Of a stretch of 64,000 nucleotides of DNA, positions 1-64,000 are shown one piece after another (within the stretch, counting starts at the first letter, position 1; each line of letters opens with the position of its first letter). The translations under genes were made by a program, and so were the position numbers. Source of the stretch: an uncultured Opitutaceae bacterium (GTDB lineage Bacteria; Verrucomicrobiota; Verrucomicrobiia; Opitutales; Opitutaceae); NCBI GenBank assembly GCA_903929355.1, contig CAIYUN010000003.1:1-64000 (forward strand), given 5' to 3'. The notes beneath the pieces were generated by a model that was not told the DNA's origin, did not search any database, and saw only the letters and a list, made by a program, of their open reading frames with translations.

Positions 1-35
1 AAACAGCACTGCGAATTTGTGGCCCTGTTGTCCGG

Positions 36-85
36 GGGGTGCCCACACCCCGCATTGGGTGTGGCGCGCGGGGTGTGGGCACCCC
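36..85. repeat. GC-rich palindromic repeat (18-bp stem)
   Basis: A perfect 18-bp inverted repeat has arms at 36-53 and 68-85 around a 14-nt loop. It lies just past the 3' end of the minus-strand methyltransferase gene. The same core (GTAGGCGGGGTGCCC and its complement) recurs at 11583-11609 and 21071-21094, so it is a dispersed element rather than a one-off terminator. It has no T-tract but could still stop or protect the transcript. Confidence 0.7.
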
Positions 86-87
86 GC

Positions 88-1092
88 CTACAGGTTGAAT
101 CCGCCAAGTGTGCGCCGTGCGTGCAGCACCTGGAACTTCTGCCCCATCTGAGCCGGATGCAGTAACTGCATCAGGGCGCGTTTGCGCGGGCTGAGTGGAT
201 GGGTCTCGGCGGCCAGCGTCTGCTCCAGCCAGCCAGCCGCGTGTTTCACAAAAAATGCCTCCTGCGACTCGACCAGCGGCGCGGCAAATCCGCCCCCGGC
301 CAGGGCGGACACCAACCAGTCCCAGCACACATGTCCGGTCAGGTCCTGCGCGCCGGGCCGGGCCAGCAGATCGTTGGACTGGGTGTGCCGGTGGTAGGCG
401 CGCACCGTGCCGGCCGGGGTCGCGGTGGCCAGCACCTCCCAGGATTTGCCATAATCGCAGGCCACGAACAGGCCGTGCCAGGGCTGAGCGGCTAGGGCCA
501 CGGCCAAGTCCACGGCGGCGCGGGGGGCGTCAAACCCATAGCCCTCGGGCGCGTCATCCGGCAGCCATGGGGCGACAACCGGTTCCAACTCCACTTTCGC
601 CAGCGCCGCTCCCGCCAGCCTGACCCCAAGTTCACGCCATTCGCGGCCGCGCCGCACGAACCGTCGCAGCGGCTGCGCGTCGAACAGTTCGTTGGAGAAC
701 ACCACACAGGCTCCCGTCAATTCCGGCAATGCGCCCAGGCGGACCACCCGGGCCCGGGCAAACGGATGCGCCACCCCGGCCAGCACCCCCGCGTCGTCCT
801 CCGCCCCAATTTCCACGAACTCATAGCCCGCCGCCGCGGCCGCGCCGCCGAGCAGGTCGGTGCACGCGGCCACCACCGCCTCCCCAAACACGGGCCCCGT
901 GGTGGTCGAGGTGAAAAAGTCGGTGCCCGGGGTCCGGCCCACGCGCGGCCGGCCGCCGCAGTAATACCCCACGGCAGGATCATAGAGCGCGAGCGCCATA
1001 TACCCGGCAAAGGTCATCGTTCCGCCCGCCCCGGTCAGGGCGCGGAACCGCTCGATGAAATCCGGCGGAGGGTGGAGGGTGGACGTTGTCAT
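88..1092 (-). CDS. MidA/NDUFAF7-like class I SAM-dependent methyltransferase (COG1565)
   Basis: This 334-residue protein belongs to the MidA/NDUFAF7 (DUF185) family, whose mitochondrial member methylates an arginine of a complex I subunit. The N-terminus shows the family pattern MTFAGYMALALYDPAVGYY followed by DFFTS and a conserved PVFGE. The central VEIGAEDDAGVLAG resembles the SAM-binding region, and FSNELFDAQPLRRF matches the conserved SNELlDAlPv segment. The length is close to the usual 350-390. The start ATG is 33 bp from the divergent protease start, so both promoters share a very short region. The substrate cannot be told from sequence. The family call is firm. Confidence 0.85.
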   Translation of the reverse strand: MTTSTLHPPPDFIERFRALTGAGGTMTFAGYMALALYDPAVGYYCGGRPRVGRTPGTDFFTSTTTGPVFGEAVVAACTDLLGGAAAAAGYEFVEIGAEDDAGVLAGVAHPFARARVVRLGALPELTGACVVFSNELFDAQPLRRFVRRGREWRELGVRLAGAALAKVELEPVVAPWLPDDAPEGYGFDAPRAAVDLAVALAAQPWHGLFVACDYGKSWEVLATATPAGTVRAYHRHTQSNDLLARPGAQDLTGHVCWDWLVSALAGGGFAAPLVESQEAFFVKHAAGWLEQTLAAETHPLSPRKRALMQLLHPAQMGQKFQVLHARRTLGGFNL

Positions 1093-1125
1093 TTACAAAG
1101 TCCACCGCATGGCACAGTCTGCGCC

Positions 1126-2412
1126 ATGCTCAAACGCATTTTTACGATCGCCCTCGGGGTGATGGCCGGCGTGGCCCTCTCCGTGGGCGCGGCGCACTTT
1201 GCCTCGCTCTGGGGCTGGCTGCCCGGCAGCGAGCTGGACCGTTCGTCCGGCGCCATCCGGGATGTGCTCAAGCTCGTGAATGAGAACTACGTCGCGGCCC
1301 AGCCGGCGGAGCTGCCCAAGCTCACCCGCGCCGCCCTCGACGGCATGATCAACACCCTGGACCCTCATTCCGCCTACATGGACCCCGCTGAGCGAAAGGC
1401 GCTCGAGGAGGACATCAGCAGCGAGTTCGGCGGCATCGGCGTGCAGGTGGAGCTGGTGCGGGATCGCATCGTGGTGGTCACGCCCGTCGCCGGTTCGCCC
1501 GGCGAGCGCGCGGGCATCCAGCGCGGCGACGAGATCACCGGCATCGACGGGGAGAAGCTTCCCCACCCATCGATGGAGGACATTGTCACCCATCTGCGGG
1601 GCAAACCCGGCACCAAGGTCACGGTCGGCCTCATGCGCCCGTCCACTGGGAAGGAGCTGTCCCTCACCCTTACGCGGGAAAGCATCCGGGTGGAAAGCGT
1701 GCGAGACGCGCACCTCCTGGCCGACGGCATCGGCTATGTCCAGCTCACCGAGTTTGGCGAGCACACTGCGGATGAGTTTGCCACCGCGGTGAAGCAGCTC
1801 CGGGCGCGGGGCCTGCGCGCGCTCGTCATCGATCTGCGCAACAATCCCGGGGGCCTGCTTGATTCCGTCGTGGCTGTCGCTAGCAACTTTTTCAACAAGC
1901 GGGAGCTCGTCGTTTACACGCAGGGCCGCGACCCGAAGGACCGCGAGGACTACCTCGCCGACCCGGCCGGCGCGCCACTCACCATCCCTCTCGCCGTCCT
2001 CATCAACGCCGGCAGCGCCAGCGCCGCCGAGATCCTGACTGGCGCGCTCAAGGACACCCACCGGGCGGTCATCGTGGGCGAGCGATCGTTCGGGAAGGGA
2101 TCGGTGCAGTCGATCTTCGACCTCGACAACGGCGGCGGCCTGCGGCTCACCATCGCGCGCTACTACACCCCGGGTGGCGAGGTCATTCATGAGCATGGGG
2201 TTTCCCCCGATGTGGAGGTCGTCGCCACGCCGGAGGAGGACCGGAGCCTGATGCTGCAGCGCGCCCGGTCCGATCTGACCGACCCGCGGACGTTCAAGGT
2301 CCGGTTCGGCGTGGACCTGGTCCCTGACCGTCAGCTCGACGCCGCCACCGCAGTCCTCCGCGCCGATCTGCTCCTCCACGGTCGCGAAACGGCAGTGGCC
2401 GCAAAACCATGA
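1126..2412 (+). CDS. Carboxyl-terminal processing protease (peptidase S41, CtpA/Prc type)
   Basis: This is a 428-residue S41 serine protease that trims C-termini of periplasmic or envelope proteins. A hydrophobic N-terminal segment (about residues 5-28) is a signal or anchor. A PDZ domain follows (about 100-185, with FGGIGVQVEL and AGIQRGDEI), then the peptidase fold. The catalytic Ser-Lys pair is S299 in NAGSASAAEI and K324 in SFGKGSVQ; their spacing of 25 matches the family. RNNPGGLLD is the conserved strand-turn. I chose the ATG at 1126 because the signal segment begins there; the open frame extends further upstream without homology. It is divergent from the methyltransferase. Confidence 0.93.
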   Translation: MLKRIFTIALGVMAGVALSVGAAHFASLWGWLPGSELDRSSGAIRDVLKLVNENYVAAQPAELPKLTRAALDGMINTLDPHSAYMDPAERKALEEDISSEFGGIGVQVELVRDRIVVVTPVAGSPGERAGIQRGDEITGIDGEKLPHPSMEDIVTHLRGKPGTKVTVGLMRPSTGKELSLTLTRESIRVESVRDAHLLADGIGYVQLTEFGEHTADEFATAVKQLRARGLRALVIDLRNNPGGLLDSVVAVASNFFNKRELVVYTQGRDPKDREDYLADPAGAPLTIPLAVLINAGSASAAEILTGALKDTHRAVIVGERSFGKGSVQSIFDLDNGGGLRLTIARYYTPGGEVIHEHGVSPDVEVVATPEEDRSLMLQRARSDLTDPRTFKVRFGVDLVPDRQLDAATAVLRADLLLHGRETAVAAKP

Positions 2413-2436
2413 ACCCAATGCAACCAAACAACGGAA

Positions 2437-2600
2437 GGGGACACAGAGGGGGTACAGAGGGCAAACACAGAGGTCACGAAGCGAGCCACTTAACTCTTAT
2501 CTTTGCGGGTTCTGCCAATTCCCCGTGGTGACGCCAGAATCCTCTGCCTGTTCGAGGTTTTCTTCTGTGAACTCGGCTCTTGTCTCTGTGGTCTGTGACC
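2437..2600. repeat. CACAGAG-rich dispersed repeat region
   Basis: The 208-bp gap between the protease and tsaD holds repeated CACAGAG/GTACAGAGG units on the left (2437-2474). Inverted CTCTGTGG/CTTCTGTG units lie on the right (2561-2600). This looks like an imperfect inverted-repeat element of low coding potential. No gene is visible in the gap. The tsaD promoter must lie in or next to it. Confidence 0.5.
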
Positions 2601-2620
2601 AAATCCGATCAGGGTTTAAA

Positions 2621-3649
2621 ATGATTCTCGCGCTTGAAACCTCCTGTGATGAGACCGCGGTCGCGCTCTTCGACCCCGCGCGCGGGCTCGCCGGCGAATG
2701 GACCCACACCCAGGTCGCCCTCCATGCGCGGCATGGCGGGGTCGTGCCCGACCTCGCGACCCGGGAGCATCTGCGCCATCTTGGGCCGCTGCTGGAGCGC
2801 GCCCGCGCCACCCCGGGGTTTGGGGCAGTCAGCCGCGTCGCGATCACCCGGGGCCCCGGCCTTGCCGGCTGTCTCGCGCTGGGGCTCGCCGGGGCCAAGG
2901 CGCTGGCGCTGGCCCTCGGGGTCCCCTTGGCCGGCGTCAATCACCTGCGTGGCCATGCCTTCTCCCCCTTTCTCCCGCTGCATGCGGCGGGACCGGCCGA
3001 TTTTTCCGCCCGCCTCGCCGCGTTGCTGCCCCACCTGGGGCTGCTGGTATCCGGCGGCAACACCCTGCTCTTCTCCCTGGACGGGAGGCTGTGCCTCCGG
3101 GTGCTGGCCACGACCCGGGACGACGCCGCAGGTGAGGCCCTCGACAAGGGGGCGAAGCTGCTTGGGCTGGGTTATCCCGGCGGCCCGCAGGTGGAACAGC
3201 TCGCGATGGCGGGACGGCCCGACGCCTATGGTTTTCCCCGCGGCCTCGGCCCAAGGGCCGCGTTGGATTTCAGCTTTTCAGGCCTCAAGACCAGCCTGCG
3301 CTACCAGTTGGAAAAGATGTCCCCGGCGGAAATCGCCCTGCGCAAGTCGGACCTTTGCGCCAGTTATCAGCAGGCCGTGATCGATGCACTCAGCCGCAAA
3401 ACCGGGTTCGCCTTGGACCGGGAGCCCTACCGCAGCCTTGGTCTTTCGGGTGGGGTCGCCAACAACAGCCGGTTGCGGGCCGAACTGGCGAAGGTCGCAC
3501 GCGCCGCCCGGGTCACGCTGTTGGCCGCCGAGCCCCGCCACACCGGCGACAACGCCGCGATGGTCGCTTTCGCCGCCTGGGCCGACCCTGCCGTGGGGTC
3601 ATCCCCGCTGGGGGAGCTCCGGATTGAGCCTGGTTTGGCGCTGGCGTGA
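2621..3649 (+). CDS. tsaD: tRNA N6-adenosine threonylcarbamoyltransferase TsaD
   Basis: TsaD transfers threonylcarbamoyl from TC-AMP to A37 of ANN-decoding tRNAs, working with TsaB and TsaE. The 342-residue protein opens with the family signature MILALETSCDETAVAL. The metal-binding HLRGH (H108, H112) is present, as are LLVSGGNT, the DDAAGEALDK loop, and the C-terminal SGGVANNSRLR. The ATG at 2621 starts exactly at the family N-terminus; a reading frame further upstream has no homology. Length is normal (335-345). It is a standalone gene downstream of a repeat-containing gap. Confidence 0.97.
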   Translation: MILALETSCDETAVALFDPARGLAGEWTHTQVALHARHGGVVPDLATREHLRHLGPLLERARATPGFGAVSRVAITRGPGLAGCLALGLAGAKALALALGVPLAGVNHLRGHAFSPFLPLHAAGPADFSARLAALLPHLGLLVSGGNTLLFSLDGRLCLRVLATTRDDAAGEALDKGAKLLGLGYPGGPQVEQLAMAGRPDAYGFPRGLGPRAALDFSFSGLKTSLRYQLEKMSPAEIALRKSDLCASYQQAVIDALSRKTGFALDREPYRSLGLSGGVANNSRLRAELAKVARAARVTLLAAEPRHTGDNAAMVAFAAWADPAVGSSPLGELRIEPGLALA

Positions 3650-3715
3650 AGCGTGGGGCCATGGTGCGAAGCGGGGAAATCTTGCTAGCATCGGAGTTCA
3701 ATCCAATGTCCCCGC

Positions 3716-4072
3716 ATGCGGGTGTCGTTCATCACCATCCATGCCTTGATCCAAGTCCTGTTGTTGGTCGCCAACTTAGTCATCGTGGGCGGAATCGTGC
3801 ATATTTTCGGAGAACTTCTTGGTGACCCGAGTTTCCCACCCGAGCACGTTTTGCCCGGCCTGATGGCGTGGTATCATCAAAACGGAGCTTTTCTGCTTGG
3901 CCTGCCCTTCCTCTGGGCACTGGCTGCGGTGGGCTGCAAACAAGCCTCAATCCGCCCTATCATGTCCACGATTGTTCTCGGACTCGGGGTTTGTCTGACA
4001 ATCGCTTTGGCGCTCATGACCGTGTATTTCATCCTGCATTTTCCTCCTGGAAGGTCAGGGCCGTTACGGTAA
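3716..4072 (+). CDS. Small integral membrane protein of unknown function
   Basis: This 118-residue ORF has three likely membrane segments: about residues 8-32, 58-75 and 80-108. A short loop containing FPPEHVLPGLMAWYHQNG lies between the first two. I do not recognise the family. It follows tsaD by 66 bp and precedes the convergent tRNA-Tyr gene. A T-tailed hairpin at 4242-4293 on the same strand could end its transcript. The continuous hydrophobic pattern and good start position support a real gene. Confidence 0.6.
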   Translation: MRVSFITIHALIQVLLLVANLVIVGGIVHIFGELLGDPSFPPEHVLPGLMAWYHQNGAFLLGLPFLWALAAVGCKQASIRPIMSTIVLGLGVCLTIALALMTVYFILHFPPGRSGPLR

Positions 4073-4103
4073 TTCAGTAAAGTACGGCTGGGCGGGTGGC
4101 CCC

Positions 4104-4124
4104 GCCTTCGCTGAAGCTACGGCG
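4104..4124. repeat. Variant of the CCTTCGCnnAGGCTnCGG dispersed repeat
   Basis: GCCTTCGCTGAAGCTACGGC is a diverged copy of the palindromic unit found at 22716-22742 (inside ispH) and 40376-40400. It lies between the small membrane protein gene and the tRNA-Tyr hairpin. Confidence 0.5.
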
Positions 4125-4129
4125 CGGCA

Positions 4130-4156
4130 TTCTTCTTTCCGGGGTGGAAAGAAGAA
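4130..4156 (-). terminator. Perfect hairpin abutting the tRNA-Tyr 3' end
   Basis: An 11-bp perfect inverted repeat (arms 4130-4140 and 4146-4156, loop 4141-4145) begins at the base next to the tRNA 3' end. It could mark the end of the tRNA transcript or a processing site. It has no U-tract, so intrinsic termination is uncertain. Confidence 0.4.
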
Positions 4157-4239
4157 TGGTAGGACCTGGATTCGAACCAGGGAAGGCGTAAGCCAGGAGA
4201 TTTACAGTCTCCCCTCGTTGGCCACTTGAGTATCCTACC
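4157..4239 (-). tRNA. tRNA-Tyr (anticodon GTA)
   Basis: The reverse strand folds as a class II tRNA. The 7-bp acceptor stem is GGTAGGA with TCCTACC. The anticodon loop CTGTAAA carries GTA (4203-4205). A long variable arm is present, and the T-arm reads CCTGG-TTCGAAT-CCAGG. The 3' CCA is not encoded; the gene ends at discriminator A. A long variable arm with GTA identifies tyrosine. Confidence 0.95.
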
Positions 4240-4241
4240 GA

Positions 4242-4293
4242 TTGCCGAAGGTTTAAAATCGGGAGCCCGTCCCGTTTCGGCAAGGTTTTTTTT
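4242..4293 (+). terminator. Rho-independent terminator candidate
   Basis: The arms TTGCCGAA (4242-4249) and TTCGGCAA (4276-4283) enclose an inner CGGGA/TCCCG hairpin. They are followed by GG and a run of eight or more T. This fits an intrinsic terminator on the plus strand, perhaps for the small membrane protein gene. The same region must also hold the tRNA-Tyr promoter on the other strand. Confidence 0.5.
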
Positions 4294-4357
4294 CGTCCGG
4301 CGGTAATTCCGGTCCGGTGGGCTTGCCTCACGTCCGGCGGCCCTCACCTTGGGCGGG

Positions 4358-5788
4358 ATGCATTGGCCCGACATCATTGTGGAGAACCTTGGTCCTCATC
4401 TGCTCACGGTGGGCGGGTTTCTGCTCGCGGTGTTTTTACTTGCGCGCGTGCTCTCGGAGCGGCGCGCCCCGGCCAACACCTTCGCCTGGTTGCTGCTGAT
4501 CGTGCTCGTGCCCTATGTCGGAGTACCGTTGTACCTGATTTTTGGCGGGCGCAAGCTCCGCCGGCTGCTCGCGCGCAAGTCGCGCCTGCTCCCCACGTTG
4601 CCCGGCCCGGTGGTCAGTCCGGCGGCCTGTGCGAACTCGCCGGTCGCCCACACCATCGTCTCGGCCGGGGCGGCCCCGCCGGTCGCCGGCAACTCCGTGC
4701 GGCTGCTGACCACCGGCGAGGACACCTTCGCCGCGCTGGAGGCGCAAATCCGCGGAGCCCGGCACACCATCCATATCATGACCTTCATCCTCGGGCGTGA
4801 TGACACCGGCCGCCGGCTGGTGGCGCTGCTTGCCGAACGGGCCCGCGAGGGGGTGAAAGTGCGCCTGCTGCTTGACGCGGTGGGATGCCTGTTCTCCAGC
4901 CACGGCTTCACGCAGCCCCTGCGGGCGGCGGGCGGTGAGGTCGGCCGGTTCATGCCGGTGCTCCTGTTCACCTCGCGCGGCTCCGCCAATCTCCGCCTCC
5001 ACCGTAAAATTGCCGTCTTCGACCACCGCACCGCGATCGTCGGCGGCCACAATCTCGCGCGCGAATACATGGGGCCGGAACCCTTTGCCCGTCGTTTCCA
5101 GGACTTTGGCGCGGTCATCGAGGGACCGGCCGCCGCGCTGCTCAACGAAGTGTTCATCGCCGACTGGTGCTTTGTGACCAACCAGGACCCCGCCCGGTTG
5201 CAGGCGGATACCCCCCCCCTCGTCGTGGAGTTGCGCGGACCGAGCGAGCTCCAAGTAGTCGCCAGCGGACCGGACGTGCCCGGCGATCCCCTGTACGAGG
5301 GTGTCGTCGCGATGATCCAGGAGGCCGAGCAAAGCGTCTGGATCGTGACGCCCTATTTCCTCCCGGACGAAGTGCTGCTGCGGTCGCTCATCGTGAAAGC
5401 TAGGGCCGGGCGCGACGTGACGATCATCGTGCCCGCCCGCTCCAACCACCCCATCACCGACCTCGCCCGCCGCGACGCCCTGCGCCAGTTGCGCCGGGCG
5501 GGAGCCCGGGTGCTGCTGTTCGGCCCGGGCATGATGCACAGCAAGGGGATCATGGTGGACGGTCGGGTGGGCCTGCTGGGATCGGCCAATTTTGACCCGC
5601 GCAGCCTGTTCGTGAATTTTGAGATCGGCGTTTTTCTCCATTCCCCCGCCGATGTGGCGGCGATGAGGGTCTGGGCGGAGGGGCTGGCACGGCACAGCCG
5701 CGAGCCAGGTCCGGCACGAAACAGCCGGTTCCAACCACTCATCAACCTGGCTGAGGAGATCAGCCGCCTGTTCGCGCCGTTTTTGTGA
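4358..5788 (+). CDS. cls: Cardiolipin synthase (phospholipase D superfamily)
   Basis: This 476-residue membrane enzyme condenses two phosphatidylglycerol molecules into cardiolipin plus glycerol. Two N-terminal membrane helices (about residues 10-30 and 42-62, the PLDc_N region) are followed by two PLD domains. Both HxKxxxxD motifs are intact: HRKIAVFD with a downstream GGHN, and HSKGIMVD with a downstream GSANFDPRS. Length and order match bacterial Cls (about 480). The ATG at 4358 is preferred over an in-frame TTG three codons upstream. It is probably monocistronic, with 123 bp before the next gene. Confidence 0.93.
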   Translation: MHWPDIIVENLGPHLLTVGGFLLAVFLLARVLSERRAPANTFAWLLLIVLVPYVGVPLYLIFGGRKLRRLLARKSRLLPTLPGPVVSPAACANSPVAHTIVSAGAAPPVAGNSVRLLTTGEDTFAALEAQIRGARHTIHIMTFILGRDDTGRRLVALLAERAREGVKVRLLLDAVGCLFSSHGFTQPLRAAGGEVGRFMPVLLFTSRGSANLRLHRKIAVFDHRTAIVGGHNLAREYMGPEPFARRFQDFGAVIEGPAAALLNEVFIADWCFVTNQDPARLQADTPPLVVELRGPSELQVVASGPDVPGDPLYEGVVAMIQEAEQSVWIVTPYFLPDEVLLRSLIVKARAGRDVTIIVPARSNHPITDLARRDALRQLRRAGARVLLFGPGMMHSKGIMVDGRVGLLGSANFDPRSLFVNFEIGVFLHSPADVAAMRVWAEGLARHSREPGPARNSRFQPLINLAEEISRLFAPFL

Positions 5789-5911
5789 AATCGAAGGAAC
5801 GGTTGAGAGTGGGCCGAGAGAACTGCGGCGTGGTCACCGCGGCTCACCCCGGCAGAATGACTTTGGGGTTGTTTATTTCGGGGGGCTGGGTGTGTTTCAC
5901 CAACCAAGCTG

Positions 5912-6721
5912 ATGTTTTATTTTCTGAACAAATACCGCCATGCCTTTCTGGTTGGGCTGCAGGGCAACCTGGTCTATCGCTGGAACTTTGCGGCGCGCGG
6001 CCTATTTTCCCTGTTTCATCTGACGGCGATTTTTATCCTCTGGGGCGCCGCCTTTCAGGGCACGCCGACCATCGGCGGGTTCGGCCTCGGGGCGACCATG
6101 ACCTACTTTATCGCGCTGCTCGTGCTCCAGTTTTTCATCAGCGCGTTCAACGAGGACTACCAGATCAGCGAGGACATTCGCAACGGTCTCATCAACCAGT
6201 TCCTGCTGAAACCGATCAATTACTTCGGCTACCGGCTGAGCGTCTTTGCCGCAGCGCGTTTGGTGTCGGGCGCATTGGTGCTGATACCGTTGGCGGTGGC
6301 GCTGCCCTTCCTGCACTCGTATCTCACCTGGCCGCACGAGGGCTGGCGGCTGGCCCTGGGATTCCCGGCGGTGGTGTTGTCGGCGCTGGTGCAGTTCAGC
6401 ATCGCCTATTGTTTTGGGCTGCTCACCTTCTGGCTGCTGGAAATCCAGGGCTTCGTCATCCTCTCGATGGCGGTGGAGGCGGTGCTGGGTGGGCAGATGT
6501 TTCCGCTGGACCTGCTGCCGGCGCCGGTGTTTCACGCCGTGAAATACCTGCCGTTCTACTACCAGATGTATTTTCCCGCCGCGATTTTCACCGGACGCAT
6601 CGACCTGGCCGACACGGAGAGCGGTCTCTGCTTGGAACTGGCCTGGGTGCTCGGGCTGCTCGCGCTCACGGAGTTGCTCTGGCGGCGGGGACTGCGCCGC
6701 CACACCGCCGTCGGCGGCTGA
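5912..6721 (+). CDS. ABC-2 type transporter permease, first of a pair
   Basis: This 269-residue integral membrane protein has about six hydrophobic segments. It is of the ABC-2 permease class (COG3694/COG4587-like) that exports hydrophobic or polymeric substrates. The motif EDIRNGLINQFLLKPINY after the second helix is typical of these permeases (the usual form is eeIr.G.l...LlrPv). The second permease follows 79 bp downstream, and the two probably form a heterodimer. The ATP-binding subunit that normally sits beside such pairs is absent here. Substrate unknown. Confidence 0.8.
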   Translation: MFYFLNKYRHAFLVGLQGNLVYRWNFAARGLFSLFHLTAIFILWGAAFQGTPTIGGFGLGATMTYFIALLVLQFFISAFNEDYQISEDIRNGLINQFLLKPINYFGYRLSVFAAARLVSGALVLIPLAVALPFLHSYLTWPHEGWRLALGFPAVVLSALVQFSIAYCFGLLTFWLLEIQGFVILSMAVEAVLGGQMFPLDLLPAPVFHAVKYLPFYYQMYFPAAIFTGRIDLADTESGLCLELAWVLGLLALTELLWRRGLRRHTAVGG

Positions 6722-6766
6722 GGGTCGGCTTGGAGGGAGTTGCCCTGTGCCGCGCATCCAGTTTCC

Positions 6767-6794
6767 ATTCCGCACTCCGCATTTCGCACTCCGC
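6767..6794. repeat. Tandem 14-bp repeat before the second permease
   Basis: Two copies of ATTCCGCACTCCGC (the second with one change) lie head to tail, ending six bases before the ATG of the next gene. They therefore form its untranslated leader. An in-frame upstream start would place the repeat in the protein, but those residues have no family match. Confidence 0.6.
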
Positions 6795-6800
6795 AATCTC

Positions 6801-7586
6801 ATGAACTACGCCCGCATTTGGCTCGCCAGCGCCCGCTACTCCATCACCCGGACGCTCATGTTTCGCGGCGACTTCGCGGTGTGGTCGCTCGTCGAGTTGT
6901 TCTGGATGACGACCAACCTGGTCACCATCACGGTCATTTACGACCACACCAGCGGGATCGCGAACTGGAGCAAATACGAGATGATCCTGCTCGTGGGCAC
7001 GGCGATGCTCATCCAGCGGTTTCTCATGGGCTTCTTCTGGAGCAGCATCTTTGAGATGGGCCGCAATGTCCGCAGCGGCAATTTCGACTTTTTCCTGGCC
7101 CAGCCGGGCAACGTCATGTTCATGGCCACCACCCGGAAGATCGACCCCGACGGCTTCGTGAACTCGCTCGTGGCGCTTGCGGTGGTGGTCTATGCGGCGC
7201 ACCGGCTGCACCTGCACCCGGGGGTGGGCGACTGCCTGCTCTACGCGCTGATGGTGGGGTGCGGCCTGGTCATCCACTACAGCGTCCTCGTGCTGTCGGT
7301 GTCGATGGTGTTTTGGATCACCAACGCCCAGGGCGTGGAGGGCGGCTATTTCACCCTCACGGAGTTTTCCCGGCTGCCCAAGCAGGCGTTTGGCCTGGTC
7401 ACCGGCCTGATTTTTGTCTGGGGGTTGCCGGCGGTGGTCGTGAGCAATGTGCCCGCAAGCCTTCTGCTCCACGGTTTCGAGCCCCGCTGGGCCGTTTGGC
7501 TCGCCGCCGTGGCGGCGGGATGGTTTGCGCTGGCGGTCTTCGTCTTCCATCGTGGACTGCGTCGCTACACGAGCGCGTCATCGTAA
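6801..7586 (+). CDS. ABC-2 type transporter permease, second of a pair
   Basis: The 261-residue partner of the preceding permease has six predicted membrane segments. It carries the family segment RNVRSGNFDFFLAQPGNVMF, which corresponds to the conserved G.ld.lLlrPv region. The start at 6801 (MNYARIWLASARYS) gives the family N-terminus; an in-frame ATG at 6747 would only add repeat-derived residues. Together the two make the membrane channel of an exporter whose ATPase is elsewhere or lost. Confidence 0.8.
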   Translation: MNYARIWLASARYSITRTLMFRGDFAVWSLVELFWMTTNLVTITVIYDHTSGIANWSKYEMILLVGTAMLIQRFLMGFFWSSIFEMGRNVRSGNFDFFLAQPGNVMFMATTRKIDPDGFVNSLVALAVVVYAAHRLHLHPGVGDCLLYALMVGCGLVIHYSVLVLSVSMVFWITNAQGVEGGYFTLTEFSRLPKQAFGLVTGLIFVWGLPAVVVSNVPASLLLHGFEPRWAVWLAAVAAGWFALAVFVFHRGLRRYTSASS

Positions 7587-7804
7587 TGCCAAAAGTCGGG
7601 ACCTTTGCTATTCACTACCCGAATTCCCTCCCGCTTTTTTCCACCGCTCACCCGACGGATTCGCCCTGCATTTGTGTAAGTGCAAGATGCAATGGGTGGA
7701 ATCTCGATTCCCTGCGACTGACTCTGACCTCTGGTGGCCCCTCCCTGGCGCAACAGGGCGGCCTTGCGAAGCCGGACAAGGTGCGTTTCGCTGCGTCCGC
7801 CGCC

Positions 7805-9421
7805 ATGCCCAACGCTGCCGCTCATTCTGTCCCGCCCCGCGCCGCCACCGATCCGGCGGCGGTGGCGACCATCGGGCTGGCCCTCGTCCTGGCGGGGTCG
7901 TTTTACGCGCTGTTCTGGGTGGAGTGGCGGAACAATCCCGACCTGTCGCACGCGCTCTTCACGCCGGTGCTCTTTCTCATCCTGCTGCACGAGAGCCGCA
8001 CGCGAGGACCGTGGCGCTGGCTGCCGGCGTCAGCCTGGGTCACGGCCGCGACGGCGCTGACCCTCACGGCGGGGCTCGGACTGATGGCGGCGGCGGGGCT
8101 GTTTGCGGCGGCGTTAGACTGGTCGCATGCGTTGGTGGGCTTTTTGCTGGCGGCCGCTCTGGCCGTTCTTCTGCTGGCCGCGCTGCTGGGGTTGGCGGGA
8201 GAGCGGGTGCGGGTGTGTCCGCTCAACTGGCCCGCCGTGGCCGCGCTCGCGCTCTGGCCGTTGAGCGCCCCCATCCCGCCCGGCACCTACACGCGCCTGA
8301 CCTCGCACCTGCAACTGTGGGTGACAGGGGTGGTGCTGCACCTGCTGAACCTGTTGGGAGTGCCGGCGGTGCAGACCGGCAACGTAATCACCCTCACCCA
8401 TACCAGCGTGGGCGTGGAGGAGGCCTGCAGCGGGGTGCGCAGCCTCATGGCCTGCGTGGTCGCTGGGCTGTTTTTCTCCGCCACCCTGGTGCGGCGGCCC
8501 GCAGCGCGGGGGTTGTTGCTGGTGCTGGCCGCCCCTCTCGCGCTGGGCATGAACCTCGTGCGCTCGTTCACTCTCACTTTGCTGGCCAACGCGGGGGTGG
8601 ATATCAGCGGTGCCTGGCACGACCTGACGGGGTTCGCCATCCTCGGGGTGACGGCGGCGTTGCTCGGCGGGCTGGCGCTGCTCTTGGAGAGCCGTGAGCC
8701 GCCCGTCAGCACTCCGGCCGCCGGCCCTGCCTCCGCCCCCGGCTGGAGCGGCTGGCTGCCCCCCTCCGGGCTGGCTCTGGCCGGGGTGCTGGTGACGGCG
8801 TTGGTCCTCAACACCCATCCCGTGACCACGGCGGCAACCGCGACCGCCATCGCCGGGCCCGACCTGGCGGCCATTGTGCCCGCGCAGAGCCCCGGCTGGG
8901 AGGTGGTGACCACCGACGACCTGCACCGTTTCACCTCCACCCTCGCGACCAACCATCTGATCCAGCGGAACTATGTGCGCCGCACCCCCGACGTGCTGGT
9001 CCAGATCACCATTTATCTTGCCTGGTGGCCCGCGGGATCGGTGCCGGTGAGCCTGGTGGAGTCCCACACCCCCGAGGCCTGCTGGCCGGGCACCGGTTGG
9101 GTGCAGCAGCCCACTCCCACGCGGACGGTGACAGCCTCGGTCGCCGGGCGGGAGCTGCCCGCCGCCACTTATCTTTTTTTCAAAAACACCCAGGCATATC
9201 CACAGCACACCTGGTACTGGCACCTGAACGCCGGACGGCCGATCCAACAGATCAACGCGCTGTCGCCCCGTGAACTGCTGGGACTGGCGTGGCACTACGG
9301 ACTCCGCACCTCCGGCGAGCAGCTGTTTGTGCGGATCTCCAGCAACCAGCCGTGGGCGAAGATCGCCGGTGAGCCGTTGCTAACCAGCCTGTTTGCAGAG
9401 CTAAAGCCGATGGGGCTGTGA
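7805..9421 (+). CDS. Exosortase with C-terminal EpsI domain
   Basis: This 538-residue polytopic membrane transpeptidase is of the exosortase family, which sorts PEP-CTERM-type proteins. Multiple membrane helices occupy residues 20-300. The catalytic triad is visible: C208 in EEACSGVRS, R253 in NLVRS, and H272 in AWHDLTG. After the last helix comes an extracytoplasmic EpsI-like domain (about 340-538) with the pattern VQITIYLAWW. The start at 7805 follows 218 bp with no other feature. No protein in this window ends with a recognisable PEP-CTERM tail, so its substrates are elsewhere. Confidence 0.88.
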   Translation: MPNAAAHSVPPRAATDPAAVATIGLALVLAGSFYALFWVEWRNNPDLSHALFTPVLFLILLHESRTRGPWRWLPASAWVTAATALTLTAGLGLMAAAGLFAAALDWSHALVGFLLAAALAVLLLAALLGLAGERVRVCPLNWPAVAALALWPLSAPIPPGTYTRLTSHLQLWVTGVVLHLLNLLGVPAVQTGNVITLTHTSVGVEEACSGVRSLMACVVAGLFFSATLVRRPAARGLLLVLAAPLALGMNLVRSFTLTLLANAGVDISGAWHDLTGFAILGVTAALLGGLALLLESREPPVSTPAAGPASAPGWSGWLPPSGLALAGVLVTALVLNTHPVTTAATATAIAGPDLAAIVPAQSPGWEVVTTDDLHRFTSTLATNHLIQRNYVRRTPDVLVQITIYLAWWPAGSVPVSLVESHTPEACWPGTGWVQQPTPTRTVTASVAGRELPAATYLFFKNTQAYPQHTWYWHLNAGRPIQQINALSPRELLGLAWHYGLRTSGEQLFVRISSNQPWAKIAGEPLLTSLFAELKPMGL

Positions 9422-9425
9422 GGCC

Positions 9426-9524
9426 ATGCTCTTCGCCCTGACCAAACGCGAACGGCTCGCCCTGGCCCTGGGGACGCTGCTGTTCGCGCTCGCCCTGCTG
9501 GCTTGGGCGCTCGCGCTGCCCTAA
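9426..9524 (+). CDS. Possible 32-residue single-span membrane peptide
   Basis: A 32-residue ORF begins four bases after the exosortase stop codon. A short basic head (TKRER) is followed by one long hydrophobic helix. Tight spacing suggests co-translation with the exosortase. The product resembles a bare membrane anchor and has no family I recognise. It is too short to be certain. Confidence 0.4.
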   Translation: MLFALTKRERLALALGTLLFALALLAWALALP

Positions 9525-9662
9525 ACCACGCGGCGCGAGGATACCCGACCGGCCTTTGCCCCGCACCGCCACCAATTTCGGGTCTGCGTCGTTCCGTCTT
9601 GCCAACGGCCCTTCCGGGCCGCAGGCTGACCCCTTTTGCAACCACCTGACCACCTTTCCGCC

Positions 9663-11477
<1,815 letters not shown>

Positions 11478-11518
11478 AGTCTGGTCACCGGAATAAGGGC
11501 GCCTCTCCGGGGCGTCCC

Positions 11519-11609
11519 GGATGGCTCGGAGTGCCATCCCTACCTTGCCGAAATCAGCAGGCTCAGCCCTGTCTAGCCGTCATGTAGGCGGGGTGCCCCC
11601 CTCACCCCG
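11519..11609. repeat. Two dispersed palindromic repeats side by side
   Basis: The first unit (11519-11539) is a 7-bp stem GGATGGC/GCCATCC. Its core GCTCGGAGTGCCATC (11524-11538) recurs inverted at 20906-20920. The second (11583-11609) is a copy of the GTAGGCGGGGTGCCC element also found at 36-85 and 21071-21094. They fill the space between the convergent typA and pyrH genes. Confidence 0.65.
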
Positions 11610-11616
11610 TGTCCAC

Positions 11617-12354
11617 TCAGTTGTGCACCAGCGTGCCGACCTGCTCGCCGAGGACGGCGCGGCGGATCGAGCCGGGGGCGGTCAGGTCGAACACGAGGAT
11701 CGGCACGTTGTTGTCCATGCACTGCGAAAAGGCCGTTGAATCCATGACATTGAGGCGCTGGCGCAACGCGTCGCCAAAGGTGAGCGAGTCGTAGCGGACG
11801 GCGTCGGGAAATTTTTTCGGATCCTTGTTGTAGACCCCGTCTACCTTGGTGGCCTTGAAGATGATGTCGGCGCGGATTTCCGACGCGCGGAGGGCGGCGG
11901 CGGTGTCGGTCGAGAAGTAGGGGTTGCCGGTGCCGGCCGCGAAAATCACCACCCGGCCCTTTTCGAGGTGGCGCACCGCGCGCCGCGGAATGAAGGGCTC
12001 GGCGATCTGGTTCATGGGAATCGCACTTTGCACCCGGGTGATGACGCCCATTTTCTCCAGGCAATCCATCAGCGCCAGGCTGTTGATGACGGTGGCAAGC
12101 ATCCCCATGTAGTCGCCCGTGGTGCGGTCCACCCCGCGCTTTTCGCCGCTGAGGCCGCGGAAAATGTTGCCCCCGCCGATGACCACACCGACCTGCACGC
12201 CGAGCTCGTGGATGGCCTTGATCTCGGAGGAGACTCGCTCCAGCACATCCGCGTCAATGGGGTCACCGGACTGGCCCCGAAGGACTTCGCCGCTGAGTTT
12301 CAGAACCACGCGCCGGTATTTGGCGGCGGGTTTGGCCGGGGAGTTTTTGCTCAT
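11617..12354 (-). CDS. pyrH: UMP kinase PyrH
   Basis: UMP kinase makes UDP from UMP and ATP in the cytoplasm. The 245-residue protein has [15 protein letters not shown] near the N-terminus and the glycine-rich [14 protein letters not shown]. Further family marks are [16 protein letters not shown] and the [15 protein letters not shown] segment. Length is typical (235-250). It is last in a minus-strand run of signalling genes, starting 56 bp after the lone receiver. Its usual neighbours tsf and frr are absent from this window. Confidence 0.96.
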
Positions 12355-12410
12355 GGAAGGAGGAAAGGTCCGGGCTCGGGCCACGTCAATGCCGGGCTGC
12401 CTCCGACCGG

Positions 12411-12782
12411 TCAATCTGCGGCCAGGACGCTTGCGACGGTCACCTCCAATTCCTCATGGGTGAATGGTTTGGCCAGCACTTGCCGCGCACCCATCATTTG
12501 TGCCACATGCAGGTAGCCGGTGGCATTGTTACGGCCACCACCAGACATCGCGATGATCTTCAGGCCCGGGTATTTTTTAAGGAGTTCCGTGATGGTTTCG
12601 ATGCCCTCCTTCTCGGGCATGATGATGTCGGTCAACACCAAGTCGGCGGCGCGGTGGGCTTGCCGGGCCAGGCCCTCCTCGCCGTTCCGGGCCTCATCCA
12701 CGGTGTGCCCCATCTGCTCAAGGCCGGCCCGGAGTGACGGGCGGAATAGATCGTCGTCGTCAATCAATAGGATATGTGGCAT
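12411..12782 (-). CDS. Single-domain response regulator (CheY-like receiver)
   Basis: A 123-residue receiver domain stands alone without an output domain. The acidic pair D8/D9 is in ILLIDDDD, the phosphoacceptor is D52 in LTDIIMP, and K105 is in LAKPF. It begins one base after the stop codon of the hybrid kinase, so the two are surely co-transcribed. It may act as a phosphate shuttle or sink in the phosphorelay. The start at 12782 is where the receiver fold begins. Confidence 0.9.
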
Positions 12783-12783
12783 T

Positions 12784-14915
<2,132 letters not shown>

Positions 14916-14919
<4 letters not shown>

Positions 14920-15752
14920 AGCGCAGCGGGGTTGACATAGCGCGGCGGCAGGTTTTGTCGCGCCAGCAGGGCGTTGACCTCGACCTTGAGGGCCTGCACC
15001 CGGTCCTCCCGGTCCAGTATCAAGCCCTGCCAGCGCCTGAGCTCGTCCAGCTGCTCCCGGACTTTTTGCTCGGCGAGGCGGGCTTGGCGGGCTAGGCGGC
15101 TTTGCTCAAGCGCATGGGTGGTGGCAATCCCGAGGCGGGCCAGCCGATCCTTGAGGAGATAGTCGGCCGCCCCCAGCCGCATGGCCTCCACGGCGGTGTC
15201 CTCCCCGATGGTGCCTGAGATGATGATCAGGGGAATCTGCGGGTAATGCTCCCGCACCAACTGGATCGCGCGCAGGCCGGAAAAGGTGGGCATGGCATAA
15301 TCGGAGAGCTGGGCCGCCGCGAGCTCGGCCTGTTTGCGCTCGGTGATGTCGGCCCGGATGGCGACATACTGGCGGGGCTTCCCGTCGTCGTTGAGGAAAG
15401 GCACGATGGTCGTGTCCACCCAATAGAACGTCCCGTCTTTGGCCCGGTTCTTGATTTCCCCATGCCAGACCTGCCCACGGCCGATGGTCGTCCACAGTTC
15501 GCGGATGAACTCCTTCGGATGGTGGCCCGAGTTGATGAGACGGTGGTCCTGACCGAGCAGTTCCCCCCGCGAGTACTGTGAGATGGCGCAAAACTTGTCA
15601 TTCACATAGGTGATCCGCCCCGACGGGTCGGTGATCGCCACGATCGCATGTTCGTCAAGCGCAGCCTTCAGGTCACCAAGCTCCTTGAGGGTGGCCTTAA
15701 GTTGTGGCTCGGATGACATGGATTTGACGTTTGGGGTGAACGATGAAAGCAC
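14916..15752 (-). CDS. PAS domain protein with truncated receiver domain
   Basis: This 278-residue cytoplasmic protein has a PAS/PAC domain (about residues 25-145, ending [12 protein letters not shown]). It is followed abruptly by the second half of a receiver: [16 protein letters not shown]-like [15 protein letters not shown], and LLKDRLARL. The first half of the receiver fold, including the acidic pair, is missing. The C-terminal helix ([14 protein letters not shown]) is of the kind that ends many PAS kinases. It may be an in-frame deletion product of a longer REC-PAS protein. It overlaps the kinase start by four bases. Confidence 0.8.
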
Positions 15753-15820
15753 CTAACAATCACGTTACGAAATGATTAAGGAGTATCCGTGAATGCGGTT
15801 CAAGCCCGATCACGATATAA

Positions 15821-16579
15821 TCAACGAGCCGGGGCGGCTGCCTTGATCGGGCTTTCCCGAGCTCCGCCCGGATGCAGCAGGGCCCAGCGCAGTTCCAGTA
15901 AGGGTGTTACCCGGGCAAGGCTGGCAAAACCCACCGGCTTGATGATGTAGTTGGTCGCGCCCAGCTTCGCGCAGGCGAGGATGATGCGGTCGTGCCGCGA
16001 CCCGGTCAGGACAATCACAGGAAGGGCGTGGGTGCGCGGATCGTCCCTGAGCCGGCGCAGGACCTCGATCCCGGAGACCTTCGGCAGGTTCAGGTCCAGC
16101 AACACCAGTTGCGGGAGGCGCACAACCCTACGTGCCTGCGGGGATCCGGCCCCCAGCAGCAGGTCAAGGGCTTCCTCACCGTCGCGCGCGACCTGGATGG
16201 GGTTGATGAAATTTGCCCGTTTAAACGCCCGCTGGACCAGTTCGGCATCCTGCGGGTTGTCTTCGACGAGCAGAATCTCCCTGAGTTCCGGTGGGGACGT
16301 CCGCTCGGAGGCAGGCGGAACTTGGCCGGCCGGATCAGTCGTTGAATCCACCAGGCCCCCGACCGAAACCTGCAGCGCCTGCGCCAGGTTGGCGATGATC
16401 CGAAGCGTCACGTTCCGCCCGCCGCGCTCAATGTCTGCAACATAGGACCGGTGCATGTTCGCCCGCCACGCCAGCTCCTCCTGCGTGAGACCCAATGCCT
16501 GCCGGTGGTTTCTCACCGCCAGGCCCAGAAAGGCCTGATGGGCGTTACTAACCGGCTGGGGCTTTGGTTTTTGCTTCAT
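15821..16579 (-). CDS. XRE-type DNA-binding domain fused to a receiver domain
   Basis: This 252-residue protein has an N-terminal XRE/Cro-like helix-turn-helix (about residues 15-75, with LGLTQEELAWRANMHRSYV and IERGGRNVT). A linker leads to a C-terminal receiver of Rcp1 type: LLVEDNPQDAEL, phosphoacceptor D162 in LLDLNLPK, K214 in YIIKPV. DNA binding at the N-terminus and a receiver at the C-terminus is the reverse of most response regulators. It starts the signalling operon and is the likely output of the downstream kinase. A 16-bp palindrome covers its start codon. Confidence 0.85.
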   Translation of the reverse strand: MKQKPKPQPVSNAHQAFLGLAVRNHRQALGLTQEELAWRANMHRSYVADIERGGRNVTLRIIANLAQALQVSVGGLVDSTTDPAGQVPPASERTSPPELREILLVEDNPQDAELVQRAFKRANFINPIQVARDGEEALDLLLGAGSPQARRVVRLPQLVLLDLNLPKVSGIEVLRRLRDDPRTHALPVIVLTGSRHDRIILACAKLGATNYIIKPVGFASLARVTPLLELRWALLHPGGARESPIKAAAPAR

Positions 16580-16588
16580 CAATGAAGC
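16573..16588. promoter_or_regulatory. Palindrome over the XRE-REC start codon, possible operator
   Basis: GCTTCAT-CA-ATGAAGC is a perfect 7-bp inverted repeat with a 2-bp centre. It overlaps the start codon of the XRE-REC gene in the 241-bp gap to alaS. XRE-family repressors often bind such sites near their own genes. Autoregulation here is inferred; an RNA hairpin hiding the start codon is the alternative. Confidence 0.35.
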
Positions 16589-16820
16589 GATTGTACCAGC
16601 AGCCGCAATACACAGGAAGTGACAATGCGTTGGCCAAAAATGTTTGACCACTTTTTTACAAATGATGGCCGGTTGCCGGGAGCCCTCTTTCCGCCACACG
16701 TTTGCGGGAGAAATTATGAACTTTCCCCCACCCGACCGTACTGTTTGCTGCACTTTCCCCTGCTTCCGTTGTTTTTTCCTCTGTTCCCTCCGTCGCCTCC
16801 TGTTAGATGATCCTCCGTCC

Positions 16821-19571
16821 ATGACCTCCGCCCAGCTCCGCCAGTCCTTTCTCGATTTCTTTGCCACCCACGGCCACACCATCGTGCCGTCGTCGTCGCT
16901 GCTGCCCGATTCGCCCGGGTTGCTCTTCACCAACGCCGGCATGAACCAGTTTGTGCCGATCTTCCTCGGCGACCGCGCGCCCGATGTCTCCAAGTGGGCC
17001 GGCGCCCTGCCCGCCAAGGACACCCGCGCCGCCGACACCCAGAAATGCATCCGCGCCGGCGGCAAGCATAACGACCTCGAGGACGTCGGTTTCGACACCT
17101 ATCACCACACGCTGTTCGAGATGCTCGGCAATTGGTCCTTCGGCGACTACTTCAAAAAGGAATCGCTCACCTGGGGCTGGGAGCTGCTGACCAAGGTCTG
17201 GGGCATCCCGCCGAAGCGGCTCTTCGCCACGGTCTATGCACCCAAGCCTGGCGATCCGTCGGAGTTCGACCATGAGGCCGCCGCCATCTGGACGGAACTC
17301 TTCCGCGCCGCCGGTCTCGACCCCGCGGTCCACATCGTCCATGGCAACCGCAAGGACAACTTCTGGCAGATGGGCGACACCGGACCCTGCGGCCCGTGCT
17401 CCGAGATCCACTTCAACCTGCTCCCGGCCGACGACGAGACGGCCGGCCGCGCGCTGGTCAATTCCTCCAGCCCGCGCTGCATCGAGATCTGGAACCACGT
17501 CTTCATCCAGTTCAACGGCAACGCCGACGGCACGTTCTCTCCCCTCGCGGCCAAGCATGTGGACACCGGCATGGGCTTCGAGCGCGTCGCCGGCATCATG
17601 GCCACAACCAAGAACTTCACCGACTTCACCGCCGAGCCGTCGAATTACGAGGCCGATGTCTTTGCCCCGTTGTTCGCCAAGATCACGGCACTCTCGAGCA
17701 AGACCTACGCCCGGACTGTCCCCACGAAACGCGAGGGCCTGACCGAGCAGGAGAACACCGATGTGGCGTTCCGCGTCCTCGCGGACCACGCGCGCTGCGT
17801 GAGCTGTGCGATCGCGGACGGGATTTTACCGGGCAACGAGGGGCGCAACTACGTCATCCGCCGAATTCTGCGGCGGGGGATTTTGTATGGAACGAAGATT
17901 GGGCTGAAGGTCGGCGATTTCTCGCAGCTCGTGGGGCCAGTCGTCGCGTCGCTCGGTGATGTCTTCACCGAGCTGAAACAGCAGCAGAGCATCATCCAGC
18001 GGGTGATTCGCGGTGAGGAGGAGTCATTTGGACGCACGCTAGACCGTGGCCTGAAAATTTTTCATCAGCATTCTGACCCATCTGCAAAATCTCGTGGGAA
18101 TTCTGATGCAGTCGCAATCCATGGGAATCAATTGGCCGGTTGGGTTGCCTTCGAACTCTACGATACCTACGGTTTCCCCCTGGACATGACCCAGCTGCTT
18201 GCCGCCGAGCGTGGACTCACAGTCGATGCCGCAGGCTTTGAAGCTGAGATGGAAAAGCAACGTGAGTGCGGTCGCGCCGCGCAGAAAAAGGAAATCATCG
18301 TCGCGGCGACCGAGGGCGAAGCCACGAACCTCCAGCCCACGAAATTCCTTGGCTATACCCAAACCCACTCACACGCGCAACTCCTCGACGTCATCAAGAC
18401 TGACAAGGACACCTTCTTGGTCTTCGACCAGACACCCTTCTACGCTGAAATGGGGGGCCAGGCCGGCGACGCCGGCATGGCGCTCATCGCCGGCCAGCTC
18501 GTCCACCTCGCCGACACGGTCAAAGACAAAGCCGGTCGTCACCTCCACCGCGTTGCGGTGGAAACTCCAAGCGCCAAACTCCAAACGCCAAACTTTGAAA
18601 CTGGAGCCAACGCTGAACTGACGGTGGAGGTTGTGCGCCGTCGGGCGATTTCGCGCCATCACTCTGCCACGCACCTACTCCACTGGGCGTTGAGAAAAGT
18701 CCTCGGCACCCATGTCCGCCAGGCGGGCACGCACAAGACGCCAGAGCGCCTGCGCTTCGACTTTTCGCATTTCGAGGCCGTCACCCATGCCCAACTCTTG
18801 GAGATCGAGCAGCTCGTCAACGAGCGGGTCATTGATAACACCAGGGTCGAGACCTACGAGACCGAGTTCGACAAAAAGCCCGAGGGCACCCTCGCCTTCT
18901 TCGGCGACAAATACGGCAAGATCGTCCGCGTGGTGGACATCGGCGGCTACAGCCGCGAGCTTTGTGGCGGCACCCATGTCACCACGACGGGAGAGATCGG
19001 TGTCATCAAGGTGGTGGCAGAGATGGCCATCGCTGCCGGTACCCGCCGCATCGAAGCGGTCGCCGGCCAGCCGGCCTTTGACTTCGTCGCCCACCGCGAG
19101 TCCGCCCTCGCCGCCATCAACGCGAAGCTGAACGCCGGACCCCACGATGTGGCCCAAAAGCTCGACACCCTCCTCGCCCACCAGAAGGAGCTCGAGCGGA
19201 AGCTGAAAGTTTTTGAGCAAAAGGCCCTCTCTGCCCTCGCGACGGAACTCGCTGACCAAGCCGTGGTGCGTGACGGACTTAAGTTTATCTCCGCCGCAGT
19301 GACAGTGGAGGCGCCGGAAATGCTCCGCGAGCTCGGCGCCCAGGTACTCACCCGGCTGGGTGAGGGCGTCGTGCAGCTCGGCGCTGCCTTCGGGGAGAAG
19401 ACCAGCCTGGCGGTCTTCTGCTCGCCCGGCGCGGTCAAGGCCGGGCATGCGGCCGGCAAGATCGTGCAGGCGCTGAGCGTGCAGCTCGGTGGCAAGGGCG
19501 GCGGCAAGCCCGACTTCGCCATGGGCGGCGGCAAGGACGCCGTCAAACTGGCGGACGTGATGAAACTGTAG
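16821..19571 (+). CDS. alaS: Alanyl-tRNA synthetase AlaS
   Basis: This 916-residue class II synthetase charges tRNA-Ala and edits Ser/Gly-tRNA. It shows the motif-1 region FTNAGMNQFVPIF, the conserved NRKDNFWQMGDTGPCGPCSEI, and the GMGFERV motif. The editing-domain zinc ligands are HHSATH and CGGTH, and the C-Ala domain ends with GGGGKPDFAMGGG-like glycine repeats. Length fits large AlaS proteins. I chose the ATG at 16821 (MTSAQLRQSFLDFFATHGH); the frame stays open upstream but with no homology. Confidence 0.97.
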   Translation: MTSAQLRQSFLDFFATHGHTIVPSSSLLPDSPGLLFTNAGMNQFVPIFLGDRAPDVSKWAGALPAKDTRAADTQKCIRAGGKHNDLEDVGFDTYHHTLFEMLGNWSFGDYFKKESLTWGWELLTKVWGIPPKRLFATVYAPKPGDPSEFDHEAAAIWTELFRAAGLDPAVHIVHGNRKDNFWQMGDTGPCGPCSEIHFNLLPADDETAGRALVNSSSPRCIEIWNHVFIQFNGNADGTFSPLAAKHVDTGMGFERVAGIMATTKNFTDFTAEPSNYEADVFAPLFAKITALSSKTYARTVPTKREGLTEQENTDVAFRVLADHARCVSCAIADGILPGNEGRNYVIRRILRRGILYGTKIGLKVGDFSQLVGPVVASLGDVFTELKQQQSIIQRVIRGEEESFGRTLDRGLKIFHQHSDPSAKSRGNSDAVAIHGNQLAGWVAFELYDTYGFPLDMTQLLAAERGLTVDAAGFEAEMEKQRECGRAAQKKEIIVAATEGEATNLQPTKFLGYTQTHSHAQLLDVIKTDKDTFLVFDQTPFYAEMGGQAGDAGMALIAGQLVHLADTVKDKAGRHLHRVAVETPSAKLQTPNFETGANAELTVEVVRRRAISRHHSATHLLHWALRKVLGTHVRQAGTHKTPERLRFDFSHFEAVTHAQLLEIEQLVNERVIDNTRVETYETEFDKKPEGTLAFFGDKYGKIVRVVDIGGYSRELCGGTHVTTTGEIGVIKVVAEMAIAAGTRRIEAVAGQPAFDFVAHRESALAAINAKLNAGPHDVAQKLDTLLAHQKELERKLKVFEQKALSALATELADQAVVRDGLKFISAAVTVEAPEMLRELGAQVLTRLGEGVVQLGAAFGEKTSLAVFCSPGAVKAGHAAGKIVQALSVQLGGKGGGKPDFAMGGGKDAVKLADVMKL

Positions 19572-19603
19572 CCGGCGTCGCCTCGTCGCGCCGTCTGGTC
19601 GCG

Positions 19604-19638
19604 CCGAAGTTTCGACGAAGGCGGAAGCTTGGCGAAGG
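19604..19638. repeat. Variant dispersed repeat (CCGAAG...GGCGAAGG)
   Basis: This short stretch between the convergent alaS and MFS genes repeats GAAG/CGAAGG blocks. They resemble the palindromic unit at 40376-40400 and, in reverse, 22716-22742. It is a diverged member of that family. Confidence 0.4.
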
Positions 19639-19651
19639 AAAATGAGGCGCC

Positions 19652-20884
19652 TCACACCGCCCGCGCCTCACGGCGTGTGCGCATGGCCAGCCAGAGCCAC
19701 AGCGCCGCGCAAACCGCCAGCGCCACGGGCAGGACCAGCACCCCGCGCCGCAGGCTGCCAAAGGTGTCGGAAAGGTGGCCCACGATCTCCGTGGACCACA
19801 GGTCGCCGCCCAGATGTATGGCAAAAATGGACGCCGCCATCGCGCTCGCCCGCATGTTCGTTGGCACCGTCTCCAGGATGAGGGTGTTGACCGGCCCGGT
19901 GGAGAGAAAGAGGAGCAGCATCGCCAGCGCGAGGAATACCATGGCCACCGTCAGGCTCCCCGTGAGAAACGCCCCGAACGCCACCGGGACGGCGGCCAGC
20001 GTGCTCAAACCCAGCATCCAGGCATAACCGGCGGGATTGCGCCGTTGCCAGGCCGTCGCCGCAAAGCCACCCACGAACGTGGAGACCAGCCCGGCCACCA
20101 CCAGCGTGCCGCCAAAAAACAGTCCGGCCTTGGCGGGTTCTAGGCCATGCACACGAGTGAGGAAGGTCGGGCCCCAGTTGCCAAACGCACCCAGCGCAAA
20201 GGTGTAGGCCACATAGCCACCCACGACCAACAGATAGTCCGGGAGGAGCAGCAGCCCGAGATAATCGCGCAAGGCAGGCTTGGCGGTGGCTGAGCCCGCC
20301 TCGTCCGTGGCGCCACGTTGCGGCTCGGGTAGGAACATCCCCAGCAACGCCAGCAGCAGTCCCGGCCCGCCCGCCCAGTAAAACGCATACCGCCAGCCCA
20401 GGTGTACGGCGATCTGGCTGCCCAGCAGGACGCCGAGCGCCGAGCCGACCGGGATGGCAACGTAAAAGATGGTCAGCGCATTGTTGCGGCGTTCCTTGGG
20501 ATAGAGGTCTGCGATCCAGGCCGGGCTGACGGTGGCATAGCTGGCCTCGCCCACCCCGACCAGCACGCGAAACAGGAGCAAGGTGCCAAAGGCCGCAGCC
20601 CAGCCGGTGCAGACCGTTCCCAGGCTCCACACGAAGACGCCCGCCGCCACCAGCCAGCGGCGGGGGGCGCGGTCACCGAGCCAGCCAAAGAGCGGGGAGG
20701 TGAGGAAATACCCGAGCATGAACACGGTGGTGATGCGGCCGGCCTGTCCGTCGGTGAGTGAAAATTCCCGTTTCATCGGATCCAGCACCGCCGCGAGCAC
20801 GTAGCGGTCGAGGTAGTTGAACAGGTTCAGCCCGGTCAGCACCGCGAGGGTGAGCCCTGGTCGGATGGTCTGGTGGTCCTTCAC
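19652..20884 (-). CDS. Major facilitator superfamily transporter (spinster-like)
   Basis: This 410-residue protein has about twelve membrane segments. The first helix carries NLFNYLDRYVLAAVLDPMKREF, split here as LNLFNYLDRY and VLDPMKREF, typical of Spns-type MFS carriers. The loop GWLGDRAPRRW is MFS motif A, and RVLVGVGEASYATVSP is the conserved helix-4 region. The start is a GTG at 20884; the open frame further upstream runs through dispersed repeats and has no membrane or family signal. Substrate unknown. It is convergent with alaS. Confidence 0.85.
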   Translation of the reverse strand: MKDHQTIRPGLTLAVLTGLNLFNYLDRYVLAAVLDPMKREFSLTDGQAGRITTVFMLGYFLTSPLFGWLGDRAPRRWLVAAGVFVWSLGTVCTGWAAAFGTLLLFRVLVGVGEASYATVSPAWIADLYPKERRNNALTIFYVAIPVGSALGVLLGSQIAVHLGWRYAFYWAGGPGLLLALLGMFLPEPQRGATDEAGSATAKPALRDYLGLLLLPDYLLVVGGYVAYTFALGAFGNWGPTFLTRVHGLEPAKAGLFFGGTLVVAGLVSTFVGGFAATAWQRRNPAGYAWMLGLSTLAAVPVAFGAFLTGSLTVAMVFLALAMLLLFLSTGPVNTLILETVPTNMRASAMAASIFAIHLGGDLWSTEIVGHLSDTFGSLRRGVLVLPVALAVCAALWLWLAMRTRREARAV

Positions 20885-20905
20885 GTGGGGTGAGTCAATC
20901 CGCGC

Positions 20906-21094
20906 GATGGCACTCCGAGCAACGCCAAAGGGGATTGGTGTGGTGGGAGCGCGACCGCCCTCGGTCGAGGCTCTGTTTCTGCGAGCACATACCGATTTCT
21001 TGCAATACACCGGACGGCGCGCCCGGCGGTCGCGCCCTACCTTCGAACCGGCCGACCCGCGAGTTCGGAGCGGGGTGAGGGCACCCCGCCTACA
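20906..21094. repeat. Cluster of dispersed palindromic repeats
   Basis: The 262-bp gap between the MFS gene and ispH is filled by repeats seen elsewhere. These are an inverted copy of the GCTCGGAGTGCCATC unit (20906-20920), a palindromic GCGCGACCGCC stretch near 20950, a copy of the 40344-40371 element on the other strand (21012-21040), and a GCGGGGTG/CACCCCGC unit (21071-21094). No gene is seen here. The divergent promoters must lie among these elements. Confidence 0.65.
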
Positions 21095-21146
21095 ATTCGG
21101 GCTGGCGGCGGGACCGGTTCTGAAGAAAATAATCCTCTCGCCCGCC

Positions 21147-22919
21147 ATGCCAGCCGTGACCACCGCCGCACCGCCCGTTTCCGTCTTGCTCGCCTTCGAC
21201 GCGAGCAACCGGCTCGCCGTGCGCCAGTCGGGCGACGAGACCGGGCTCGCATTCGTCGGCGAGAATCAGGCTGCAGCCGAGGGACGGCTTGCCACCACTT
21301 TTCCCACCCACACCCCTCCGGCCGAACAATTCACCGCCGACTTCCATGGTCGAGAGCACCGGGTTTTTTTTACGCAGGTCTCGGGCGGGTCGGCCGACCC
21401 AGAGATAGTCTTCCGCTCGCTCGACGATCTGGCCGACCGATCCGCCACGCTCTCCCCTCCCCTCGCGGCGCTGTTGGAGAAACTCGCACCGCATCTGGTC
21501 GACATTCCCTACCTCCACCTCGGCGAGAACGATTTCATCTACAAGTTTCGCCCGGCCTCGGAGCGCAACGCCGCGATTTACGCCCAGGATCCCGCCGCCA
21601 GCGCGCTCTACCAGTCGCGCCTTTGCGCCGCCATCAAAACCCTCGCGCGCCAGCATGAACGCACCGCCGCCGCCCCGGTGACGCTCGACTTCGGCGCGGT
21701 GCGCTACGTCATCCCCAGCCATTTTGGCTTCTGTCTCGGGGTGCGCAACGCCATCGAACGCGCCTATGAGACCCTCGCCGAAAACCCCGGACGGCGCGTC
21801 TTCATGCTCTCGGAGCTGATCCACAACCCTTTCGTCAACGAGGACCTCCTGCGCCGGGGGCTGCGCTACCTGCAAACCGACAAGGGCGTGCCCTACTTTG
21901 CCGATGGCACGACCGGGGGGGGCAACTCCAAGCTCCTCTGGGACACGCTCACCCCGGACGACATTGTGATTATCCCGGCCTTCGGCGCGACCGACGACGA
22001 CAAGGGCCGCCTGGTCCGCAAGGGCATCGCCGTCTGCCAATACGACGCCACCTGCATGCTCGTGGAGAAAGTGTGGAAGGCTGCGCGCGCCTATGGCCGC
22101 GAGGGTTTTACGGTGATCATCCACGGCAAGAGCGAGCACGAGGAGACGAAGGCGACCTTCTCCAACACCCGCCGCCACGCGCCCGCCGTGATCGTGCGCA
22201 ACCTCGACGAGGTGCGCGCCCTCGGTGAGATCATTGCCAGCGACGACCCGGCGGTACGCGCCCGCTTTTATCCGCTCTTTGCCGGCAAGCACACGCCCGA
22301 CTTTGATGTCACGCGCCATCTGGAACGCGTCGCGGTGGTCAACCAGACCACGCTGCTGATGAACGAGACGCTGGCGATCATCGAGCACCTCAAGTCGGTC
22401 TATCGCGCAAAATACGGCGAGGCCACCGTGCCGGAGCGCGTCGGCGGTGGCGCGCGGCGCGATACGCTGTGCTACGCCACCCAGGTCAACCAGGACGCGC
22501 TCAGCCGCGCGCTGGCCGAACCGCTCGACGCGGCCTTTGTCATCGGCGGAAAAAACTCATCCAACACCTACCAGCTTTTTCGGCTGTGCGAGCAGCGGCT
22601 CGGGGCCAAGGCATTTTTCATCCAGAACGAGGCCAACATCCGCTCGCGCGCCACGGTGGACCACTACCTCTATGTCGGCGCCGGCGCCGGCCGCACCGAG
22701 CCACGCCCGCTTTGGCCCTCCTTCGCCAAGGCTTCGGAGGGCACGGCCCTCCCTGACCTGCCAAAGCGCGTGCTGGTCACAGGCGGAGCCTCCTGCCCCG
22801 ATGGCATCATCCAGCAGGTCATCACTCGGCTGAACTCGCTCTTCCCCGTGGAGGAACTGCGGCCCATCGAGTCGGTGCTGGCGGGGCTGGAAGGGTGTGG
22901 CGGCGGGTTGAAAGGGTGA
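21147..22919 (+). CDS. ispH: 4-hydroxy-3-methylbut-2-enyl diphosphate reductase IspH (large form)
   Basis: IspH is the last enzyme of the MEP pathway, making IPP and DMAPP with a [4Fe-4S] cluster. The three cluster cysteines lie in FGFCLGVRNAI, DATCMLVEKVW and GGASCPDG. HGKSEHEE and NETLAIIEHLK are also conserved. At 590 residues it is much longer than the usual 310. About 180 extra N-terminal residues precede VRYVIPSHFGF and have no match I recognise. Near the C-terminus a dispersed palindrome is translated as SFAKASEG. The 3' end (CGGGLKG) also lies in repeat-like DNA. Confidence 0.92.
   Translation: MPAVTTAAPPVSVLLAFDASNRLAVRQSGDETGLAFVGENQAAAEGRLATTFPTHTPPAEQFTADFHGREHRVFFTQVSGGSADPEIVFRSLDDLADRSATLSPPLAALLEKLAPHLVDIPYLHLGENDFIYKFRPASERNAAIYAQDPAASALYQSRLCAAIKTLARQHERTAAAPVTLDFGAVRYVIPSHFGFCLGVRNAIERAYETLAENPGRRVFMLSELIHNPFVNEDLLRRGLRYLQTDKGVPYFADGTTGGGNSKLLWDTLTPDDIVIIPAFGATDDDKGRLVRKGIAVCQYDATCMLVEKVWKAARAYGREGFTVIIHGKSEHEETKATFSNTRRHAPAVIVRNLDEVRALGEIIASDDPAVRARFYPLFAGKHTPDFDVTRHLERVAVVNQTTLLMNETLAIIEHLKSVYRAKYGEATVPERVGGGARRDTLCYATQVNQDALSRALAEPLDAAFVIGGKNSSNTYQLFRLCEQRLGAKAFFIQNEANIRSRATVDHYLYVGAGAGRTEPRPLWPSFAKASEGTALPDLPKRVLVTGGASCPDGIIQQVITRLNSLFPVEELRPIESVLAGLEGCGGGLKG
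22716..22742. repeat. Dispersed palindromic repeat inside ispH
   Basis: CCCTCCTTCGCCAAGGCTTC is the first part of a 27-bp unit with CCCTCC/GGAGGG ends. The first 25 bases are identical, in inverse orientation, to the intergenic copy at 40376-40400. Here it is read in frame as SFAKASEG, between the IspH core and the last cluster cysteine. Confidence 0.8.
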
Positions 22920-22988
22920 GACGTTGAGAGGTTAAAGGGGTGAGGAAGGCAGAAGCCAGATGCCAAGGGCCAGACTTCAGGAGTGGAG

Positions 22989-23008
22989 CCGCGGCGACCT
23001 CGCCGCGG
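22989..23008. repeat. Perfect 9-bp hairpin between convergent genes
   Basis: CCGCGGCGA-CC-TCGCCGCGG sits in the 259-bp gap between ispH and the convergent exported-protein gene. The DNA before it (22905-22980) is a degenerate tandem of GTTGAAAGGGTGAGAC-like and GCCAGATGCC-like units. It could act as a two-way transcription stop, but no T-tract is present. Confidence 0.45.
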
Positions 23009-23178
23009 AGTTTGGCGCAGAAAACTCGACAGGGGCGCCGCATCCCCATTGCGAAGCGTCTTGGGGTCAAGTCGCTCCAACTACAGATCACAGGCATTCC
23101 TCCGCACTCCGAGCTTCACGCCTTTGCGACTTTGCACTTTTCGATCTCGGTGTAAATCCATCCGACCTTCTGCCTGCG

Positions 23179-23904
23179 CTACTTCACGGTTAGGGCGCCG
23201 GTGCCGGGGCAGATGCGCTTGAGCAACTCCTGCAACTGGCGCAGGTTGGCCACGGTCAGCGCCGGGACATGAAAAGGCACGGTGCCGTTGGCTGGGGTGT
23301 AGATGCAGAGCCGCCCGTTGAACACAAACGCACAGGCCGAGCCGGGCACGGTCGCGCCATCCTTGAGCCAGGTGAACTGCACGAGACGGACCGGCCGGTG
23401 CAATCCCAGGCGGGCTGCGACCCGCGCGCAGTCGCGCAGGCCGAGCTCGTTGGTCGGGTCCAGATCCCCCGGCGGCTGGGCTTCGGGGGTCTGCGGAAAA
23501 TCCATCTGGTAAAGCGGATATTGCGCGAAAATCTTCGGGTATTTCGCCGTGAGCGGTGCGGCGATGAGCACCGCGTCGTCGCGTTTGGCGGGCTCAAAGT
23601 CGAGGGGAGCAAAGCCAAAATTAATATCCCACGACCAAAGTTTGTCGCCCGTTTGGAACACCGCGACCGCATGGCCGGCGACAACCTCCTCCTCTGCCTT
23701 CGCCCCCCACTGAAGGAGGCGGCACCAGGCCGCGGCGCCGTTCTTCTCCATGAAGTCATCGTAAAACGCGACCGATTCGACAAAGCAGCCATTGGCGACA
23801 TTGAGCGGAGTGTGGGTGAAGGGGAGCTTGGGGGCGCTTTCAGCCCCCCGCGCGCACAAGAACCCTAAGCCAAGGACGGGCAGCAAACCTGCGAAAAATT
23901 TCAT
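23179..23904 (-). CDS. Exported protein of unknown function
   Basis: This 241-residue protein has a clear signal peptide (MKFFAGLLPVLGLGFLCARG, cut near AES). The mature part has SVAFYDDFMEKNGAAAWCRL, which resembles bacterial transglutaminase/peptidase-like C-terminal families with a catalytic Cys, but I cannot name it. TGDKLWSWDINFGF and FVFNGRLCIYTP look like beta strands. Its start overlaps the upstream small gene by four bases, so the two form an operon. Confidence 0.7.
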   Translation of the reverse strand: MKFFAGLLPVLGLGFLCARGAESAPKLPFTHTPLNVANGCFVESVAFYDDFMEKNGAAAWCRLLQWGAKAEEEVVAGHAVAVFQTGDKLWSWDINFGFAPLDFEPAKRDDAVLIAAPLTAKYPKIFAQYPLYQMDFPQTPEAQPPGDLDPTNELGLRDCARVAARLGLHRPVRLVQFTWLKDGATVPGSACAFVFNGRLCIYTPANGTVPFHVPALTVANLRQLQELLKRICPGTGALTVK

Positions 23905-24095
23905 GAATGAGCCGCTGGCGCGGGTAGCTCCATGAAACATCTGGTTTCAATGGAGACCTGTTTGACGAGTGTGTCGCGGGCCAGGATGTTGCGGATATTG
24001 TCGAGGTTCTCCCTCATTTGGGCGAACAGCGTGGGCGACCACATCAACGGGGCCAAGAGCGTAAGCACAAGGCAATGAGGCATTAGCGATTTCAT
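23901..24095 (-). CDS. Small exported protein of unknown function
   Basis: A 64-residue ORF starts with a signal peptide (MKSLMPHCLVLTLLAPLMW, likely cut after FAQ). It leaves a mature peptide of about 35-40 residues beginning MRENLDNIRNILARDT. Its TGA overlaps the ATG of the next gene (ATGA at 23901-23904), indicating translational coupling. I know no family for it. It could be a partner or chaperone of the downstream exported protein. Confidence 0.55.
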   Translation of the reverse strand: MKSLMPHCLVLTLLAPLMWSPTLFAQMRENLDNIRNILARDTLVKQVSIETRCFMELPAPAAHS

Positions 24096-24316
24096 GCGGA
24101 GGACGGGTGACTCCAATCTGGCCACAACCAAGATGACAGGCAAGGGGTTAAATCCCGAGGAGCCGGGGGCATGAAGCCCCAGGGGATACGTGAGCGTGCG
24201 CTCCAAGCATCCACGTCAACGCGACGTCGCGTTTAGAAGCGTTAAGGATTCGGAGGACCGGGCAGAGTCGACTTGGACGATGGGCACCTCAAGAACCCCT
24301 GTAAGGGGAAGGAAAG

Positions 24317-25498
24317 CTAGTGCGAGGAGTTGTTGGCACGGATCCGCGACTTTCGGTCCCCGGAACGGGTGTTCTGTCCTGAGGTGGACTTCGGCTCCGC
24401 CAGCAGCACCCGAACCTTGCTGGATTTGCCCCGAATACGCGGGGGCACCTTGCGCTTGCGCACCCGATCCCGCACACTTGCCCCGTCCACCCAGGTTGCT
24501 CCGATCAAGGTCGCCCGCGGGAATTCCTGCACGCCCGTTTCATTGTTGTGGATTTGTCCGACCACCATTTCGACCGCTGCCTCACCGGTGACGAAATTGT
24601 GTTGATTCATCCCGGCGATCTCCGGCCGTCTGGCGCGCCACTCGAGTTGAACCACCCCAACATCCTCTGGGACACGTCGCCCGGCCGTATTCAGCCAGGT
24701 CACCACGTTGTTATACAAGGTAAAGATCACGTCCGGCTTATATTCCTCGAGCCAGATCCGGAAGCCGACCGGCTCCGTGCCACCCAGCGGGCCATTATAG
24801 ATTGGGACATGCTGCGCCTGCGGCTGCAAGACTCGTTGTCCGGTCAGAAAGCCGGCCGAGAATCTGCGCTCCACCAAATGATCGATGACTTCATCCAGCA
24901 CCAGGCCGGGACGACGATAACCCAAAGCCAGTGACCGCTCAAACGCCGCCAACGCCAAATCGTGGTGATCCACGCAACAAAACGAGAGCGCCGGACCGGA
25001 GGTGCGGACGCCCGTCACGACCGCCGGAAACTGTCCCCAGACCGATCGAAACTTTTCGGGCAGTCGGGGTGTATCCATGAGACCGACCAAGACGATTCCC
25101 TTGATGCCGCGGGCATGGAGGATCCGAATCCAGCGCGCCGCCGTGAGAGTCGGATCATGGAGCCAAAAACGGTCAAAACTGTAGCCGAGGTGCGCGGCCC
25201 GGCTTTCGCAGCCCGCCACATAAGTTGGCACCGTCGGATGGGTCTGAAAGGCGCGCTCGTCCTTGTTCGCATTTACCAGGGCAAGCTTGGCCTGCAAGCG
25301 ATTTGACCGACTGGTCCGCAACTGCGCCATCAGATGCGATAGCACCGCGTTGGGCTGGTAACCCAGCCGCTGCGCAGCCCGACGGACGCGTTCCCGGGTC
25401 GCCGGTGGGATTTGCGGACTGCCGCGGAGCGCCAGTGAAACGGTATTTTTCGAACAACCGAGCGTGCTGGCGATGTCCTTTAGTGAGACGCGGGGCAT
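24317..25498 (-). CDS. LacI-family transcriptional regulator of the glycosidase locus
   Basis: This 393-residue regulator has an N-terminal LacI HTH (VSLKDIASTLGCSKNTVSLA, residues 3-22) with hinge RRAAQRLGYQPNAVLS. A periplasmic-binding-protein-like sensor domain follows, up to about residue 345. A basic C-terminal tail (VRKRKVPPRIRGKSSK) is longer than in most LacI proteins. It is divergent from the GH95 gene with 208 bp between them, the usual layout for a local sugar-responsive repressor. The ATG at 25498 is preferred; another in frame eight codons upstream is possible. The effector is probably a sugar released by the locus. Confidence 0.9.
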   Translation of the reverse strand: MPRVSLKDIASTLGCSKNTVSLALRGSPQIPPATRERVRRAAQRLGYQPNAVLSHLMAQLRTSRSNRLQAKLALVNANKDERAFQTHPTVPTYVAGCESRAAHLGYSFDRFWLHDPTLTAARWIRILHARGIKGIVLVGLMDTPRLPEKFRSVWGQFPAVVTGVRTSGPALSFCCVDHHDLALAAFERSLALGYRRPGLVLDEVIDHLVERRFSAGFLTGQRVLQPQAQHVPIYNGPLGGTEPVGFRIWLEEYKPDVIFTLYNNVVTWLNTAGRRVPEDVGVVQLEWRARRPEIAGMNQHNFVTGEAAVEMVVGQIHNNETGVQEFPRATLIGATWVDGASVRDRVRKRKVPPRIRGKSSKVRVLLAEPKSTSGQNTRSGDRKSRIRANNSSH

Positions 25499-25528
25499 GG
25501 CCAACACACGGTGATGGATCATATCGAA

Positions 25529-25618
25529 CGGTCAAGTGCGGACGGGCCCGTCACGGAGCAACCAGACGCGGCGCGACCATAGATTCACTTTACGGTCAAG
25601 TACCTTGTTCCATTGACC
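25529..25618. promoter_or_regulatory. Repeated CGGTCAAGT boxes, candidate LacI operators
   Basis: In the divergent gap, CGGTCAAGT occurs at 25529-25537 and 25593-25601. A reversed TTGACC lies at 25613-25618, so the last two form an inverted pair. Such repeated half-sites fit a LacI-type dimer controlling both the regulator and the GH95 gene. This is a visual match only. Confidence 0.3.
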
Positions 25619-25706
25619 ACTGCGGGCTACTGCTTCAGTCTCCCTCCCTTCCTGAGATGGGGAATGCCCGAATCTGCGGAGCTCCCCGATCGCACCGAAG
25701 CACCCC

Positions 25707-28262
25707 ATGAAAATATTCCGCTCCGCCAGCCTGTTCGCCAGCGTAGCCGCTATGGCCCTCTTGCTGCGGGAAGCCTCTGGCGCCAGCAGCCTGCCGGCCT
25801 ACACCGGCCAATTGACTGGGGAAGCGCCTCCCCCCTCCGAGCCGCTATCGCTTTGGTATCGCCAGCCGGCCACGGCCTGGACCAGCGCCCTTCCCGTGGG
25901 CAACGGCAAACAAGGCGCCATGGTGTTTGGCGGGATCGATTCCGAGCTGATATGCCTCAACGAGGACACCCTATGGAGCGGCGGTCCCTATTCGCCGGAA
26001 AATCCCGGCGCGCTCGCCGCCCTGCCGCAGGTGCGCCAGCTCCTCTTTGCCGGCCAGTATCGGCAGGCCGAAAGCCTCATCTCGCAAAGCATGATGGGAA
26101 AGCCCTCGACCGAGGCGGCGTACCAGCCGGTGGGCGACATCCAACTAACCTTCCCCAAGGTGGCAACGGCGGGGAATTATCGCCGGGAAGTGAATTTGCG
26201 CACCGCCACGGCCGTGACGCAGTTCACGTCCGAAGGGGTGACCTACACGCGTGAATTGTTCGCCAGCGGCCCGGACAACGTCCTGGTACTGCGGTTGACC
26301 GCCAGCAAGCCGGGGCAGATCAGTTTCAAGCTGTCGATGCAAACCGGTGAGACCATCACCAACAGCGACGGCACGGATGACACCTTCATCCTCAATGGGG
26401 CCAATCGCGCCTTTTCCGGCGTTCCCGGCGTGTTGCATTATCAGGCGCGGGCCAAAATCCTCCATGCCGGTGGCACGCTCACCAAGGGTCCGCGGTCGGC
26501 GCCAGTGGCAGCGGCGGCACCGGCCGCCGCCCCGGCGGCGGGAGCGGCGGCGCCGAGTCCCGGCGGAGCCCGTCGCGGGGGGCGTGGCGGTGGTGGCGGC
26601 CCGGGCTCGAGCCCGAGCACAATGGAATACGCGGTTGAAGGGGCTGACAGTGCCACGATTTTGATCGCGTCAGCCACCAACTACCAGAGCTTCCAGGACA
26701 CCTCGGGAGATCCAGCGGCGCTCGCCGGTGCCATCATCGACCAGGCGACGGCCAAAGGTTACGAGGCTTTGCGCAAGGATCAACTGGCGGACTACCAGAA
26801 ATTATTCGCCCGCGTGTCGCTTGATCTCGGGACCAGTGACGATGTCAAGCAGCCGACCGATGTGCGCATCCGGAATTACCCCAAGGGCACGGATATTTCG
26901 CTGCCGGCACTCTATTTCCAGTATGGGCGCTACCTTTTGATCGGCTCCTCGCGTCCCGGCGGCCAGCCCGCGAACCTGCAGGGCATCTGGAACAGCGACA
27001 CCAGCCCCTCCTGGGGCAGCAAGTTCACGATCAACATCAACACGGAAATGAACTACTGGCCCGCGAACACCACCAACCTGGGTGAGACCGTCGAGCCATT
27101 GATGGCGATGGTCGAGGACCTGGAAGTCACCGGGGCCAAGACGGCCAAGACGATGTACCATGCCCGCGGCTGGGTGGCCCACCACAACACCGACCTGTGG
27201 CGCGCCACGGCCCCGATCGACGGCCCCCAGTTCGGCATGTGGCCGCTCGGCGGCGCCTGGCTGTGCAATACGTTGTGGGATCGCTATGAATTCAGCCAAG
27301 ACCCGACGTTTCTGAAGCGATTGTATCCGGCCATGAAAGGCTCGGTCGAATTTTTCCTGGACACCCTGGTCGAGGAGCCGACCCACAAGTGGCTGGTCAC
27401 CAGTCCCAGCCTGTCACCGGAGAACCCCCATCCGGGCGGCGGATCCGTGGTTGATGGCCCCACGGCGGACATGCAGATGCTGCGCGATCTGTTCGCGCAC
27501 ACCCTCGAGGCAGGCCAAATCCTGGGGATCGATGCCGACTTCCGCACGCAGGTGGCCGCGACCCGCGCCCGGCTCGCCCCCAATCAGATCGGTTCGGTCG
27601 GCCAGCTGCAGGAATGGCTGCTGGACTGGGACACGACTGCGCCCGAGCCGCACAACCGGCACGTCTCCCACTTGTACGGACTTTATCCCGGCGAGGACAT
27701 TTCCCCGGCAAAGGACAAGACTTTGACGGCGGCCGTGAAGAAATCGCTCGAAATGCGGGGAGACGATGCCACCGGCTGGGGCCTGGGTTGGCGCTTGAAT
27801 CTCTGGGCGCACCTGCACGACGGGGCGCATGCGAACATCATTCTCCAGAATCTTCTCGCGGCGGCCAAGCCGGACGACAACTCCCGCGACCGCTCCGGGG
27901 TCTACAACAACATGTTCGACGCCCATCCGCCCTTCCAGATTGACGGCAATTTCGGCGGCACGGCCGGCATCGCGGAAATGCTGCTGCAATCAACCGCCCC
28001 GCATGCAGATCAACCGGCGGTGATCGAGCTCCTGCCCGCTTTGCCCCCCACGTGGACAGATGGCGGGGTCGCCGGCCTGGTTGCGCGCGGTGGATTTGAA
28101 GTCAGTGTCCGCTGGAAGGCGGGCAAGCTGGCCGGGGCCAAGATCAAGAACCTCCGGGCTCAAAAGGCTGCCGATATCACCTACGCCGGCAGAGTGGTCC
28201 ACGTGACCCTCGAGGCCGGTGCCTCGGCTTCCGTCGACGACCAGATGGCGGCTCGGTTTTAA
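25707..28262 (+). CDS. Glycoside hydrolase family 95 (alpha-L-fucosidase type)
   Basis: This 851-residue secreted enzyme has a signal peptide (about residues 1-25). The GH95 N-terminal domain starts at [21 protein letters not shown] and [11 protein letters not shown]. The (alpha/alpha)6 barrel carries [10 protein letters not shown] (E572) and [19 protein letters not shown] (D738), the regions that hold the catalytic acid and assisting residues in GH95. Family members remove alpha-1,2-L-fucose or alpha-L-galactose from plant or host glycans. An Ala/Pro plus RGG-rich insert (about 262-305) interrupts the N-terminal domain. It is the first gene of the locus, divergent from lacI. Confidence 0.93.
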
Positions 28263-28379
28263 CCCGCCAGGCTCAAACCGCCGCTTCCTGCCAATCCAGC
28301 CCACTTCCGGCAATCGATCATCCCCTGTCTCGCAAGCCGATCCCCCGCCGTAAACCCTTACCTGCTCGCCTCACCACCC

Positions 28380-30581
28380 ATGAACCTGTTGCCCCCCCGC
28401 AAGTATATTAAATTTCTGACCGGTCTGGCGCTGCTGGCCGCTTCGGTCGCAGGCTCCAATTTGGGTGCAGCCGTGACCCCGAAGGCCGCGACCGCAGCCA
28501 CCCCGGCCGCCAAAAACTGGACAGCCGACAACGGCAACGGGACCTACTCCAATCCGCTCTTCTACGAGGAGTTTGAGGATCCCGACGTCATCCGGGTGGG
28601 CAACGACTACTACATTGCCAGCACGACGATGCACATGAACCCCGCCGTGATCCTGATGCACTCCAAGGATCTGGTGAATTGGGAGTTGGCGGGTTATTGC
28701 TCGGACAAGCTGGATCTCGGTCCGGCTTACCGACTGGAAGGCGGCAATATCTATGGGAAGGGAATCTGGGCGCCCTGCATCCGTTACCACGCGGGCATGT
28801 TCTACGTGTTCTGCAACGTCAATGGCGCCGCCATGCAGGTGTACCGTTCCAAGGCCATCACCGGACCGTGGGAGCACAGTGAACTGCCCGGTCGCCACGA
28901 CCTGTCGGTGCTGTTTGACGACGACCTGGGCAAGATTTTCATCATTTCCGGAAACAGCAACCCCTACCCGATTGAGGAGATTGCGCCGGATCTCAAGTCG
29001 TATGTCCCCAATGTCCGCCACCAACTGGTGGTTCCCCAAGGCCAAAGATTTGGCGAAGGTCATCACCTCTACAAGGTCAATGGCAAGTACATCGACATTT
29101 CCGCCATCCCCGGCGGTGCGGTCAACCAGATGGTGGCCAAGGCCGACTCCATCGACGGACCATGGACCGTGACCACGATGGTCGAAGGCGAATCGTTGGG
29201 CATCACCAGCACCACCCCCGCGCGGGCCCAAGCCAACGATCGCGGGATCTGGCTGCACCAGGGCGGAATGGTCGACACCCCGTCAGGCGAATGGTGGAGC
29301 ATCATCATGTCGGACCACGGCAGTGCCGGCCGGATGGTCTCCCTGGTCCCGATCACCTGGGACGACGGCTTCCCGCTCATCGGTCTGCCCGGCAATTTGC
29401 GCAAAGCCCCCAATACCTGGGTCAAGCCCAACACCGGCGTGACCCAGGAGCCCACGCCGGCCTTTGTCCACGACGACAACTTTACCAGCGGCAAGCTGAA
29501 CAAACTGTGGCAATGGAACCATGTGGAAGACGACAGCAAGTGGTCGTTGACGGAAAAGCCCGGCGTCCTCCGCCTGCATTCGCTGCCGGCGGCCAACTTT
29601 TACAACGCCCGCAACACGCTCACCCAGCGGCCGCCGGCCCCGGAATCCATCATGACGGTCGGGCTGGATACCACCGGACTGACGGGTGGTGACACCGCCG
29701 GAATTGGGTTGTTGAGCACGCCCTATGCCTGGATCGGCGTGGTGAAGACCACCGACGGCACGGCACTGCAAATGTTTCAAGCGGCCGGCGGCGGCAATCG
29801 CGGCGGCGGCGGACGCAGAGGGGGAGCCGGCCGAGGCGCGGCCCCGGCGGCTGGAGCCGCTCCGGCCCCCGCCGCAGCCCCAGCCATCCAGCCGGTGGCC
29901 AGCGTGGCCAATCCCCCGGCCCACGTGTGGCTGCGGGTTCATTGCAATTTCGACACTGACCAAGCGGTGTTCAGCTGGAGCGCCGACGGCGTGACCTTCA
30001 CTCCCTTGGGGACACCCTTCACGACGATCTTCCAACTGACCACGTTCCAAGGGGTTCGCCCGGGGTTGTTCAATTTCAACACCGCGGGCCAGGCGGGCGG
30101 TTATGCCGACTTTGACCATTATGCCGTGGAAGAGCCGCGCGCGCGTGGCCTTGAGCGGGAAATCCCGGCCGGTAAGACCATCGCACTGACCAGCGGGGCC
30201 GACGGCAGCTTCCTGGCCGCCGACCTACAGAACAACACCTTGGTCGATGTCGTCCCGGATCAATCAGGAGCGACGCCGCCGAACGCCCGCTTCCAAGTCG
30301 TTGATGTGGGGTTGGGCCGGGTGGCGCTCAAAACCGCCGACGGCCGATTCGTCTCCGCCAATGAAGGCGGCACCTCGCTCAAGGTTGGCCCCAAACCCGG
30401 CGACACGGAGTCGTTCCAATGGGTGAATCTGATGCGCGGCGACACGATGCTCATGTCGTTGGTGAATCATCGCTACCTCGCCACCAAACCGAACCAGCCG
30501 GGGCCCGTGGCGGTGACCGCCACGGGCCCGAGTCCCGCCCGCAAGGGCGGCGCTGAGTTCAAATGGAAGATCGTTGACTGA
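28380..30581 (+). CDS. Glycoside hydrolase family 43 with C-terminal beta domains
   Basis: This 733-residue secreted enzyme has a signal peptide, then a GH43 five-bladed propeller (about residues 50-350). The opening NPLFYEEFEDPDVIRVGNDY holds the catalytic-base Asp, and EGGNIYGKGIWAPCIRY follows. A beta-sandwich of GH43_C2 type follows (about 360-590), then a beta-trefoil-like ending (about 595-733). Likely activities are beta-xylosidase or alpha-L-arabinofuranosidase. A Gly/Arg then Ala/Pro insert (about 467-513) splits the beta-sandwich. It lies 117 bp after the GH95 gene. Confidence 0.9.
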   Translation: MNLLPPRKYIKFLTGLALLAASVAGSNLGAAVTPKAATAATPAAKNWTADNGNGTYSNPLFYEEFEDPDVIRVGNDYYIASTTMHMNPAVILMHSKDLVNWELAGYCSDKLDLGPAYRLEGGNIYGKGIWAPCIRYHAGMFYVFCNVNGAAMQVYRSKAITGPWEHSELPGRHDLSVLFDDDLGKIFIISGNSNPYPIEEIAPDLKSYVPNVRHQLVVPQGQRFGEGHHLYKVNGKYIDISAIPGGAVNQMVAKADSIDGPWTVTTMVEGESLGITSTTPARAQANDRGIWLHQGGMVDTPSGEWWSIIMSDHGSAGRMVSLVPITWDDGFPLIGLPGNLRKAPNTWVKPNTGVTQEPTPAFVHDDNFTSGKLNKLWQWNHVEDDSKWSLTEKPGVLRLHSLPAANFYNARNTLTQRPPAPESIMTVGLDTTGLTGGDTAGIGLLSTPYAWIGVVKTTDGTALQMFQAAGGGNRGGGGRRGGAGRGAAPAAGAAPAPAAAPAIQPVASVANPPAHVWLRVHCNFDTDQAVFSWSADGVTFTPLGTPFTTIFQLTTFQGVRPGLFNFNTAGQAGGYADFDHYAVEEPRARGLEREIPAGKTIALTSGADGSFLAADLQNNTLVDVVPDQSGATPPNARFQVVDVGLGRVALKTADGRFVSANEGGTSLKVGPKPGDTESFQWVNLMRGDTMLMSLVNHRYLATKPNQPGPVAVTATGPSPARKGGAEFKWKIVD

Positions 30582-30684
30582 AAACACCACCGGGCGTTCG
30601 GACTGATCAATTCCTCCAGCCTCCGGTGATTGACCAAAATTCTTTCCCCTCAAGTTTACTCCTTACTATTACACTGACCCACCC

Positions 30685-32898
30685 ATGAAATCTATCCGCC
30701 AGCTTGTATCCAACCGTGTCCTTGCCGGGCTCATTTCCCTGACCGGGGGCCTGCTCTTCACCAGCCAGACCTTTGCCGCCGACCCGGGCAAGATCGTCGT
30801 CCAGGCCGACCAGCCCGGGGCCAGCATTTCCCCGCTGTTCTACGGCCTCATGACCGAGGAGATCAATCATTCCTACGACGGCGGCCTTTACGGCGAGCTG
30901 ATTCAGAATCGAATCTTTAAAGATGCACCCCCGCGAGGTGGCGGTGGCCGGGGCGGTCGCCGGGGGGGGCAGCCTCCGGCTGCGGCCGGCGCGGCGGCGG
31001 CTCCGGCCGCGCCGACTCCTCCGCCGGTGCCTGTCGCCCCGGCCATCGCCCACTGGGCCAAGGTTGGTTCCGACGATTCACAAGGGAGCATCGCATTGGA
31101 CACGACGGATCCCGTCAACACCGTCGCCCTGACGACCAGCCTCAAACTTACCATTGCCGCAGTTGGCGCGAGCGGGCGCGTCGGGGTGGCCAACGACGGC
31201 TACTGGGGCATTCCCGTCAAGCCCGCCACAAACTATCAGGCGTCGTTTTACGCCAAGGGGTCCGATGGGTTCAGCGGTCCGCTGACCGTGGACATCGAGT
31301 CCAACGACGGCAAGACCACCTACGCCACCGCCACGGTGCCGGCGGTTGGGGGCCAATGGCAGCAATACAAGCTGACCTTGAAAACCGGCCAGGTTGCACC
31401 GACCGCCGACACCCGGCTCGTGATTTCGGGGGCGTCCAGAGGCACGGTCAACCTGAACCTGGTCTCGTTGTTTCCTCCCGTGTTCAACCCGCGCACCGGC
31501 GCGGCCTTGGGCGGCCGACCCGTCACCGGCTTCCGCAGTGACATCATGCAATTGCTGGCCGACATGAAGCCCGCCTTCCTCCGTTTTCCCGGTGGCAATT
31601 TCGTCGAGGGCCCCAATCTGAACGACCGCTACAATTTCAAGATCACGGTCGGCCCGTGGGAAGACCGCCCGGGTCATGGCGGCTCCTGGGGCTATCGGGC
31701 CACCGATGGCATGGGGCTGCTGGAATTCCTGGAATGGTGTGAGGAGCTCAAGATGGAACCCGTGCTCGCGGTGTGGGCCGGCTTGAACCTCAACAATGCC
31801 AACGGAGTCGTGACCGGCGACGCGCTGAAGCCCTACATTCAGGATGCACTGGATGAGATCGAGTATGTCTCGGGTCCCTCGACCTCCGAGTGGGGTGCGC
31901 GGCGGGCCAAGGACGGTCATCCGGCTCCCTTCAAGCTCACTTATGTCGAGATCGGCAACGAGGACAACCTCAACCAAGGCACCACCACCTACCGCGGACC
32001 CGAGGGCCGCTTCGCCCTGTTTTATAATGCGATCAAGGCGAAGCATCCCGACCTTCAAGTCATTGCCACCACGGATCCACAGGTGAAGCACGACGTCATT
32101 GACAATCATGCCTACATGTCCCCGGTTGACGCCATCCGCAATGCCCACCGTTACGACACCGCCAGCCGCACCGGACCCAAGGTATTTGAAGGTGAATGGG
32201 CCTCCCAGGAAGGCGGCCTCAGCAACCCTAACCGGCCACTGACTCCCACCTTTCAATGTGCGCTCTCCGACGCGGCCTTTCTGACTGGATTGGAGCGCAA
32301 CGCCGACCTCGTCATCATGTCGTGCTACGCCCCCCTGCTGACGCGGACGAACCCCGGCGGCTCGAATTGGAAAACCGACCTCATTGGCTACGATTCGCTG
32401 ACGGCGTACGCCTCACCGCCCTATTACGTGCAGAAGATGTTCAGCCATGCCCGCGGCGACCAGGTGTTGAAAGTGGCGTCCATCACGCCGCAATCGGTTG
32501 CGACGCCACCAGCGGCCCCGGTTCCCGCTGCTGCGCCGGCGGCCGGGGCGGCGCCCGCTCCCGGCGGCCGCCGGGGCGGACGGGGCGGCACCGCCGCTCC
32601 CAACTACAATGAACCGCTCTTTGCGGCCGCCAGCAGGGAGGACGCCACGGGCGACATCATCCTCAAAGTCGTCAATGTTTTTCCAGGCGATCAAGCCGAG
32701 ACCGTCGATCTCACCGGAGCCAAAGTATTGAAGAACGCCACCGGCCAGATCCTGGTCGGGCAGCCCGACGACACCAACAGTGTGACTGATCCCCTCCACG
32801 TCATTCCGAAGGACTTCGTCATCACCGACGCCAGCAGTTCGTGGAGCCACACCTTTCCCGGGAACTCCATCACGGTGATTCGCTTCAAGACCAAGTGA
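30685..32898 (+). CDS. Glycoside hydrolase family 51 alpha-L-arabinofuranosidase
   Basis: This 737-residue secreted protein has a signal peptide ending near FAA. An N-terminal GH51 strand follows (SISPLFYGLMTEEINHSYDG), then a CBM4/9-like domain, then the (beta/alpha)8 barrel. The acid/base is E426 in EIGNED and the nucleophile E504 in VFEGEWAS. It releases arabinofuranose from arabinoxylan or arabinan. Two RGG/AP-rich inserts (about residues 79-120 and 605-643) lie in surface-loop positions flanking the catalytic core. The leader ends GACCCACCC before the ATG, without a Shine-Dalgarno sequence. Confidence 0.93.
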   Translation: MKSIRQLVSNRVLAGLISLTGGLLFTSQTFAADPGKIVVQADQPGASISPLFYGLMTEEINHSYDGGLYGELIQNRIFKDAPPRGGGGRGGRRGGQPPAAAGAAAAPAAPTPPPVPVAPAIAHWAKVGSDDSQGSIALDTTDPVNTVALTTSLKLTIAAVGASGRVGVANDGYWGIPVKPATNYQASFYAKGSDGFSGPLTVDIESNDGKTTYATATVPAVGGQWQQYKLTLKTGQVAPTADTRLVISGASRGTVNLNLVSLFPPVFNPRTGAALGGRPVTGFRSDIMQLLADMKPAFLRFPGGNFVEGPNLNDRYNFKITVGPWEDRPGHGGSWGYRATDGMGLLEFLEWCEELKMEPVLAVWAGLNLNNANGVVTGDALKPYIQDALDEIEYVSGPSTSEWGARRAKDGHPAPFKLTYVEIGNEDNLNQGTTTYRGPEGRFALFYNAIKAKHPDLQVIATTDPQVKHDVIDNHAYMSPVDAIRNAHRYDTASRTGPKVFEGEWASQEGGLSNPNRPLTPTFQCALSDAAFLTGLERNADLVIMSCYAPLLTRTNPGGSNWKTDLIGYDSLTAYASPPYYVQKMFSHARGDQVLKVASITPQSVATPPAAPVPAAAPAAGAAPAPGGRRGGRGGTAAPNYNEPLFAAASREDATGDIILKVVNVFPGDQAETVDLTGAKVLKNATGQILVGQPDDTNSVTDPLHVIPKDFVITDASSSWSHTFPGNSITVIRFKTK

Positions 32899-32968
32899 GA
32901 TTCCCACCAAGGCTAATGATCCCCGGACGGTGGCCAGGCCGCAGAACACGAAAACAACCCCAAACCCC

Positions 32969-34957
32969 ATGTTCAACCCATGTCCCTGTGGCACCGGCCT
33001 CTCCGGCGGTTTAACCCGCCGCCAGGCCATCAAAGTGATCGGATCCGGGGTGCTGCTGGCCGCCGCGGGCGGCGGTGCGGTGCGGCGCGCCGCGGCCGCC
33101 GGGGTGGCGGAAGTGCCTTCTGCCCGGGCGACGGGGCTCCAACCGTTTTCCCTGACCGACGTCCGCCTGCTCGACGGACCATTCCTGGACGCGCAGAAGC
33201 GCGACGAGGCCTATCTGCTGCGGTTGGAACCCGACCGGATGCTGCACAATTTCCGGGTCAACGCGGGCCTTGTGGCGAAAGCCCCGATTTACGGCGGCTG
33301 GGAATCGGCAAAAACCTGGGAAGACATCCGCTGCCACGGCCATACGCTGGGTCATTACCTCACCGCCGCCTCACTCATGTATGCCTCAACCGGCCATGAA
33401 GAAATGATACGCCGGGTGGATTACATCGTGGGCGAACTCAAGGAATGCCAGGACGCTGCCAAGACCGGTTTGGTTTGCGCCTTCCCCGACAACGCCACGC
33501 AGTTTGACAACATGATCGCCGGCCGGCGGGCGACCGGCGTGCCGTGGTACACCACCCACAAGATCTTTGCCGGTTTGCGTGACGCCCACCTTTATGCCGG
33601 CAGCGCCGAGGCCCGGGAAGTACTGGTAAGACTCGCCGACTGGGCGGAGGCCGCCACCAAGAACATGACCGACGCCCAGTTTCAGCGCATGCTCGGCACC
33701 GAACACGGCGGCATGAACGAAGTGCTGGCGGACGTCTATGCCCTCACGAAGGACGAGCGGCACCTCGCTCTGGCCGAGCGCTTCTGTCACCAAGCGGTGC
33801 TCGGACCGTTGGCGGAAGGACGCGACACCCTGAACGGCCTGCATTCCAACACTCAAATCCCCAAGATCGTCGGCTTCGCCCGGCTGCACCAATTGACGGG
33901 CAAACCTCAATACCGGGCCGCGGCGGAGTTTTTTTGGAAAACCGTCACCGGTACGCGATCCTTCGCCACGGGCGGCAATGGCGACGGGGAGCACTTCTTT
34001 CCGGTCACTGATTTCGCCCGGCACCTGAGCTCGGCGAAGACGATGGAGACGTGCTGCAGCCACAACATGCTCCGTCTCACCCGGCTGCTGGCCGCCAGCG
34101 ACCCGGCGGCCGCCTACGGTGATTATTACGAAAAGACGCTCTACAACACGATTCTCGCCTCGCAGGATGCCGACACGGGCATGATGACGTATTTCCAGTC
34201 CACGCGACCGGGTTACCTCAAGCTGTTCTGCACGCCCTTCGATTCCTTCTGGTGCTGCACGGGCACCGGGATCGAAAACCACGCCAAGTACGGTGACTCG
34301 ATTTACTTCCGGGGCACGCCCGACGGTCCGCAGGCCGACACCCTTTTCGTAAATCTCTTCATCGCCTCGACGCTCGAATGGAAAGAACAGGGTTTGGCGC
34401 TCAAGCAGACCACCTCTTTTCCCGAGGCCGGGAAGATTCGCCTGGAGATCACCGCCGCGCCCCCACGCGAATTCACGCTGTCCATCCGCCATCCCGGTTG
34501 GGCGGCGACCGCCGACATCCGGATCAATGGCGCAGCCTCGGCGCCGTCGCACACCCCCGGTTCCTCCATCCCGCTCAAGCGCACCTGGAAAGCCGGCGAC
34601 GTGGTCGAAGTGGAAATGCCCATGGCCTTGCGGATGGAACTGCTGCCCGGCACGACTGACACGGCCGCCGTGGTTTACGGCCCCATTGTGCTGGTGGGCG
34701 CGCTCGGACACGCGGTCAAGCCGGGCGAAGACCTGCACGTCAACGAACGGACCATCGGGGCGGACTTCAACGATCCCATCGAAATTCCCACGCTGGCCGG
34801 TGACCTCGCCGGGCTGCCCGCGAAGATCCTGCCCACCGGCGCCCCCCTGACCTTCAAGACCGACGGCATTGGCCGCCCTGGCGATGTGACGCTGATCCCC
34901 TACTATCGGACGGCGAACCAGCACTTCAACATGTATTGGAAGATACAGCCGGCCTGA
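32969..34957 (+). CDS. Glycoside hydrolase family 127-like beta-L-arabinofuranosidase
   Basis: This 662-residue protein of the GH127/GH146 (DUF1680) clan has a Tat-like signal (LTRRQAIKVIGSG). The (alpha/alpha)6 barrel includes CHGHTLGHYLTAASLMY. The zinc-thiolate site is intact: E360-T-C362 and the C429-C430 pair, one of which is the nucleophile in this family. These enzymes remove beta-L-arabinofuranose from extensin-like glycans or pectin side chains. The ATG at 32969 is used because the Tat signal follows; a GTG 13 codons upstream is in frame. This enzyme lacks the RGG insert. Confidence 0.92.
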   Translation: MFNPCPCGTGLSGGLTRRQAIKVIGSGVLLAAAGGGAVRRAAAAGVAEVPSARATGLQPFSLTDVRLLDGPFLDAQKRDEAYLLRLEPDRMLHNFRVNAGLVAKAPIYGGWESAKTWEDIRCHGHTLGHYLTAASLMYASTGHEEMIRRVDYIVGELKECQDAAKTGLVCAFPDNATQFDNMIAGRRATGVPWYTTHKIFAGLRDAHLYAGSAEAREVLVRLADWAEAATKNMTDAQFQRMLGTEHGGMNEVLADVYALTKDERHLALAERFCHQAVLGPLAEGRDTLNGLHSNTQIPKIVGFARLHQLTGKPQYRAAAEFFWKTVTGTRSFATGGNGDGEHFFPVTDFARHLSSAKTMETCCSHNMLRLTRLLAASDPAAAYGDYYEKTLYNTILASQDADTGMMTYFQSTRPGYLKLFCTPFDSFWCCTGTGIENHAKYGDSIYFRGTPDGPQADTLFVNLFIASTLEWKEQGLALKQTTSFPEAGKIRLEITAAPPREFTLSIRHPGWAATADIRINGAASAPSHTPGSSIPLKRTWKAGDVVEVEMPMALRMELLPGTTDTAAVVYGPIVLVGALGHAVKPGEDLHVNERTIGADFNDPIEIPTLAGDLAGLPAKILPTGAPLTFKTDGIGRPGDVTLIPYYRTANQHFNMYWKIQPA

Positions 34958-35003
34958 GTCGGCCGTCGCCATCGCCATTCACCCGGTCCCAAGCCAGCAC
35001 CTC

Positions 35004-36197
35004 ATGAAGATTGTCCGCGCCACTTTCGTCTGGGCCTGCCTGGCCTCCCTCGCCGCGCCGGCGGGGCCGGCCCAACCACCTCCGGCCACCGCGAGGAATG
35101 CGCCTGGCATCGAGATCGTCACCACGCTTGACCAGCCAACGAGCCCGCGCCCGCCCCGGGAGCAGGACCTGGCCGGCTATCTCCTGGTTTATTTCAAAGA
35201 CGAGACGCATTCGGCGTATTTCGCCATCAGCCACGACGGATACACCTTCACGGATGTCAATGGCGGCCGGCCGATTTTTGACGGTGCCAGTCTGGCCGAA
35301 CAGAAAGGGGTGCGCGATCCGCACATTGCCCGCGGGCCGGACGGGGCCTTCGTTTTGGCGATGACGGACCTGCACGCCAACGGACAACGGGCGGGTTACC
35401 GCACGACCCAGTGGGAGCGACCGGAGGAGCAATATGGCTGGGGCAACAACCGGGCTCTCGTTATGATGAAGTCGTGGGACCTGATTCATTGGACCCACTC
35501 GGACTTCCGCCTGGACAAGGCTTTCCCCGAACTGGCCGAGATCGGCTGCTGCTGGGCGCCGGAGACGATCTATGACGAGCAGAAAGGAAAGATGATGATC
35601 TACTTCACGATGAAAATGGGGCGCGGCGTGGACAGCCTCTATTACGCGTACACCGACGACGCCTTCACCAAACTGGTGACCAAGCCCGAGCTGCTCTTCA
35701 AATTCCAGGTCCCGGAAGGAACCCTGACTGACCCGGTGCGAAACCGCCTGCATGTGATTGACGGAGATATCACGAAGATCGACGGCAAATTCCATCTGTT
35801 CTACTCTTCCAAGGAATCAGGCACGCCCGGGATCGAGCATTCGGTCTCCGACAAGATCAACACGGGCTACCCCGTCGTGCAAAAACGCGTGGACCCCGAG
35901 ACGGTGTCCTGCGAGGCGCCCAATGTATTCAAACGCTTCGGGACCAAGACCTATGTCCTCATGTACGATGCCTACGGCGCCGGCAACATGGGCTTCAGCG
36001 AAACCACCGATTTCGTCACGTTCAAGAACATCGGCTTGTTCAACGCCGGCGTGATGAAGGGAACCAACTTCGACCGCCCCAAACACGGCGCGGTCATCCC
36101 GCTCACCCTCGACGAACTGCAGGCACTCAAGGCCCGCTGGAACGTGGACATCAATTTGAACCCAGGGCAGCCTAACTCCAACGTCCCAACCCCATGA
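35004..36197 (+). CDS. Glycoside hydrolase family 43-like enzyme
   Basis: A 397-residue secreted single-domain propeller protein has a signal peptide ending near GPA. It carries DLAGYLLVYFKD, the GVRDPHIARGP blade with the candidate base, GCCWAPETIYDEQ, and SCEAPNVFKRFG. These are spaced as in GH43 arabinosidases. It lacks the extra C-terminal domain of the first GH43 in this locus. The exact linkage is unknown. It starts 46 bp after the GH127 gene. Its stop overlaps the ATG of a truncated signal-peptide ORF. Confidence 0.82.
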   Translation: MKIVRATFVWACLASLAAPAGPAQPPPATARNAPGIEIVTTLDQPTSPRPPREQDLAGYLLVYFKDETHSAYFAISHDGYTFTDVNGGRPIFDGASLAEQKGVRDPHIARGPDGAFVLAMTDLHANGQRAGYRTTQWERPEEQYGWGNNRALVMMKSWDLIHWTHSDFRLDKAFPELAEIGCCWAPETIYDEQKGKMMIYFTMKMGRGVDSLYYAYTDDAFTKLVTKPELLFKFQVPEGTLTDPVRNRLHVIDGDITKIDGKFHLFYSSKESGTPGIEHSVSDKINTGYPVVQKRVDPETVSCEAPNVFKRFGTKTYVLMYDAYGAGNMGFSETTDFVTFKNIGLFNAGVMKGTNFDRPKHGAVIPLTLDELQALKARWNVDINLNPGQPNSNVPTP

Positions 36198-36241
36198 AAC
36201 GCCTCCTCCTCTCATCGGCCGCTTTGGCCCTGGCTAATTGA
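36194..36241 (+). pseudogene. Signal-peptide stub of a lost exported protein
   Basis: Fifteen codons (MKRLLLSSAALALAN) followed by TGA start inside the stop of the GH43 gene (ATGA overlap). The peptide is a textbook signal-peptide start with no mature protein. The most likely history is loss of the body of a secreted-enzyme gene once coupled to the GH43. About 30 bp later the next gene begins. Confidence 0.5.
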
Positions 36242-36272
36242 TGATTTAGGCAACCCGCCTTAACCCACCCTG

Positions 36273-38906
36273 ATGATGGCGTCACCGTCCAAACTGAAAA
36301 ACTTCCCCTCCCTGCTTCGCGTGGCGGTTGGTCTCGGCCTGCCCGCGCTCCTGCTCGGCGGCTTTTACGGGTGCCAGCATCCGGCGGCTTCGTCGTCCCT
36401 TTCGAAGTCCGCCTCGGTTGAGCCCGCCGCCCCAGCGCCCCCGCCGCCGCCCCAAGGCCCCGCCCTCGCGGAGTTCCATCAAGTCATTCAGCCCATGTTG
36501 AAGGATCGTTGCTATGACTGCCATGGCGATGGCGAAAGCCGGGCCGGTCTCGCGTTCGACAAGCTCTCGACCGCTGACCAGATTCTGAGGAATCCGGACC
36601 TGTGGTTGAAGGTCATGAAGAACACCCGGTCTCACATCATGCCGCCGTCAGGTCATGACGGGCTCTCCGACCAGGAACAGCAGACCCTCGACCACTGGAT
36701 CAAGTTTTCCGCCTTCGGCCTAAATCCAGCCCAGCTCGATCCCGGCCGCGTCACCGTGCACCGACTGAACCGGGTCGAGTATAAAAACACCATCCGCGAT
36801 TTGATGGGCTTCGATTTCCAAGCCCAGGCGGAGTTTCCCGGTGACGACAGCGGCTATGGCTTCGACAACATCGCCGACGTACTGAACATGTCGCCACTGT
36901 TGATGGAGAAATATCTCACGGCCGCCCAGTACATCGTGGACCAGATGGTGCCCAAGGTCACCGGCGTACCGAAGCTGCAGGTGGCCGGGGTCGCGGACTT
37001 TACCTATCCGGACGGCTCGAAGAGCGTCGGCACCAACATTCGCGCCTCCGGCATTGGTGCCGCCGGCATCCCGGCCATCCCATTGTCGTATCTCAAGCCG
37101 GCGACCATCACCCACGTCTTTGCCATCAAGGAGACGGGCGACTACAAGCTCATGCTCGACCAGAACATCCGCGGGGATTTCACCTATAACACGGAGAGCT
37201 GCACGGTTTCGATCAAGGTGGACGGCAAGGAGGTCTCCAAGAAGGATTATGGATGGGAGGGCAACAACGACTACACCTTCACTTATAACTACCACTGGGA
37301 GCCCGGCCCCCATACGCTGGTCGTCTCCTTGACGCCGCCCAGCCCCGTCCCGCCCAGGGCGCGCGGAGTCGCCAACGACAGCGTCTACAACTTCCGGTCG
37401 GCCCGTCTCGAAGGCCCGGAGGATCCGGCACTTTGGGTGCATCTGCCCAATTACCACCGCTTCTTCACCCGGGACCAGGTCCCCAAGGACCCGGCCCAGC
37501 GCCGCGCCTACGCCCAAGAGCTACTCAGCGCATTTGCCACCAAGGCCTTCCGCCGGCCGGTGGAGACGTCCAGCCTCAAGCCGCTGGTGGACATGGCCGA
37601 GAAGGTTTACACCGCCCCGGGCCAGACTTTTGAAACCGGCGTCGCCCAATCCATGGTGGCGGTGCTCGCTTCGCCCCGCTTTCTCTTCCGCGTCGAAAAA
37701 CCCGCCGCCGCCAGCCCGCTCCCGCCCTACGCTGACATCGACGAGTATTCCCTGGCTTCGCGCCTCGCTTACTTCCTGTGGTCCACCATGCCGGATGACG
37801 AGCTGCTCAAGCTCGCCGCCGCCGGCCAGCTCCGCTCGCAGCTGGGGGAACAGGTGAAGCGGATGCTGGCGGACCCGCGTTCCGCCGCCTTCGTCGAGAG
37901 TTTTACCGGCCAGTGGCTGCAAACCCGGCTGGTCACCACCGTGCCCCTCAACCCGCACGAAATTCTCCTGCGCCAGGGTTTGGATGAGTCACCGAAACTA
38001 ACCGACGACATGCGTGCGGCCTTCAAGCAGGAGCCGGAAAAGTATTTTGAATATGTCGTCCGCGAAAACCGCAGCGTGGACGAGTTCCTCACCAGCGATT
38101 ACACTTTTGCCAACGCCACCTTGGCCGCGGCCTACCAGCTCGACGGCGTCACGGGCCCGGAATTCCGCAAGGTCACCCTCCCCGCCGGCGACTGGCACGG
38201 CGGGATCCTCACGATGGGCAGCGTCATGATGGTCACGTCCAATCCCACCCGCACCTCGCCGGTCAAGCGGGGCAAATGGCTGCTCGACAATATTCTCGGC
38301 GCCCCCACCCCTCCGCCCCCGCCCAACGTGCCCGCCTTGGAGGATTCCGCACCCAAGAATTCCGACCGCGTTCCGACCTTGCGCGAGACCCTGGCCGTCC
38401 ACCGCCAGAACGCCCTGTGTGCCTCGTGCCACGACCGCATGGACCCCCTTGGCCTGGCCATGGAAAACTTCAACGCTCTCGGACAGGTGCGCACGGTGGA
38501 CATGAAGCAACCGATCGACCCTTCCGGAAAGCTGGCCACCGGCGAAAAATTTGCCGATATCCGCGACCTCAAGGGGATTCTCTCCACCACCCACAAGCTC
38601 GAATTCTACCGCTGCCTGACCGAGAAACTGCTCACCTACGCCCTTGGGCGTGGCGTGGAGTATTACGACGTTCCCACGGTTGACAAAATCGTCGGGGAAT
38701 TGGATCATGATCATGGCCGCGTTGCCACCCTGTTGCTCGGCGTCATCGAGTCCGTGCCCTTCCAACAGCAACGCACTTTCCCCAATCCTGTACCGGTCAC
38801 ACCGCCGCCCGCTCCCGCCGCACCCAATCCCGGCCCGCCGGCCGCCCAAGATGCGCCGAGACCATCCCCAAACACCACCGAGCATGAAATCGCCACCCTC
38901 CACTGA
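36273..38906 (+). CDS. DUF1592/1588/1585 c-type cytochrome lipoprotein
   Basis: This 877-residue protein is of the planctomycete-type cytochrome family. A lipobox-like LLLGGFYGC gives a membrane anchor. A haem site CYDCH lies in an N-terminal cytochrome domain, followed by DUF1587 (HRLNRVEYKNTIRDLMG), DUF1595, DUF1592 (ASRLAYFLWSTMPDDEL), and DUF1588 with a second haem motif CASCH in CASCHDRMDPLGLAMENF. DUF1585 ends the protein. N- and C-terminal Ala/Pro-rich stretches are present. Function is unknown, but the family travels with DUF1552, as here. Its end overlaps the next gene by 23 bp. Confidence 0.9.
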   Translation: MMASPSKLKNFPSLLRVAVGLGLPALLLGGFYGCQHPAASSSLSKSASVEPAAPAPPPPPQGPALAEFHQVIQPMLKDRCYDCHGDGESRAGLAFDKLSTADQILRNPDLWLKVMKNTRSHIMPPSGHDGLSDQEQQTLDHWIKFSAFGLNPAQLDPGRVTVHRLNRVEYKNTIRDLMGFDFQAQAEFPGDDSGYGFDNIADVLNMSPLLMEKYLTAAQYIVDQMVPKVTGVPKLQVAGVADFTYPDGSKSVGTNIRASGIGAAGIPAIPLSYLKPATITHVFAIKETGDYKLMLDQNIRGDFTYNTESCTVSIKVDGKEVSKKDYGWEGNNDYTFTYNYHWEPGPHTLVVSLTPPSPVPPRARGVANDSVYNFRSARLEGPEDPALWVHLPNYHRFFTRDQVPKDPAQRRAYAQELLSAFATKAFRRPVETSSLKPLVDMAEKVYTAPGQTFETGVAQSMVAVLASPRFLFRVEKPAAASPLPPYADIDEYSLASRLAYFLWSTMPDDELLKLAAAGQLRSQLGEQVKRMLADPRSAAFVESFTGQWLQTRLVTTVPLNPHEILLRQGLDESPKLTDDMRAAFKQEPEKYFEYVVRENRSVDEFLTSDYTFANATLAAAYQLDGVTGPEFRKVTLPAGDWHGGILTMGSVMMVTSNPTRTSPVKRGKWLLDNILGAPTPPPPPNVPALEDSAPKNSDRVPTLRETLAVHRQNALCASCHDRMDPLGLAMENFNALGQVRTVDMKQPIDPSGKLATGEKFADIRDLKGILSTTHKLEFYRCLTEKLLTYALGRGVEYYDVPTVDKIVGELDHDHGRVATLLLGVIESVPFQQQRTFPNPVPVTPPPAPAAPNPGPPAAQDAPRPSPNTTEHEIATLH

Positions 38907-40329
38907 CCGCAAGCTCGCGTCCGAGCGCCACCTCAGCCTCAGCCGCCGCAACTTCCTGCGTGGGCTCGGCGTGACGCTGGCCCTGCCAGCCCTCGAATCC
39001 TTCATGCCCCGACTCAGCGCTGCGGCGATCGCCGAGGCCGCCGCCGCCGGGGCCGTCACCGCCTCGGGTGTTCCCTTGCGGCTGGCCTTTTTTGAATTCG
39101 CCAACGGCACCTACCCCGCCAAGTGGTGGCCCACGGGCACGGGCAAAGATTTTAAGTTCAATGAAACGATGGCCGCGATGGAGGGCGTCAAGAGCAAGAT
39201 CCAGATTCTCGGCGGCCTGGGCCTCGAACCCGCCACGGCCGGACGCGACGGAGCGGGCGACCATGGTCGCGCGGGCGGCTCCTTTCTGACGGGGGTGCGG
39301 GTCAAAAAGACCCAGGGCGCGGATTTTCATTCCGGCGTTTCGGCGGACCAGATTGTCGCGCAGCAGGTGGGACATGTGACTCCGTTCAAGTCACTCGAAA
39401 TCTCCTGCGATTCCCTTCGCACCGCCGGTGATTGCGATAGCGGCTACGCCTGCGTCTACCAGCACAACATGGCTTGGAGTTCGCCCACCCAGCCCCTCGC
39501 CCCGGAGGTCAACCCGCGACTGCTCTTTGAACGCCTCTTTGGCGCCGGCTCGCCGTCCGAACGACGGCAGAATCTCCTGATGCGCCAGACGCAGCAACGC
39601 TCGATCCTCGACTACGTCGCCAACGAGACCCGCAACATCGGCCGCGAGCTCTCGGCCGGTGACGTCAAGCGCACCGTCGAGGTTTCCACCCGCGACAAGG
39701 AGAAGCTCGACCAGTACCTCACCAGCGTCCGCGAGATCGAGCAGCGCATTAAGCGGGCCGAAAAAACCATCGCCGACCGCCCTGACCCCGGCGTGGCAAC
39801 TCCCGCCGGCATTCCGACCAGCTTCCACGAATACGTCCGCCTCAATCTGGACATGCTCCATCTCGCCTTCCAGACGGACAACACCCGCGTGGCGACGTTC
39901 CTGTTCGCCGGCGAAGGCAGCAACCGGGATTTCACTGAAATCGGAATCCCCGACGGCCACCATTATTGCACCCACCATGGCAACAAGCCCGACCTGGTCG
40001 CCAAAACCTGCGTGATCGACAAGTGGTACGCCTCGCAGTTCGCCTACTTCCTCAACAAGCTGGACGCAACCAAGGACCTGGACGGCAAGTCCATCCTCGA
40101 CAATTCCATGATTGTTTACGGTTGCGGCAATGGTGATGGCAACCGCCATACCCATGACAATCTGCCCATCATTCTCGCCGGCGGCGGTGGTGGCTTGCTC
40201 AGCCCCGGCCGCTTCGTTCAGCACGACCCGGCCAATCTGACCAATCTCTACCTCAGCCTGATCGACCGCATGGGCGTCTCCGGCCTGGACCGGTTTGGCG
40301 ATTCCACGGGTCGCCTCGCCAACATCTGA
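38884..40329 (+). CDS. DUF1552 Tat-exported protein
   Basis: This 481-residue DUF1552 protein carries a twin-arginine signal (SRRNFLRGLGVTLALPALE), so it is folded before export. Conserved segments include FFEFANGTYPAKWWP, DFHSGVSADQIVAQ, and the C-terminal GNRHTHDNLPIILAGGGGG. The gene overlaps the DUF1592 cytochrome gene, its standard partner. The reaction is unknown; the alkaline-phosphatase-like or sulfatase-like fold proposed for relatives cannot be confirmed here. The start at 38884 is where the Tat signal begins. Confidence 0.9.
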   Translation: MKSPPSTDRKLASERHLSLSRRNFLRGLGVTLALPALESFMPRLSAAAIAEAAAAGAVTASGVPLRLAFFEFANGTYPAKWWPTGTGKDFKFNETMAAMEGVKSKIQILGGLGLEPATAGRDGAGDHGRAGGSFLTGVRVKKTQGADFHSGVSADQIVAQQVGHVTPFKSLEISCDSLRTAGDCDSGYACVYQHNMAWSSPTQPLAPEVNPRLLFERLFGAGSPSERRQNLLMRQTQQRSILDYVANETRNIGRELSAGDVKRTVEVSTRDKEKLDQYLTSVREIEQRIKRAEKTIADRPDPGVATPAGIPTSFHEYVRLNLDMLHLAFQTDNTRVATFLFAGEGSNRDFTEIGIPDGHHYCTHHGNKPDLVAKTCVIDKWYASQFAYFLNKLDATKDLDGKSILDNSMIVYGCGNGDGNRHTHDNLPIILAGGGGGLLSPGRFVQHDPANLTNLYLSLIDRMGVSGLDRFGDSTGRLANI

Positions 40330-40343
40330 GGCAATTTCTTGAG

Positions 40344-40400
40344 GTAGGGCGCGACCGCTGGGCGCGCCGCCCTGTCCTCCGAAGCCTTGGCGAAGGAGGG
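40344..40400. repeat. Two dispersed palindromic repeats in the locus
   Basis: The element at 40344-40377 contains GTAGGGCGCGACCGCTGGGC and matches, on the other strand, 21012-21040. It is followed by 40376-40400, the inverse of the unit inside ispH. They lie in the longest gap of the glycosidase locus (191 bp) and may split it into two transcripts. Confidence 0.7.
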
Positions 40401-40520
40401 TCCGTGAACCCATGGTCAAGGCCCCACCCCGCCAGCGCCCAAGGCATCGCTCTACTCCCTACGCAGTTTAAGCCTGCCCTCCGGGCTCCAAATTCATCGT
40501 TGTTCCATTCTGCTCCCCCC

Positions 40521-41696
40521 ATGCCCCCCAAAAAGACCTCCTCCCTGGTTTGCCTTGCCACCGCTGTCGCTTTGATGGCCGGCGCGGGATCTATGGTCGC
40601 CGCCGAGGCGGCGCCGGCCACGCCAACGACCCAGATCACTCCGGCCGCGCCCACTCCGCCGAATACTCCGATCAACGGCGCTCCAGCGCCGGGTGCACGC
40701 CGCGGAGGCCGTGGCGGCGGCGGTGCCATGACCCCCGAAGACCAGGCCGCCATTGCCAAACTCCTCACCCTGTCCATCTGGAAAGCCGGCGCCGGTGATG
40801 GCGACTACACCATCGCCCCGCCCTACACCCCGCCACAGGCGAACACGGCGGACGACCAGGTGCCGAAAGGCAAGGTCGTGACGTTCACGATGAACCTGGC
40901 CGACAGCAAATTCTATCCGCCCGCCAACCTTAGCGGCACCAAGCCCACGCGTGAGGTCGTGGTGTACATCCCGGCCCAATACGTCCCCGGCACGCCGGCC
41001 CCCCTATTGCTCACCCACGACGCGATGGGGGCGCACGACAATGTGCCGGCCCCCGTGCTCCCGATCTTACTGGACAACCTGATCGCCGCCAAAAGGGTGC
41101 CAGTCATGATCGCGGTCATGGTCATGCCGGGTGGGGGCGACGGCCCGGGCAGCGAACGCGGGCTCGAATACGACACGGTGTCGGGCAAGTATGCTGAGTT
41201 CATTGAGGCCGAGGTGCTGCCCCGAGTCGCCAAGGACTACAAGGTGACCTTCAGCAAGGACCCCTCGGCCCGAGCGACCTTGGGCGGGAGTTCGGGCGGT
41301 GCGGCCGCGATGTCAATGGCGTGGTTCCACCCCGAGCTCTACCACCGGGTGCTCGTGTTTTCCGGCACCTTCGTCAACCAGAAGGCGGGCCCCGAAGCCC
41401 CGCATGGCGCGTGGGAATTCCACGAAAACTTCATCCCCAAGACCACGCCGAACAAGCCGCTCCGCATTTTTCTTGAAGTCGGCCAAAACGACAATGGGGC
41501 CACCTCGTCCGGCTCCGGCATGCACAACTGGGTGCTGGCCAACCTGCACCTGGCCGAGGTGCTGAAAGCCAAGGGCTACCACTACCAGTTTGTTTATGCC
41601 CAGGCGGCCGGCCATGTGGACCGCCCGGTCCGCGCCTTCCTCCTCGCTCCCGCGTTGGAATGGCTCTGGCAAGACTACAAGCCGATGACTCCTTGA
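40521..41696 (+). CDS. Secreted alpha/beta-hydrolase esterase (esterase D/CE1-like)
   Basis: This 391-residue secreted esterase has a signal peptide ending near AAEA and a linker with [16 protein letters not shown] (about residues 52-67). The catalytic fold has the nucleophile S258 in GGSSGGAAAM and a candidate His in AAGHVDRP. It resembles enterochelin-esterase or feruloyl/acetyl esterase proteins that strip ester groups from hemicellulose. It is 22 bp before the GH3 gene. The leader is a run of C before the ATG at 40521. Confidence 0.85.
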   Translation: MPPKKTSSLVCLATAVALMAGAGSMVAAEAAPATPTTQITPAAPTPPNTPINGAPAPGARRGGRGGGGAMTPEDQAAIAKLLTLSIWKAGAGDGDYTIAPPYTPPQANTADDQVPKGKVVTFTMNLADSKFYPPANLSGTKPTREVVVYIPAQYVPGTPAPLLLTHDAMGAHDNVPAPVLPILLDNLIAAKRVPVMIAVMVMPGGGDGPGSERGLEYDTVSGKYAEFIEAEVLPRVAKDYKVTFSKDPSARATLGGSSGGAAAMSMAWFHPELYHRVLVFSGTFVNQKAGPEAPHGAWEFHENFIPKTTPNKPLRIFLEVGQNDNGATSSGSGMHNWVLANLHLAEVLKAKGYHYQFVYAQAAGHVDRPVRAFLLAPALEWLWQDYKPMTP

Positions 41697-41719
41697 ACTG
41701 CGGTCTACCTTACCCACCC

Positions 41720-44365
41720 ATGCGTTTCTTCCATTTGATCGCCATTTTCTGGGTCATCTCCACCCAACTCGCAACCACCCTCGATGCTCAGCGTGGTAAC
41801 CAAGGGTCCCTGTCGCAGACCCCGGTGCCAGTCGTCACCGACCCGGAGATCTACACCGACGCCACGCAGCCAGTGGCCAAACGCGTCGCCGACCTCGTGC
41901 GCCGCATGTCGCTGACGGAAAAGGCCCGTCAACTCCGCAATGGCGCGCCGGCCATTGGGCGACTCGGAGTGCCGGCCTACGACTACTGGAGCGAGGCCCT
42001 GCACGGCGTCGCCAACCAAGGCCTGGCCACCGTCTTCCCCCAAGCCATCGGCAACGGCGCGAGCTTTGATCCGGCCCTCGTCCGAGAGATGGGCCATGTG
42101 ATCGGCGTCGAGGGGCGGGGCAAGTTCAACGATGAGATCGCGAAGAACGGCGGCAGCCGGCAGTTCCGCGGTCTCACCTTCTGGGCACCCAACATCAATA
42201 TTTTTCGCGACCCGCGCTGGGGTCGCGGCCAGGAAACCTACGGAGAGGATCCGTTCCTGACGTCGCGCATGGGCGTTGCCTACATCGAGGCCCTGCAGGG
42301 TGACGACCCCAATTACTATCTCGCGCTGGCCTGCGCCAAGCACTACGCCGTCCATAGCGGTCCGGAGGCCACCCGGCACAGCGCCGACGTGACGCCGACC
42401 GAGGTGGATCTTTACGACACGTACCTGCCCCAATTCGAGGCCGCGGTGCGCGAAGCCAAGGTCGGGAGCGTGATGGGGGCCTACAACAGCGTCTACGGCG
42501 AGCCCGCCAACGCCAGCCAGCTGCTGCTGGGCGACAACCTGCGCGATCGCTGGGGCTTCCAGGGTTACGTGGTCTCTGACTGCGACGCCGTGACCGACAT
42601 TTACCAGAACCACCATTTTGTGGACACCGCGGCCGAGGCCGCCGCGCTCGCCATCAAAGCCGGTGACGATCTCGAGTGCGGCAGCACCTTCAACAGCCTC
42701 GTCGACGCCGTGCAGCAGGGTCTCGCCAGCGAGGCCGATCTGGACCGCGCACTCACGCGGGTGCTCACCTACCGCTTCAAACTGGGCTTGTTCGATCCGC
42801 CCGAGCAGGTGCCGTTCTCGAAGTATAGCCTCGACGACGTGGACACACCGGCGCACCACGCCCTGGCACTGAAGATGGCCCATGAGTCCATCGTGCTGCT
42901 CAAGAACAACGGGGTGCTGCCGCTGGACAAGGCGAAGGTCAGGAAGATTGCCGTCGTCGGCCCCAACGCCGACGCCCGGCTGATGCTGTACGGCAACTAC
43001 AACGGCACGCCGTCCAACTCGGTCACGATGTTGGAGGGGATTCGCGCCTGCTTTGGGGCCGCCCCGACCGACACCGCCAGCGCGGAGGACCTGGCAAGGG
43101 GCATCCATCGCTGGACCTCGCCTGGCGGCGTTGAAATTGCCGCCACGGCAGGCACCAACTATTCGCGCCAGGCGGCCGGCGGCCGCGGTGGGCGTGGCGG
43201 ACGGGCAGGCCAGGCGGCGCCGGCCGCCCCCGCCGTGCCCACCCTCGACGCCCTCCGCTCCGCCCTCACCCTCACCGAGGAACAAGCGGTCGCCATCGCC
43301 CCCGTGCTCAAGGTCATGGCCGACGACCAGGCTGCCATGAACGTGGCGCAGGATCGTTACACCACGATGGCCCGCAGCTTCAGCGCCCGCATCACCGCCG
43401 CCGTGCCGCTGACCACCGCACAAAAGATCCAACTGGCCACCTTGGCAAACGACCTGACCATCCGCGAGACCCACAGCGGCGCCGGACTGGGCGGTCGCGC
43501 CCCCGGGATGCTGGTCCTGGCCGCCCCGCAACAGGGCGGGCCGGACTCGATGGACTTCAAGTCCGCCCTCGCGCTCGCCCAAGAGGCCGACGTCGTCCTT
43601 TTCTTTGGCGGCATCAACGCCGATGGGTTTGAAGGCGAGCAACGCGACCGTACCGCGATCGAGCTCCCGGCCGCGCAAACGGAGTTGCTTCAGGCGCTGA
43701 ACGCGTCGGGCAAAACGGTGGTTTTTGTCAACTGCAGCGGCAGCGCGATGGCGATGCCGTGGGAGAGCGAGAACCTTCCCGCCATCGTTCAGGCGTGGTA
43801 TCCCGGCGAAGCTGGCGGCACCGCCGTGGCCGACGTGCTGTTCGGCGACTACAATCCCGCCGGGCGCCTGCCGGTCACGTTCTACCGCGGGACCGCCGAT
43901 CTGCCGGATTTTGCCGACTACCACATGAAGAACCGCACCTACCGCTTCTTCACCGGCGCGCCCCTCTACGCCTTCGGCCACGGACTCAGCTACACCACGT
44001 TCACCTACGCTGGCGCCAGGGTCGCCGCACCGCAGGTGGCCGCCGATGGCACGATCAAGGTGAGTGTGGAAGTCACGAACACCGGCGCACGCGAAGGCGA
44101 CGAGGTCGTGCAGGTCTACGCCAAACAAGTCGGCCTGGTGGATCCTAACCGCGCCCAGCAAAGTCTGGTCGGCTTCCAGCGCGTGTCGGTGGCCAAAGGG
44201 CAAAAAGCCACGGTGGTAATCGGCATACCCGTCTCCGCGTTACGTCACTGGGATTCGGCGAAAAAGGACTATGAGGTGGATGCCGCCAGCTACGAGCTGC
44301 GCGTCGGTGCCGCCTCCGACGACATCCGCGCCACCGCCACCGTGAAGGTGGCCGCGAAAGGTTGA
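41720..44365 (+). CDS. Glycoside hydrolase family 3 (beta-xylosidase type) with LTxxQ insertion
   Basis: This 881-residue secreted GH3 enzyme has a signal peptide, a barrel domain (ALHGVAN, PNINIFRDPRWGRGQETYGEDP), and nucleophile D287 in VVSDCDAV. The sandwich domain (HESIVLLKNNGVLPL) has the acid/base candidate in GFEGEQRDR (E638/E640), and a fibronectin-III-like end follows. The sequence is closest to plant/bacterial beta-xylosidases. Between the sandwich strands, residues about 482-610 form an extra module. It has an RGG/AP linker, then a helical region with two LTxxQ motifs (LTEEQ 518-522, LTTAQ 564-568) as in Spy/CpxP chaperones. Confidence 0.92.
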   Translation: MRFFHLIAIFWVISTQLATTLDAQRGNQGSLSQTPVPVVTDPEIYTDATQPVAKRVADLVRRMSLTEKARQLRNGAPAIGRLGVPAYDYWSEALHGVANQGLATVFPQAIGNGASFDPALVREMGHVIGVEGRGKFNDEIAKNGGSRQFRGLTFWAPNINIFRDPRWGRGQETYGEDPFLTSRMGVAYIEALQGDDPNYYLALACAKHYAVHSGPEATRHSADVTPTEVDLYDTYLPQFEAAVREAKVGSVMGAYNSVYGEPANASQLLLGDNLRDRWGFQGYVVSDCDAVTDIYQNHHFVDTAAEAAALAIKAGDDLECGSTFNSLVDAVQQGLASEADLDRALTRVLTYRFKLGLFDPPEQVPFSKYSLDDVDTPAHHALALKMAHESIVLLKNNGVLPLDKAKVRKIAVVGPNADARLMLYGNYNGTPSNSVTMLEGIRACFGAAPTDTASAEDLARGIHRWTSPGGVEIAATAGTNYSRQAAGGRGGRGGRAGQAAPAAPAVPTLDALRSALTLTEEQAVAIAPVLKVMADDQAAMNVAQDRYTTMARSFSARITAAVPLTTAQKIQLATLANDLTIRETHSGAGLGGRAPGMLVLAAPQQGGPDSMDFKSALALAQEADVVLFFGGINADGFEGEQRDRTAIELPAAQTELLQALNASGKTVVFVNCSGSAMAMPWESENLPAIVQAWYPGEAGGTAVADVLFGDYNPAGRLPVTFYRGTADLPDFADYHMKNRTYRFFTGAPLYAFGHGLSYTTFTYAGARVAAPQVAADGTIKVSVEVTNTGAREGDEVVQVYAKQVGLVDPNRAQQSLVGFQRVSVAKGQKATVVIGIPVSALRHWDSAKKDYEVDAASYELRVGAASDDIRATATVKVAAKG

Positions 44366-44446
44366 ATCCGGCGGATCAATTCTCCCGGGCGGATCGGGCT
44401 CGGAGACGCGCCGCCGCCAGGGATCGTTCCCCCCTCCCCCACCCCC

Positions 44447-46144
44447 ATGACGCCCCCCAGATTGCCGGCCATTTTCCCTCTGTTTCTGGCTTCCGCCTTC
44501 GGCCAACCGCTCCCGGCGCCCGCCACCACCCCGCCGGGGCCGATTCCCTATGCCACCATGCAGATGATTGCGCCTGGCGATTCCGAGGCCGTCATCGCCG
44601 AAAAGTCGGCCAAGGTCCTGCCGCGACCCGCGCAGACCGACTGGATGCGGTTGGAGCGGACCTTTTTCCTCCATTTCGGCGTGAACACCTTCAACGGCGT
44701 CGAGTGGGGCAGCGGCCACGAAAATCCGTCGATTTTCAACCCCACCCAATTCGACGCCAACCAATGGTTGGACGTCATGCAGGGGTTCGGCGGCAAGATG
44801 ATCGTGCTCGTCTGCAAGCACCATGACGGCTTTTGCATGTGGCCGACCCTCTACACGCCACACTCGGTCGCATCCAGCCCGTGGCGTGAGGGCAAGGGTG
44901 ACGAAGTGAAGGAAGTGGCGGACGCCGCGCGTGCGCACGGAATCAAACTGGGCGTCTACCTCTCGCCGGCGGATCTTTTCCAATTGCGCACGAATCCGAC
45001 GAACCCGGCCGGATATTATGGCAACAACAGCGCCGAGGTTGCCTCCACCATACCCACCGATCCCGCCAGCTTCAAGACCGATCCCACCAAAGGCCGCACT
45101 CCGCCGGCCGGCGGCCCCAGCTTCTCGTACGTAGTCGATGATTACAACCGTTACTTCCTGAACCAACTCTACGAGTTGCTGACTCAATACGGCCCGGTGC
45201 AAGAGGTCTGGTTCGACGGGGCCAACCCCAACCAAACCGTCAAGGAGACCTACAACTACGCGGCGTGGTATGATTTGATCCGCCATCTGCAACCCAATGC
45301 GATCATCTTTGGCAAAGGTCCCGACGCGCGCTGGGTCGGCACCGAAAGCGGCTACGGGCGCACGACGGAGTGGAGTGTCATCCCCCTCCCCCAGCCGCCC
45401 GACACCTTCCGTTGGCCCGACATGACGGCCAAGAATCTTGGCAGCCGCGCCAAACTCACTCCCGGGTCGACGCTCTGGTGGTACCCGGCCGAGACGAATG
45501 TCACCTTGCTGGCCAACGGCCAGTGGTTTTGGTCGCCGACGAAGCGCCCCAGGAATTTGGCGCAATTGGTGGACATCTTCTTCTCCTCCGTGGGGCGAAA
45601 CGCGAATTTGATTTTGAACCTTTCCCCCGATACGCGCGGGCTCATCCCAGACGATCAAGTCGCAACCTTGCGCCGCCTGTCGCAGGTGGTGAACTACACC
45701 TTTGCGAAGGATTGCACCAGCGGCGGCCGGCTTACGGCCGACAACTCCAACCCGGCCAACGGCGCGGCGCTGGCCTTGGACGGCAACCTTGACACTTGGT
45801 GGGAGGCGGCGCCGGGGCATACGACCGGCGCGTTGACCTTGACGCTGCCGAACCCGGTCACCTTTGACATCGTTTCGTTGCAGGAAGGAGTGGATCACCG
45901 CGGCCAACGCATCGAATCATTTGCCATCGACACCTGGAATGGATCCGACTGGGTCCCGGTGGAAAAAGTGGCCTCAGATGAACTCACCACGGTCGGGCAT
46001 CGAAGGCTGGTGCGCCTCCAGTCTCCCGTGACCACCAGCCAGGTGCGCCTTCGCATCCTCAGCTCACGGCTGGAGCCGACCCTGGCCAAGATGGGACTCT
46101 TCAATCAGATTGCGGCGGATGCCGTGATCGGACCAACGCCATGA
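44447..46144 (+). CDS. Glycoside hydrolase family 29 alpha-L-fucosidase with F5/8C domain
   Basis: This 565-residue secreted retaining fucosidase has a GH29 barrel (FFLHFGVNTFNGVEWGSGHE, KHHDGFCMWPTLYTPHSV) and nucleophile D257 in VWFDGANPN. A C-terminal galactose-binding F5/8-type C domain (about residues 430-555) may hold the glycan. It acts on alpha-1,3/1,4/1,6-fucosyl groups. Its stop overlaps the start of the second GH29 (ATGA), so the two are made together. The leader before the ATG is nearly all C. Confidence 0.92.
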   Translation: MTPPRLPAIFPLFLASAFGQPLPAPATTPPGPIPYATMQMIAPGDSEAVIAEKSAKVLPRPAQTDWMRLERTFFLHFGVNTFNGVEWGSGHENPSIFNPTQFDANQWLDVMQGFGGKMIVLVCKHHDGFCMWPTLYTPHSVASSPWREGKGDEVKEVADAARAHGIKLGVYLSPADLFQLRTNPTNPAGYYGNNSAEVASTIPTDPASFKTDPTKGRTPPAGGPSFSYVVDDYNRYFLNQLYELLTQYGPVQEVWFDGANPNQTVKETYNYAAWYDLIRHLQPNAIIFGKGPDARWVGTESGYGRTTEWSVIPLPQPPDTFRWPDMTAKNLGSRAKLTPGSTLWWYPAETNVTLLANGQWFWSPTKRPRNLAQLVDIFFSSVGRNANLILNLSPDTRGLIPDDQVATLRRLSQVVNYTFAKDCTSGGRLTADNSNPANGAALALDGNLDTWWEAAPGHTTGALTLTLPNPVTFDIVSLQEGVDHRGQRIESFAIDTWNGSDWVPVEKVASDELTTVGHRRLVRLQSPVTTSQVRLRILSSRLEPTLAKMGLFNQIAADAVIGPTP

Positions 46145-48534
46145 AACTTTTCGCCAAGCTGGGAGAGACTCCCTTGCGCCGCGTCTGGGCCGGTTTGTCA
46201 TTGGTCTGGATTTTTGTACTTTTGACCGTTTCCGCGTGCCAACATTCCAATTCCGCTGGTGGGAATCACCGCTACGAGGCGGCCGACGCCCAACTCATTG
46301 GCGGGGCGTCCAAGGTCGCCGCGCCGGCGGTATCGGGTCGCATGTTGGTCAGCATCAATAGGACCGGCCAGGGGATCCGGTTCAGCGAACTGCCGGCCGC
46401 CGGCAAACTGGCGATTCGCTACGCGTCGATGCAGGTCGGGACGATCAGCGTCGTCGTCAACGACCAGCCGCCACGCATGGTGAACATTCATTCATCGGGG
46501 TCGCTGACCAGTTCCTTTCTCCATGCCATCATTGATGTCGCCATTCCCGCCGGGGCCATGGTGACCATCAGTCAGTCGATCAACGATGTTGCAGCGAACA
46601 TCGATCAGATCGTGGTCGGCAGCGGAGACCTGGGGCTGCCGCCGGACATCTGGAACCTGCCGCCCCTGCCGGTGGCCGCCGGTCCCTATGCTCCCGATTG
46701 GAAGGCCATCAGCCGACTCTACACCGTGCCGGAATGGTGGCGGGACGCCAAGTTCGGCGCGTGGGCGCACTGGGATCCACAATCCATGCCCGAACAGGGT
46801 GACTGGTATTCGCGCGGGATGTATATCCAGGGGAACGCACAGTATAATTTCAACCTCAAGACCTTTGGCCATCCGTCGGTTTACGGGTACAAGGACATCA
46901 GCCACAACTGGGTGATTGACCGGTGGAAGCCCGAGGAGCTGATGGGATTGTATGTCGAAATGGGGGCGCGCTATTTCATGGCGATGGGGGCGCACCATGA
47001 CAATTTTGACTGCTGGGATTCGACCTACCAGCCGTGGAACTCCGTCCGGGTCGGCCCGAAGGTGGACATCGTCGGCACCTGGGAGAAAATTGCCCGCGAA
47101 CATGGCCTGCGTTTCGGCATCGGATTTCACAACACACCGGCGCGAACCTGGGGACAGTTTATGCCGGTGCGATACACCAGCGACCGGTCCGGGCCGATGC
47201 AGGGGGTGCCCTACGATGCGCTCCAGACGATTCTGGACGGCAAAGGAAAATGGTGGGAAGGCATGGATCCGGTGGATCTTTACGGGCCGGTCCACGACAA
47301 CAAGGATCCGTTGCATTCGCCGTTCGCCAACCAGTTCATGTGGCGGGTGGATGACGCCATCAACAAGTATCATCCTGACGTGATCTATTTCGACGAACAC
47401 GCGGGGGATTCCCAGATGGACCTGGGCGTCCACATGGGGCTCGGCTTCCTCGCGCCCCCGCTGGCCGCGAATTTCTACAACAAGTCTCTGCAGTGGAACC
47501 AAGGGAAGATGGAGGTGGTGCTGAACCTCAAGGGCGTCGGCGGGCGTTACAACAGCTTCCAAAACAGCCCCGCCCTGCTGCCCTACGTTGACCGTGCGTT
47601 GGTCAAGAGTAACGAAGCCGTCATCGAATCGCAAATTACGGCTTACCCCTTCCAGACCGAGACCAGTATCGCCGACTGGCACTATAAAACCGGGCAGAAA
47701 TACCTGGATTCCGGAAGCGTGGTCAGGGCTCTGATGCAGAACGTATGCCGCAACGGGACGATGCTGCTCAACCTCACCCAGCACGGTCGCGGCGACCTCG
47801 ATCCTGACGTGATCGCCATCTGCAAGGATGTCGGGGCCTGGTTGAAGATCAACGGCGAGGCCGTTTATGCCTCCCGTCCGTTTGAAGTCTCCGGCGACAA
47901 CACCGTCTGTTACACCCGCAACCAAGGCAGGGTCTATGCCACGCTCCTGAACTGGCGGGGCGGGGCCGTCAAACTCAACGCCCTGCGCGCCGGAGGCACG
48001 ACCTTGGGCCGGGTGTCCAAAGTTGAGCTGCTCGGTTCCGATGTCCCCCTGTCGTTTGTTCAGGACGGACAGGGGCTGACGGTGAAGCCCGGCGGAGTGG
48101 TGCCGCCCCTGCCTGGAATAGCCAACCAGACGCTGGCCTCGGGCTTCCGGGTGCTGCGGATCACGCATGACCAGGGTTGGATTAACGACGACGACCCGGG
48201 GGTGGTCGCCCCCGGATGGGTTCGCCGCTGCAACCTCGGCACCGGCGACTTCAACAACGACCTCACCCTGAGCGACACGCCCGGCGATGTCTGGAGCTGT
48301 TCGTTCGTCGGCCGCAGCGTAAAGGTGATCGCCCCGAAGGAAGCGGGCGCCGGAAGGATGGAGGTCCAGATTGATGGTCAAAGCCGTGCGACCACGGATT
48401 TGTCCACCACTGGCCCGCGCCTGCCCGAGCAGATCGTGGGTGAAGTCACTGGACTGACGCCGGGCAAACATACCATCAATCTAGTCAATCGCGGCCCCGG
48501 CCCCGTGGCCGTGGATGCCTTGATTGTCCGCTGA
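46141..48534 (+). CDS. GH29-like alpha-L-fucosidase lipoprotein
   Basis: This 797-residue protein has a lipobox (LLTVSACQ) that implies membrane anchoring. An N-terminal beta-sandwich (about residues 40-160) resembles CBM6/35 modules. A GH29 barrel follows: WWRDAKFGAWAHWDPQSMPE, MAMGAHHDNFDCWDSTYQPW, and nucleophile D418 in VIYFDEHAG. Further beta domains lie after residue 560, with a second binding-module-like end (DDDPGV...PGW). The distant barrel differs from the first GH29, so substrate specificity probably differs. It is translationally coupled to the first. Confidence 0.85.
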   Translation: MKLFAKLGETPLRRVWAGLSLVWIFVLLTVSACQHSNSAGGNHRYEAADAQLIGGASKVAAPAVSGRMLVSINRTGQGIRFSELPAAGKLAIRYASMQVGTISVVVNDQPPRMVNIHSSGSLTSSFLHAIIDVAIPAGAMVTISQSINDVAANIDQIVVGSGDLGLPPDIWNLPPLPVAAGPYAPDWKAISRLYTVPEWWRDAKFGAWAHWDPQSMPEQGDWYSRGMYIQGNAQYNFNLKTFGHPSVYGYKDISHNWVIDRWKPEELMGLYVEMGARYFMAMGAHHDNFDCWDSTYQPWNSVRVGPKVDIVGTWEKIAREHGLRFGIGFHNTPARTWGQFMPVRYTSDRSGPMQGVPYDALQTILDGKGKWWEGMDPVDLYGPVHDNKDPLHSPFANQFMWRVDDAINKYHPDVIYFDEHAGDSQMDLGVHMGLGFLAPPLAANFYNKSLQWNQGKMEVVLNLKGVGGRYNSFQNSPALLPYVDRALVKSNEAVIESQITAYPFQTETSIADWHYKTGQKYLDSGSVVRALMQNVCRNGTMLLNLTQHGRGDLDPDVIAICKDVGAWLKINGEAVYASRPFEVSGDNTVCYTRNQGRVYATLLNWRGGAVKLNALRAGGTTLGRVSKVELLGSDVPLSFVQDGQGLTVKPGGVVPPLPGIANQTLASGFRVLRITHDQGWINDDDPGVVAPGWVRRCNLGTGDFNNDLTLSDTPGDVWSCSFVGRSVKVIAPKEAGAGRMEVQIDGQSRATTDLSTTGPRLPEQIVGEVTGLTPGKHTINLVNRGPGPVAVDALIVR

Positions 48535-48610
48535 AGCACTGCTTGTTTTCAATTCTTGCCCGGCCCCAAGATCCTGATCGTTTCCATGGTTTAATCGGGA
48601 CGGCACAATT

Positions 48611-48696
48611 CCGCGCGGCTTGCTGCGCGGATGGATGCCGCCCACTGACATCGGGGCGAAGCCCCTTTCCGCGATACCTCGGGGCTTGCCCCGAGG
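48611..48696. repeat. Triple-hairpin REP-like element
   Basis: Three hairpins follow one another in the 266-bp gap after the second GH29 gene: CCGCGCGGCTTGCTGCGCGG (48611-48630), GGGGCGAAGCCCC (48653-48665), and CCTCGGGGCTTGCCCCGAGG (48677-48696). A smaller stem (TGAGG/CCTCA) lies near 48710. The ordered set looks like a REP/BIME-type element and may also end the operon transcript. Confidence 0.65.
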
Positions 48697-48800
48697 AGGG
48701 TTCATTTTGAGGCTGCTCCTCAATACGACCAATGCCACCCAACCGCTGCACGATTACCCCTCCACCGGGCCCGGCCCATAGAAAACCAACCTCGTCCGCC

Positions 48801-49073
48801 ATGAAAACATCCCTATTCTTCAAACCCAATAATGGTTCGGCCGCGCGTGTTGCGGCGTCTGCGTTGGGCCTCGCTGCGATTTTGTCCGGTTGGGCGGCAT
48901 CGGCTGCGGCGTCCGCGGCTCCCATACCCGTTGAGGGATCCAAGATGGGGGCGGCCGCGGACAAAGTCATCACCGCAGAAGACGTAACCGCCGAGAAGGT
49001 GGAAAGCTCGATTCCGGTGGCCGCCGCGACCGCACCGCCAACTCCCGGGACCGCCACCTCGCTGAAGTTCTAG
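48801..49073 (+). CDS. Exported N-terminal fragment, followed in frame by a BNR/copper-binding ORF
   Basis: This 90-residue ORF has a long signal peptide (about residues 1-36) and a mature stretch with VITAEDVTAEKVESSIPVAA, then an Ala/Pro-rich end. It stops at TAG (49071-49073). The same frame then runs on without another stop to 49973. The simplest reading is one gene of about 390 codons with a nonsense codon, which would join the signal peptide to the sialidase-like domain. Alternatively it is the front of a different, deleted esterase gene. Confidence 0.5.
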   Translation: MKTSLFFKPNNGSAARVAASALGLAAILSGWAASAAASAAPIPVEGSKMGAAADKVITAEDVTAEKVESSIPVAAATAPPTPGTATSLKF

Positions 49074-49115
49074 TCCCAGCTCGCTCCTGGCGACACGGCG
49101 GCCCGAGCTCTGGCC

Positions 49116-49973
49116 GTGTTTGACGACTCCACCGCGCTGGTGGCATTCCGCGAGCGCGCTGTGGACGGTACGCAGGATGTGCATTTTTCCATCTGGGAGA
49201 ACAACCGGTGGTCGGAGGCGCGCGTTCTCGTGCCCGAAGGTTGGATCCCTGATCTCACGCCGACCGCGGCACCCGCGCTCGACGCGCGGGACGGCCGCGC
49301 CGCCGCCGCTTGGTTCACCGGCGCCGACCACGATCCGCGGGTTGAGCTTTCCCTTTCCAGCGATGCTGGTCATGTGTGGCAGATCCCGCTGCGCCTGAGC
49401 GAAGGCCGGCCCGAGGCGGCTGTGGCCGTCGCGCTCCTTCGCGACGGCGCAGTGCTGGCCGTGTGGCAGGAGGGCACCCAGCTGCTGCTGCGGCGTGTGT
49501 CCCCGCAGAACGACCGCGGCCCCGTGACGCCCGTCGGGGAAAGTCGCACACCATTTGACTTGCCTCAGCTCACCGTGCTCGCCGACCACGACAACACCGC
49601 GCCGGTGCGCGTCGCCCTCGCCTACCACGCCGACGGCAACGCTATGGCGACAGTCCTCACCCTCCCCCCGCTCACCGAGTTGGCGAAAGGCGACAGCGTT
49701 TGTGCGTGCGGCCAGGCCACGGCGCAGCTCCGACGGGGCTTTGAGCTGCACGGCACCATCGTCTCGCTCAACGCCGTCGAGGGCAAGGCTGTCGCAAAAA
49801 TCGAGGCCATGCCCGGCGTGATGCCCGCAAAGACCATGGCGTTCCGGGCCGAAGCTGCCAACCTCAAGTCCCTCACGGCCGGTCAGAAATTTCTGGGCCG
49901 GATGGAAGAGCGCGAAGCCGAATGGTGGCTCTTCGACGTGCGTCTACTGGCGGAGCCGGCGGTGAGACGATGA
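49116..49973 (+). CDS. BNR/sialidase-like protein with C-terminal CusF-type copper-binding domain
   Basis: This 285-residue frame holds BNR-like strands (STALVAFRERAVDGTQDVHF, LSLSSDAGHVWQIPLRLSEG) of a beta-propeller. A C-terminal CusF/SenC-associated domain follows (about residues 210-280, with GTIVSLNAVEGKAVAKIEAM and PGVMPAKTMAFRAE). It has no signal peptide of its own; the in-frame ORF ending 42 bp upstream supplies one. A GTG start at 49116 is possible but would make a protein trapped in the cytoplasm. It is probably the remainder of an interrupted gene with no evident role in glycan breakdown. Confidence 0.55.
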   Translation: MFDDSTALVAFRERAVDGTQDVHFSIWENNRWSEARVLVPEGWIPDLTPTAAPALDARDGRAAAAWFTGADHDPRVELSLSSDAGHVWQIPLRLSEGRPEAAVAVALLRDGAVLAVWQEGTQLLLRRVSPQNDRGPVTPVGESRTPFDLPQLTVLADHDNTAPVRVALAYHADGNAMATVLTLPPLTELAKGDSVCACGQATAQLRRGFELHGTIVSLNAVEGKAVAKIEAMPGVMPAKTMAFRAEAANLKSLTAGQKFLGRMEEREAEWWLFDVRLLAEPAVRR

Positions 49974-49976
49974 TGC

Positions 49977-50129
49977 CTCACCGCAGTCAACGGTGGCCGC
50001 GCTTTGCATGAAGCCTTCACGACCAAAGGCATCAACCATATCTGGAGCGAGGACCCCGGCTACGGCCATGATTACCAGATCTGGCGCCAATACCTCTACC
50101 GGCTGCTTCAGCAGACCTTCCGCGATTGA
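49977..50129 (+). pseudogene. C-terminal remnant of a CE1-like esterase
   Basis: The frame ending at TGA 50127-50129 reads TAVNGGRALHEAFTTKGINH, then WSEDPGYGHDYQIWRQYLYR and a short end. This matches the C-terminal end of enterochelin-esterase-type alpha/beta hydrolases, where the GH.WxxWR pattern holds the catalytic His. No start or nucleophile region precedes it. The stretch 49974-50286 has nothing else I can identify. Confidence 0.55.
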
Positions 50130-50286
50130 GGGCGATGAGGCCGGCCCGAAGCCCCAAAAGCAAGGGGCGAGCGCTCCTGCCAACGCTGGGCTTTTTTGAC
50201 AATACTGGCGCGGTGGTTTCCTTCTCATGCTTGACCGGTCATCGCGGGTTGCCTCAAGATTGAAATTTCCTTCCCCCTCCCCGACC

Positions 50287-51330
50287 ATGAATGCCACCCT
50301 ACTCAGGCTCGTCTTTGCAGCCGGCGCCTTGCTCCTTGCCGTCGTTGGCCGCGCCCAGGAAAAGCCGGAAGCGCCGGACAAGAATTTTTACGTCTTCCTT
50401 TGCTTCGGGCAGTCCAACATGGAGGGTTTCCCCGGCATCCCGGCGGCAGAAAAAGTGGGCGTGGACAGCCGGTTCCAAGTGCTGGCGGCGGTCGATTTCA
50501 AACCCGGTGGCCGTTACACCGGCCCGGAACGCAAGGCCGGCGAGTGGTATCCCGCCATCCCGCCTCTCTGTCGCTCCGACAGCGGCATGAGCCCCGCCGA
50601 CTATTTCGGCCGCACTGTGGTGGCCAACACCCCGAAAGAAATTCGTGTGGGCGTCGTCAGCGTCGCAGTCGCCGGCTGCAAAATCGAGATGTTCGACAAG
50701 GTCGGCTTCCAAGCCTACATGGCCACCTGGAAGCCGGGGGATTTCAAGGTAAACATCGCCAAGCAATACGGCAACAACCCCTACCAACGCTTGGTGGACC
50801 TGGGCAAGCAGGCCCAGAAGGTCGGTGTCATCAAAGGCATCCTTCTCCATCAGGGTGAGTCCAACAACGGTGAAAGGCAATGGCCCGACAAGGTGAAGGC
50901 CATTTACGGGGATTTGCTGAAGGATCTCGACCTCAAGGCCGAGGACGTCCCGCTGCTCGTCGGCGAGTTGGTGCCCAAGGACCAGGGTGGTGCCTGTGCG
51001 GGCATGAACACCATCATTGATGAGCTCGCCAATACCATCCCGACCGCCCATGTGATCTCGGCGGTCGGCTGCACCCCGGCCAACAATCTTCATTTCGACC
51101 CCGCCGGCTATAAGGAACTGGGCACCCGTTACGGTGTAGCCATGATCCCGCTGCTGGGCTACAAGCCACTCGACCGCCCACCGGTCTTCGCGCCGCCGAA
51201 GGCGGCCGCTCCAGCGCAGGGCGGACGTGGGCGGGGACAGGCTTCACCGCCTGCCGCCGTCACGCCCGTGTCAGCCGCCCCCGTGCCGGCGACAGCCGCG
51301 CCTGCTTTAGGTGAATCCGCGCCGAAGTAG
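50287..51330 (+). CDS. Sialate-O-acetylesterase-family (SASA) carbohydrate acetylesterase
   Basis: This 347-residue secreted SGNH-type esterase has a signal peptide (about residues 1-23). The nucleophile is S43 in FGQSNMEG, and conserved HQGESNN and CTPANNLHFDPAGYKELG (catalytic Asp/His region) follow. Such enzymes (PF03629, CE6-like) deacetylate xylan or pectin, which suits the neighbouring glycosidases. From about residue 304 a tail rich in Ala/Pro with QGGRGRGQ extends past the fold, like the inserts of the other locus enzymes. It ends the locus. Confidence 0.9.
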   Translation: MNATLLRLVFAAGALLLAVVGRAQEKPEAPDKNFYVFLCFGQSNMEGFPGIPAAEKVGVDSRFQVLAAVDFKPGGRYTGPERKAGEWYPAIPPLCRSDSGMSPADYFGRTVVANTPKEIRVGVVSVAVAGCKIEMFDKVGFQAYMATWKPGDFKVNIAKQYGNNPYQRLVDLGKQAQKVGVIKGILLHQGESNNGERQWPDKVKAIYGDLLKDLDLKAEDVPLLVGELVPKDQGGACAGMNTIIDELANTIPTAHVISAVGCTPANNLHFDPAGYKELGTRYGVAMIPLLGYKPLDRPPVFAPPKAAAPAQGGRGRGQASPPAAVTPVSAAPVPATAAPALGESAPK

Positions 51331-51466
51331 GCGTGATTGCTTGGGTTGCGCGCCCTCCTTAGCCTCCACCCGTCTTCCGCCCACGGAGCGTTCAGCCGCC
51401 ACCTGCTCCACGGCTACCGAGATGGCAGTACAGCCCGCTCCAGTTGTTTGAACCCTGGCTCCCCGG

Positions 51467-52063
51467 TCAGGGTGCAGACACCAGGCGGAGCATGACTTCG
51501 TTGCGTCGTAAAAACCACGGCGTCCACGGTGGATCGAAATACCCGTAAACCGGTCTCGCTTCGGTCGCCTTCAGCCCCTGCAGCTGCAACCAAGCCCGCA
51601 GCCGGGCAAGCGCCCCGGCCTCGTTCTTCACGTTCCGCCTGCCGCTGTACCGCAGCACGGCGAAATGGCCCGACGGCAGCTCCCGCACCGCAAGCTTGCC
51701 GTCGGTCGGGCGGGGTGCCTGGGTGCCGGACACTCCGGCCGGCAGGACAAACGCCATGGTACCGGCGCTTTCAACGCCCGACATGAAAACGGGGGTGGTC
51801 ATGGCGATCTTCTGTCTGTCCAAATTGTTGCCGCTGATGAAGCGGAAAAGGCGGCTGAAACTGCCGTCGGCTCCGTTCGCATCCGGGGCGGTGGTCGTCT
51901 CCACGACGGACAGGGCGGGGTAGTCACGCAGCTCGAAACTCCGATCGGTGCGGACCACGGTGTAGGTGGCCGACGCATACCCGGCCCGGGAGGTCTTGTA
52001 GCCCGCGACGAGCAGGACGATTGCCGGCAGGATGATAACAATGGCGACGGTCATTCGTTTCAC
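51467..52063 (-). CDS. SOUL-family haem-binding protein
   Basis: This 198-residue protein has an N-terminal membrane helix (about residues 5-22) and a SOUL/HBP domain (YTVVRTDRSFELRDYPALSV, KIAMTTPVFM, YGYFDPPWTPWFLRRNEVML). SOUL proteins bind haem or porphyrins. The GTG at 52063 gives a basic head before the helix; an ATG three codons later is also possible. It begins a minus-strand series but is convergent with the acetylesterase. Confidence 0.88.
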   Translation of the reverse strand: MKRMTVAIVIILPAIVLLVAGYKTSRAGYASATYTVVRTDRSFELRDYPALSVVETTTAPDANGADGSFSRLFRFISGNNLDRQKIAMTTPVFMSGVESAGTMAFVLPAGVSGTQAPRPTDGKLAVRELPSGHFAVLRYSGRRNVKNEAGALARLRAWLQLQGLKATEARPVYGYFDPPWTPWFLRRNEVMLRLVSAP

Positions 52064-52081
52064 CGTGAAGCACCCGCCCCG

Positions 52082-52300
52082 TTACACGGTCAAGACCATC
52101 CGCGCTTCCTGCCGTTCCCACTCCGACTCGCCGGTCAACGCTTCCTTCGCCTGGGCATAGTCGCGATGAGTCACTTCCGTTGGTTCGCGACCATCGCGCC
52201 GGGCCAGCTCGTCGGTCCGGGTGCGTACCATCTCCCGGGTCACTCGATTGCTCCCGGCGGATTTGGGTTGCTGGGCAAAATGGAAAGGCGGGTTGTCCAT
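52082..52300 (-). CDS. Small conserved-looking soluble protein
   Basis: A 72-residue polar protein carries the segment TREMVRTRTDELARRDGREP, then VTHRDYAQAKEALTGE. This pattern resembles short DUF2934-like proteins that often sit beside stress genes, but the assignment is weak. It starts with ATG and lies 19 bp upstream of the SOUL gene on the same strand, so they may be co-transcribed. Confidence 0.55.
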   Translation of the reverse strand: MDNPPFHFAQQPKSAGSNRVTREMVRTRTDELARRDGREPTEVTHRDYAQAKEALTGESEWERQEARMVLTV

Positions 52301-52346
52301 GGGAGAGTTCGGGTGAAAGGTGGGCCGGATGATTTGCGGCTTCCAG

Positions 52347-53045
52347 TCAGGCGACGGCCTGGGCGACCTCGTGGTTCCCGGTCTTTTGGATGTCAGACTT
52401 GGTCAGGATCACAAAGACCTTCGACTCCGCGTAGCTGATGCGGTCCACCTTGTACGGGGAGATGAGGACCTCCTTGCCGGCATACCAAAGGCCGGTCTCG
52501 ACCACCAGGTCGCGCACCTCCCAAGTCCGGTCGTCAACAATGAAGCCGCTGACGGTGCCGATCATCCCGTCCAGCGCCTCGATCTGGTACCCGGTCACGG
52601 CCTGGGTGCTCCGCAGATGAACGTCGTCCCATCGGGCATACTCGTGGAGGAGGGCGCGGTCGAGCGGTGTGGCGGGAGTGGACACCGGAAAGTCCGACTT
52701 GCCCCACATCTGCCCGCCCTGCCAGTAGGCGGGCCAGCCGTAGTAGCGGAAGTAGTTTTCCTCGAACTGGCGGGAGACCGACCGGTGCAGCTCGATAGAG
52801 GGACTGTTCTCGATCTGCCGCCGCGTCAGGTTCACATAGTGGGCTTTGCCGGCAGTATCAAAGAAGCTGAAGAAGGCGTAGGGGGAGAGTAGCACACTTC
52901 GCCCGGTCAGCCAGGTGCCGGTTTCTGCTATGACGTAGCGGACGGCCCAGGTTTTGTCATCGAAGTAAAAATCCCCCACGTGGCCGATGTCGCCGTCAAT
53001 GGCGGTGAGCTTGCGGCCGATGGTCGTTTTGGTGCTGATAAACAT
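52347..53045 (-). CDS. PRC-barrel domain protein (two repeats)
   Basis: This 232-residue protein has two PRC-barrel repeats: KLTAIDGDIGHVGDFYFDDK with TWAVRYVIAETGTWL, and EALDGMIGTVSGFIVDDRTW with EVRDLVVETGLWYAG. It has no signal peptide or membrane helix. PRC barrels occur in RNA-processing, photosynthetic and stress proteins; the role here is unknown. It begins 46 bp upstream of the small polar protein gene. The ATG at 53045 starts the first barrel. Confidence 0.85.
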   Translation of the reverse strand: MFISTKTTIGRKLTAIDGDIGHVGDFYFDDKTWAVRYVIAETGTWLTGRSVLLSPYAFFSFFDTAGKAHYVNLTRRQIENSPSIELHRSVSRQFEENYFRYYGWPAYWQGGQMWGKSDFPVSTPATPLDRALLHEYARWDDVHLRSTQAVTGYQIEALDGMIGTVSGFIVDDRTWEVRDLVVETGLWYAGKEVLISPYKVDRISYAESKVFVILTKSDIQKTGNHEVAQAVA

Positions 53046-53161
53046 GACTTTTCCAGGGTTGGGATGAGGGGTGGACCATCCAGGGTGGACAATCCGTGAA
53101 GCCTGACCGTCACAGCATAGCGGGACAGCCAGTCGGTACACATGGGGTGATACCCGGTGGC

Positions 53162-53323
53162 ACCCCCCTGGGGGCATTGGCCTCGGCGCCGCGCATAGGC
53201 GTACAACGGCGACCAGTCAGCCCGGCACAGGGCAGCCAGCGCTTCGTGGGCCAGTTCGGGGTTGCTGTCCCCGGTGCCCGACACAATCGACCACTGCGTG
53301 GTGGCAAATCGGGGCGAGCGGGA
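53162..53323 (-). pseudogene. N-terminal remnant of an ECF-type sigma factor
   Basis: The reverse strand reads SRSPRFATTQWSIVSGTGDS, then ALAALCRADWSPLYAYARRRG. This matches the opening of planctomycete/verrucomicrobial ECF sigma factors (F.TT.WS.V......AL..LC..YW.PLYA..RR.G). The match stops after QCPQGG, where regions 2-4 should follow. The rest of the gene is gone. It lies upstream of the PRC-barrel gene, which may have lost its regulator. Confidence 0.55.
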
Positions 53324-53811
53324 CTGCCGGATCAGGCGTGACCGCCCGCGGCCCCGTCCGCGCAGCGGTGTGACGCAGGCGCTCCGCGCGTCCGCAACGC
53401 AAGGGGATTGCGGGCGTTCGCGCCCCGGCAGTGCGGCGACGGAGCGCACCGGCGGCGGAACGGACGCGCGCAGCGACCTGGAGGACGGGCGAGCGCCGCC
53501 GTCTGCGGGCGAGTCAGCTTGGGCGTTCGCAGGGGGCGTTAGCGTCGCGGGGGCGGTGGCGGGCGAAGCACGATTGACCCGCGCCGGCCGGGATCGGGTG
53601 CGTTGAGGCGAGCACCGAAATCGGTGCGGGGCGAGTTACCCTGGGTGCGACGAGGGATGATGACGCAACCAACCGGTTGAACCGCCGGACTAGACGAGCT
53701 AAAAGAATGGCGGGCCCCCTGACATCGCTGAACCGTGGATGCCGCCATGATGAAGGAGGATCAAATCCTGTGCTTCCCCGCCATCAAAAGGCTCGGCGCT
53801 CTCGTTGGTTT
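53324..53811. other. GC-rich intergenic stretch without recognisable genes
   Basis: The stretch between the sigma-factor remnant and the tRNA-Glu terminator is rich in short GCGGGCG/GGGCGTT words, with no convincing start, domain or tRNA. Possible reading frames are low-complexity Arg/Pro/Ala. With the remnant next to it, it looks like decaying DNA. Confidence 0.4.
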
Positions 53812-53835
53812 GTTGTCACCTGGGTTGTCACTTGG
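53812..53835. repeat. Tandem 12-bp direct repeat near tRNA-Glu
   Basis: GTTGTCACCTGG is followed at once by GTTGTCACTTGG (one mismatch). It lies about 20 bp beyond the tRNA-Glu terminator hairpin. Short tandem repeats beside a tRNA 3' end could mark an old integration, but no integrase or tRNA-end duplication is visible. Confidence 0.45.
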
Positions 53836-53854
53836 GGTTTTTAGGCCAACAAGA

Positions 53855-53884
53855 AACCCGCATATAATACGGATGATGCGGGTT
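53855..53884 (-). terminator. Terminator hairpin of tRNA-Glu
   Basis: AACCCGCAT/ATGCGGGTT form a 9-bp stem 7 bp past the tRNA 3' end. Read on the minus strand it is followed by a T-rich TTTCTTGTT. This is a good Rho-independent terminator for the tRNA transcript. Confidence 0.7.
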
Positions 53885-53891
53885 ACGTAAA

Positions 53892-53966
53892 TGGTGCCCC
53901 CACGGGGAGTTGAACCCCGCTTTGAGGATTGAGAATCCCCTGTCCTAACCGATAGACGATGAGGGC
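53892..53966 (-). tRNA. tRNA-Glu (anticodon CTC)
   Basis: The reverse strand folds as a normal class I tRNA. The acceptor GCCCTCA pairs with TGGGGGC with one G-T. The D-stem is GTCT/GGAC, the anticodon loop TTCTCAA carries CTC (glutamate, codon GAG), and the T-arm is CGGGG-TTCAACT-CCCCG. The 3' CCA is encoded (53892-53894), unlike in tRNA-Tyr at 4157. Confidence 0.95.
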
Positions 53967-54275
53967 GTGTACTGCGAGGGCGGGAGCGTGGATCTTCCGT
54001 CGTCGGCGTCAAGCGCGAAGGTGAGCATGAAAAACGGCTGAACACTGTTCATGTTTCGTACCTGCTCCATCATGACGCCCCGTCGGGATCCGGTTGCGGC
54101 CGGGTCGCCTGGCCGAACGTGGGCTTGGCGAAGGCAGATGCCACCAGTATCCGGCCGGATGTTTCGGCCCGGGGTAAGTAACCCCCGTTCGGCTACAACC
54201 AGAGCGCAAGCTGGTTTCGATTAAACCTGTCCCAAAACTTGGATCGCCCTGGGAGGTGCAATTCGGCGTCTTCCC
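53967..54275. other. Leader region upstream of ileS, no gene seen
   Basis: The gap between the divergent tRNA-Glu and ileS holds no convincing ORF. It contains small inverted repeats (for example CCGGCCGGATGTTTCGGCCCGG near 54165, given here as two arms CCGG and CCGG around the GATGTTTCGG core). I saw no T-box specifier structure. Confidence 0.35.
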
Positions 54276-54303
54276 TTGACTCACCGGGGGCGCGACCTAG
54301 CCT
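54276..54303 (+). promoter_or_regulatory. Possible sigma-70 promoter of ileS
   Basis: TTGACT (54276-54281) and TAGCCT (54298-54303) are 16 bp apart, 17 bp before the ileS ATG. The -35 box is close to consensus and the -10 box is weak. The leader would be only about 10 nt. Confidence 0.35.
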
Positions 54304-54320
54304 CGCGCGCTTTTCCCGGC

Positions 54321-57188
54321 ATGGCCCAAGACTTGAAAGAAACGTTGCAGCTCCCGCGGACCGATTTCCCCATGCGGGCCAATCTCGTCCAGCGCGAGCC
54401 CGCGCGCGCGGCCCACTGGGAAAAACTCGGCCTGTACGAGGCTATCCAGAAAAAGCGCGCCGCCGCCCCCGCCTTCGTGCTCCACGACGGCCCGCCCTTC
54501 ACCAACGGCGACGTCCACATCGGCACCGCCCTGAACAAGGTGCTCAAGGACGTGATCAATCGTTACAAGTCCATGCGGGGCTTCCGCACCCCCTATGTGC
54601 CCGGCTGGGACTGCCACGGCCTGCCCATCGAACAAAAGGTCTCGCGCGAAATCCGGGACGAAAAACTCACCCTCACCACTGCCGAGGTGCGGGCGAAATG
54701 CGACGCTTTTTCCGAAAAATGGATCGCAACCCAGACCGTGCAGTTCAAGCGCCTCGGCGTTCTCGCCGACTGGCAGCACGAATACAAGACCAAGGCGCCC
54801 GCGTTTGAGGCCGACATCCTGCGGACGCTCGCCAGCTTCGCTGAGCAGGGGCTGGTCTATCGCGCGAAGAAGCCGGTCTATTGGAGCATCCCTTTCGCGA
54901 CTGCGCTCGCCGAGGCGGAGATCGAATACCAAGACCATAACTCCATCGCCATCTGGGTGAAGTTTCCCATCCCGGCCGCCGAGGCGGCGAAGTTCGGGCT
55001 GCCGACCGACAAGCCGCTCTCCATCGTGATCTGGACGACGACGCCGTGGACCATCCCCGCCAACCTGGCCGTGGCGGTGAATCCGGACGTGGACTATGTC
55101 GTATGGGATGTCGGAACGGAGCGGCTGATTGTGGCCGAGGGCTTGACGGGCTCGCTCACCGAGCCGCTCAAGATCACCGGGCCCACGGACAAGGGCTCCC
55201 TGTTCAAGGGCGCAACAATCGAGGGCCTGGCAGCCCAACACCCTTTTATCGACCGCCTCTCCCCCGTTGTGCTCGCGGACTACGTGACCACGGACAGCGG
55301 CACCGGCGCCGTCCACACGGCACCCGGCCACGGCGCGGAGGATTATCTGACCGGCCTTAAGTACAAGCTCCCGATCTACTGCCCGGTGGGGGATGACGGT
55401 CGCTACCTTGATGATGGGCAGATCCCCGCCGAACTGGTGGGGCTCACCACGTTGGAAACCGTGGAGGACTTGGCCGCTAAGAAAACCTCGCCCGCCAACA
55501 TCGGCGTGTTGAAGAAGCTGGCTGCCGCCGGCGCGTTGCTGGCGAAGAAGACCTTCTCCCACTCCTACCCGCACTGTTGGCGCTCCAAGACCCCGATCAT
55601 CTTCCGCGCTGTGGACCAGTGGTTCGTCTCGCTCGACCATTCCAAAATCGAAAATCAAAATTCCAAAATCACTCCCCGGGCCACCGCCCTCGCGGCCATC
55701 AGCCAGGTGCAGTGGATTCCCGCCTGGGGAGAGGCCCGCATCAGAGGCGCGGTCGAGTCCCGGCCGGACTGGTGCGTCAGCCGCCAGCGTGCCTGGGGCG
55801 TCCCCATCATCGCTTTCTACGACGAGCAGAAAAACGCCTTCCTCGATGCCGGCGTGGTCCGGGCCGTCGCGGACAAAATCGAAAAACGCGGCACCAACCT
55901 CTGGTTCGAGGCCACGCCTGACGAAATCCTCGACGGCGTGAAACTTCCGGCCAGCTGGCCCGCCCCGGCCGCTCTGACCTGCGGCCGCGACACCCTCGAC
56001 GTGTGGCTGGATTCAGGTTCGTCGCACGCGGCGGTGCTCAAGCGTGGCCAGGGCGCCACCGCCTGGCCCGCCGACCTTTACCTTGAGGGCAGCGACCAGC
56101 ACCGGGGGTGGTTCCAGTCGTCGCTTTGGACCAGCGTCATCGCCTACGGGGCCGCGCCCTACCGGGCCGTCCTGACGCATGGCTTCATCGTGGACGCCGA
56201 CCGCAACAAGATATCCAAAAGCAGCAGTTACGAGAAGCCGCAGACCAGCGACGCCTATATCGCCGCGCACGGCGCCGATGTGATCCGGTTGTGGATCTCA
56301 TCCGAGGATTTCCGGGACGACATCCCGATTTCCAAGGAAATCCTGGCCCATGTCGGCGAAACCTACCGGTTGCTCCGCAACACCCTCCGCTTCCTGCTCG
56401 CCAACCTGTTTGACTTCGAGCCTGGGCGGGATGCCGTGCCCGTGGCGCAGATGGACACGCTCGACCGCTGGGCGCTGCACCAGGCCGCCGTGCTGATCAA
56501 CGGCTGCACGGCCGCCTACGATGCCTGTGAATTCCACCGGGTCTACCAGCTCTGCAACCAGTTCTGCTCGGTCACACTCTCGGCGAGGTATCACGACATC
56601 CTCAAGGACCGGCTCTACACCCTTGGCACGGACGCACCCCTGCGCCGCTCCTCGCAGACGGCGCTGCATGAGATCTTTTCCGCGTTGGTGAGGATACTCG
56701 CACCCATCCTCACGTTCACGGCGGACGAAGCGTGGTCATTCGCCACCGCCCGCAGCGAGTTTGCCAACGATTCGATCCACCTCCAGGACTGGCCGGTCGC
56801 GCCCGTCGAGTGGACGGACCCCGCCAGCGAGCCCGAGTTCACCACGCTCTTCCATGTCCGCACCAAGGTCAACGAAGCCATCGAGCCGGATCGTGCCGCC
56901 GGCAAGCTCGGCAAATCCCTGGATGCGGCGGTCACCGTTGGCGGCCCGGACGGCGACGCGGTGTTTCAGGTGTTGAAGAAGCACCGTGATTTTCTGCCCG
57001 AGCTTTTTATTGTCTCCCATGTGACCCTTGTCCCCACCACCGCCGGCGAAGCACTCACGGTCAGCGTGCGTCCGGCGGCGGAGCTCGGCCACATCCACTG
57101 TCCCCGCTGCTGGCGCTGGGTGCCGGCCCTTGAAACCACCCCCGACGGCACCGTCTGCCCCCGCTGTGCCGTCGCGCTCAGCCGCTGA
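54321..57188 (+). CDS. ileS: Isoleucyl-tRNA synthetase IleS
   Basis: This 955-residue class I synthetase charges tRNA-Ile and edits valine. The HIGH motif is HIGT in NGDVHIGTALNK and the KMSKS motif is KISKS. The CP1 editing domain contains TTTPWTIPANLAV and GTGAVHTAPGHG. A C-terminal zinc site has CPRCWRW and CPRCAVAL. This is the bacterial type with the DKTFSHSYPHCWR-like tract (KKTFSHSYPHCWRSK). The start at 54321 gives MAQDLKETLQLPRTDFPMR. Downstream dksA-like and lspA genes follow closely, a common ileS-lspA arrangement. Confidence 0.97.
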   Translation: MAQDLKETLQLPRTDFPMRANLVQREPARAAHWEKLGLYEAIQKKRAAAPAFVLHDGPPFTNGDVHIGTALNKVLKDVINRYKSMRGFRTPYVPGWDCHGLPIEQKVSREIRDEKLTLTTAEVRAKCDAFSEKWIATQTVQFKRLGVLADWQHEYKTKAPAFEADILRTLASFAEQGLVYRAKKPVYWSIPFATALAEAEIEYQDHNSIAIWVKFPIPAAEAAKFGLPTDKPLSIVIWTTTPWTIPANLAVAVNPDVDYVVWDVGTERLIVAEGLTGSLTEPLKITGPTDKGSLFKGATIEGLAAQHPFIDRLSPVVLADYVTTDSGTGAVHTAPGHGAEDYLTGLKYKLPIYCPVGDDGRYLDDGQIPAELVGLTTLETVEDLAAKKTSPANIGVLKKLAAAGALLAKKTFSHSYPHCWRSKTPIIFRAVDQWFVSLDHSKIENQNSKITPRATALAAISQVQWIPAWGEARIRGAVESRPDWCVSRQRAWGVPIIAFYDEQKNAFLDAGVVRAVADKIEKRGTNLWFEATPDEILDGVKLPASWPAPAALTCGRDTLDVWLDSGSSHAAVLKRGQGATAWPADLYLEGSDQHRGWFQSSLWTSVIAYGAAPYRAVLTHGFIVDADRNKISKSSSYEKPQTSDAYIAAHGADVIRLWISSEDFRDDIPISKEILAHVGETYRLLRNTLRFLLANLFDFEPGRDAVPVAQMDTLDRWALHQAAVLINGCTAAYDACEFHRVYQLCNQFCSVTLSARYHDILKDRLYTLGTDAPLRRSSQTALHEIFSALVRILAPILTFTADEAWSFATARSEFANDSIHLQDWPVAPVEWTDPASEPEFTTLFHVRTKVNEAIEPDRAAGKLGKSLDAAVTVGGPDGDAVFQVLKKHRDFLPELFIVSHVTLVPTTAGEALTVSVRPAAELGHIHCPRCWRWVPALETTPDGTVCPRCAVALSR

Positions 57189-57209
57189 AAACCTTTACCC
57201 CCAATAGTC

Positions 57210-58193
57210 ATGTCTAAAAACCCCAAAAAGAAACCCGTTAAGAAGACACCTGCTCCCAAAGCCAAACCCACCCGTCCAAAAATCGTGAAGCCCGTGCCAA
57301 AAAAATCCGCCAAGCCCGTCAAACCCACTCCCAAATCCGTCCCGGCCGCCAAGGTCGCGTCCAAGGCTCTCCCGGCCGGAAAAGCCGCGCCCGTTGCCAA
57401 GCCTGCGCCCGCCAAAGCCGCGCCCGCGAAGGAATCCGCCGCCCGCGCGAGCCTGCGCAGCCGCATTCTCGCCCAAAGCCGCGCCAAGGCCCCCGCTCGT
57501 CCGGTCGCGTTCTCCCTAGATGAGGCGCGCGCCGCCGCCAAGGCCGCCGCCACGGTGGAGGAGCACACCAAGGCCGAGGCGGCCAAGGTCGCCGCCAAAA
57601 GTTCCCGCGTGCCCGACGAGGCTGGGCTGGCCCGTCTAATCCAGCCAAAACATGTCAAGGCCGCCTCGCTCGCCGACATCCTGGGCTTCAACCCCAAGAA
57701 AAGCGCCGCCCCCCTGCCGGAGGACGATTCCGCCGTACCGGAGAAGTTTCGCCGCCATTACAAACTGCTGCTCGACCTGCGCCTCCATCTCACCGGCCAG
57801 CTCGACCAGCACACCGAGGACACCCTCAAACGCTCCTCCAAGGACGACGCCGGCGACCTCTCCGGCTACGGCCAGCACATGGCCGACGCCGGCACCGACA
57901 CCTTTGACCGCGATTTTGCGCTCAGTATGGTGGCAAACGAACAGGAGGCGTTGTCCGAGATCGAGGCCGCCATCCAACGCGTGAAGGCTGGCACCTACGG
58001 CATGTGCGAGGCCACCCAGAAGCCCATCGCCCGTGAGCGGCTGCTCGCCGTGCCGTTCACCCGTTACTCCGCCGAGGCGCTTAAACTTATCGAGAAAAAC
58101 CGGCTGCGCACCCGCAGCCAGGCGGGGCTGGGTAGCGAGCTCGGCGACGGCGAGGCGATGGCTGGAGGTGGGGGCGACGACAACGGCGAATGA
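57210..58193 (+). CDS. DksA/TraR-like protein with long lysine-rich N-terminal tail
   Basis: The first about 95 of 327 residues are a Lys/Pro/Ala-rich tail like histone H1 (KKPVKKTPAPKAKPTRPK). A C-terminal DksA/TraR-type coiled coil and zinc-finger region follow (DTFDRDFALSMVANEQEALS, then KAGTYGMCEATQKPIARERL). Only one of the four zinc cysteines remains. The coiled-coil tip could enter the RNA polymerase secondary channel, and the tail may bind nucleic acid; both are inferred. It lies between ileS and lspA, 21 bp after ileS. Confidence 0.85.
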   Translation: MSKNPKKKPVKKTPAPKAKPTRPKIVKPVPKKSAKPVKPTPKSVPAAKVASKALPAGKAAPVAKPAPAKAAPAKESAARASLRSRILAQSRAKAPARPVAFSLDEARAAAKAAATVEEHTKAEAAKVAAKSSRVPDEAGLARLIQPKHVKAASLADILGFNPKKSAAPLPEDDSAVPEKFRRHYKLLLDLRLHLTGQLDQHTEDTLKRSSKDDAGDLSGYGQHMADAGTDTFDRDFALSMVANEQEALSEIEAAIQRVKAGTYGMCEATQKPIARERLLAVPFTRYSAEALKLIEKNRLRTRSQAGLGSELGDGEAMAGGGGDDNGE

Positions 58194-58213
58194 CGCCGGC
58201 CAAAGGATGAATT

Positions 58214-58804
58214 ATGAAGGATGAATTATGGCTGGCGCTCGCGGTCATGGGTGGCGTTCCGACGGAAGGAAACCCGGCTGCGGCGCCCGGGCCGCCGGCC
58301 AGTCGGCGGCCCAAGGCTTTCCTGGAGCGGCTGCTCGCCTACCGGTTGCTGCTGCTCCTGGCGGTGGCGGTGCTCGCCCTCGACCAGGCCAGCAAGCTCT
58401 GGATCTTCAACCACTTGGAGTTAGGCACCTACGGCCCGCCCGGCGCGATCACCGTGGTGCCGGGCTTTTTCTATCTGGTCCATGTGGGCAACACCGGCGC
58501 GGCCTGGAGTCTTTTTTCCGGCCGCAGCGCGGTCCTGGCCGTACTGGCCGGGGCCACGCTGGTGGCCATCGGGATCTGGCGTGGTCCGCTCGGGCTGAGG
58601 CACCGGACCGTCCAGGTCGCCTTTGGCCTGCTTTGCGGCGGCATCGCGGGTAATCTCCTCGACCGGATTGTGCATGGTTATGTGACAGACTTCCTCGACT
58701 TTCACTTTGGCACCTATGTTTACCCCACGTTCAATCTCGCCGACTCGGGCATCTGCGTCGGCACGGTCCTGTATGTGATCCACTCGCTGCGCCATCCGGC
58801 GTAG
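58214..58804 (+). CDS. lspA: Lipoprotein signal peptidase (signal peptidase II) LspA
   Basis: This inner-membrane aspartic peptidase cleaves lipoprotein signal peptides after diacylglyceryl transfer. Four membrane helices are seen, with LALDQASKLW in the first. The catalytic aspartates lie in YVTDFLDFHFG and FNLADSGI, and GGIAGNLLDRIVHG is conserved. The predicted 196 residues include about 38 extra N-terminal residues. The DNA there is a duplicated AAGGATGAATTATG unit, so the ATG at 58247 may be the real start. The locus encodes two lipobox proteins that would be substrates. Confidence 0.93.
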   Translation: MKDELWLALAVMGGVPTEGNPAAAPGPPASRRPKAFLERLLAYRLLLLLAVAVLALDQASKLWIFNHLELGTYGPPGAITVVPGFFYLVHVGNTGAAWSLFSGRSAVLAVLAGATLVAIGIWRGPLGLRHRTVQVAFGLLCGGIAGNLLDRIVHGYVTDFLDFHFGTYVYPTFNLADSGICVGTVLYVIHSLRHPA

Positions 58805-58888
58805 AGCAGACGAGGCCGACCTGAATTCCAGCCTTCAACTTGGAAGTCAGGGAATCAGGGACGGAGGACAGGTTTTTGCCAGGGATCA

Positions 58889-59761
58889 CTATTCGACGTT
58901 GGCGATCTGTTCGCGGACGCGCTCCAGCTCGTTCTTCAGCTCGATGACATGGCGCGCGATGGCGAGGTCGTTGCCCTTGCTCCCGATGGTGTTCACCTCG
59001 CGGCCGATTTCCTGCAGGAGGAACTCCGCCTTGCGACCCACCTCACCGTCCGACTTGAGCAGCGTGGCCAACTGGTCCAGATGGCTCCGCAGGCGCGTGA
59101 GCTCCTCGCTGATGTCGCACCGGTCGGCGAAGAGCGCGAGCTCCCGCAGCACACGCTCGTCGTCAGGGTCGAGCTCCAGCCCGGCCTCGCGCAGTCGGCG
59201 GAGGAGCTGTTCCCGCTGGTGCGCCGGCACGAACGGCGCCCGCGCCGCCACGGCGTCCACCTGCCGGCGGAGGGTCTCAAGCCGGGAGAGGAAATCCACC
59301 AGCAGGGCCTCGCCCTCAGTCGCCCGCATCGCGGAAAACGCGCGCAACGCCTCGTCGAGAACGGCTGCGACCGCCGGCCACACCTGCTCGGCGGGGGGCC
59401 GCTCCCCGCCCGAGCGGCGGGAGTTGACCATCTGCCAGAGCAGTTCCGGCGTGGGGGTGAAGGCCACGCCCTGACGCGAGGCAAACGCCGCGAGCCGGTC
59501 GAGCGTCTCGGCCGCCTCCTCCTCATTCCAGCTCTCAGCGGAGCCGGCCGGATCACCGGTGAGCCTGATGTCCAGGTGGATTTTTCCACGCGCGGCGAAT
59601 TTTCGCACCTCCTCGCCGATCGCGGGCTCCAGTCGCTCCCACTCGTCCGGCAGTGAGACGGTCAGATCGAGGGTTTTGCGGTTCACGGAGCTCACCTGGA
59701 CGGTGAGGGTGGAACCCGCTAGCGCGGCGGTCGCGCGGCCATAGCCGGTCATGCTTTTCAT
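58889..59761 (-). CDS. YicC-family endoribonuclease
   Basis: This 290-residue protein of the YicC/YloC family opens with the conserved MKSMTGYGRA and VSSVNRKTLDL. It ends with KAEFLLQEIGREVNTIGSKG and the DUF1732 C-terminus. The family has a reported role as an endoribonuclease or RNA-decay adaptor. Length is normal (about 290). The ATG at 59761 is the family start. An inverted repeat of the four-helix-bundle element begins only 8 bp upstream and must affect its leader. Confidence 0.93.
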   Translation of the reverse strand: MKSMTGYGRATAALAGSTLTVQVSSVNRKTLDLTVSLPDEWERLEPAIGEEVRKFAARGKIHLDIRLTGDPAGSAESWNEEEAAETLDRLAAFASRQGVAFTPTPELLWQMVNSRRSGGERPPAEQVWPAVAAVLDEALRAFSAMRATEGEALLVDFLSRLETLRRQVDAVAARAPFVPAHQREQLLRRLREAGLELDPDDERVLRELALFADRCDISEELTRLRSHLDQLATLLKSDGEVGRKAEFLLQEIGREVNTIGSKGNDLAIARHVIELKNELERVREQIANVE

Positions 59762-59768
59762 TCTGAAA

Positions 59769-60231
59769 AGAAGTAACATGTGACAAGGAACAAGTAACAA
59801 GAGCTAAGTGATGATGAATTCAGACAGCAGTGTCATCTTTGCCCAGGATTGTGAAAAGATTTTCTTCAACTCGTCGGCCTCGTTGACCAGCCAATCCCTT
59901 TCCGCCGGGAGTTCGGGGTCATCGCCAAGGTCAACAAGGCGCAGCCAGAGACCTGACTCACGGGATTCCTTGCGGACGACCTTGATCCGATAGAAGGAAT
60001 CTTTCCGGCTCAGCCCCTCTTGGGCCTCCCAATAATTTGCGGCGACCCAGCCCGAGGCACGCACCAGTTGCCCGGCATCCTCGCGGTTCGCCAAGGTGCG
60101 CGGCAGCCGGTTCACAAACCGCCGAACCCGTTGGGCAAATTTAAACATCCGCTGCACCAAATCTCGTGTTTGTCCGCCATGTTGCCTCCTCGCTTTTGTT
60201 TAATCCCGGGCCGCCCGATTCTTGTTACTTG

Positions 60232-60246
<15 letters not shown>
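59769..60246. mobile_element. Mini-element: four-helix-bundle gene between inverted repeats
   Basis: About 30-bp imperfect inverted repeats (59769-59803 and 60218-60246, core AGAAGTAACAxGTGACAAG) flank a single four-helix-bundle gene. The right repeat runs into trpB and supplies its last four codons and stop. The left repeat lies in the yicC leader. The arrangement looks like an inserted unit of about 480 bp; no transposase is present, so mobility would need help in trans. Confidence 0.55.
59804..60148 (-). CDS. Four-helix-bundle (23S rRNA intervening-sequence-type) protein
   Basis: This 114-residue protein matches the four-helix-bundle/IVP family: FKFAQRVRRFVNRLPRTLAN, QLVRASGWVAANYWEAQEG, SRKDSFYRIKVVRKESRESG, and a C-terminal helix EADELKKIF. 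The family has unknown function and is often found in rRNA insertions or mobile DNA. The ATG at 60148 drops the usual first residues. Another frame starting at 60180 gives MADKHEI, which would join it after a single-base insertion near the TTT at 60163-60165. The gene may therefore be frameshifted. Confidence 0.75.
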   Translation of the reverse strand: MFKFAQRVRRFVNRLPRTLANREDAGQLVRASGWVAANYWEAQEGLSRKDSFYRIKVVRKESRESGLWLRLVDLGDDPELPAERDWLVNEADELKKIFSQSWAKMTLLSEFIIT

Positions 60247-61467
<1,221 letters not shown>

Positions 61468-61659
61468 GGCGGTCGCTGACTGAGGCACGCCGGAGCGCGC
61501 GAGGCAAACGGGATTTCATGGTTAAAGCCGGCAAACCAAGCTCCGGTCGCCAACCAAGGCCATTCCGCAGGCCGTGCCCACATCCAATGGTGGCGAACTG
61601 CAGGGTGCGGACACCCCGCTCCCCCAAGCTGCCCGCGGGTGGGAAACGGGGAGAAGGCG

Positions 61660-62163
61660 TCAGCCCTGCTCGACGCGCTTCTGGAGGAATACCAAGACGT
61701 CCTGAAAGCGCTCGCGATTGGTCTCGTCGGCCGCGACCAGATTTTTATGCGCCTCCAGAGCCAGGCGCGTGTTTTCCATCGCGTCCTGCTCCGGTTGGCA
61801 ATCCAACGCGCTGCATTCGCCCGACTGCAATTCCCCGGGTTCAACCGTCAACAGCCGGTGCAGGCCGAGGTTTTGCAGCAACTCCAGATTGCGCGGACCG
61901 GCCTGGCGCACCGCCAGGGTGCCCGCCGGCGCCAAGTTCCGCAGTTCCAGCGCCGCCCCCGCCAGCACTCCGAGGAAAGTGCTGTCCATGCTCGAACACC
62001 GCCCCAGGTCCAGAACAAAGCGGGATTTCCCCCGACGAGTCATTTCGGTGAAGAAGTCACGCAAACAACGGCTGTTTTGAAAGCAAGCCCGCCCCTCGAC
62101 ACGCACGACGACGGGATCGGCGGCGGCATCGACCAAGTAGGTGGATTTGATGATGTCAGACAT
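61660..62163 (-). CDS. STAS-domain protein (anti-sigma-factor antagonist type)
   Basis: This 167-residue cytoplasmic protein has a STAS fold (about residues 10-110) with the motif CSSMDSTFLG. S61 is the position phosphorylated in SpoIIAA-type antagonists. A C-terminal helix-rich tail (about 115-167, ENTRLALEAHKNLVAADETN) is extra. It could belong to a partner-switching pathway with a serine kinase and phosphatase elsewhere. It lies 192 bp upstream of trpB on the same strand. Confidence 0.85.
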   Translation of the reverse strand: MSDIIKSTYLVDAAADPVVVRVEGRACFQNSRCLRDFFTEMTRRGKSRFVLDLGRCSSMDSTFLGVLAGAALELRNLAPAGTLAVRQAGPRNLELLQNLGLHRLLTVEPGELQSGECSALDCQPEQDAMENTRLALEAHKNLVAADETNRERFQDVLVFLQKRVEQG

Positions 62164-62231
62164 GGAGGAAAGATGGCTGAAAGTCCCCGCAACACAAATC
62201 GTGCCGCGGGGATGGTTCCGACCGGATAAAA

Positions 62232-64000
62232 TCAGCTCCGGGCGAGGATTTGGCGGAGCACGTAGGGCAGGATGCCGCCGTGCTGATAGTAATCGATCTC
62301 GATCGGCGTGTCGATGCGGCAGCGCACCGGGACCTGCTCGACCGCGCCACCCTGGCGGGTGATGCGAAGGGTCAGATCCTGTTGCGGCGCGATGGAGGCG
62401 TCGAGGCCGACGACATCATAGGTCTCGGTGCCGTCCAGCTTCAGGGTCTGCGCGGTCGTGCCGTCCTTGAATTGGAGCGGCAGCACCCCCATGCCGACGA
62501 GATTGGAGCGGTGGATGCGCTCGAAGCTTTGCGCGACCACCACCTTCACCCCGAGGAGGTTGGTGCCCTTGGCGGCCCAGTCCCGGGAGGAACCGGTGCC
62601 ATATTCCTGGCCGGCGAGCACAATCAGCGGCGTGCCGTTCTTCTGGTGGGCGACCGCCGCGTCATAAATGGAGACTTTGGCCCCATCCGGACCGCGCGTG
62701 CTCCCACCCTCCTCGCCGCCAAGCATGAGATTCTTGATCCGGACGTTGGCAAACGTGCCCCGGGTCATGATGCGGTCGTTGCCGCGGCGCGAGCCATAGG
62801 AGTTGAAATCCTCGAACGTGACGCCGTGCCCAAGGAGGAACTGGCCGGCGGGCGAGCTCTTCTTGATCGCACCGGCTGGCGAGATGTGGTCGGTGGTGAC
62901 CGAGTCCCCAAAAATGCCGAGCGCGCGGGCTCCGGTGATCGGTGCGATCGCGCCGGGGGTCATCCCAAAGCCCGCGAAAAACGGCGGCTCCTGGATGTAG
63001 GTGGATTGGGCGTCAAACTCATACACGTTGCCGGCGGACGAGGGGATTTCGTTCCACTTGGGGTTCTGGGCGGCGAAGTTTTTGTAGAGGCGGCGGAAGA
63101 CCTCCGGCTTGAGGGCGGCCTGCATCGCGTCGCGCACCTCGGCAAGGGTCGGCCAGAGATCCGCCAGGTAGACCGGCGCGCCCTCCCGGTCCGTGCCGAG
63201 CGGCTCGCAGCTCAGGTCGATGTCCACGCGGCCCGCGAGTGCGAAGGCGACCACGAGTGGCGGCGACATCAGGAAGTTGGCCCGCACGTTCTGGTGGACG
63301 CGCGCCTCAAAATTGCGGTTGCCTGAGAGCACCGAGGCCGTGATGAGGTCGTTTTTGACCACGGCATCCTCGAGGTGGGCGTCGAGCGGGCCGGAGTTGC
63401 CGATGCAGGTGGTGCAACCGTAGCCGACGGTGTTGAAGCGGAGCTTGTTCAGGTAGGGCTGCAGGCCGGTCTTCTTCAGGTAGTCGGTCACCACGCGGGA
63501 GCCGGGCGCCAGCGAAGCCTTCACGGCCGGGTTCACCTTCAGGCCCTTCTCGACGGCCTTCTTGGCGAGCAGGCCGGCGGCGAGCATCACCGAGGGGTTG
63601 GAGGTGTTGGTGCAGCTGGTGATCGCGGCAATGACGACCGAGCCGCTGGCGAGCCGCGCCTTCTTTTTTGAGACCAGCTCCACTTTCACTGATTTCGCAT
63701 AGTCGGCACGGGAGTGCCCGAAGCCATTCTCCGCGACCGGGCGGGCACAGGCGGCGAAAAACTCGCGTCGCAGGTTTGGCAGCTCGATGCGGTCCTGCGG
63801 CCGCTTCGGGCCGGCCACGCTCGGCACAACGCTGGCGAGGTCGAGCGCGAGATCCTGCGAGTAGTCAATCGCGCCCGGTGCCGGGATGCCCCACAGGCCC
63901 TGAGCCTGATAATAGGCCTCGTAAAGCGCAACCAGCTTCTCGTCGCGGCCCGTGGCGCGGAGGTAGTTCGAGCACTCGGCATCGACCGGAAAGAAACCCA
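62232..64000 (-). CDS. acnA: Aconitate hydratase AcnA, C-terminal part
   Basis: Aconitase interconverts citrate and isocitrate in the TCA cycle using a [4Fe-4S] cluster. The cluster cysteines are in SCTNTSNPS and [10 protein letters not shown]. The swivel domain contains [37 protein letters not shown] and [17 protein letters not shown]. About 589 residues are present, and the N-terminal third (some 300-350 residues) lies beyond the window edge. The frame is open to the last base. It is probably transcribed ahead of the STAS gene. Confidence 0.95.

Follow-up and report, generated by a model that had tools for sequence, protein, structure and literature searches.

The RGG/Ala-Pro (AP) stretches shared by unrelated secreted enzymes of an uncultured Opitutaceae bacterium probably serve as linkers in an accessory-module system that centers on a Spy-like helical module of about 75 residues and is found on secreted enzymes that degrade polysaccharides. 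The stretches would act as flexible, disordered, cationic linkers on either side of this module, which resembles half of the periplasmic chaperone Spy and is joined to many different enzymes. Some module-free RGG/AP linkers of the window genome (the window being the whole 64,000-nucleotide stretch of DNA analyzed) stand where relatives carry the module; this genome has apparently lost most modules and left some linkers behind.

Which enzymes carry the stretches? Seven of them, in six secreted enzymes, had been claimed for the locus, and the translations bear this out; all lie on the forward strand. The GH95 enzyme (25707-28262) has a loop that runs from AP to RGG (26490-26609). In the GH43 enzyme with a C-terminal GH43_C2 domain (28380-30581), the loop lies inside the GH43_C2 region and has RGG before AP (29781-29897), and the GH51-type arabinofuranosidase (30685-32898) has two loops, the first RGG-AP (30925-31047) and the second AP-RGG (32497-32598). 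The PF00756 esterase (40404-41696, with a likely start, judged by eye, at 40521) carries AP and then RGG directly after its signal peptide (40599-40724). The GH3 enzyme (41720-44365; translation, Pfam, and AlphaFold2 model m47dcc90ee06a) has a C-terminal alpha/beta domain that is interrupted by a long insert, with the RGG/AP stretch at 43169-43249. Finally, the SASA-type carbohydrate esterase, an acetylesterase (50227-51330), ends in a C-terminal tail of GGRGRG and AP (51196-51321), the RG part of which is weak. Except in these two esterases, where they sit beside the signal peptide and in the tail, the stretches are internal. Pfam places the six hosts in the families GH95, GH43 plus GH43_C2, GH51-type, PF00756, GH3, and SASA. 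The GH127 enzyme (32930-34957) and a second GH43-like protein (35004-36197, with weak GH32/GH43 matches) do indeed lack such stretches in translation. A strict RGG window is passed by 5 of the 15 secreted-like window proteins versus 14 of 167 in a sample of the genome (Fisher p=0.011), and the SASA tail and the second GH51 stretch fail it. The Arg-Gly-rich make-up is shared with the RGG motifs of RNA-binding proteins, but the stretches here are joined to Ala-Pro and occur in exported enzymes without nucleic-acid-binding domains; Pfam gave no RNA-binding domain match in the six window hosts, all of them hydrolases.

The GH3 insert holds more than was noticed at first: its RGG stretch is followed by a helical domain of about 75 residues with two LTxxQ motifs. 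This LTxxQ-like module (43226-43456, forward strand; profile match and modeled helices) lies between a first linker with RGG and AP (43058-43225, forward strand; residues 447 to 502, pLDDT <50) and a second (43448-43549, forward strand; residues 577 to 610, pLDDT <50). To judge from the low confidence of the model there, the RGG/AP part of GH3 is presumably disordered. The module itself is modeled as four helices with a core pLDDT mostly of 70 to 85, and it matches module profile A1, of which it is itself a row, with an E value of 1.5e-28. One end bears the motif L-x-LT-x2-Q, the other LT-x2-Q-K. In an alignment of 72 modules, conservation is 92 to 100% in the first box and, in the second, 94% (L), 63% (T), 99% (Q), and 72% (K). 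The mean net charge is about -1, and aromatic, Cys, and His residues are almost absent. The loop that accommodates the module holds PA14 in other GH3 enzymes, or nothing at all.

What does the module resemble? Its profile matches the Spy structures 5wnw, 3oeo, 5wo1, and 3o39 with E values of 2.6e-4 to 8.7e-4, over the second half of the profile, and TAL-type repeats rank after Spy in the PDB profile matches. The top PDB matches were leucine-rich-repeat proteins, which consisted of many short stretches and were taken as artefacts. The gathering score of the Pfam family LTXXQ (PF07813), 24.3 bits, is not reached by the window insert (14.9) or by two host proteins (19.0 and 17.5), and no PF07813 match was listed for the remaining host proteins scanned; the module is therefore called Spy-like rather than assigned to the family. 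The NCBIfam matches at the module were likewise weak and did not convince. Foldseek and VIA-align searches with the module model returned weak helical matches, the best with a Z score of 6.9 (5io8), and one to CnrX (Z 4.5), which we take to be a metal sensor and an LTxxQ relative. Spy is absent from these lists of weak fold matches, an absence that counts neither way. Like Spy and CpxP (PF07813), the module has two LTxxQ boxes, an all-helical model, and an exported location. It differs from them in being shorter (about 75 residues), in its fusion to enzymes or insertion into them with RGG/AP linkers around it, and in being close to neutral: its net charge of about -1 contrasts with the positive cradle of Spy, which forms a dimer (PMC8144458).

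The module is common in relatives of the window genome. A profile search (E up to 0.01) gave 14, 19, 15, 20, and 14 matches in the same-genus genomes G001, G002, G003, G004, and G005, respectively, and none in 20 genomes that belong to other families in the order. The window genome (G000) has three, two strong and one weak, the strong ones being the window GH3 and one stand-alone secreted protein. A protein search of G000 with the insert alone missed this stand-alone homologue, and profiles recovered it; even a profile built from GH3 inserts alone matches it. In a sample of the phylum, with the best 15 candidates scored per genome, at least 14 of 387 genomes have a module match; among the matches listed, which do not include G001 to G005, all but the window GH3 are in open frames of 134 to 391 amino acids.

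Large module-bearing ORFs (≥250 amino acids) number 67, come from loci L138 to L207, a subset of all module matches, and fall into 15 host clusters, each with at least one representative named by Pfam; orthologues in different genomes are not independent here. The hosts include GH3, GH10, GH62, GH8, and GH2 enzymes and glucuronoyl, acetyl-xylan, and feruloyl-type esterases, among others, and the module is attached at the N terminus, in a loop, or at the C terminus. In 47 of the 67 hosts, an RGG stretch lies within 45 residues of the module, versus 10 of 792 control windows; the RGG window used here was less strict than that for the genome samples. The four GDSL hosts of cluster 6 have the module without an RGG flank. 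By the rule used, 9 of the 67 hosts have no signal peptide, and 13 are cut at the start. In the module tree, GH62 and esterase copies intermingle in one clade (100/99). Synteny is seen as well: the window order GH95-GH43-GH51 recurs in G005 as GH95, GH43, a module-bearing GH62-type gene (named through its cluster mate L179), and GH51. The module has also been considered as one of Reg1-3, the inserted regions that form ridges near the active site in bacterial glucuronoyl esterases of the OtCE15A type (PMC6069808); this was rejected because the module occurs on enzymes of other families too.

Could the module be a docking device? Dockerins, CBMs, and the PA14 of GH3 enzymes likewise are small domains reused on many secreted hydrolases, the difference being that the module here is of the LTxxQ type. 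No dockerin match was found in 20 proteins scanned against Pfam and no CBM family match over the module in Pfam scans of the window and host proteins. A dockerin-like docking or anchoring tag, with RGG/AP as linkers, would let a common partner (another copy, the stand-alone protein, or a surface receptor) gather hemicellulose enzymes. Such a role would fit one small module found on many enzymes, in varied positions, and in runs of neighboring enzyme genes that each carry a copy (five on contig 32 of G002, locus L171, and four on contig 139 of G005, locus L194). It would also fit the stand-alone secreted protein, in which a signal peptide precedes a module with RGG at both ends, found in G000 (L060) and in G028 (L144), and the dimeric state of Spy itself (PMC8144458). 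Set against this, none of 87 distinct matches examined is an ORF with more than one module, so there is no scaffold-like protein among them. Furthermore, the ORFs collected from G001 to G005, which bound the count of small ORFs since these genomes are incomplete and part of their matches was collected, yield a sole small module protein at E <1e-8, L195 of G001 (152 amino acids), and it is without RGG-rich ends. We consider docking possible, if somewhat doubtful.

How do the window inserts compare with their orthologues? The best GH95 relatives in the five other same-genus genomes, only 49 to 52% identical to the window enzyme, all lack the GH95 loop. The GH43 loop is kept, with changed order and length, in all four fully covering same-genus orthologues (G001, G002, G003, and G005), and a GH43 fragment from G004 has the AP end only. 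The second GH51 loop is kept in the orthologues of G003, G004, and G005 (73 to 76% identical); the first is whole in G004 and G005 and is represented by its AP end in the truncated G003 sequence. Family paralogues lack the first loop and have a short second loop or none. Between orthologues, then, the place and make-up of the RGG/AP loops stay while order and length turn over. No relative examined has a module at the GH51 or GH43 inserts. At the esterase, homologues from sister genomes show, in the same place, a signal peptide, the LTxxQ module, RGG, and the esterase domain. The window esterase and a GH3 paralogue of G000 (L053:13079-15442) keep module-free RGG or RGG/AP linkers at sites where their sister-genome homologues carry the module. 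Given that the GH95 insert is without a counterpart in the five genus genomes and that the GH51 and GH43 inserts are module-free in the relatives examined, most window inserts, the SASA tail among them, are tied to the module by analogy.

Did the stretches arise at the level of DNA? As one explanation, the original prediction offered that a GC-rich mini-repeat was spreading in frame, and it suggested aligning the inserts as DNA and as protein. The stretches are alike as peptides and 76 to 88% GC, as such a repeat would have it. The seven inserts, however, share 44 10-mers, against a mean of 78 (standard deviation, 20) in synonymous recodings of the same peptides, and 198 of 200 recodings share as many as the real inserts do. 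The sharing of DNA words thus does not exceed what synonymous codon choice would produce, with no similarity beyond what the peptide forces. In G000, counting a pattern of ten G/R codons in the DNA failed to discriminate, with 269 counts versus 249 for the reversed pattern, and two sampled family genomes of equal GC have no RGG in 74 secreted-like proteins. We regard the spread of such a mini-repeat within the locus as extremely improbable.

Another reading is that the stretches are nearly neutral low-complexity expansions that a GC-rich genome tolerates in the loops of its secreted proteins, with the module merely landing there. It would account for the fast turnover of order and length between orthologues, for a GH3 loop that also accepts PA14 or nothing, and for stretches in secreted proteins outside the locus; adjacent Gly codons are identical slightly more often (78 of 171) than codon frequency predicts (39%), a difference that mild slippage would produce. 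It sits poorly with the retention of make-up and place between orthologues, with the strong coupling of RGG to the module (47/67 versus 10/792), and with codons that are more mixed inside the stretches than in the rest of those genes (GGT, 30% versus 12%) together with DNA words shared less than expected. The same-GC family genomes G007 and G019 also argue against it, since their RGG count of 0 in 74 secreted-like proteins differs from 14 of 167 in G000 (p=0.006). On balance, neutral expansion seems rather unlikely.

RGG/AP stretches are not confined to this locus; the feature is genome-wide. In a 774-kb sample of the window genome, 14 of 167 secreted-like proteins pass the RGG window versus 5 of 304 other proteins, class counts that are approximate because they rest on a simple gene caller of our own and a crude signal-peptide rule. 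The 14 include a doubtful gene call (L047), a protein with a probable membrane anchor (L042:7191), and a contig-edge protein (L075), and the Pfam scan covered 10 of the 19 positives. To the thought that the motif might belong to all secreted proteins of the genome, the answer is mixed: it is found genome-wide, yet 14 of 167 is far from all. One protein of G000, L042:15371-15733, looks RRM-like by eye, has a Gly/Arg-rich tail, and is likely a classical RGG case. In the module-rich sister G002, a random 400-kb sample has RGG in 2 of 94 secreted-like proteins (p=0.058 versus G000). The genomes compared are mostly drafts.

Are the RGG/AP stretches then themselves the tag, cationic or polyphenol binding, with the module secondary? 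In G000 many occur without a module, and secreted-like proteins have more than their share of them (14/167 versus 5/304), as would be expected of a tag. Their freely varying sequence and the low confidence of the GH3 model speak against it, as does the conserved helical domain that they often border in sister genomes. We judge this unlikely. The common tag originally proposed is thus partly supported: what stands is an accessory element common to unrelated secreted enzymes, with RGG/AP in sister genomes mostly flanking one domain that recurs on many polysaccharide enzymes, in keeping with a shared tag; the RGG/AP part itself looks like a linker (low-confidence GH3 model, turnover of order and length) and is not confined to the locus.

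If the linker reading is correct, where did the modules of the window genome go? In an IleRS tree, G003 falls outside a clade (99/98) of G000 with G004, G002, G005, and G001, so that module-rich genomes surround G000; this is a single-protein tree in which monophyly of the genus is weakly supported (68/40). Of the G000 homologues of module hosts that were sampled, L052, L069, and L074 have neither RGG nor module, L045 keeps AP only, and the GH2 homologue L075 ends in RGG at a contig edge and is left out of the count of module-free linkers. For two hosts, one GH10 and one glucuronoyl esterase, G000 yielded no relatives at E 1e-20, in a search that had no positive control. There is fair support for the view that G000 lost most modules, kept some linkers, and is without part of the module-carrying xylan enzymes.

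What would such a module do? Tannin is an inducer of Spy, and mutants in spy are tannin sensitive (PMC8144458). By analogy, the module may, though less probably than not, serve as an integral holdase or shield of the Spy kind, helping the enzyme tethered to it stay in solution and keep working in the presence of plant polyphenols and other denaturing material. The linkers would give it reach and perhaps bind anionic or aromatic material. The proline-rich tannin-binding proteins of saliva are Pro/Gly rich and disordered, a make-up similar to that of the RGG/AP stretches, with which they share no homology. A literature search of open-licence PubMed Central found no report of a system of RGG/AP linkers and module, and a text search of PMC5615132 gave neither "low complexity" nor "linker".

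Overall, an Opitutae lineage may possibly have turned a Spy-like domain into a general enzyme module that lies between disordered RGG/AP linkers, was shuffled onto many of its enzymes for xylan and lignin-carbohydrate as a holdase or shield against plant polyphenols or as a docking tag, and is now decaying in G000, where linkers persist, a proposal that we put forward tentatively. The site of action of a secreted enzyme and its lifetime there depend on accessory modules. If the proposal is true, secreted enzymes would be equipped by a third route, in addition to dockerins and carbohydrate-binding modules, and a chaperone-like domain recognizable by its linkers, common to esterases and glycosidases of one pathway and present in runs of adjacent genes with a copy each, would constitute a novel type of enzyme accessory. 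Adding it to lignocellulose enzymes might then help them withstand feeds rich in tannin or lignin. For annotation, the module offers a handle, marking enzymes of hemicellulose pathways in uncultured Opitutae.

Six enzymes of the window (GH95, GH43, GH51 with two loops, a PF00756 esterase, GH3, and a SASA-type acetylesterase) carry seven Arg-Gly-rich (RGG) and Ala-Pro-rich stretches, as originally predicted and as translation and Pfam bear out. Did these arise from a DNA mini-repeat spreading in frame, one of the two explanations proposed for them? The seven inserts have 44 ten-base words in common, below the mean of 78 in synonymous recodings of the same peptides, and 198 of 200 recodings share at least as many, which argues against a DNA repeat as their origin. 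Identical adjacent Gly codons are slightly above the expected 39% in RGG windows (78/171), but Gly codons there are more mixed than elsewhere in the same genes.

How widespread are the stretches? Under a strict window (12 residues with at least 10 G or R, including at least 6 G and at least 2 R), 5 of 15 secreted-like window proteins are positive. In a sample of the window's own genome (G000; 40 stretches, 774 kb, 546 called genes), the positives are 14/167 secreted-like, 5/304 other, 0/50 membrane, and 0/25 cut genes. The window is enriched over this sample (P = 0.011), as are the sample's secreted-like proteins over its remainder (P = 0.0008), but the feature is genome-wide. Among secreted-like proteins sampled from family genomes of equal GC, none is positive (G007, 0/39; G019, 0/35; together 0/74; P = 0.006 versus G000), and the sister genome G002 has 2/94 (P = 0.058). 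The Pfam scan covered 10 of the 19 positives in the G000 sample: a second GH3, a GH2, and a GH28-like protein; a PL4-type rhamnogalacturonan lyase, an oligogalacturonate-lyase-like protein, and a PcRGLX-type protein; a GSDH, a BD-FAE-type esterase, and a molybdopterin enzyme; and a kinase-WD40 protein of the nonsecreted class. Two more nonsecreted positives, on locus L042, have Gly/Arg-rich tails and, by eye, an RNA-related look. On the same locus (7191-7823), a small protein with a likely membrane anchor has RGG on either side of a helical-looking stretch that differs from the module described below. In the window, the two alpha-L-fucosidase-family proteins that follow GH3 (44447-46144 and 46141-48534) have no RGG stretch.

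Both GH51 loops recur at the same places in the same-genus genomes G004 and G005, differing in order and length, while the truncated G003 sequence retains the second loop but, of the first, only its Ala-Pro end. GH51 paralogues (~50% identity) lack the first loop, and at the second they show a short RRGG/PA stretch or none at all. The GH43 loop is retained, its sequence turned over, in the four same-genus sequences spanning its full length, and the GH95 loop has no counterpart in the relatives from the five other genomes of the genus, at just 49 to 52% identity. The linkers are therefore clade-specific and extend beyond the locus, which, on both of the grounds it named for its own refutation, partly counts against the original prediction.

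The GH3 insert runs on past RGG and Ala-Pro into a module of ~75 residues with two LTxxQ boxes and four predicted helices (residues 509-516, 520-539, 544-561, and 566-581; the module was also modeled alone), flanked by low-confidence linkers (447-502 and 577-610; pLDDT under 50). At this site, other GH3s of the family carry a PA14-like domain, a short loop (with RGG in the case of the G000 paralogue L103), or nothing. In four GH3s from other groups, Pfam confirms PA14. The module also occurs as a stand-alone exported G000 protein with RGG at both ends (L060:14317-14838), matched at E = 4e-17 among 586 proteins by a profile of seven GH3 inserts.

A profile of eight module copies gave 14, 19, 15, 20, and 14 matches in G001 to G005, 3 in G000, 5 in G028 of the same family, 0 to 3 in other family genomes, and none in 20 genomes from other families of the order. 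The presence in G028, outside the genus, makes the system slightly wider than the genus; there, L164 (contig 157) holds a glucuronoyl-esterase-cluster host and an adjacent module-bearing ORF. In a draw from the phylum that scored no more than 15 candidates in each genome, 14 of 387 genomes matched at E = 1e-6, in open frames of 134 to 391 aa, the window GH3 being the sole exception. From the fetched loci, 87 distinct matches were read; the 74 with E below 1e-8 form 22 clusters after masking of the module, and the 67 of these ORFs of at least 250 aa form 15 (one host each in G000 and G028). By Pfam of representatives, the clusters are glucuronoyl esterase, PF00756 (two), GDSL (two), AXE1, and tannase/feruloyl esterase; GH62, GH10, GH8, GH2, and GH3; and GSDH, DUF7133 with cytochrome c, and a DUF1592-type. 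The module-bearing L201 of G003 has DUF1592-type Pfam domains. The window has its own DUF1592/planctomycete-cytochrome-like protein, so read by eye (36273-38906), and its likely Tat-exported partner (38884-40326) within the polysaccharide locus. By the authors' own rule, a signal peptide is present in 45 of the 67 hosts and absent from 9, the remaining 13 being cut; the module lies near the N terminus in 34, internally in 25, and near the C terminus in 8, as placed on six-frame ORFs that may begin too far upstream. On G002 contig 32 (L171:1629-9266), five consecutive esterase-type genes each have their own copy: GDSL, AXE1, glucuronoyl esterase, GDSL, and glucuronoyl esterase (three identified by direct scan, two through their cluster). 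With a looser window than the strict one, RGG lies within 45 residues of the module in 47/67 hosts, versus 10/792 control windows of the same proteins. Of the other 20, by eye, about 13 have looser G/A/P/R-rich flanks and 7 do not, including all four cluster 6 hosts.

How did the module come to sit in so many enzymes? The module tree, which has few columns and many open forks, groups by host (26 changes; minimum possible, 17; mean after shuffling, 49), suggesting that most copies were inherited together with their enzyme. GH62 and esterase copies are intermixed within one 100/99 clade, indicating that copies also moved between unrelated enzymes. In G000, the window esterase and a GH3 (L053:13079-15442, 74 to 76% identical to the module-bearing L200 and L205) still have RGG or RGG/AP but no module, and another GH3 (L053:10624-13047) shows RGG/AP at that loop. 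Host homologues on L052, L069, and L074 carry no RGG and no module, and that on L045 has Ala-Pro only. The GH2 on L075 leaves its contig after RGG and is thus uninformative. Two G000 genes, at L075:3-2852 and L050:3-866, leave their contigs within or just past RGG-rich stretches, which may break the assembly and conceal additional modules. No relative of a GH10 or a glucuronoyl-esterase host was found in G000, in a search with no positive control, and the window lacks the GH62-type gene with a module that G005 has between GH43 and GH51. Elsewhere in the window, a short ORF that by eye looks secreted (48801-49073) stops just ahead of a longer one with no signal peptide (49116-49970), possibly a single gene broken in two. 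The IleRS tree places G003 outside the clade of G000, G004, G002, G005, and G001 (99/98). With the other five genomes of the genus all rich in the module, loss in G000 is the simpler reading.

What might the module do? Its sequence resembles the second half of Spy in a profile comparison (E = 2.6e-4), with both LTxxQ boxes present, though it scores below the cutoff of Pfam LTXXQ, and fold comparison of the model gave no decisive match. Spy is described as a dimeric cradle that is tannin induced, with spy mutants being tannin sensitive (PMC8144458). Docking is one putative function, ranked close behind a built-in holdase or polyphenol shield. The latter would be the single most likely role, at well under an even chance, because many hosts come from families acting on xylan and xylan esters and on lignin-carbohydrate bonds.
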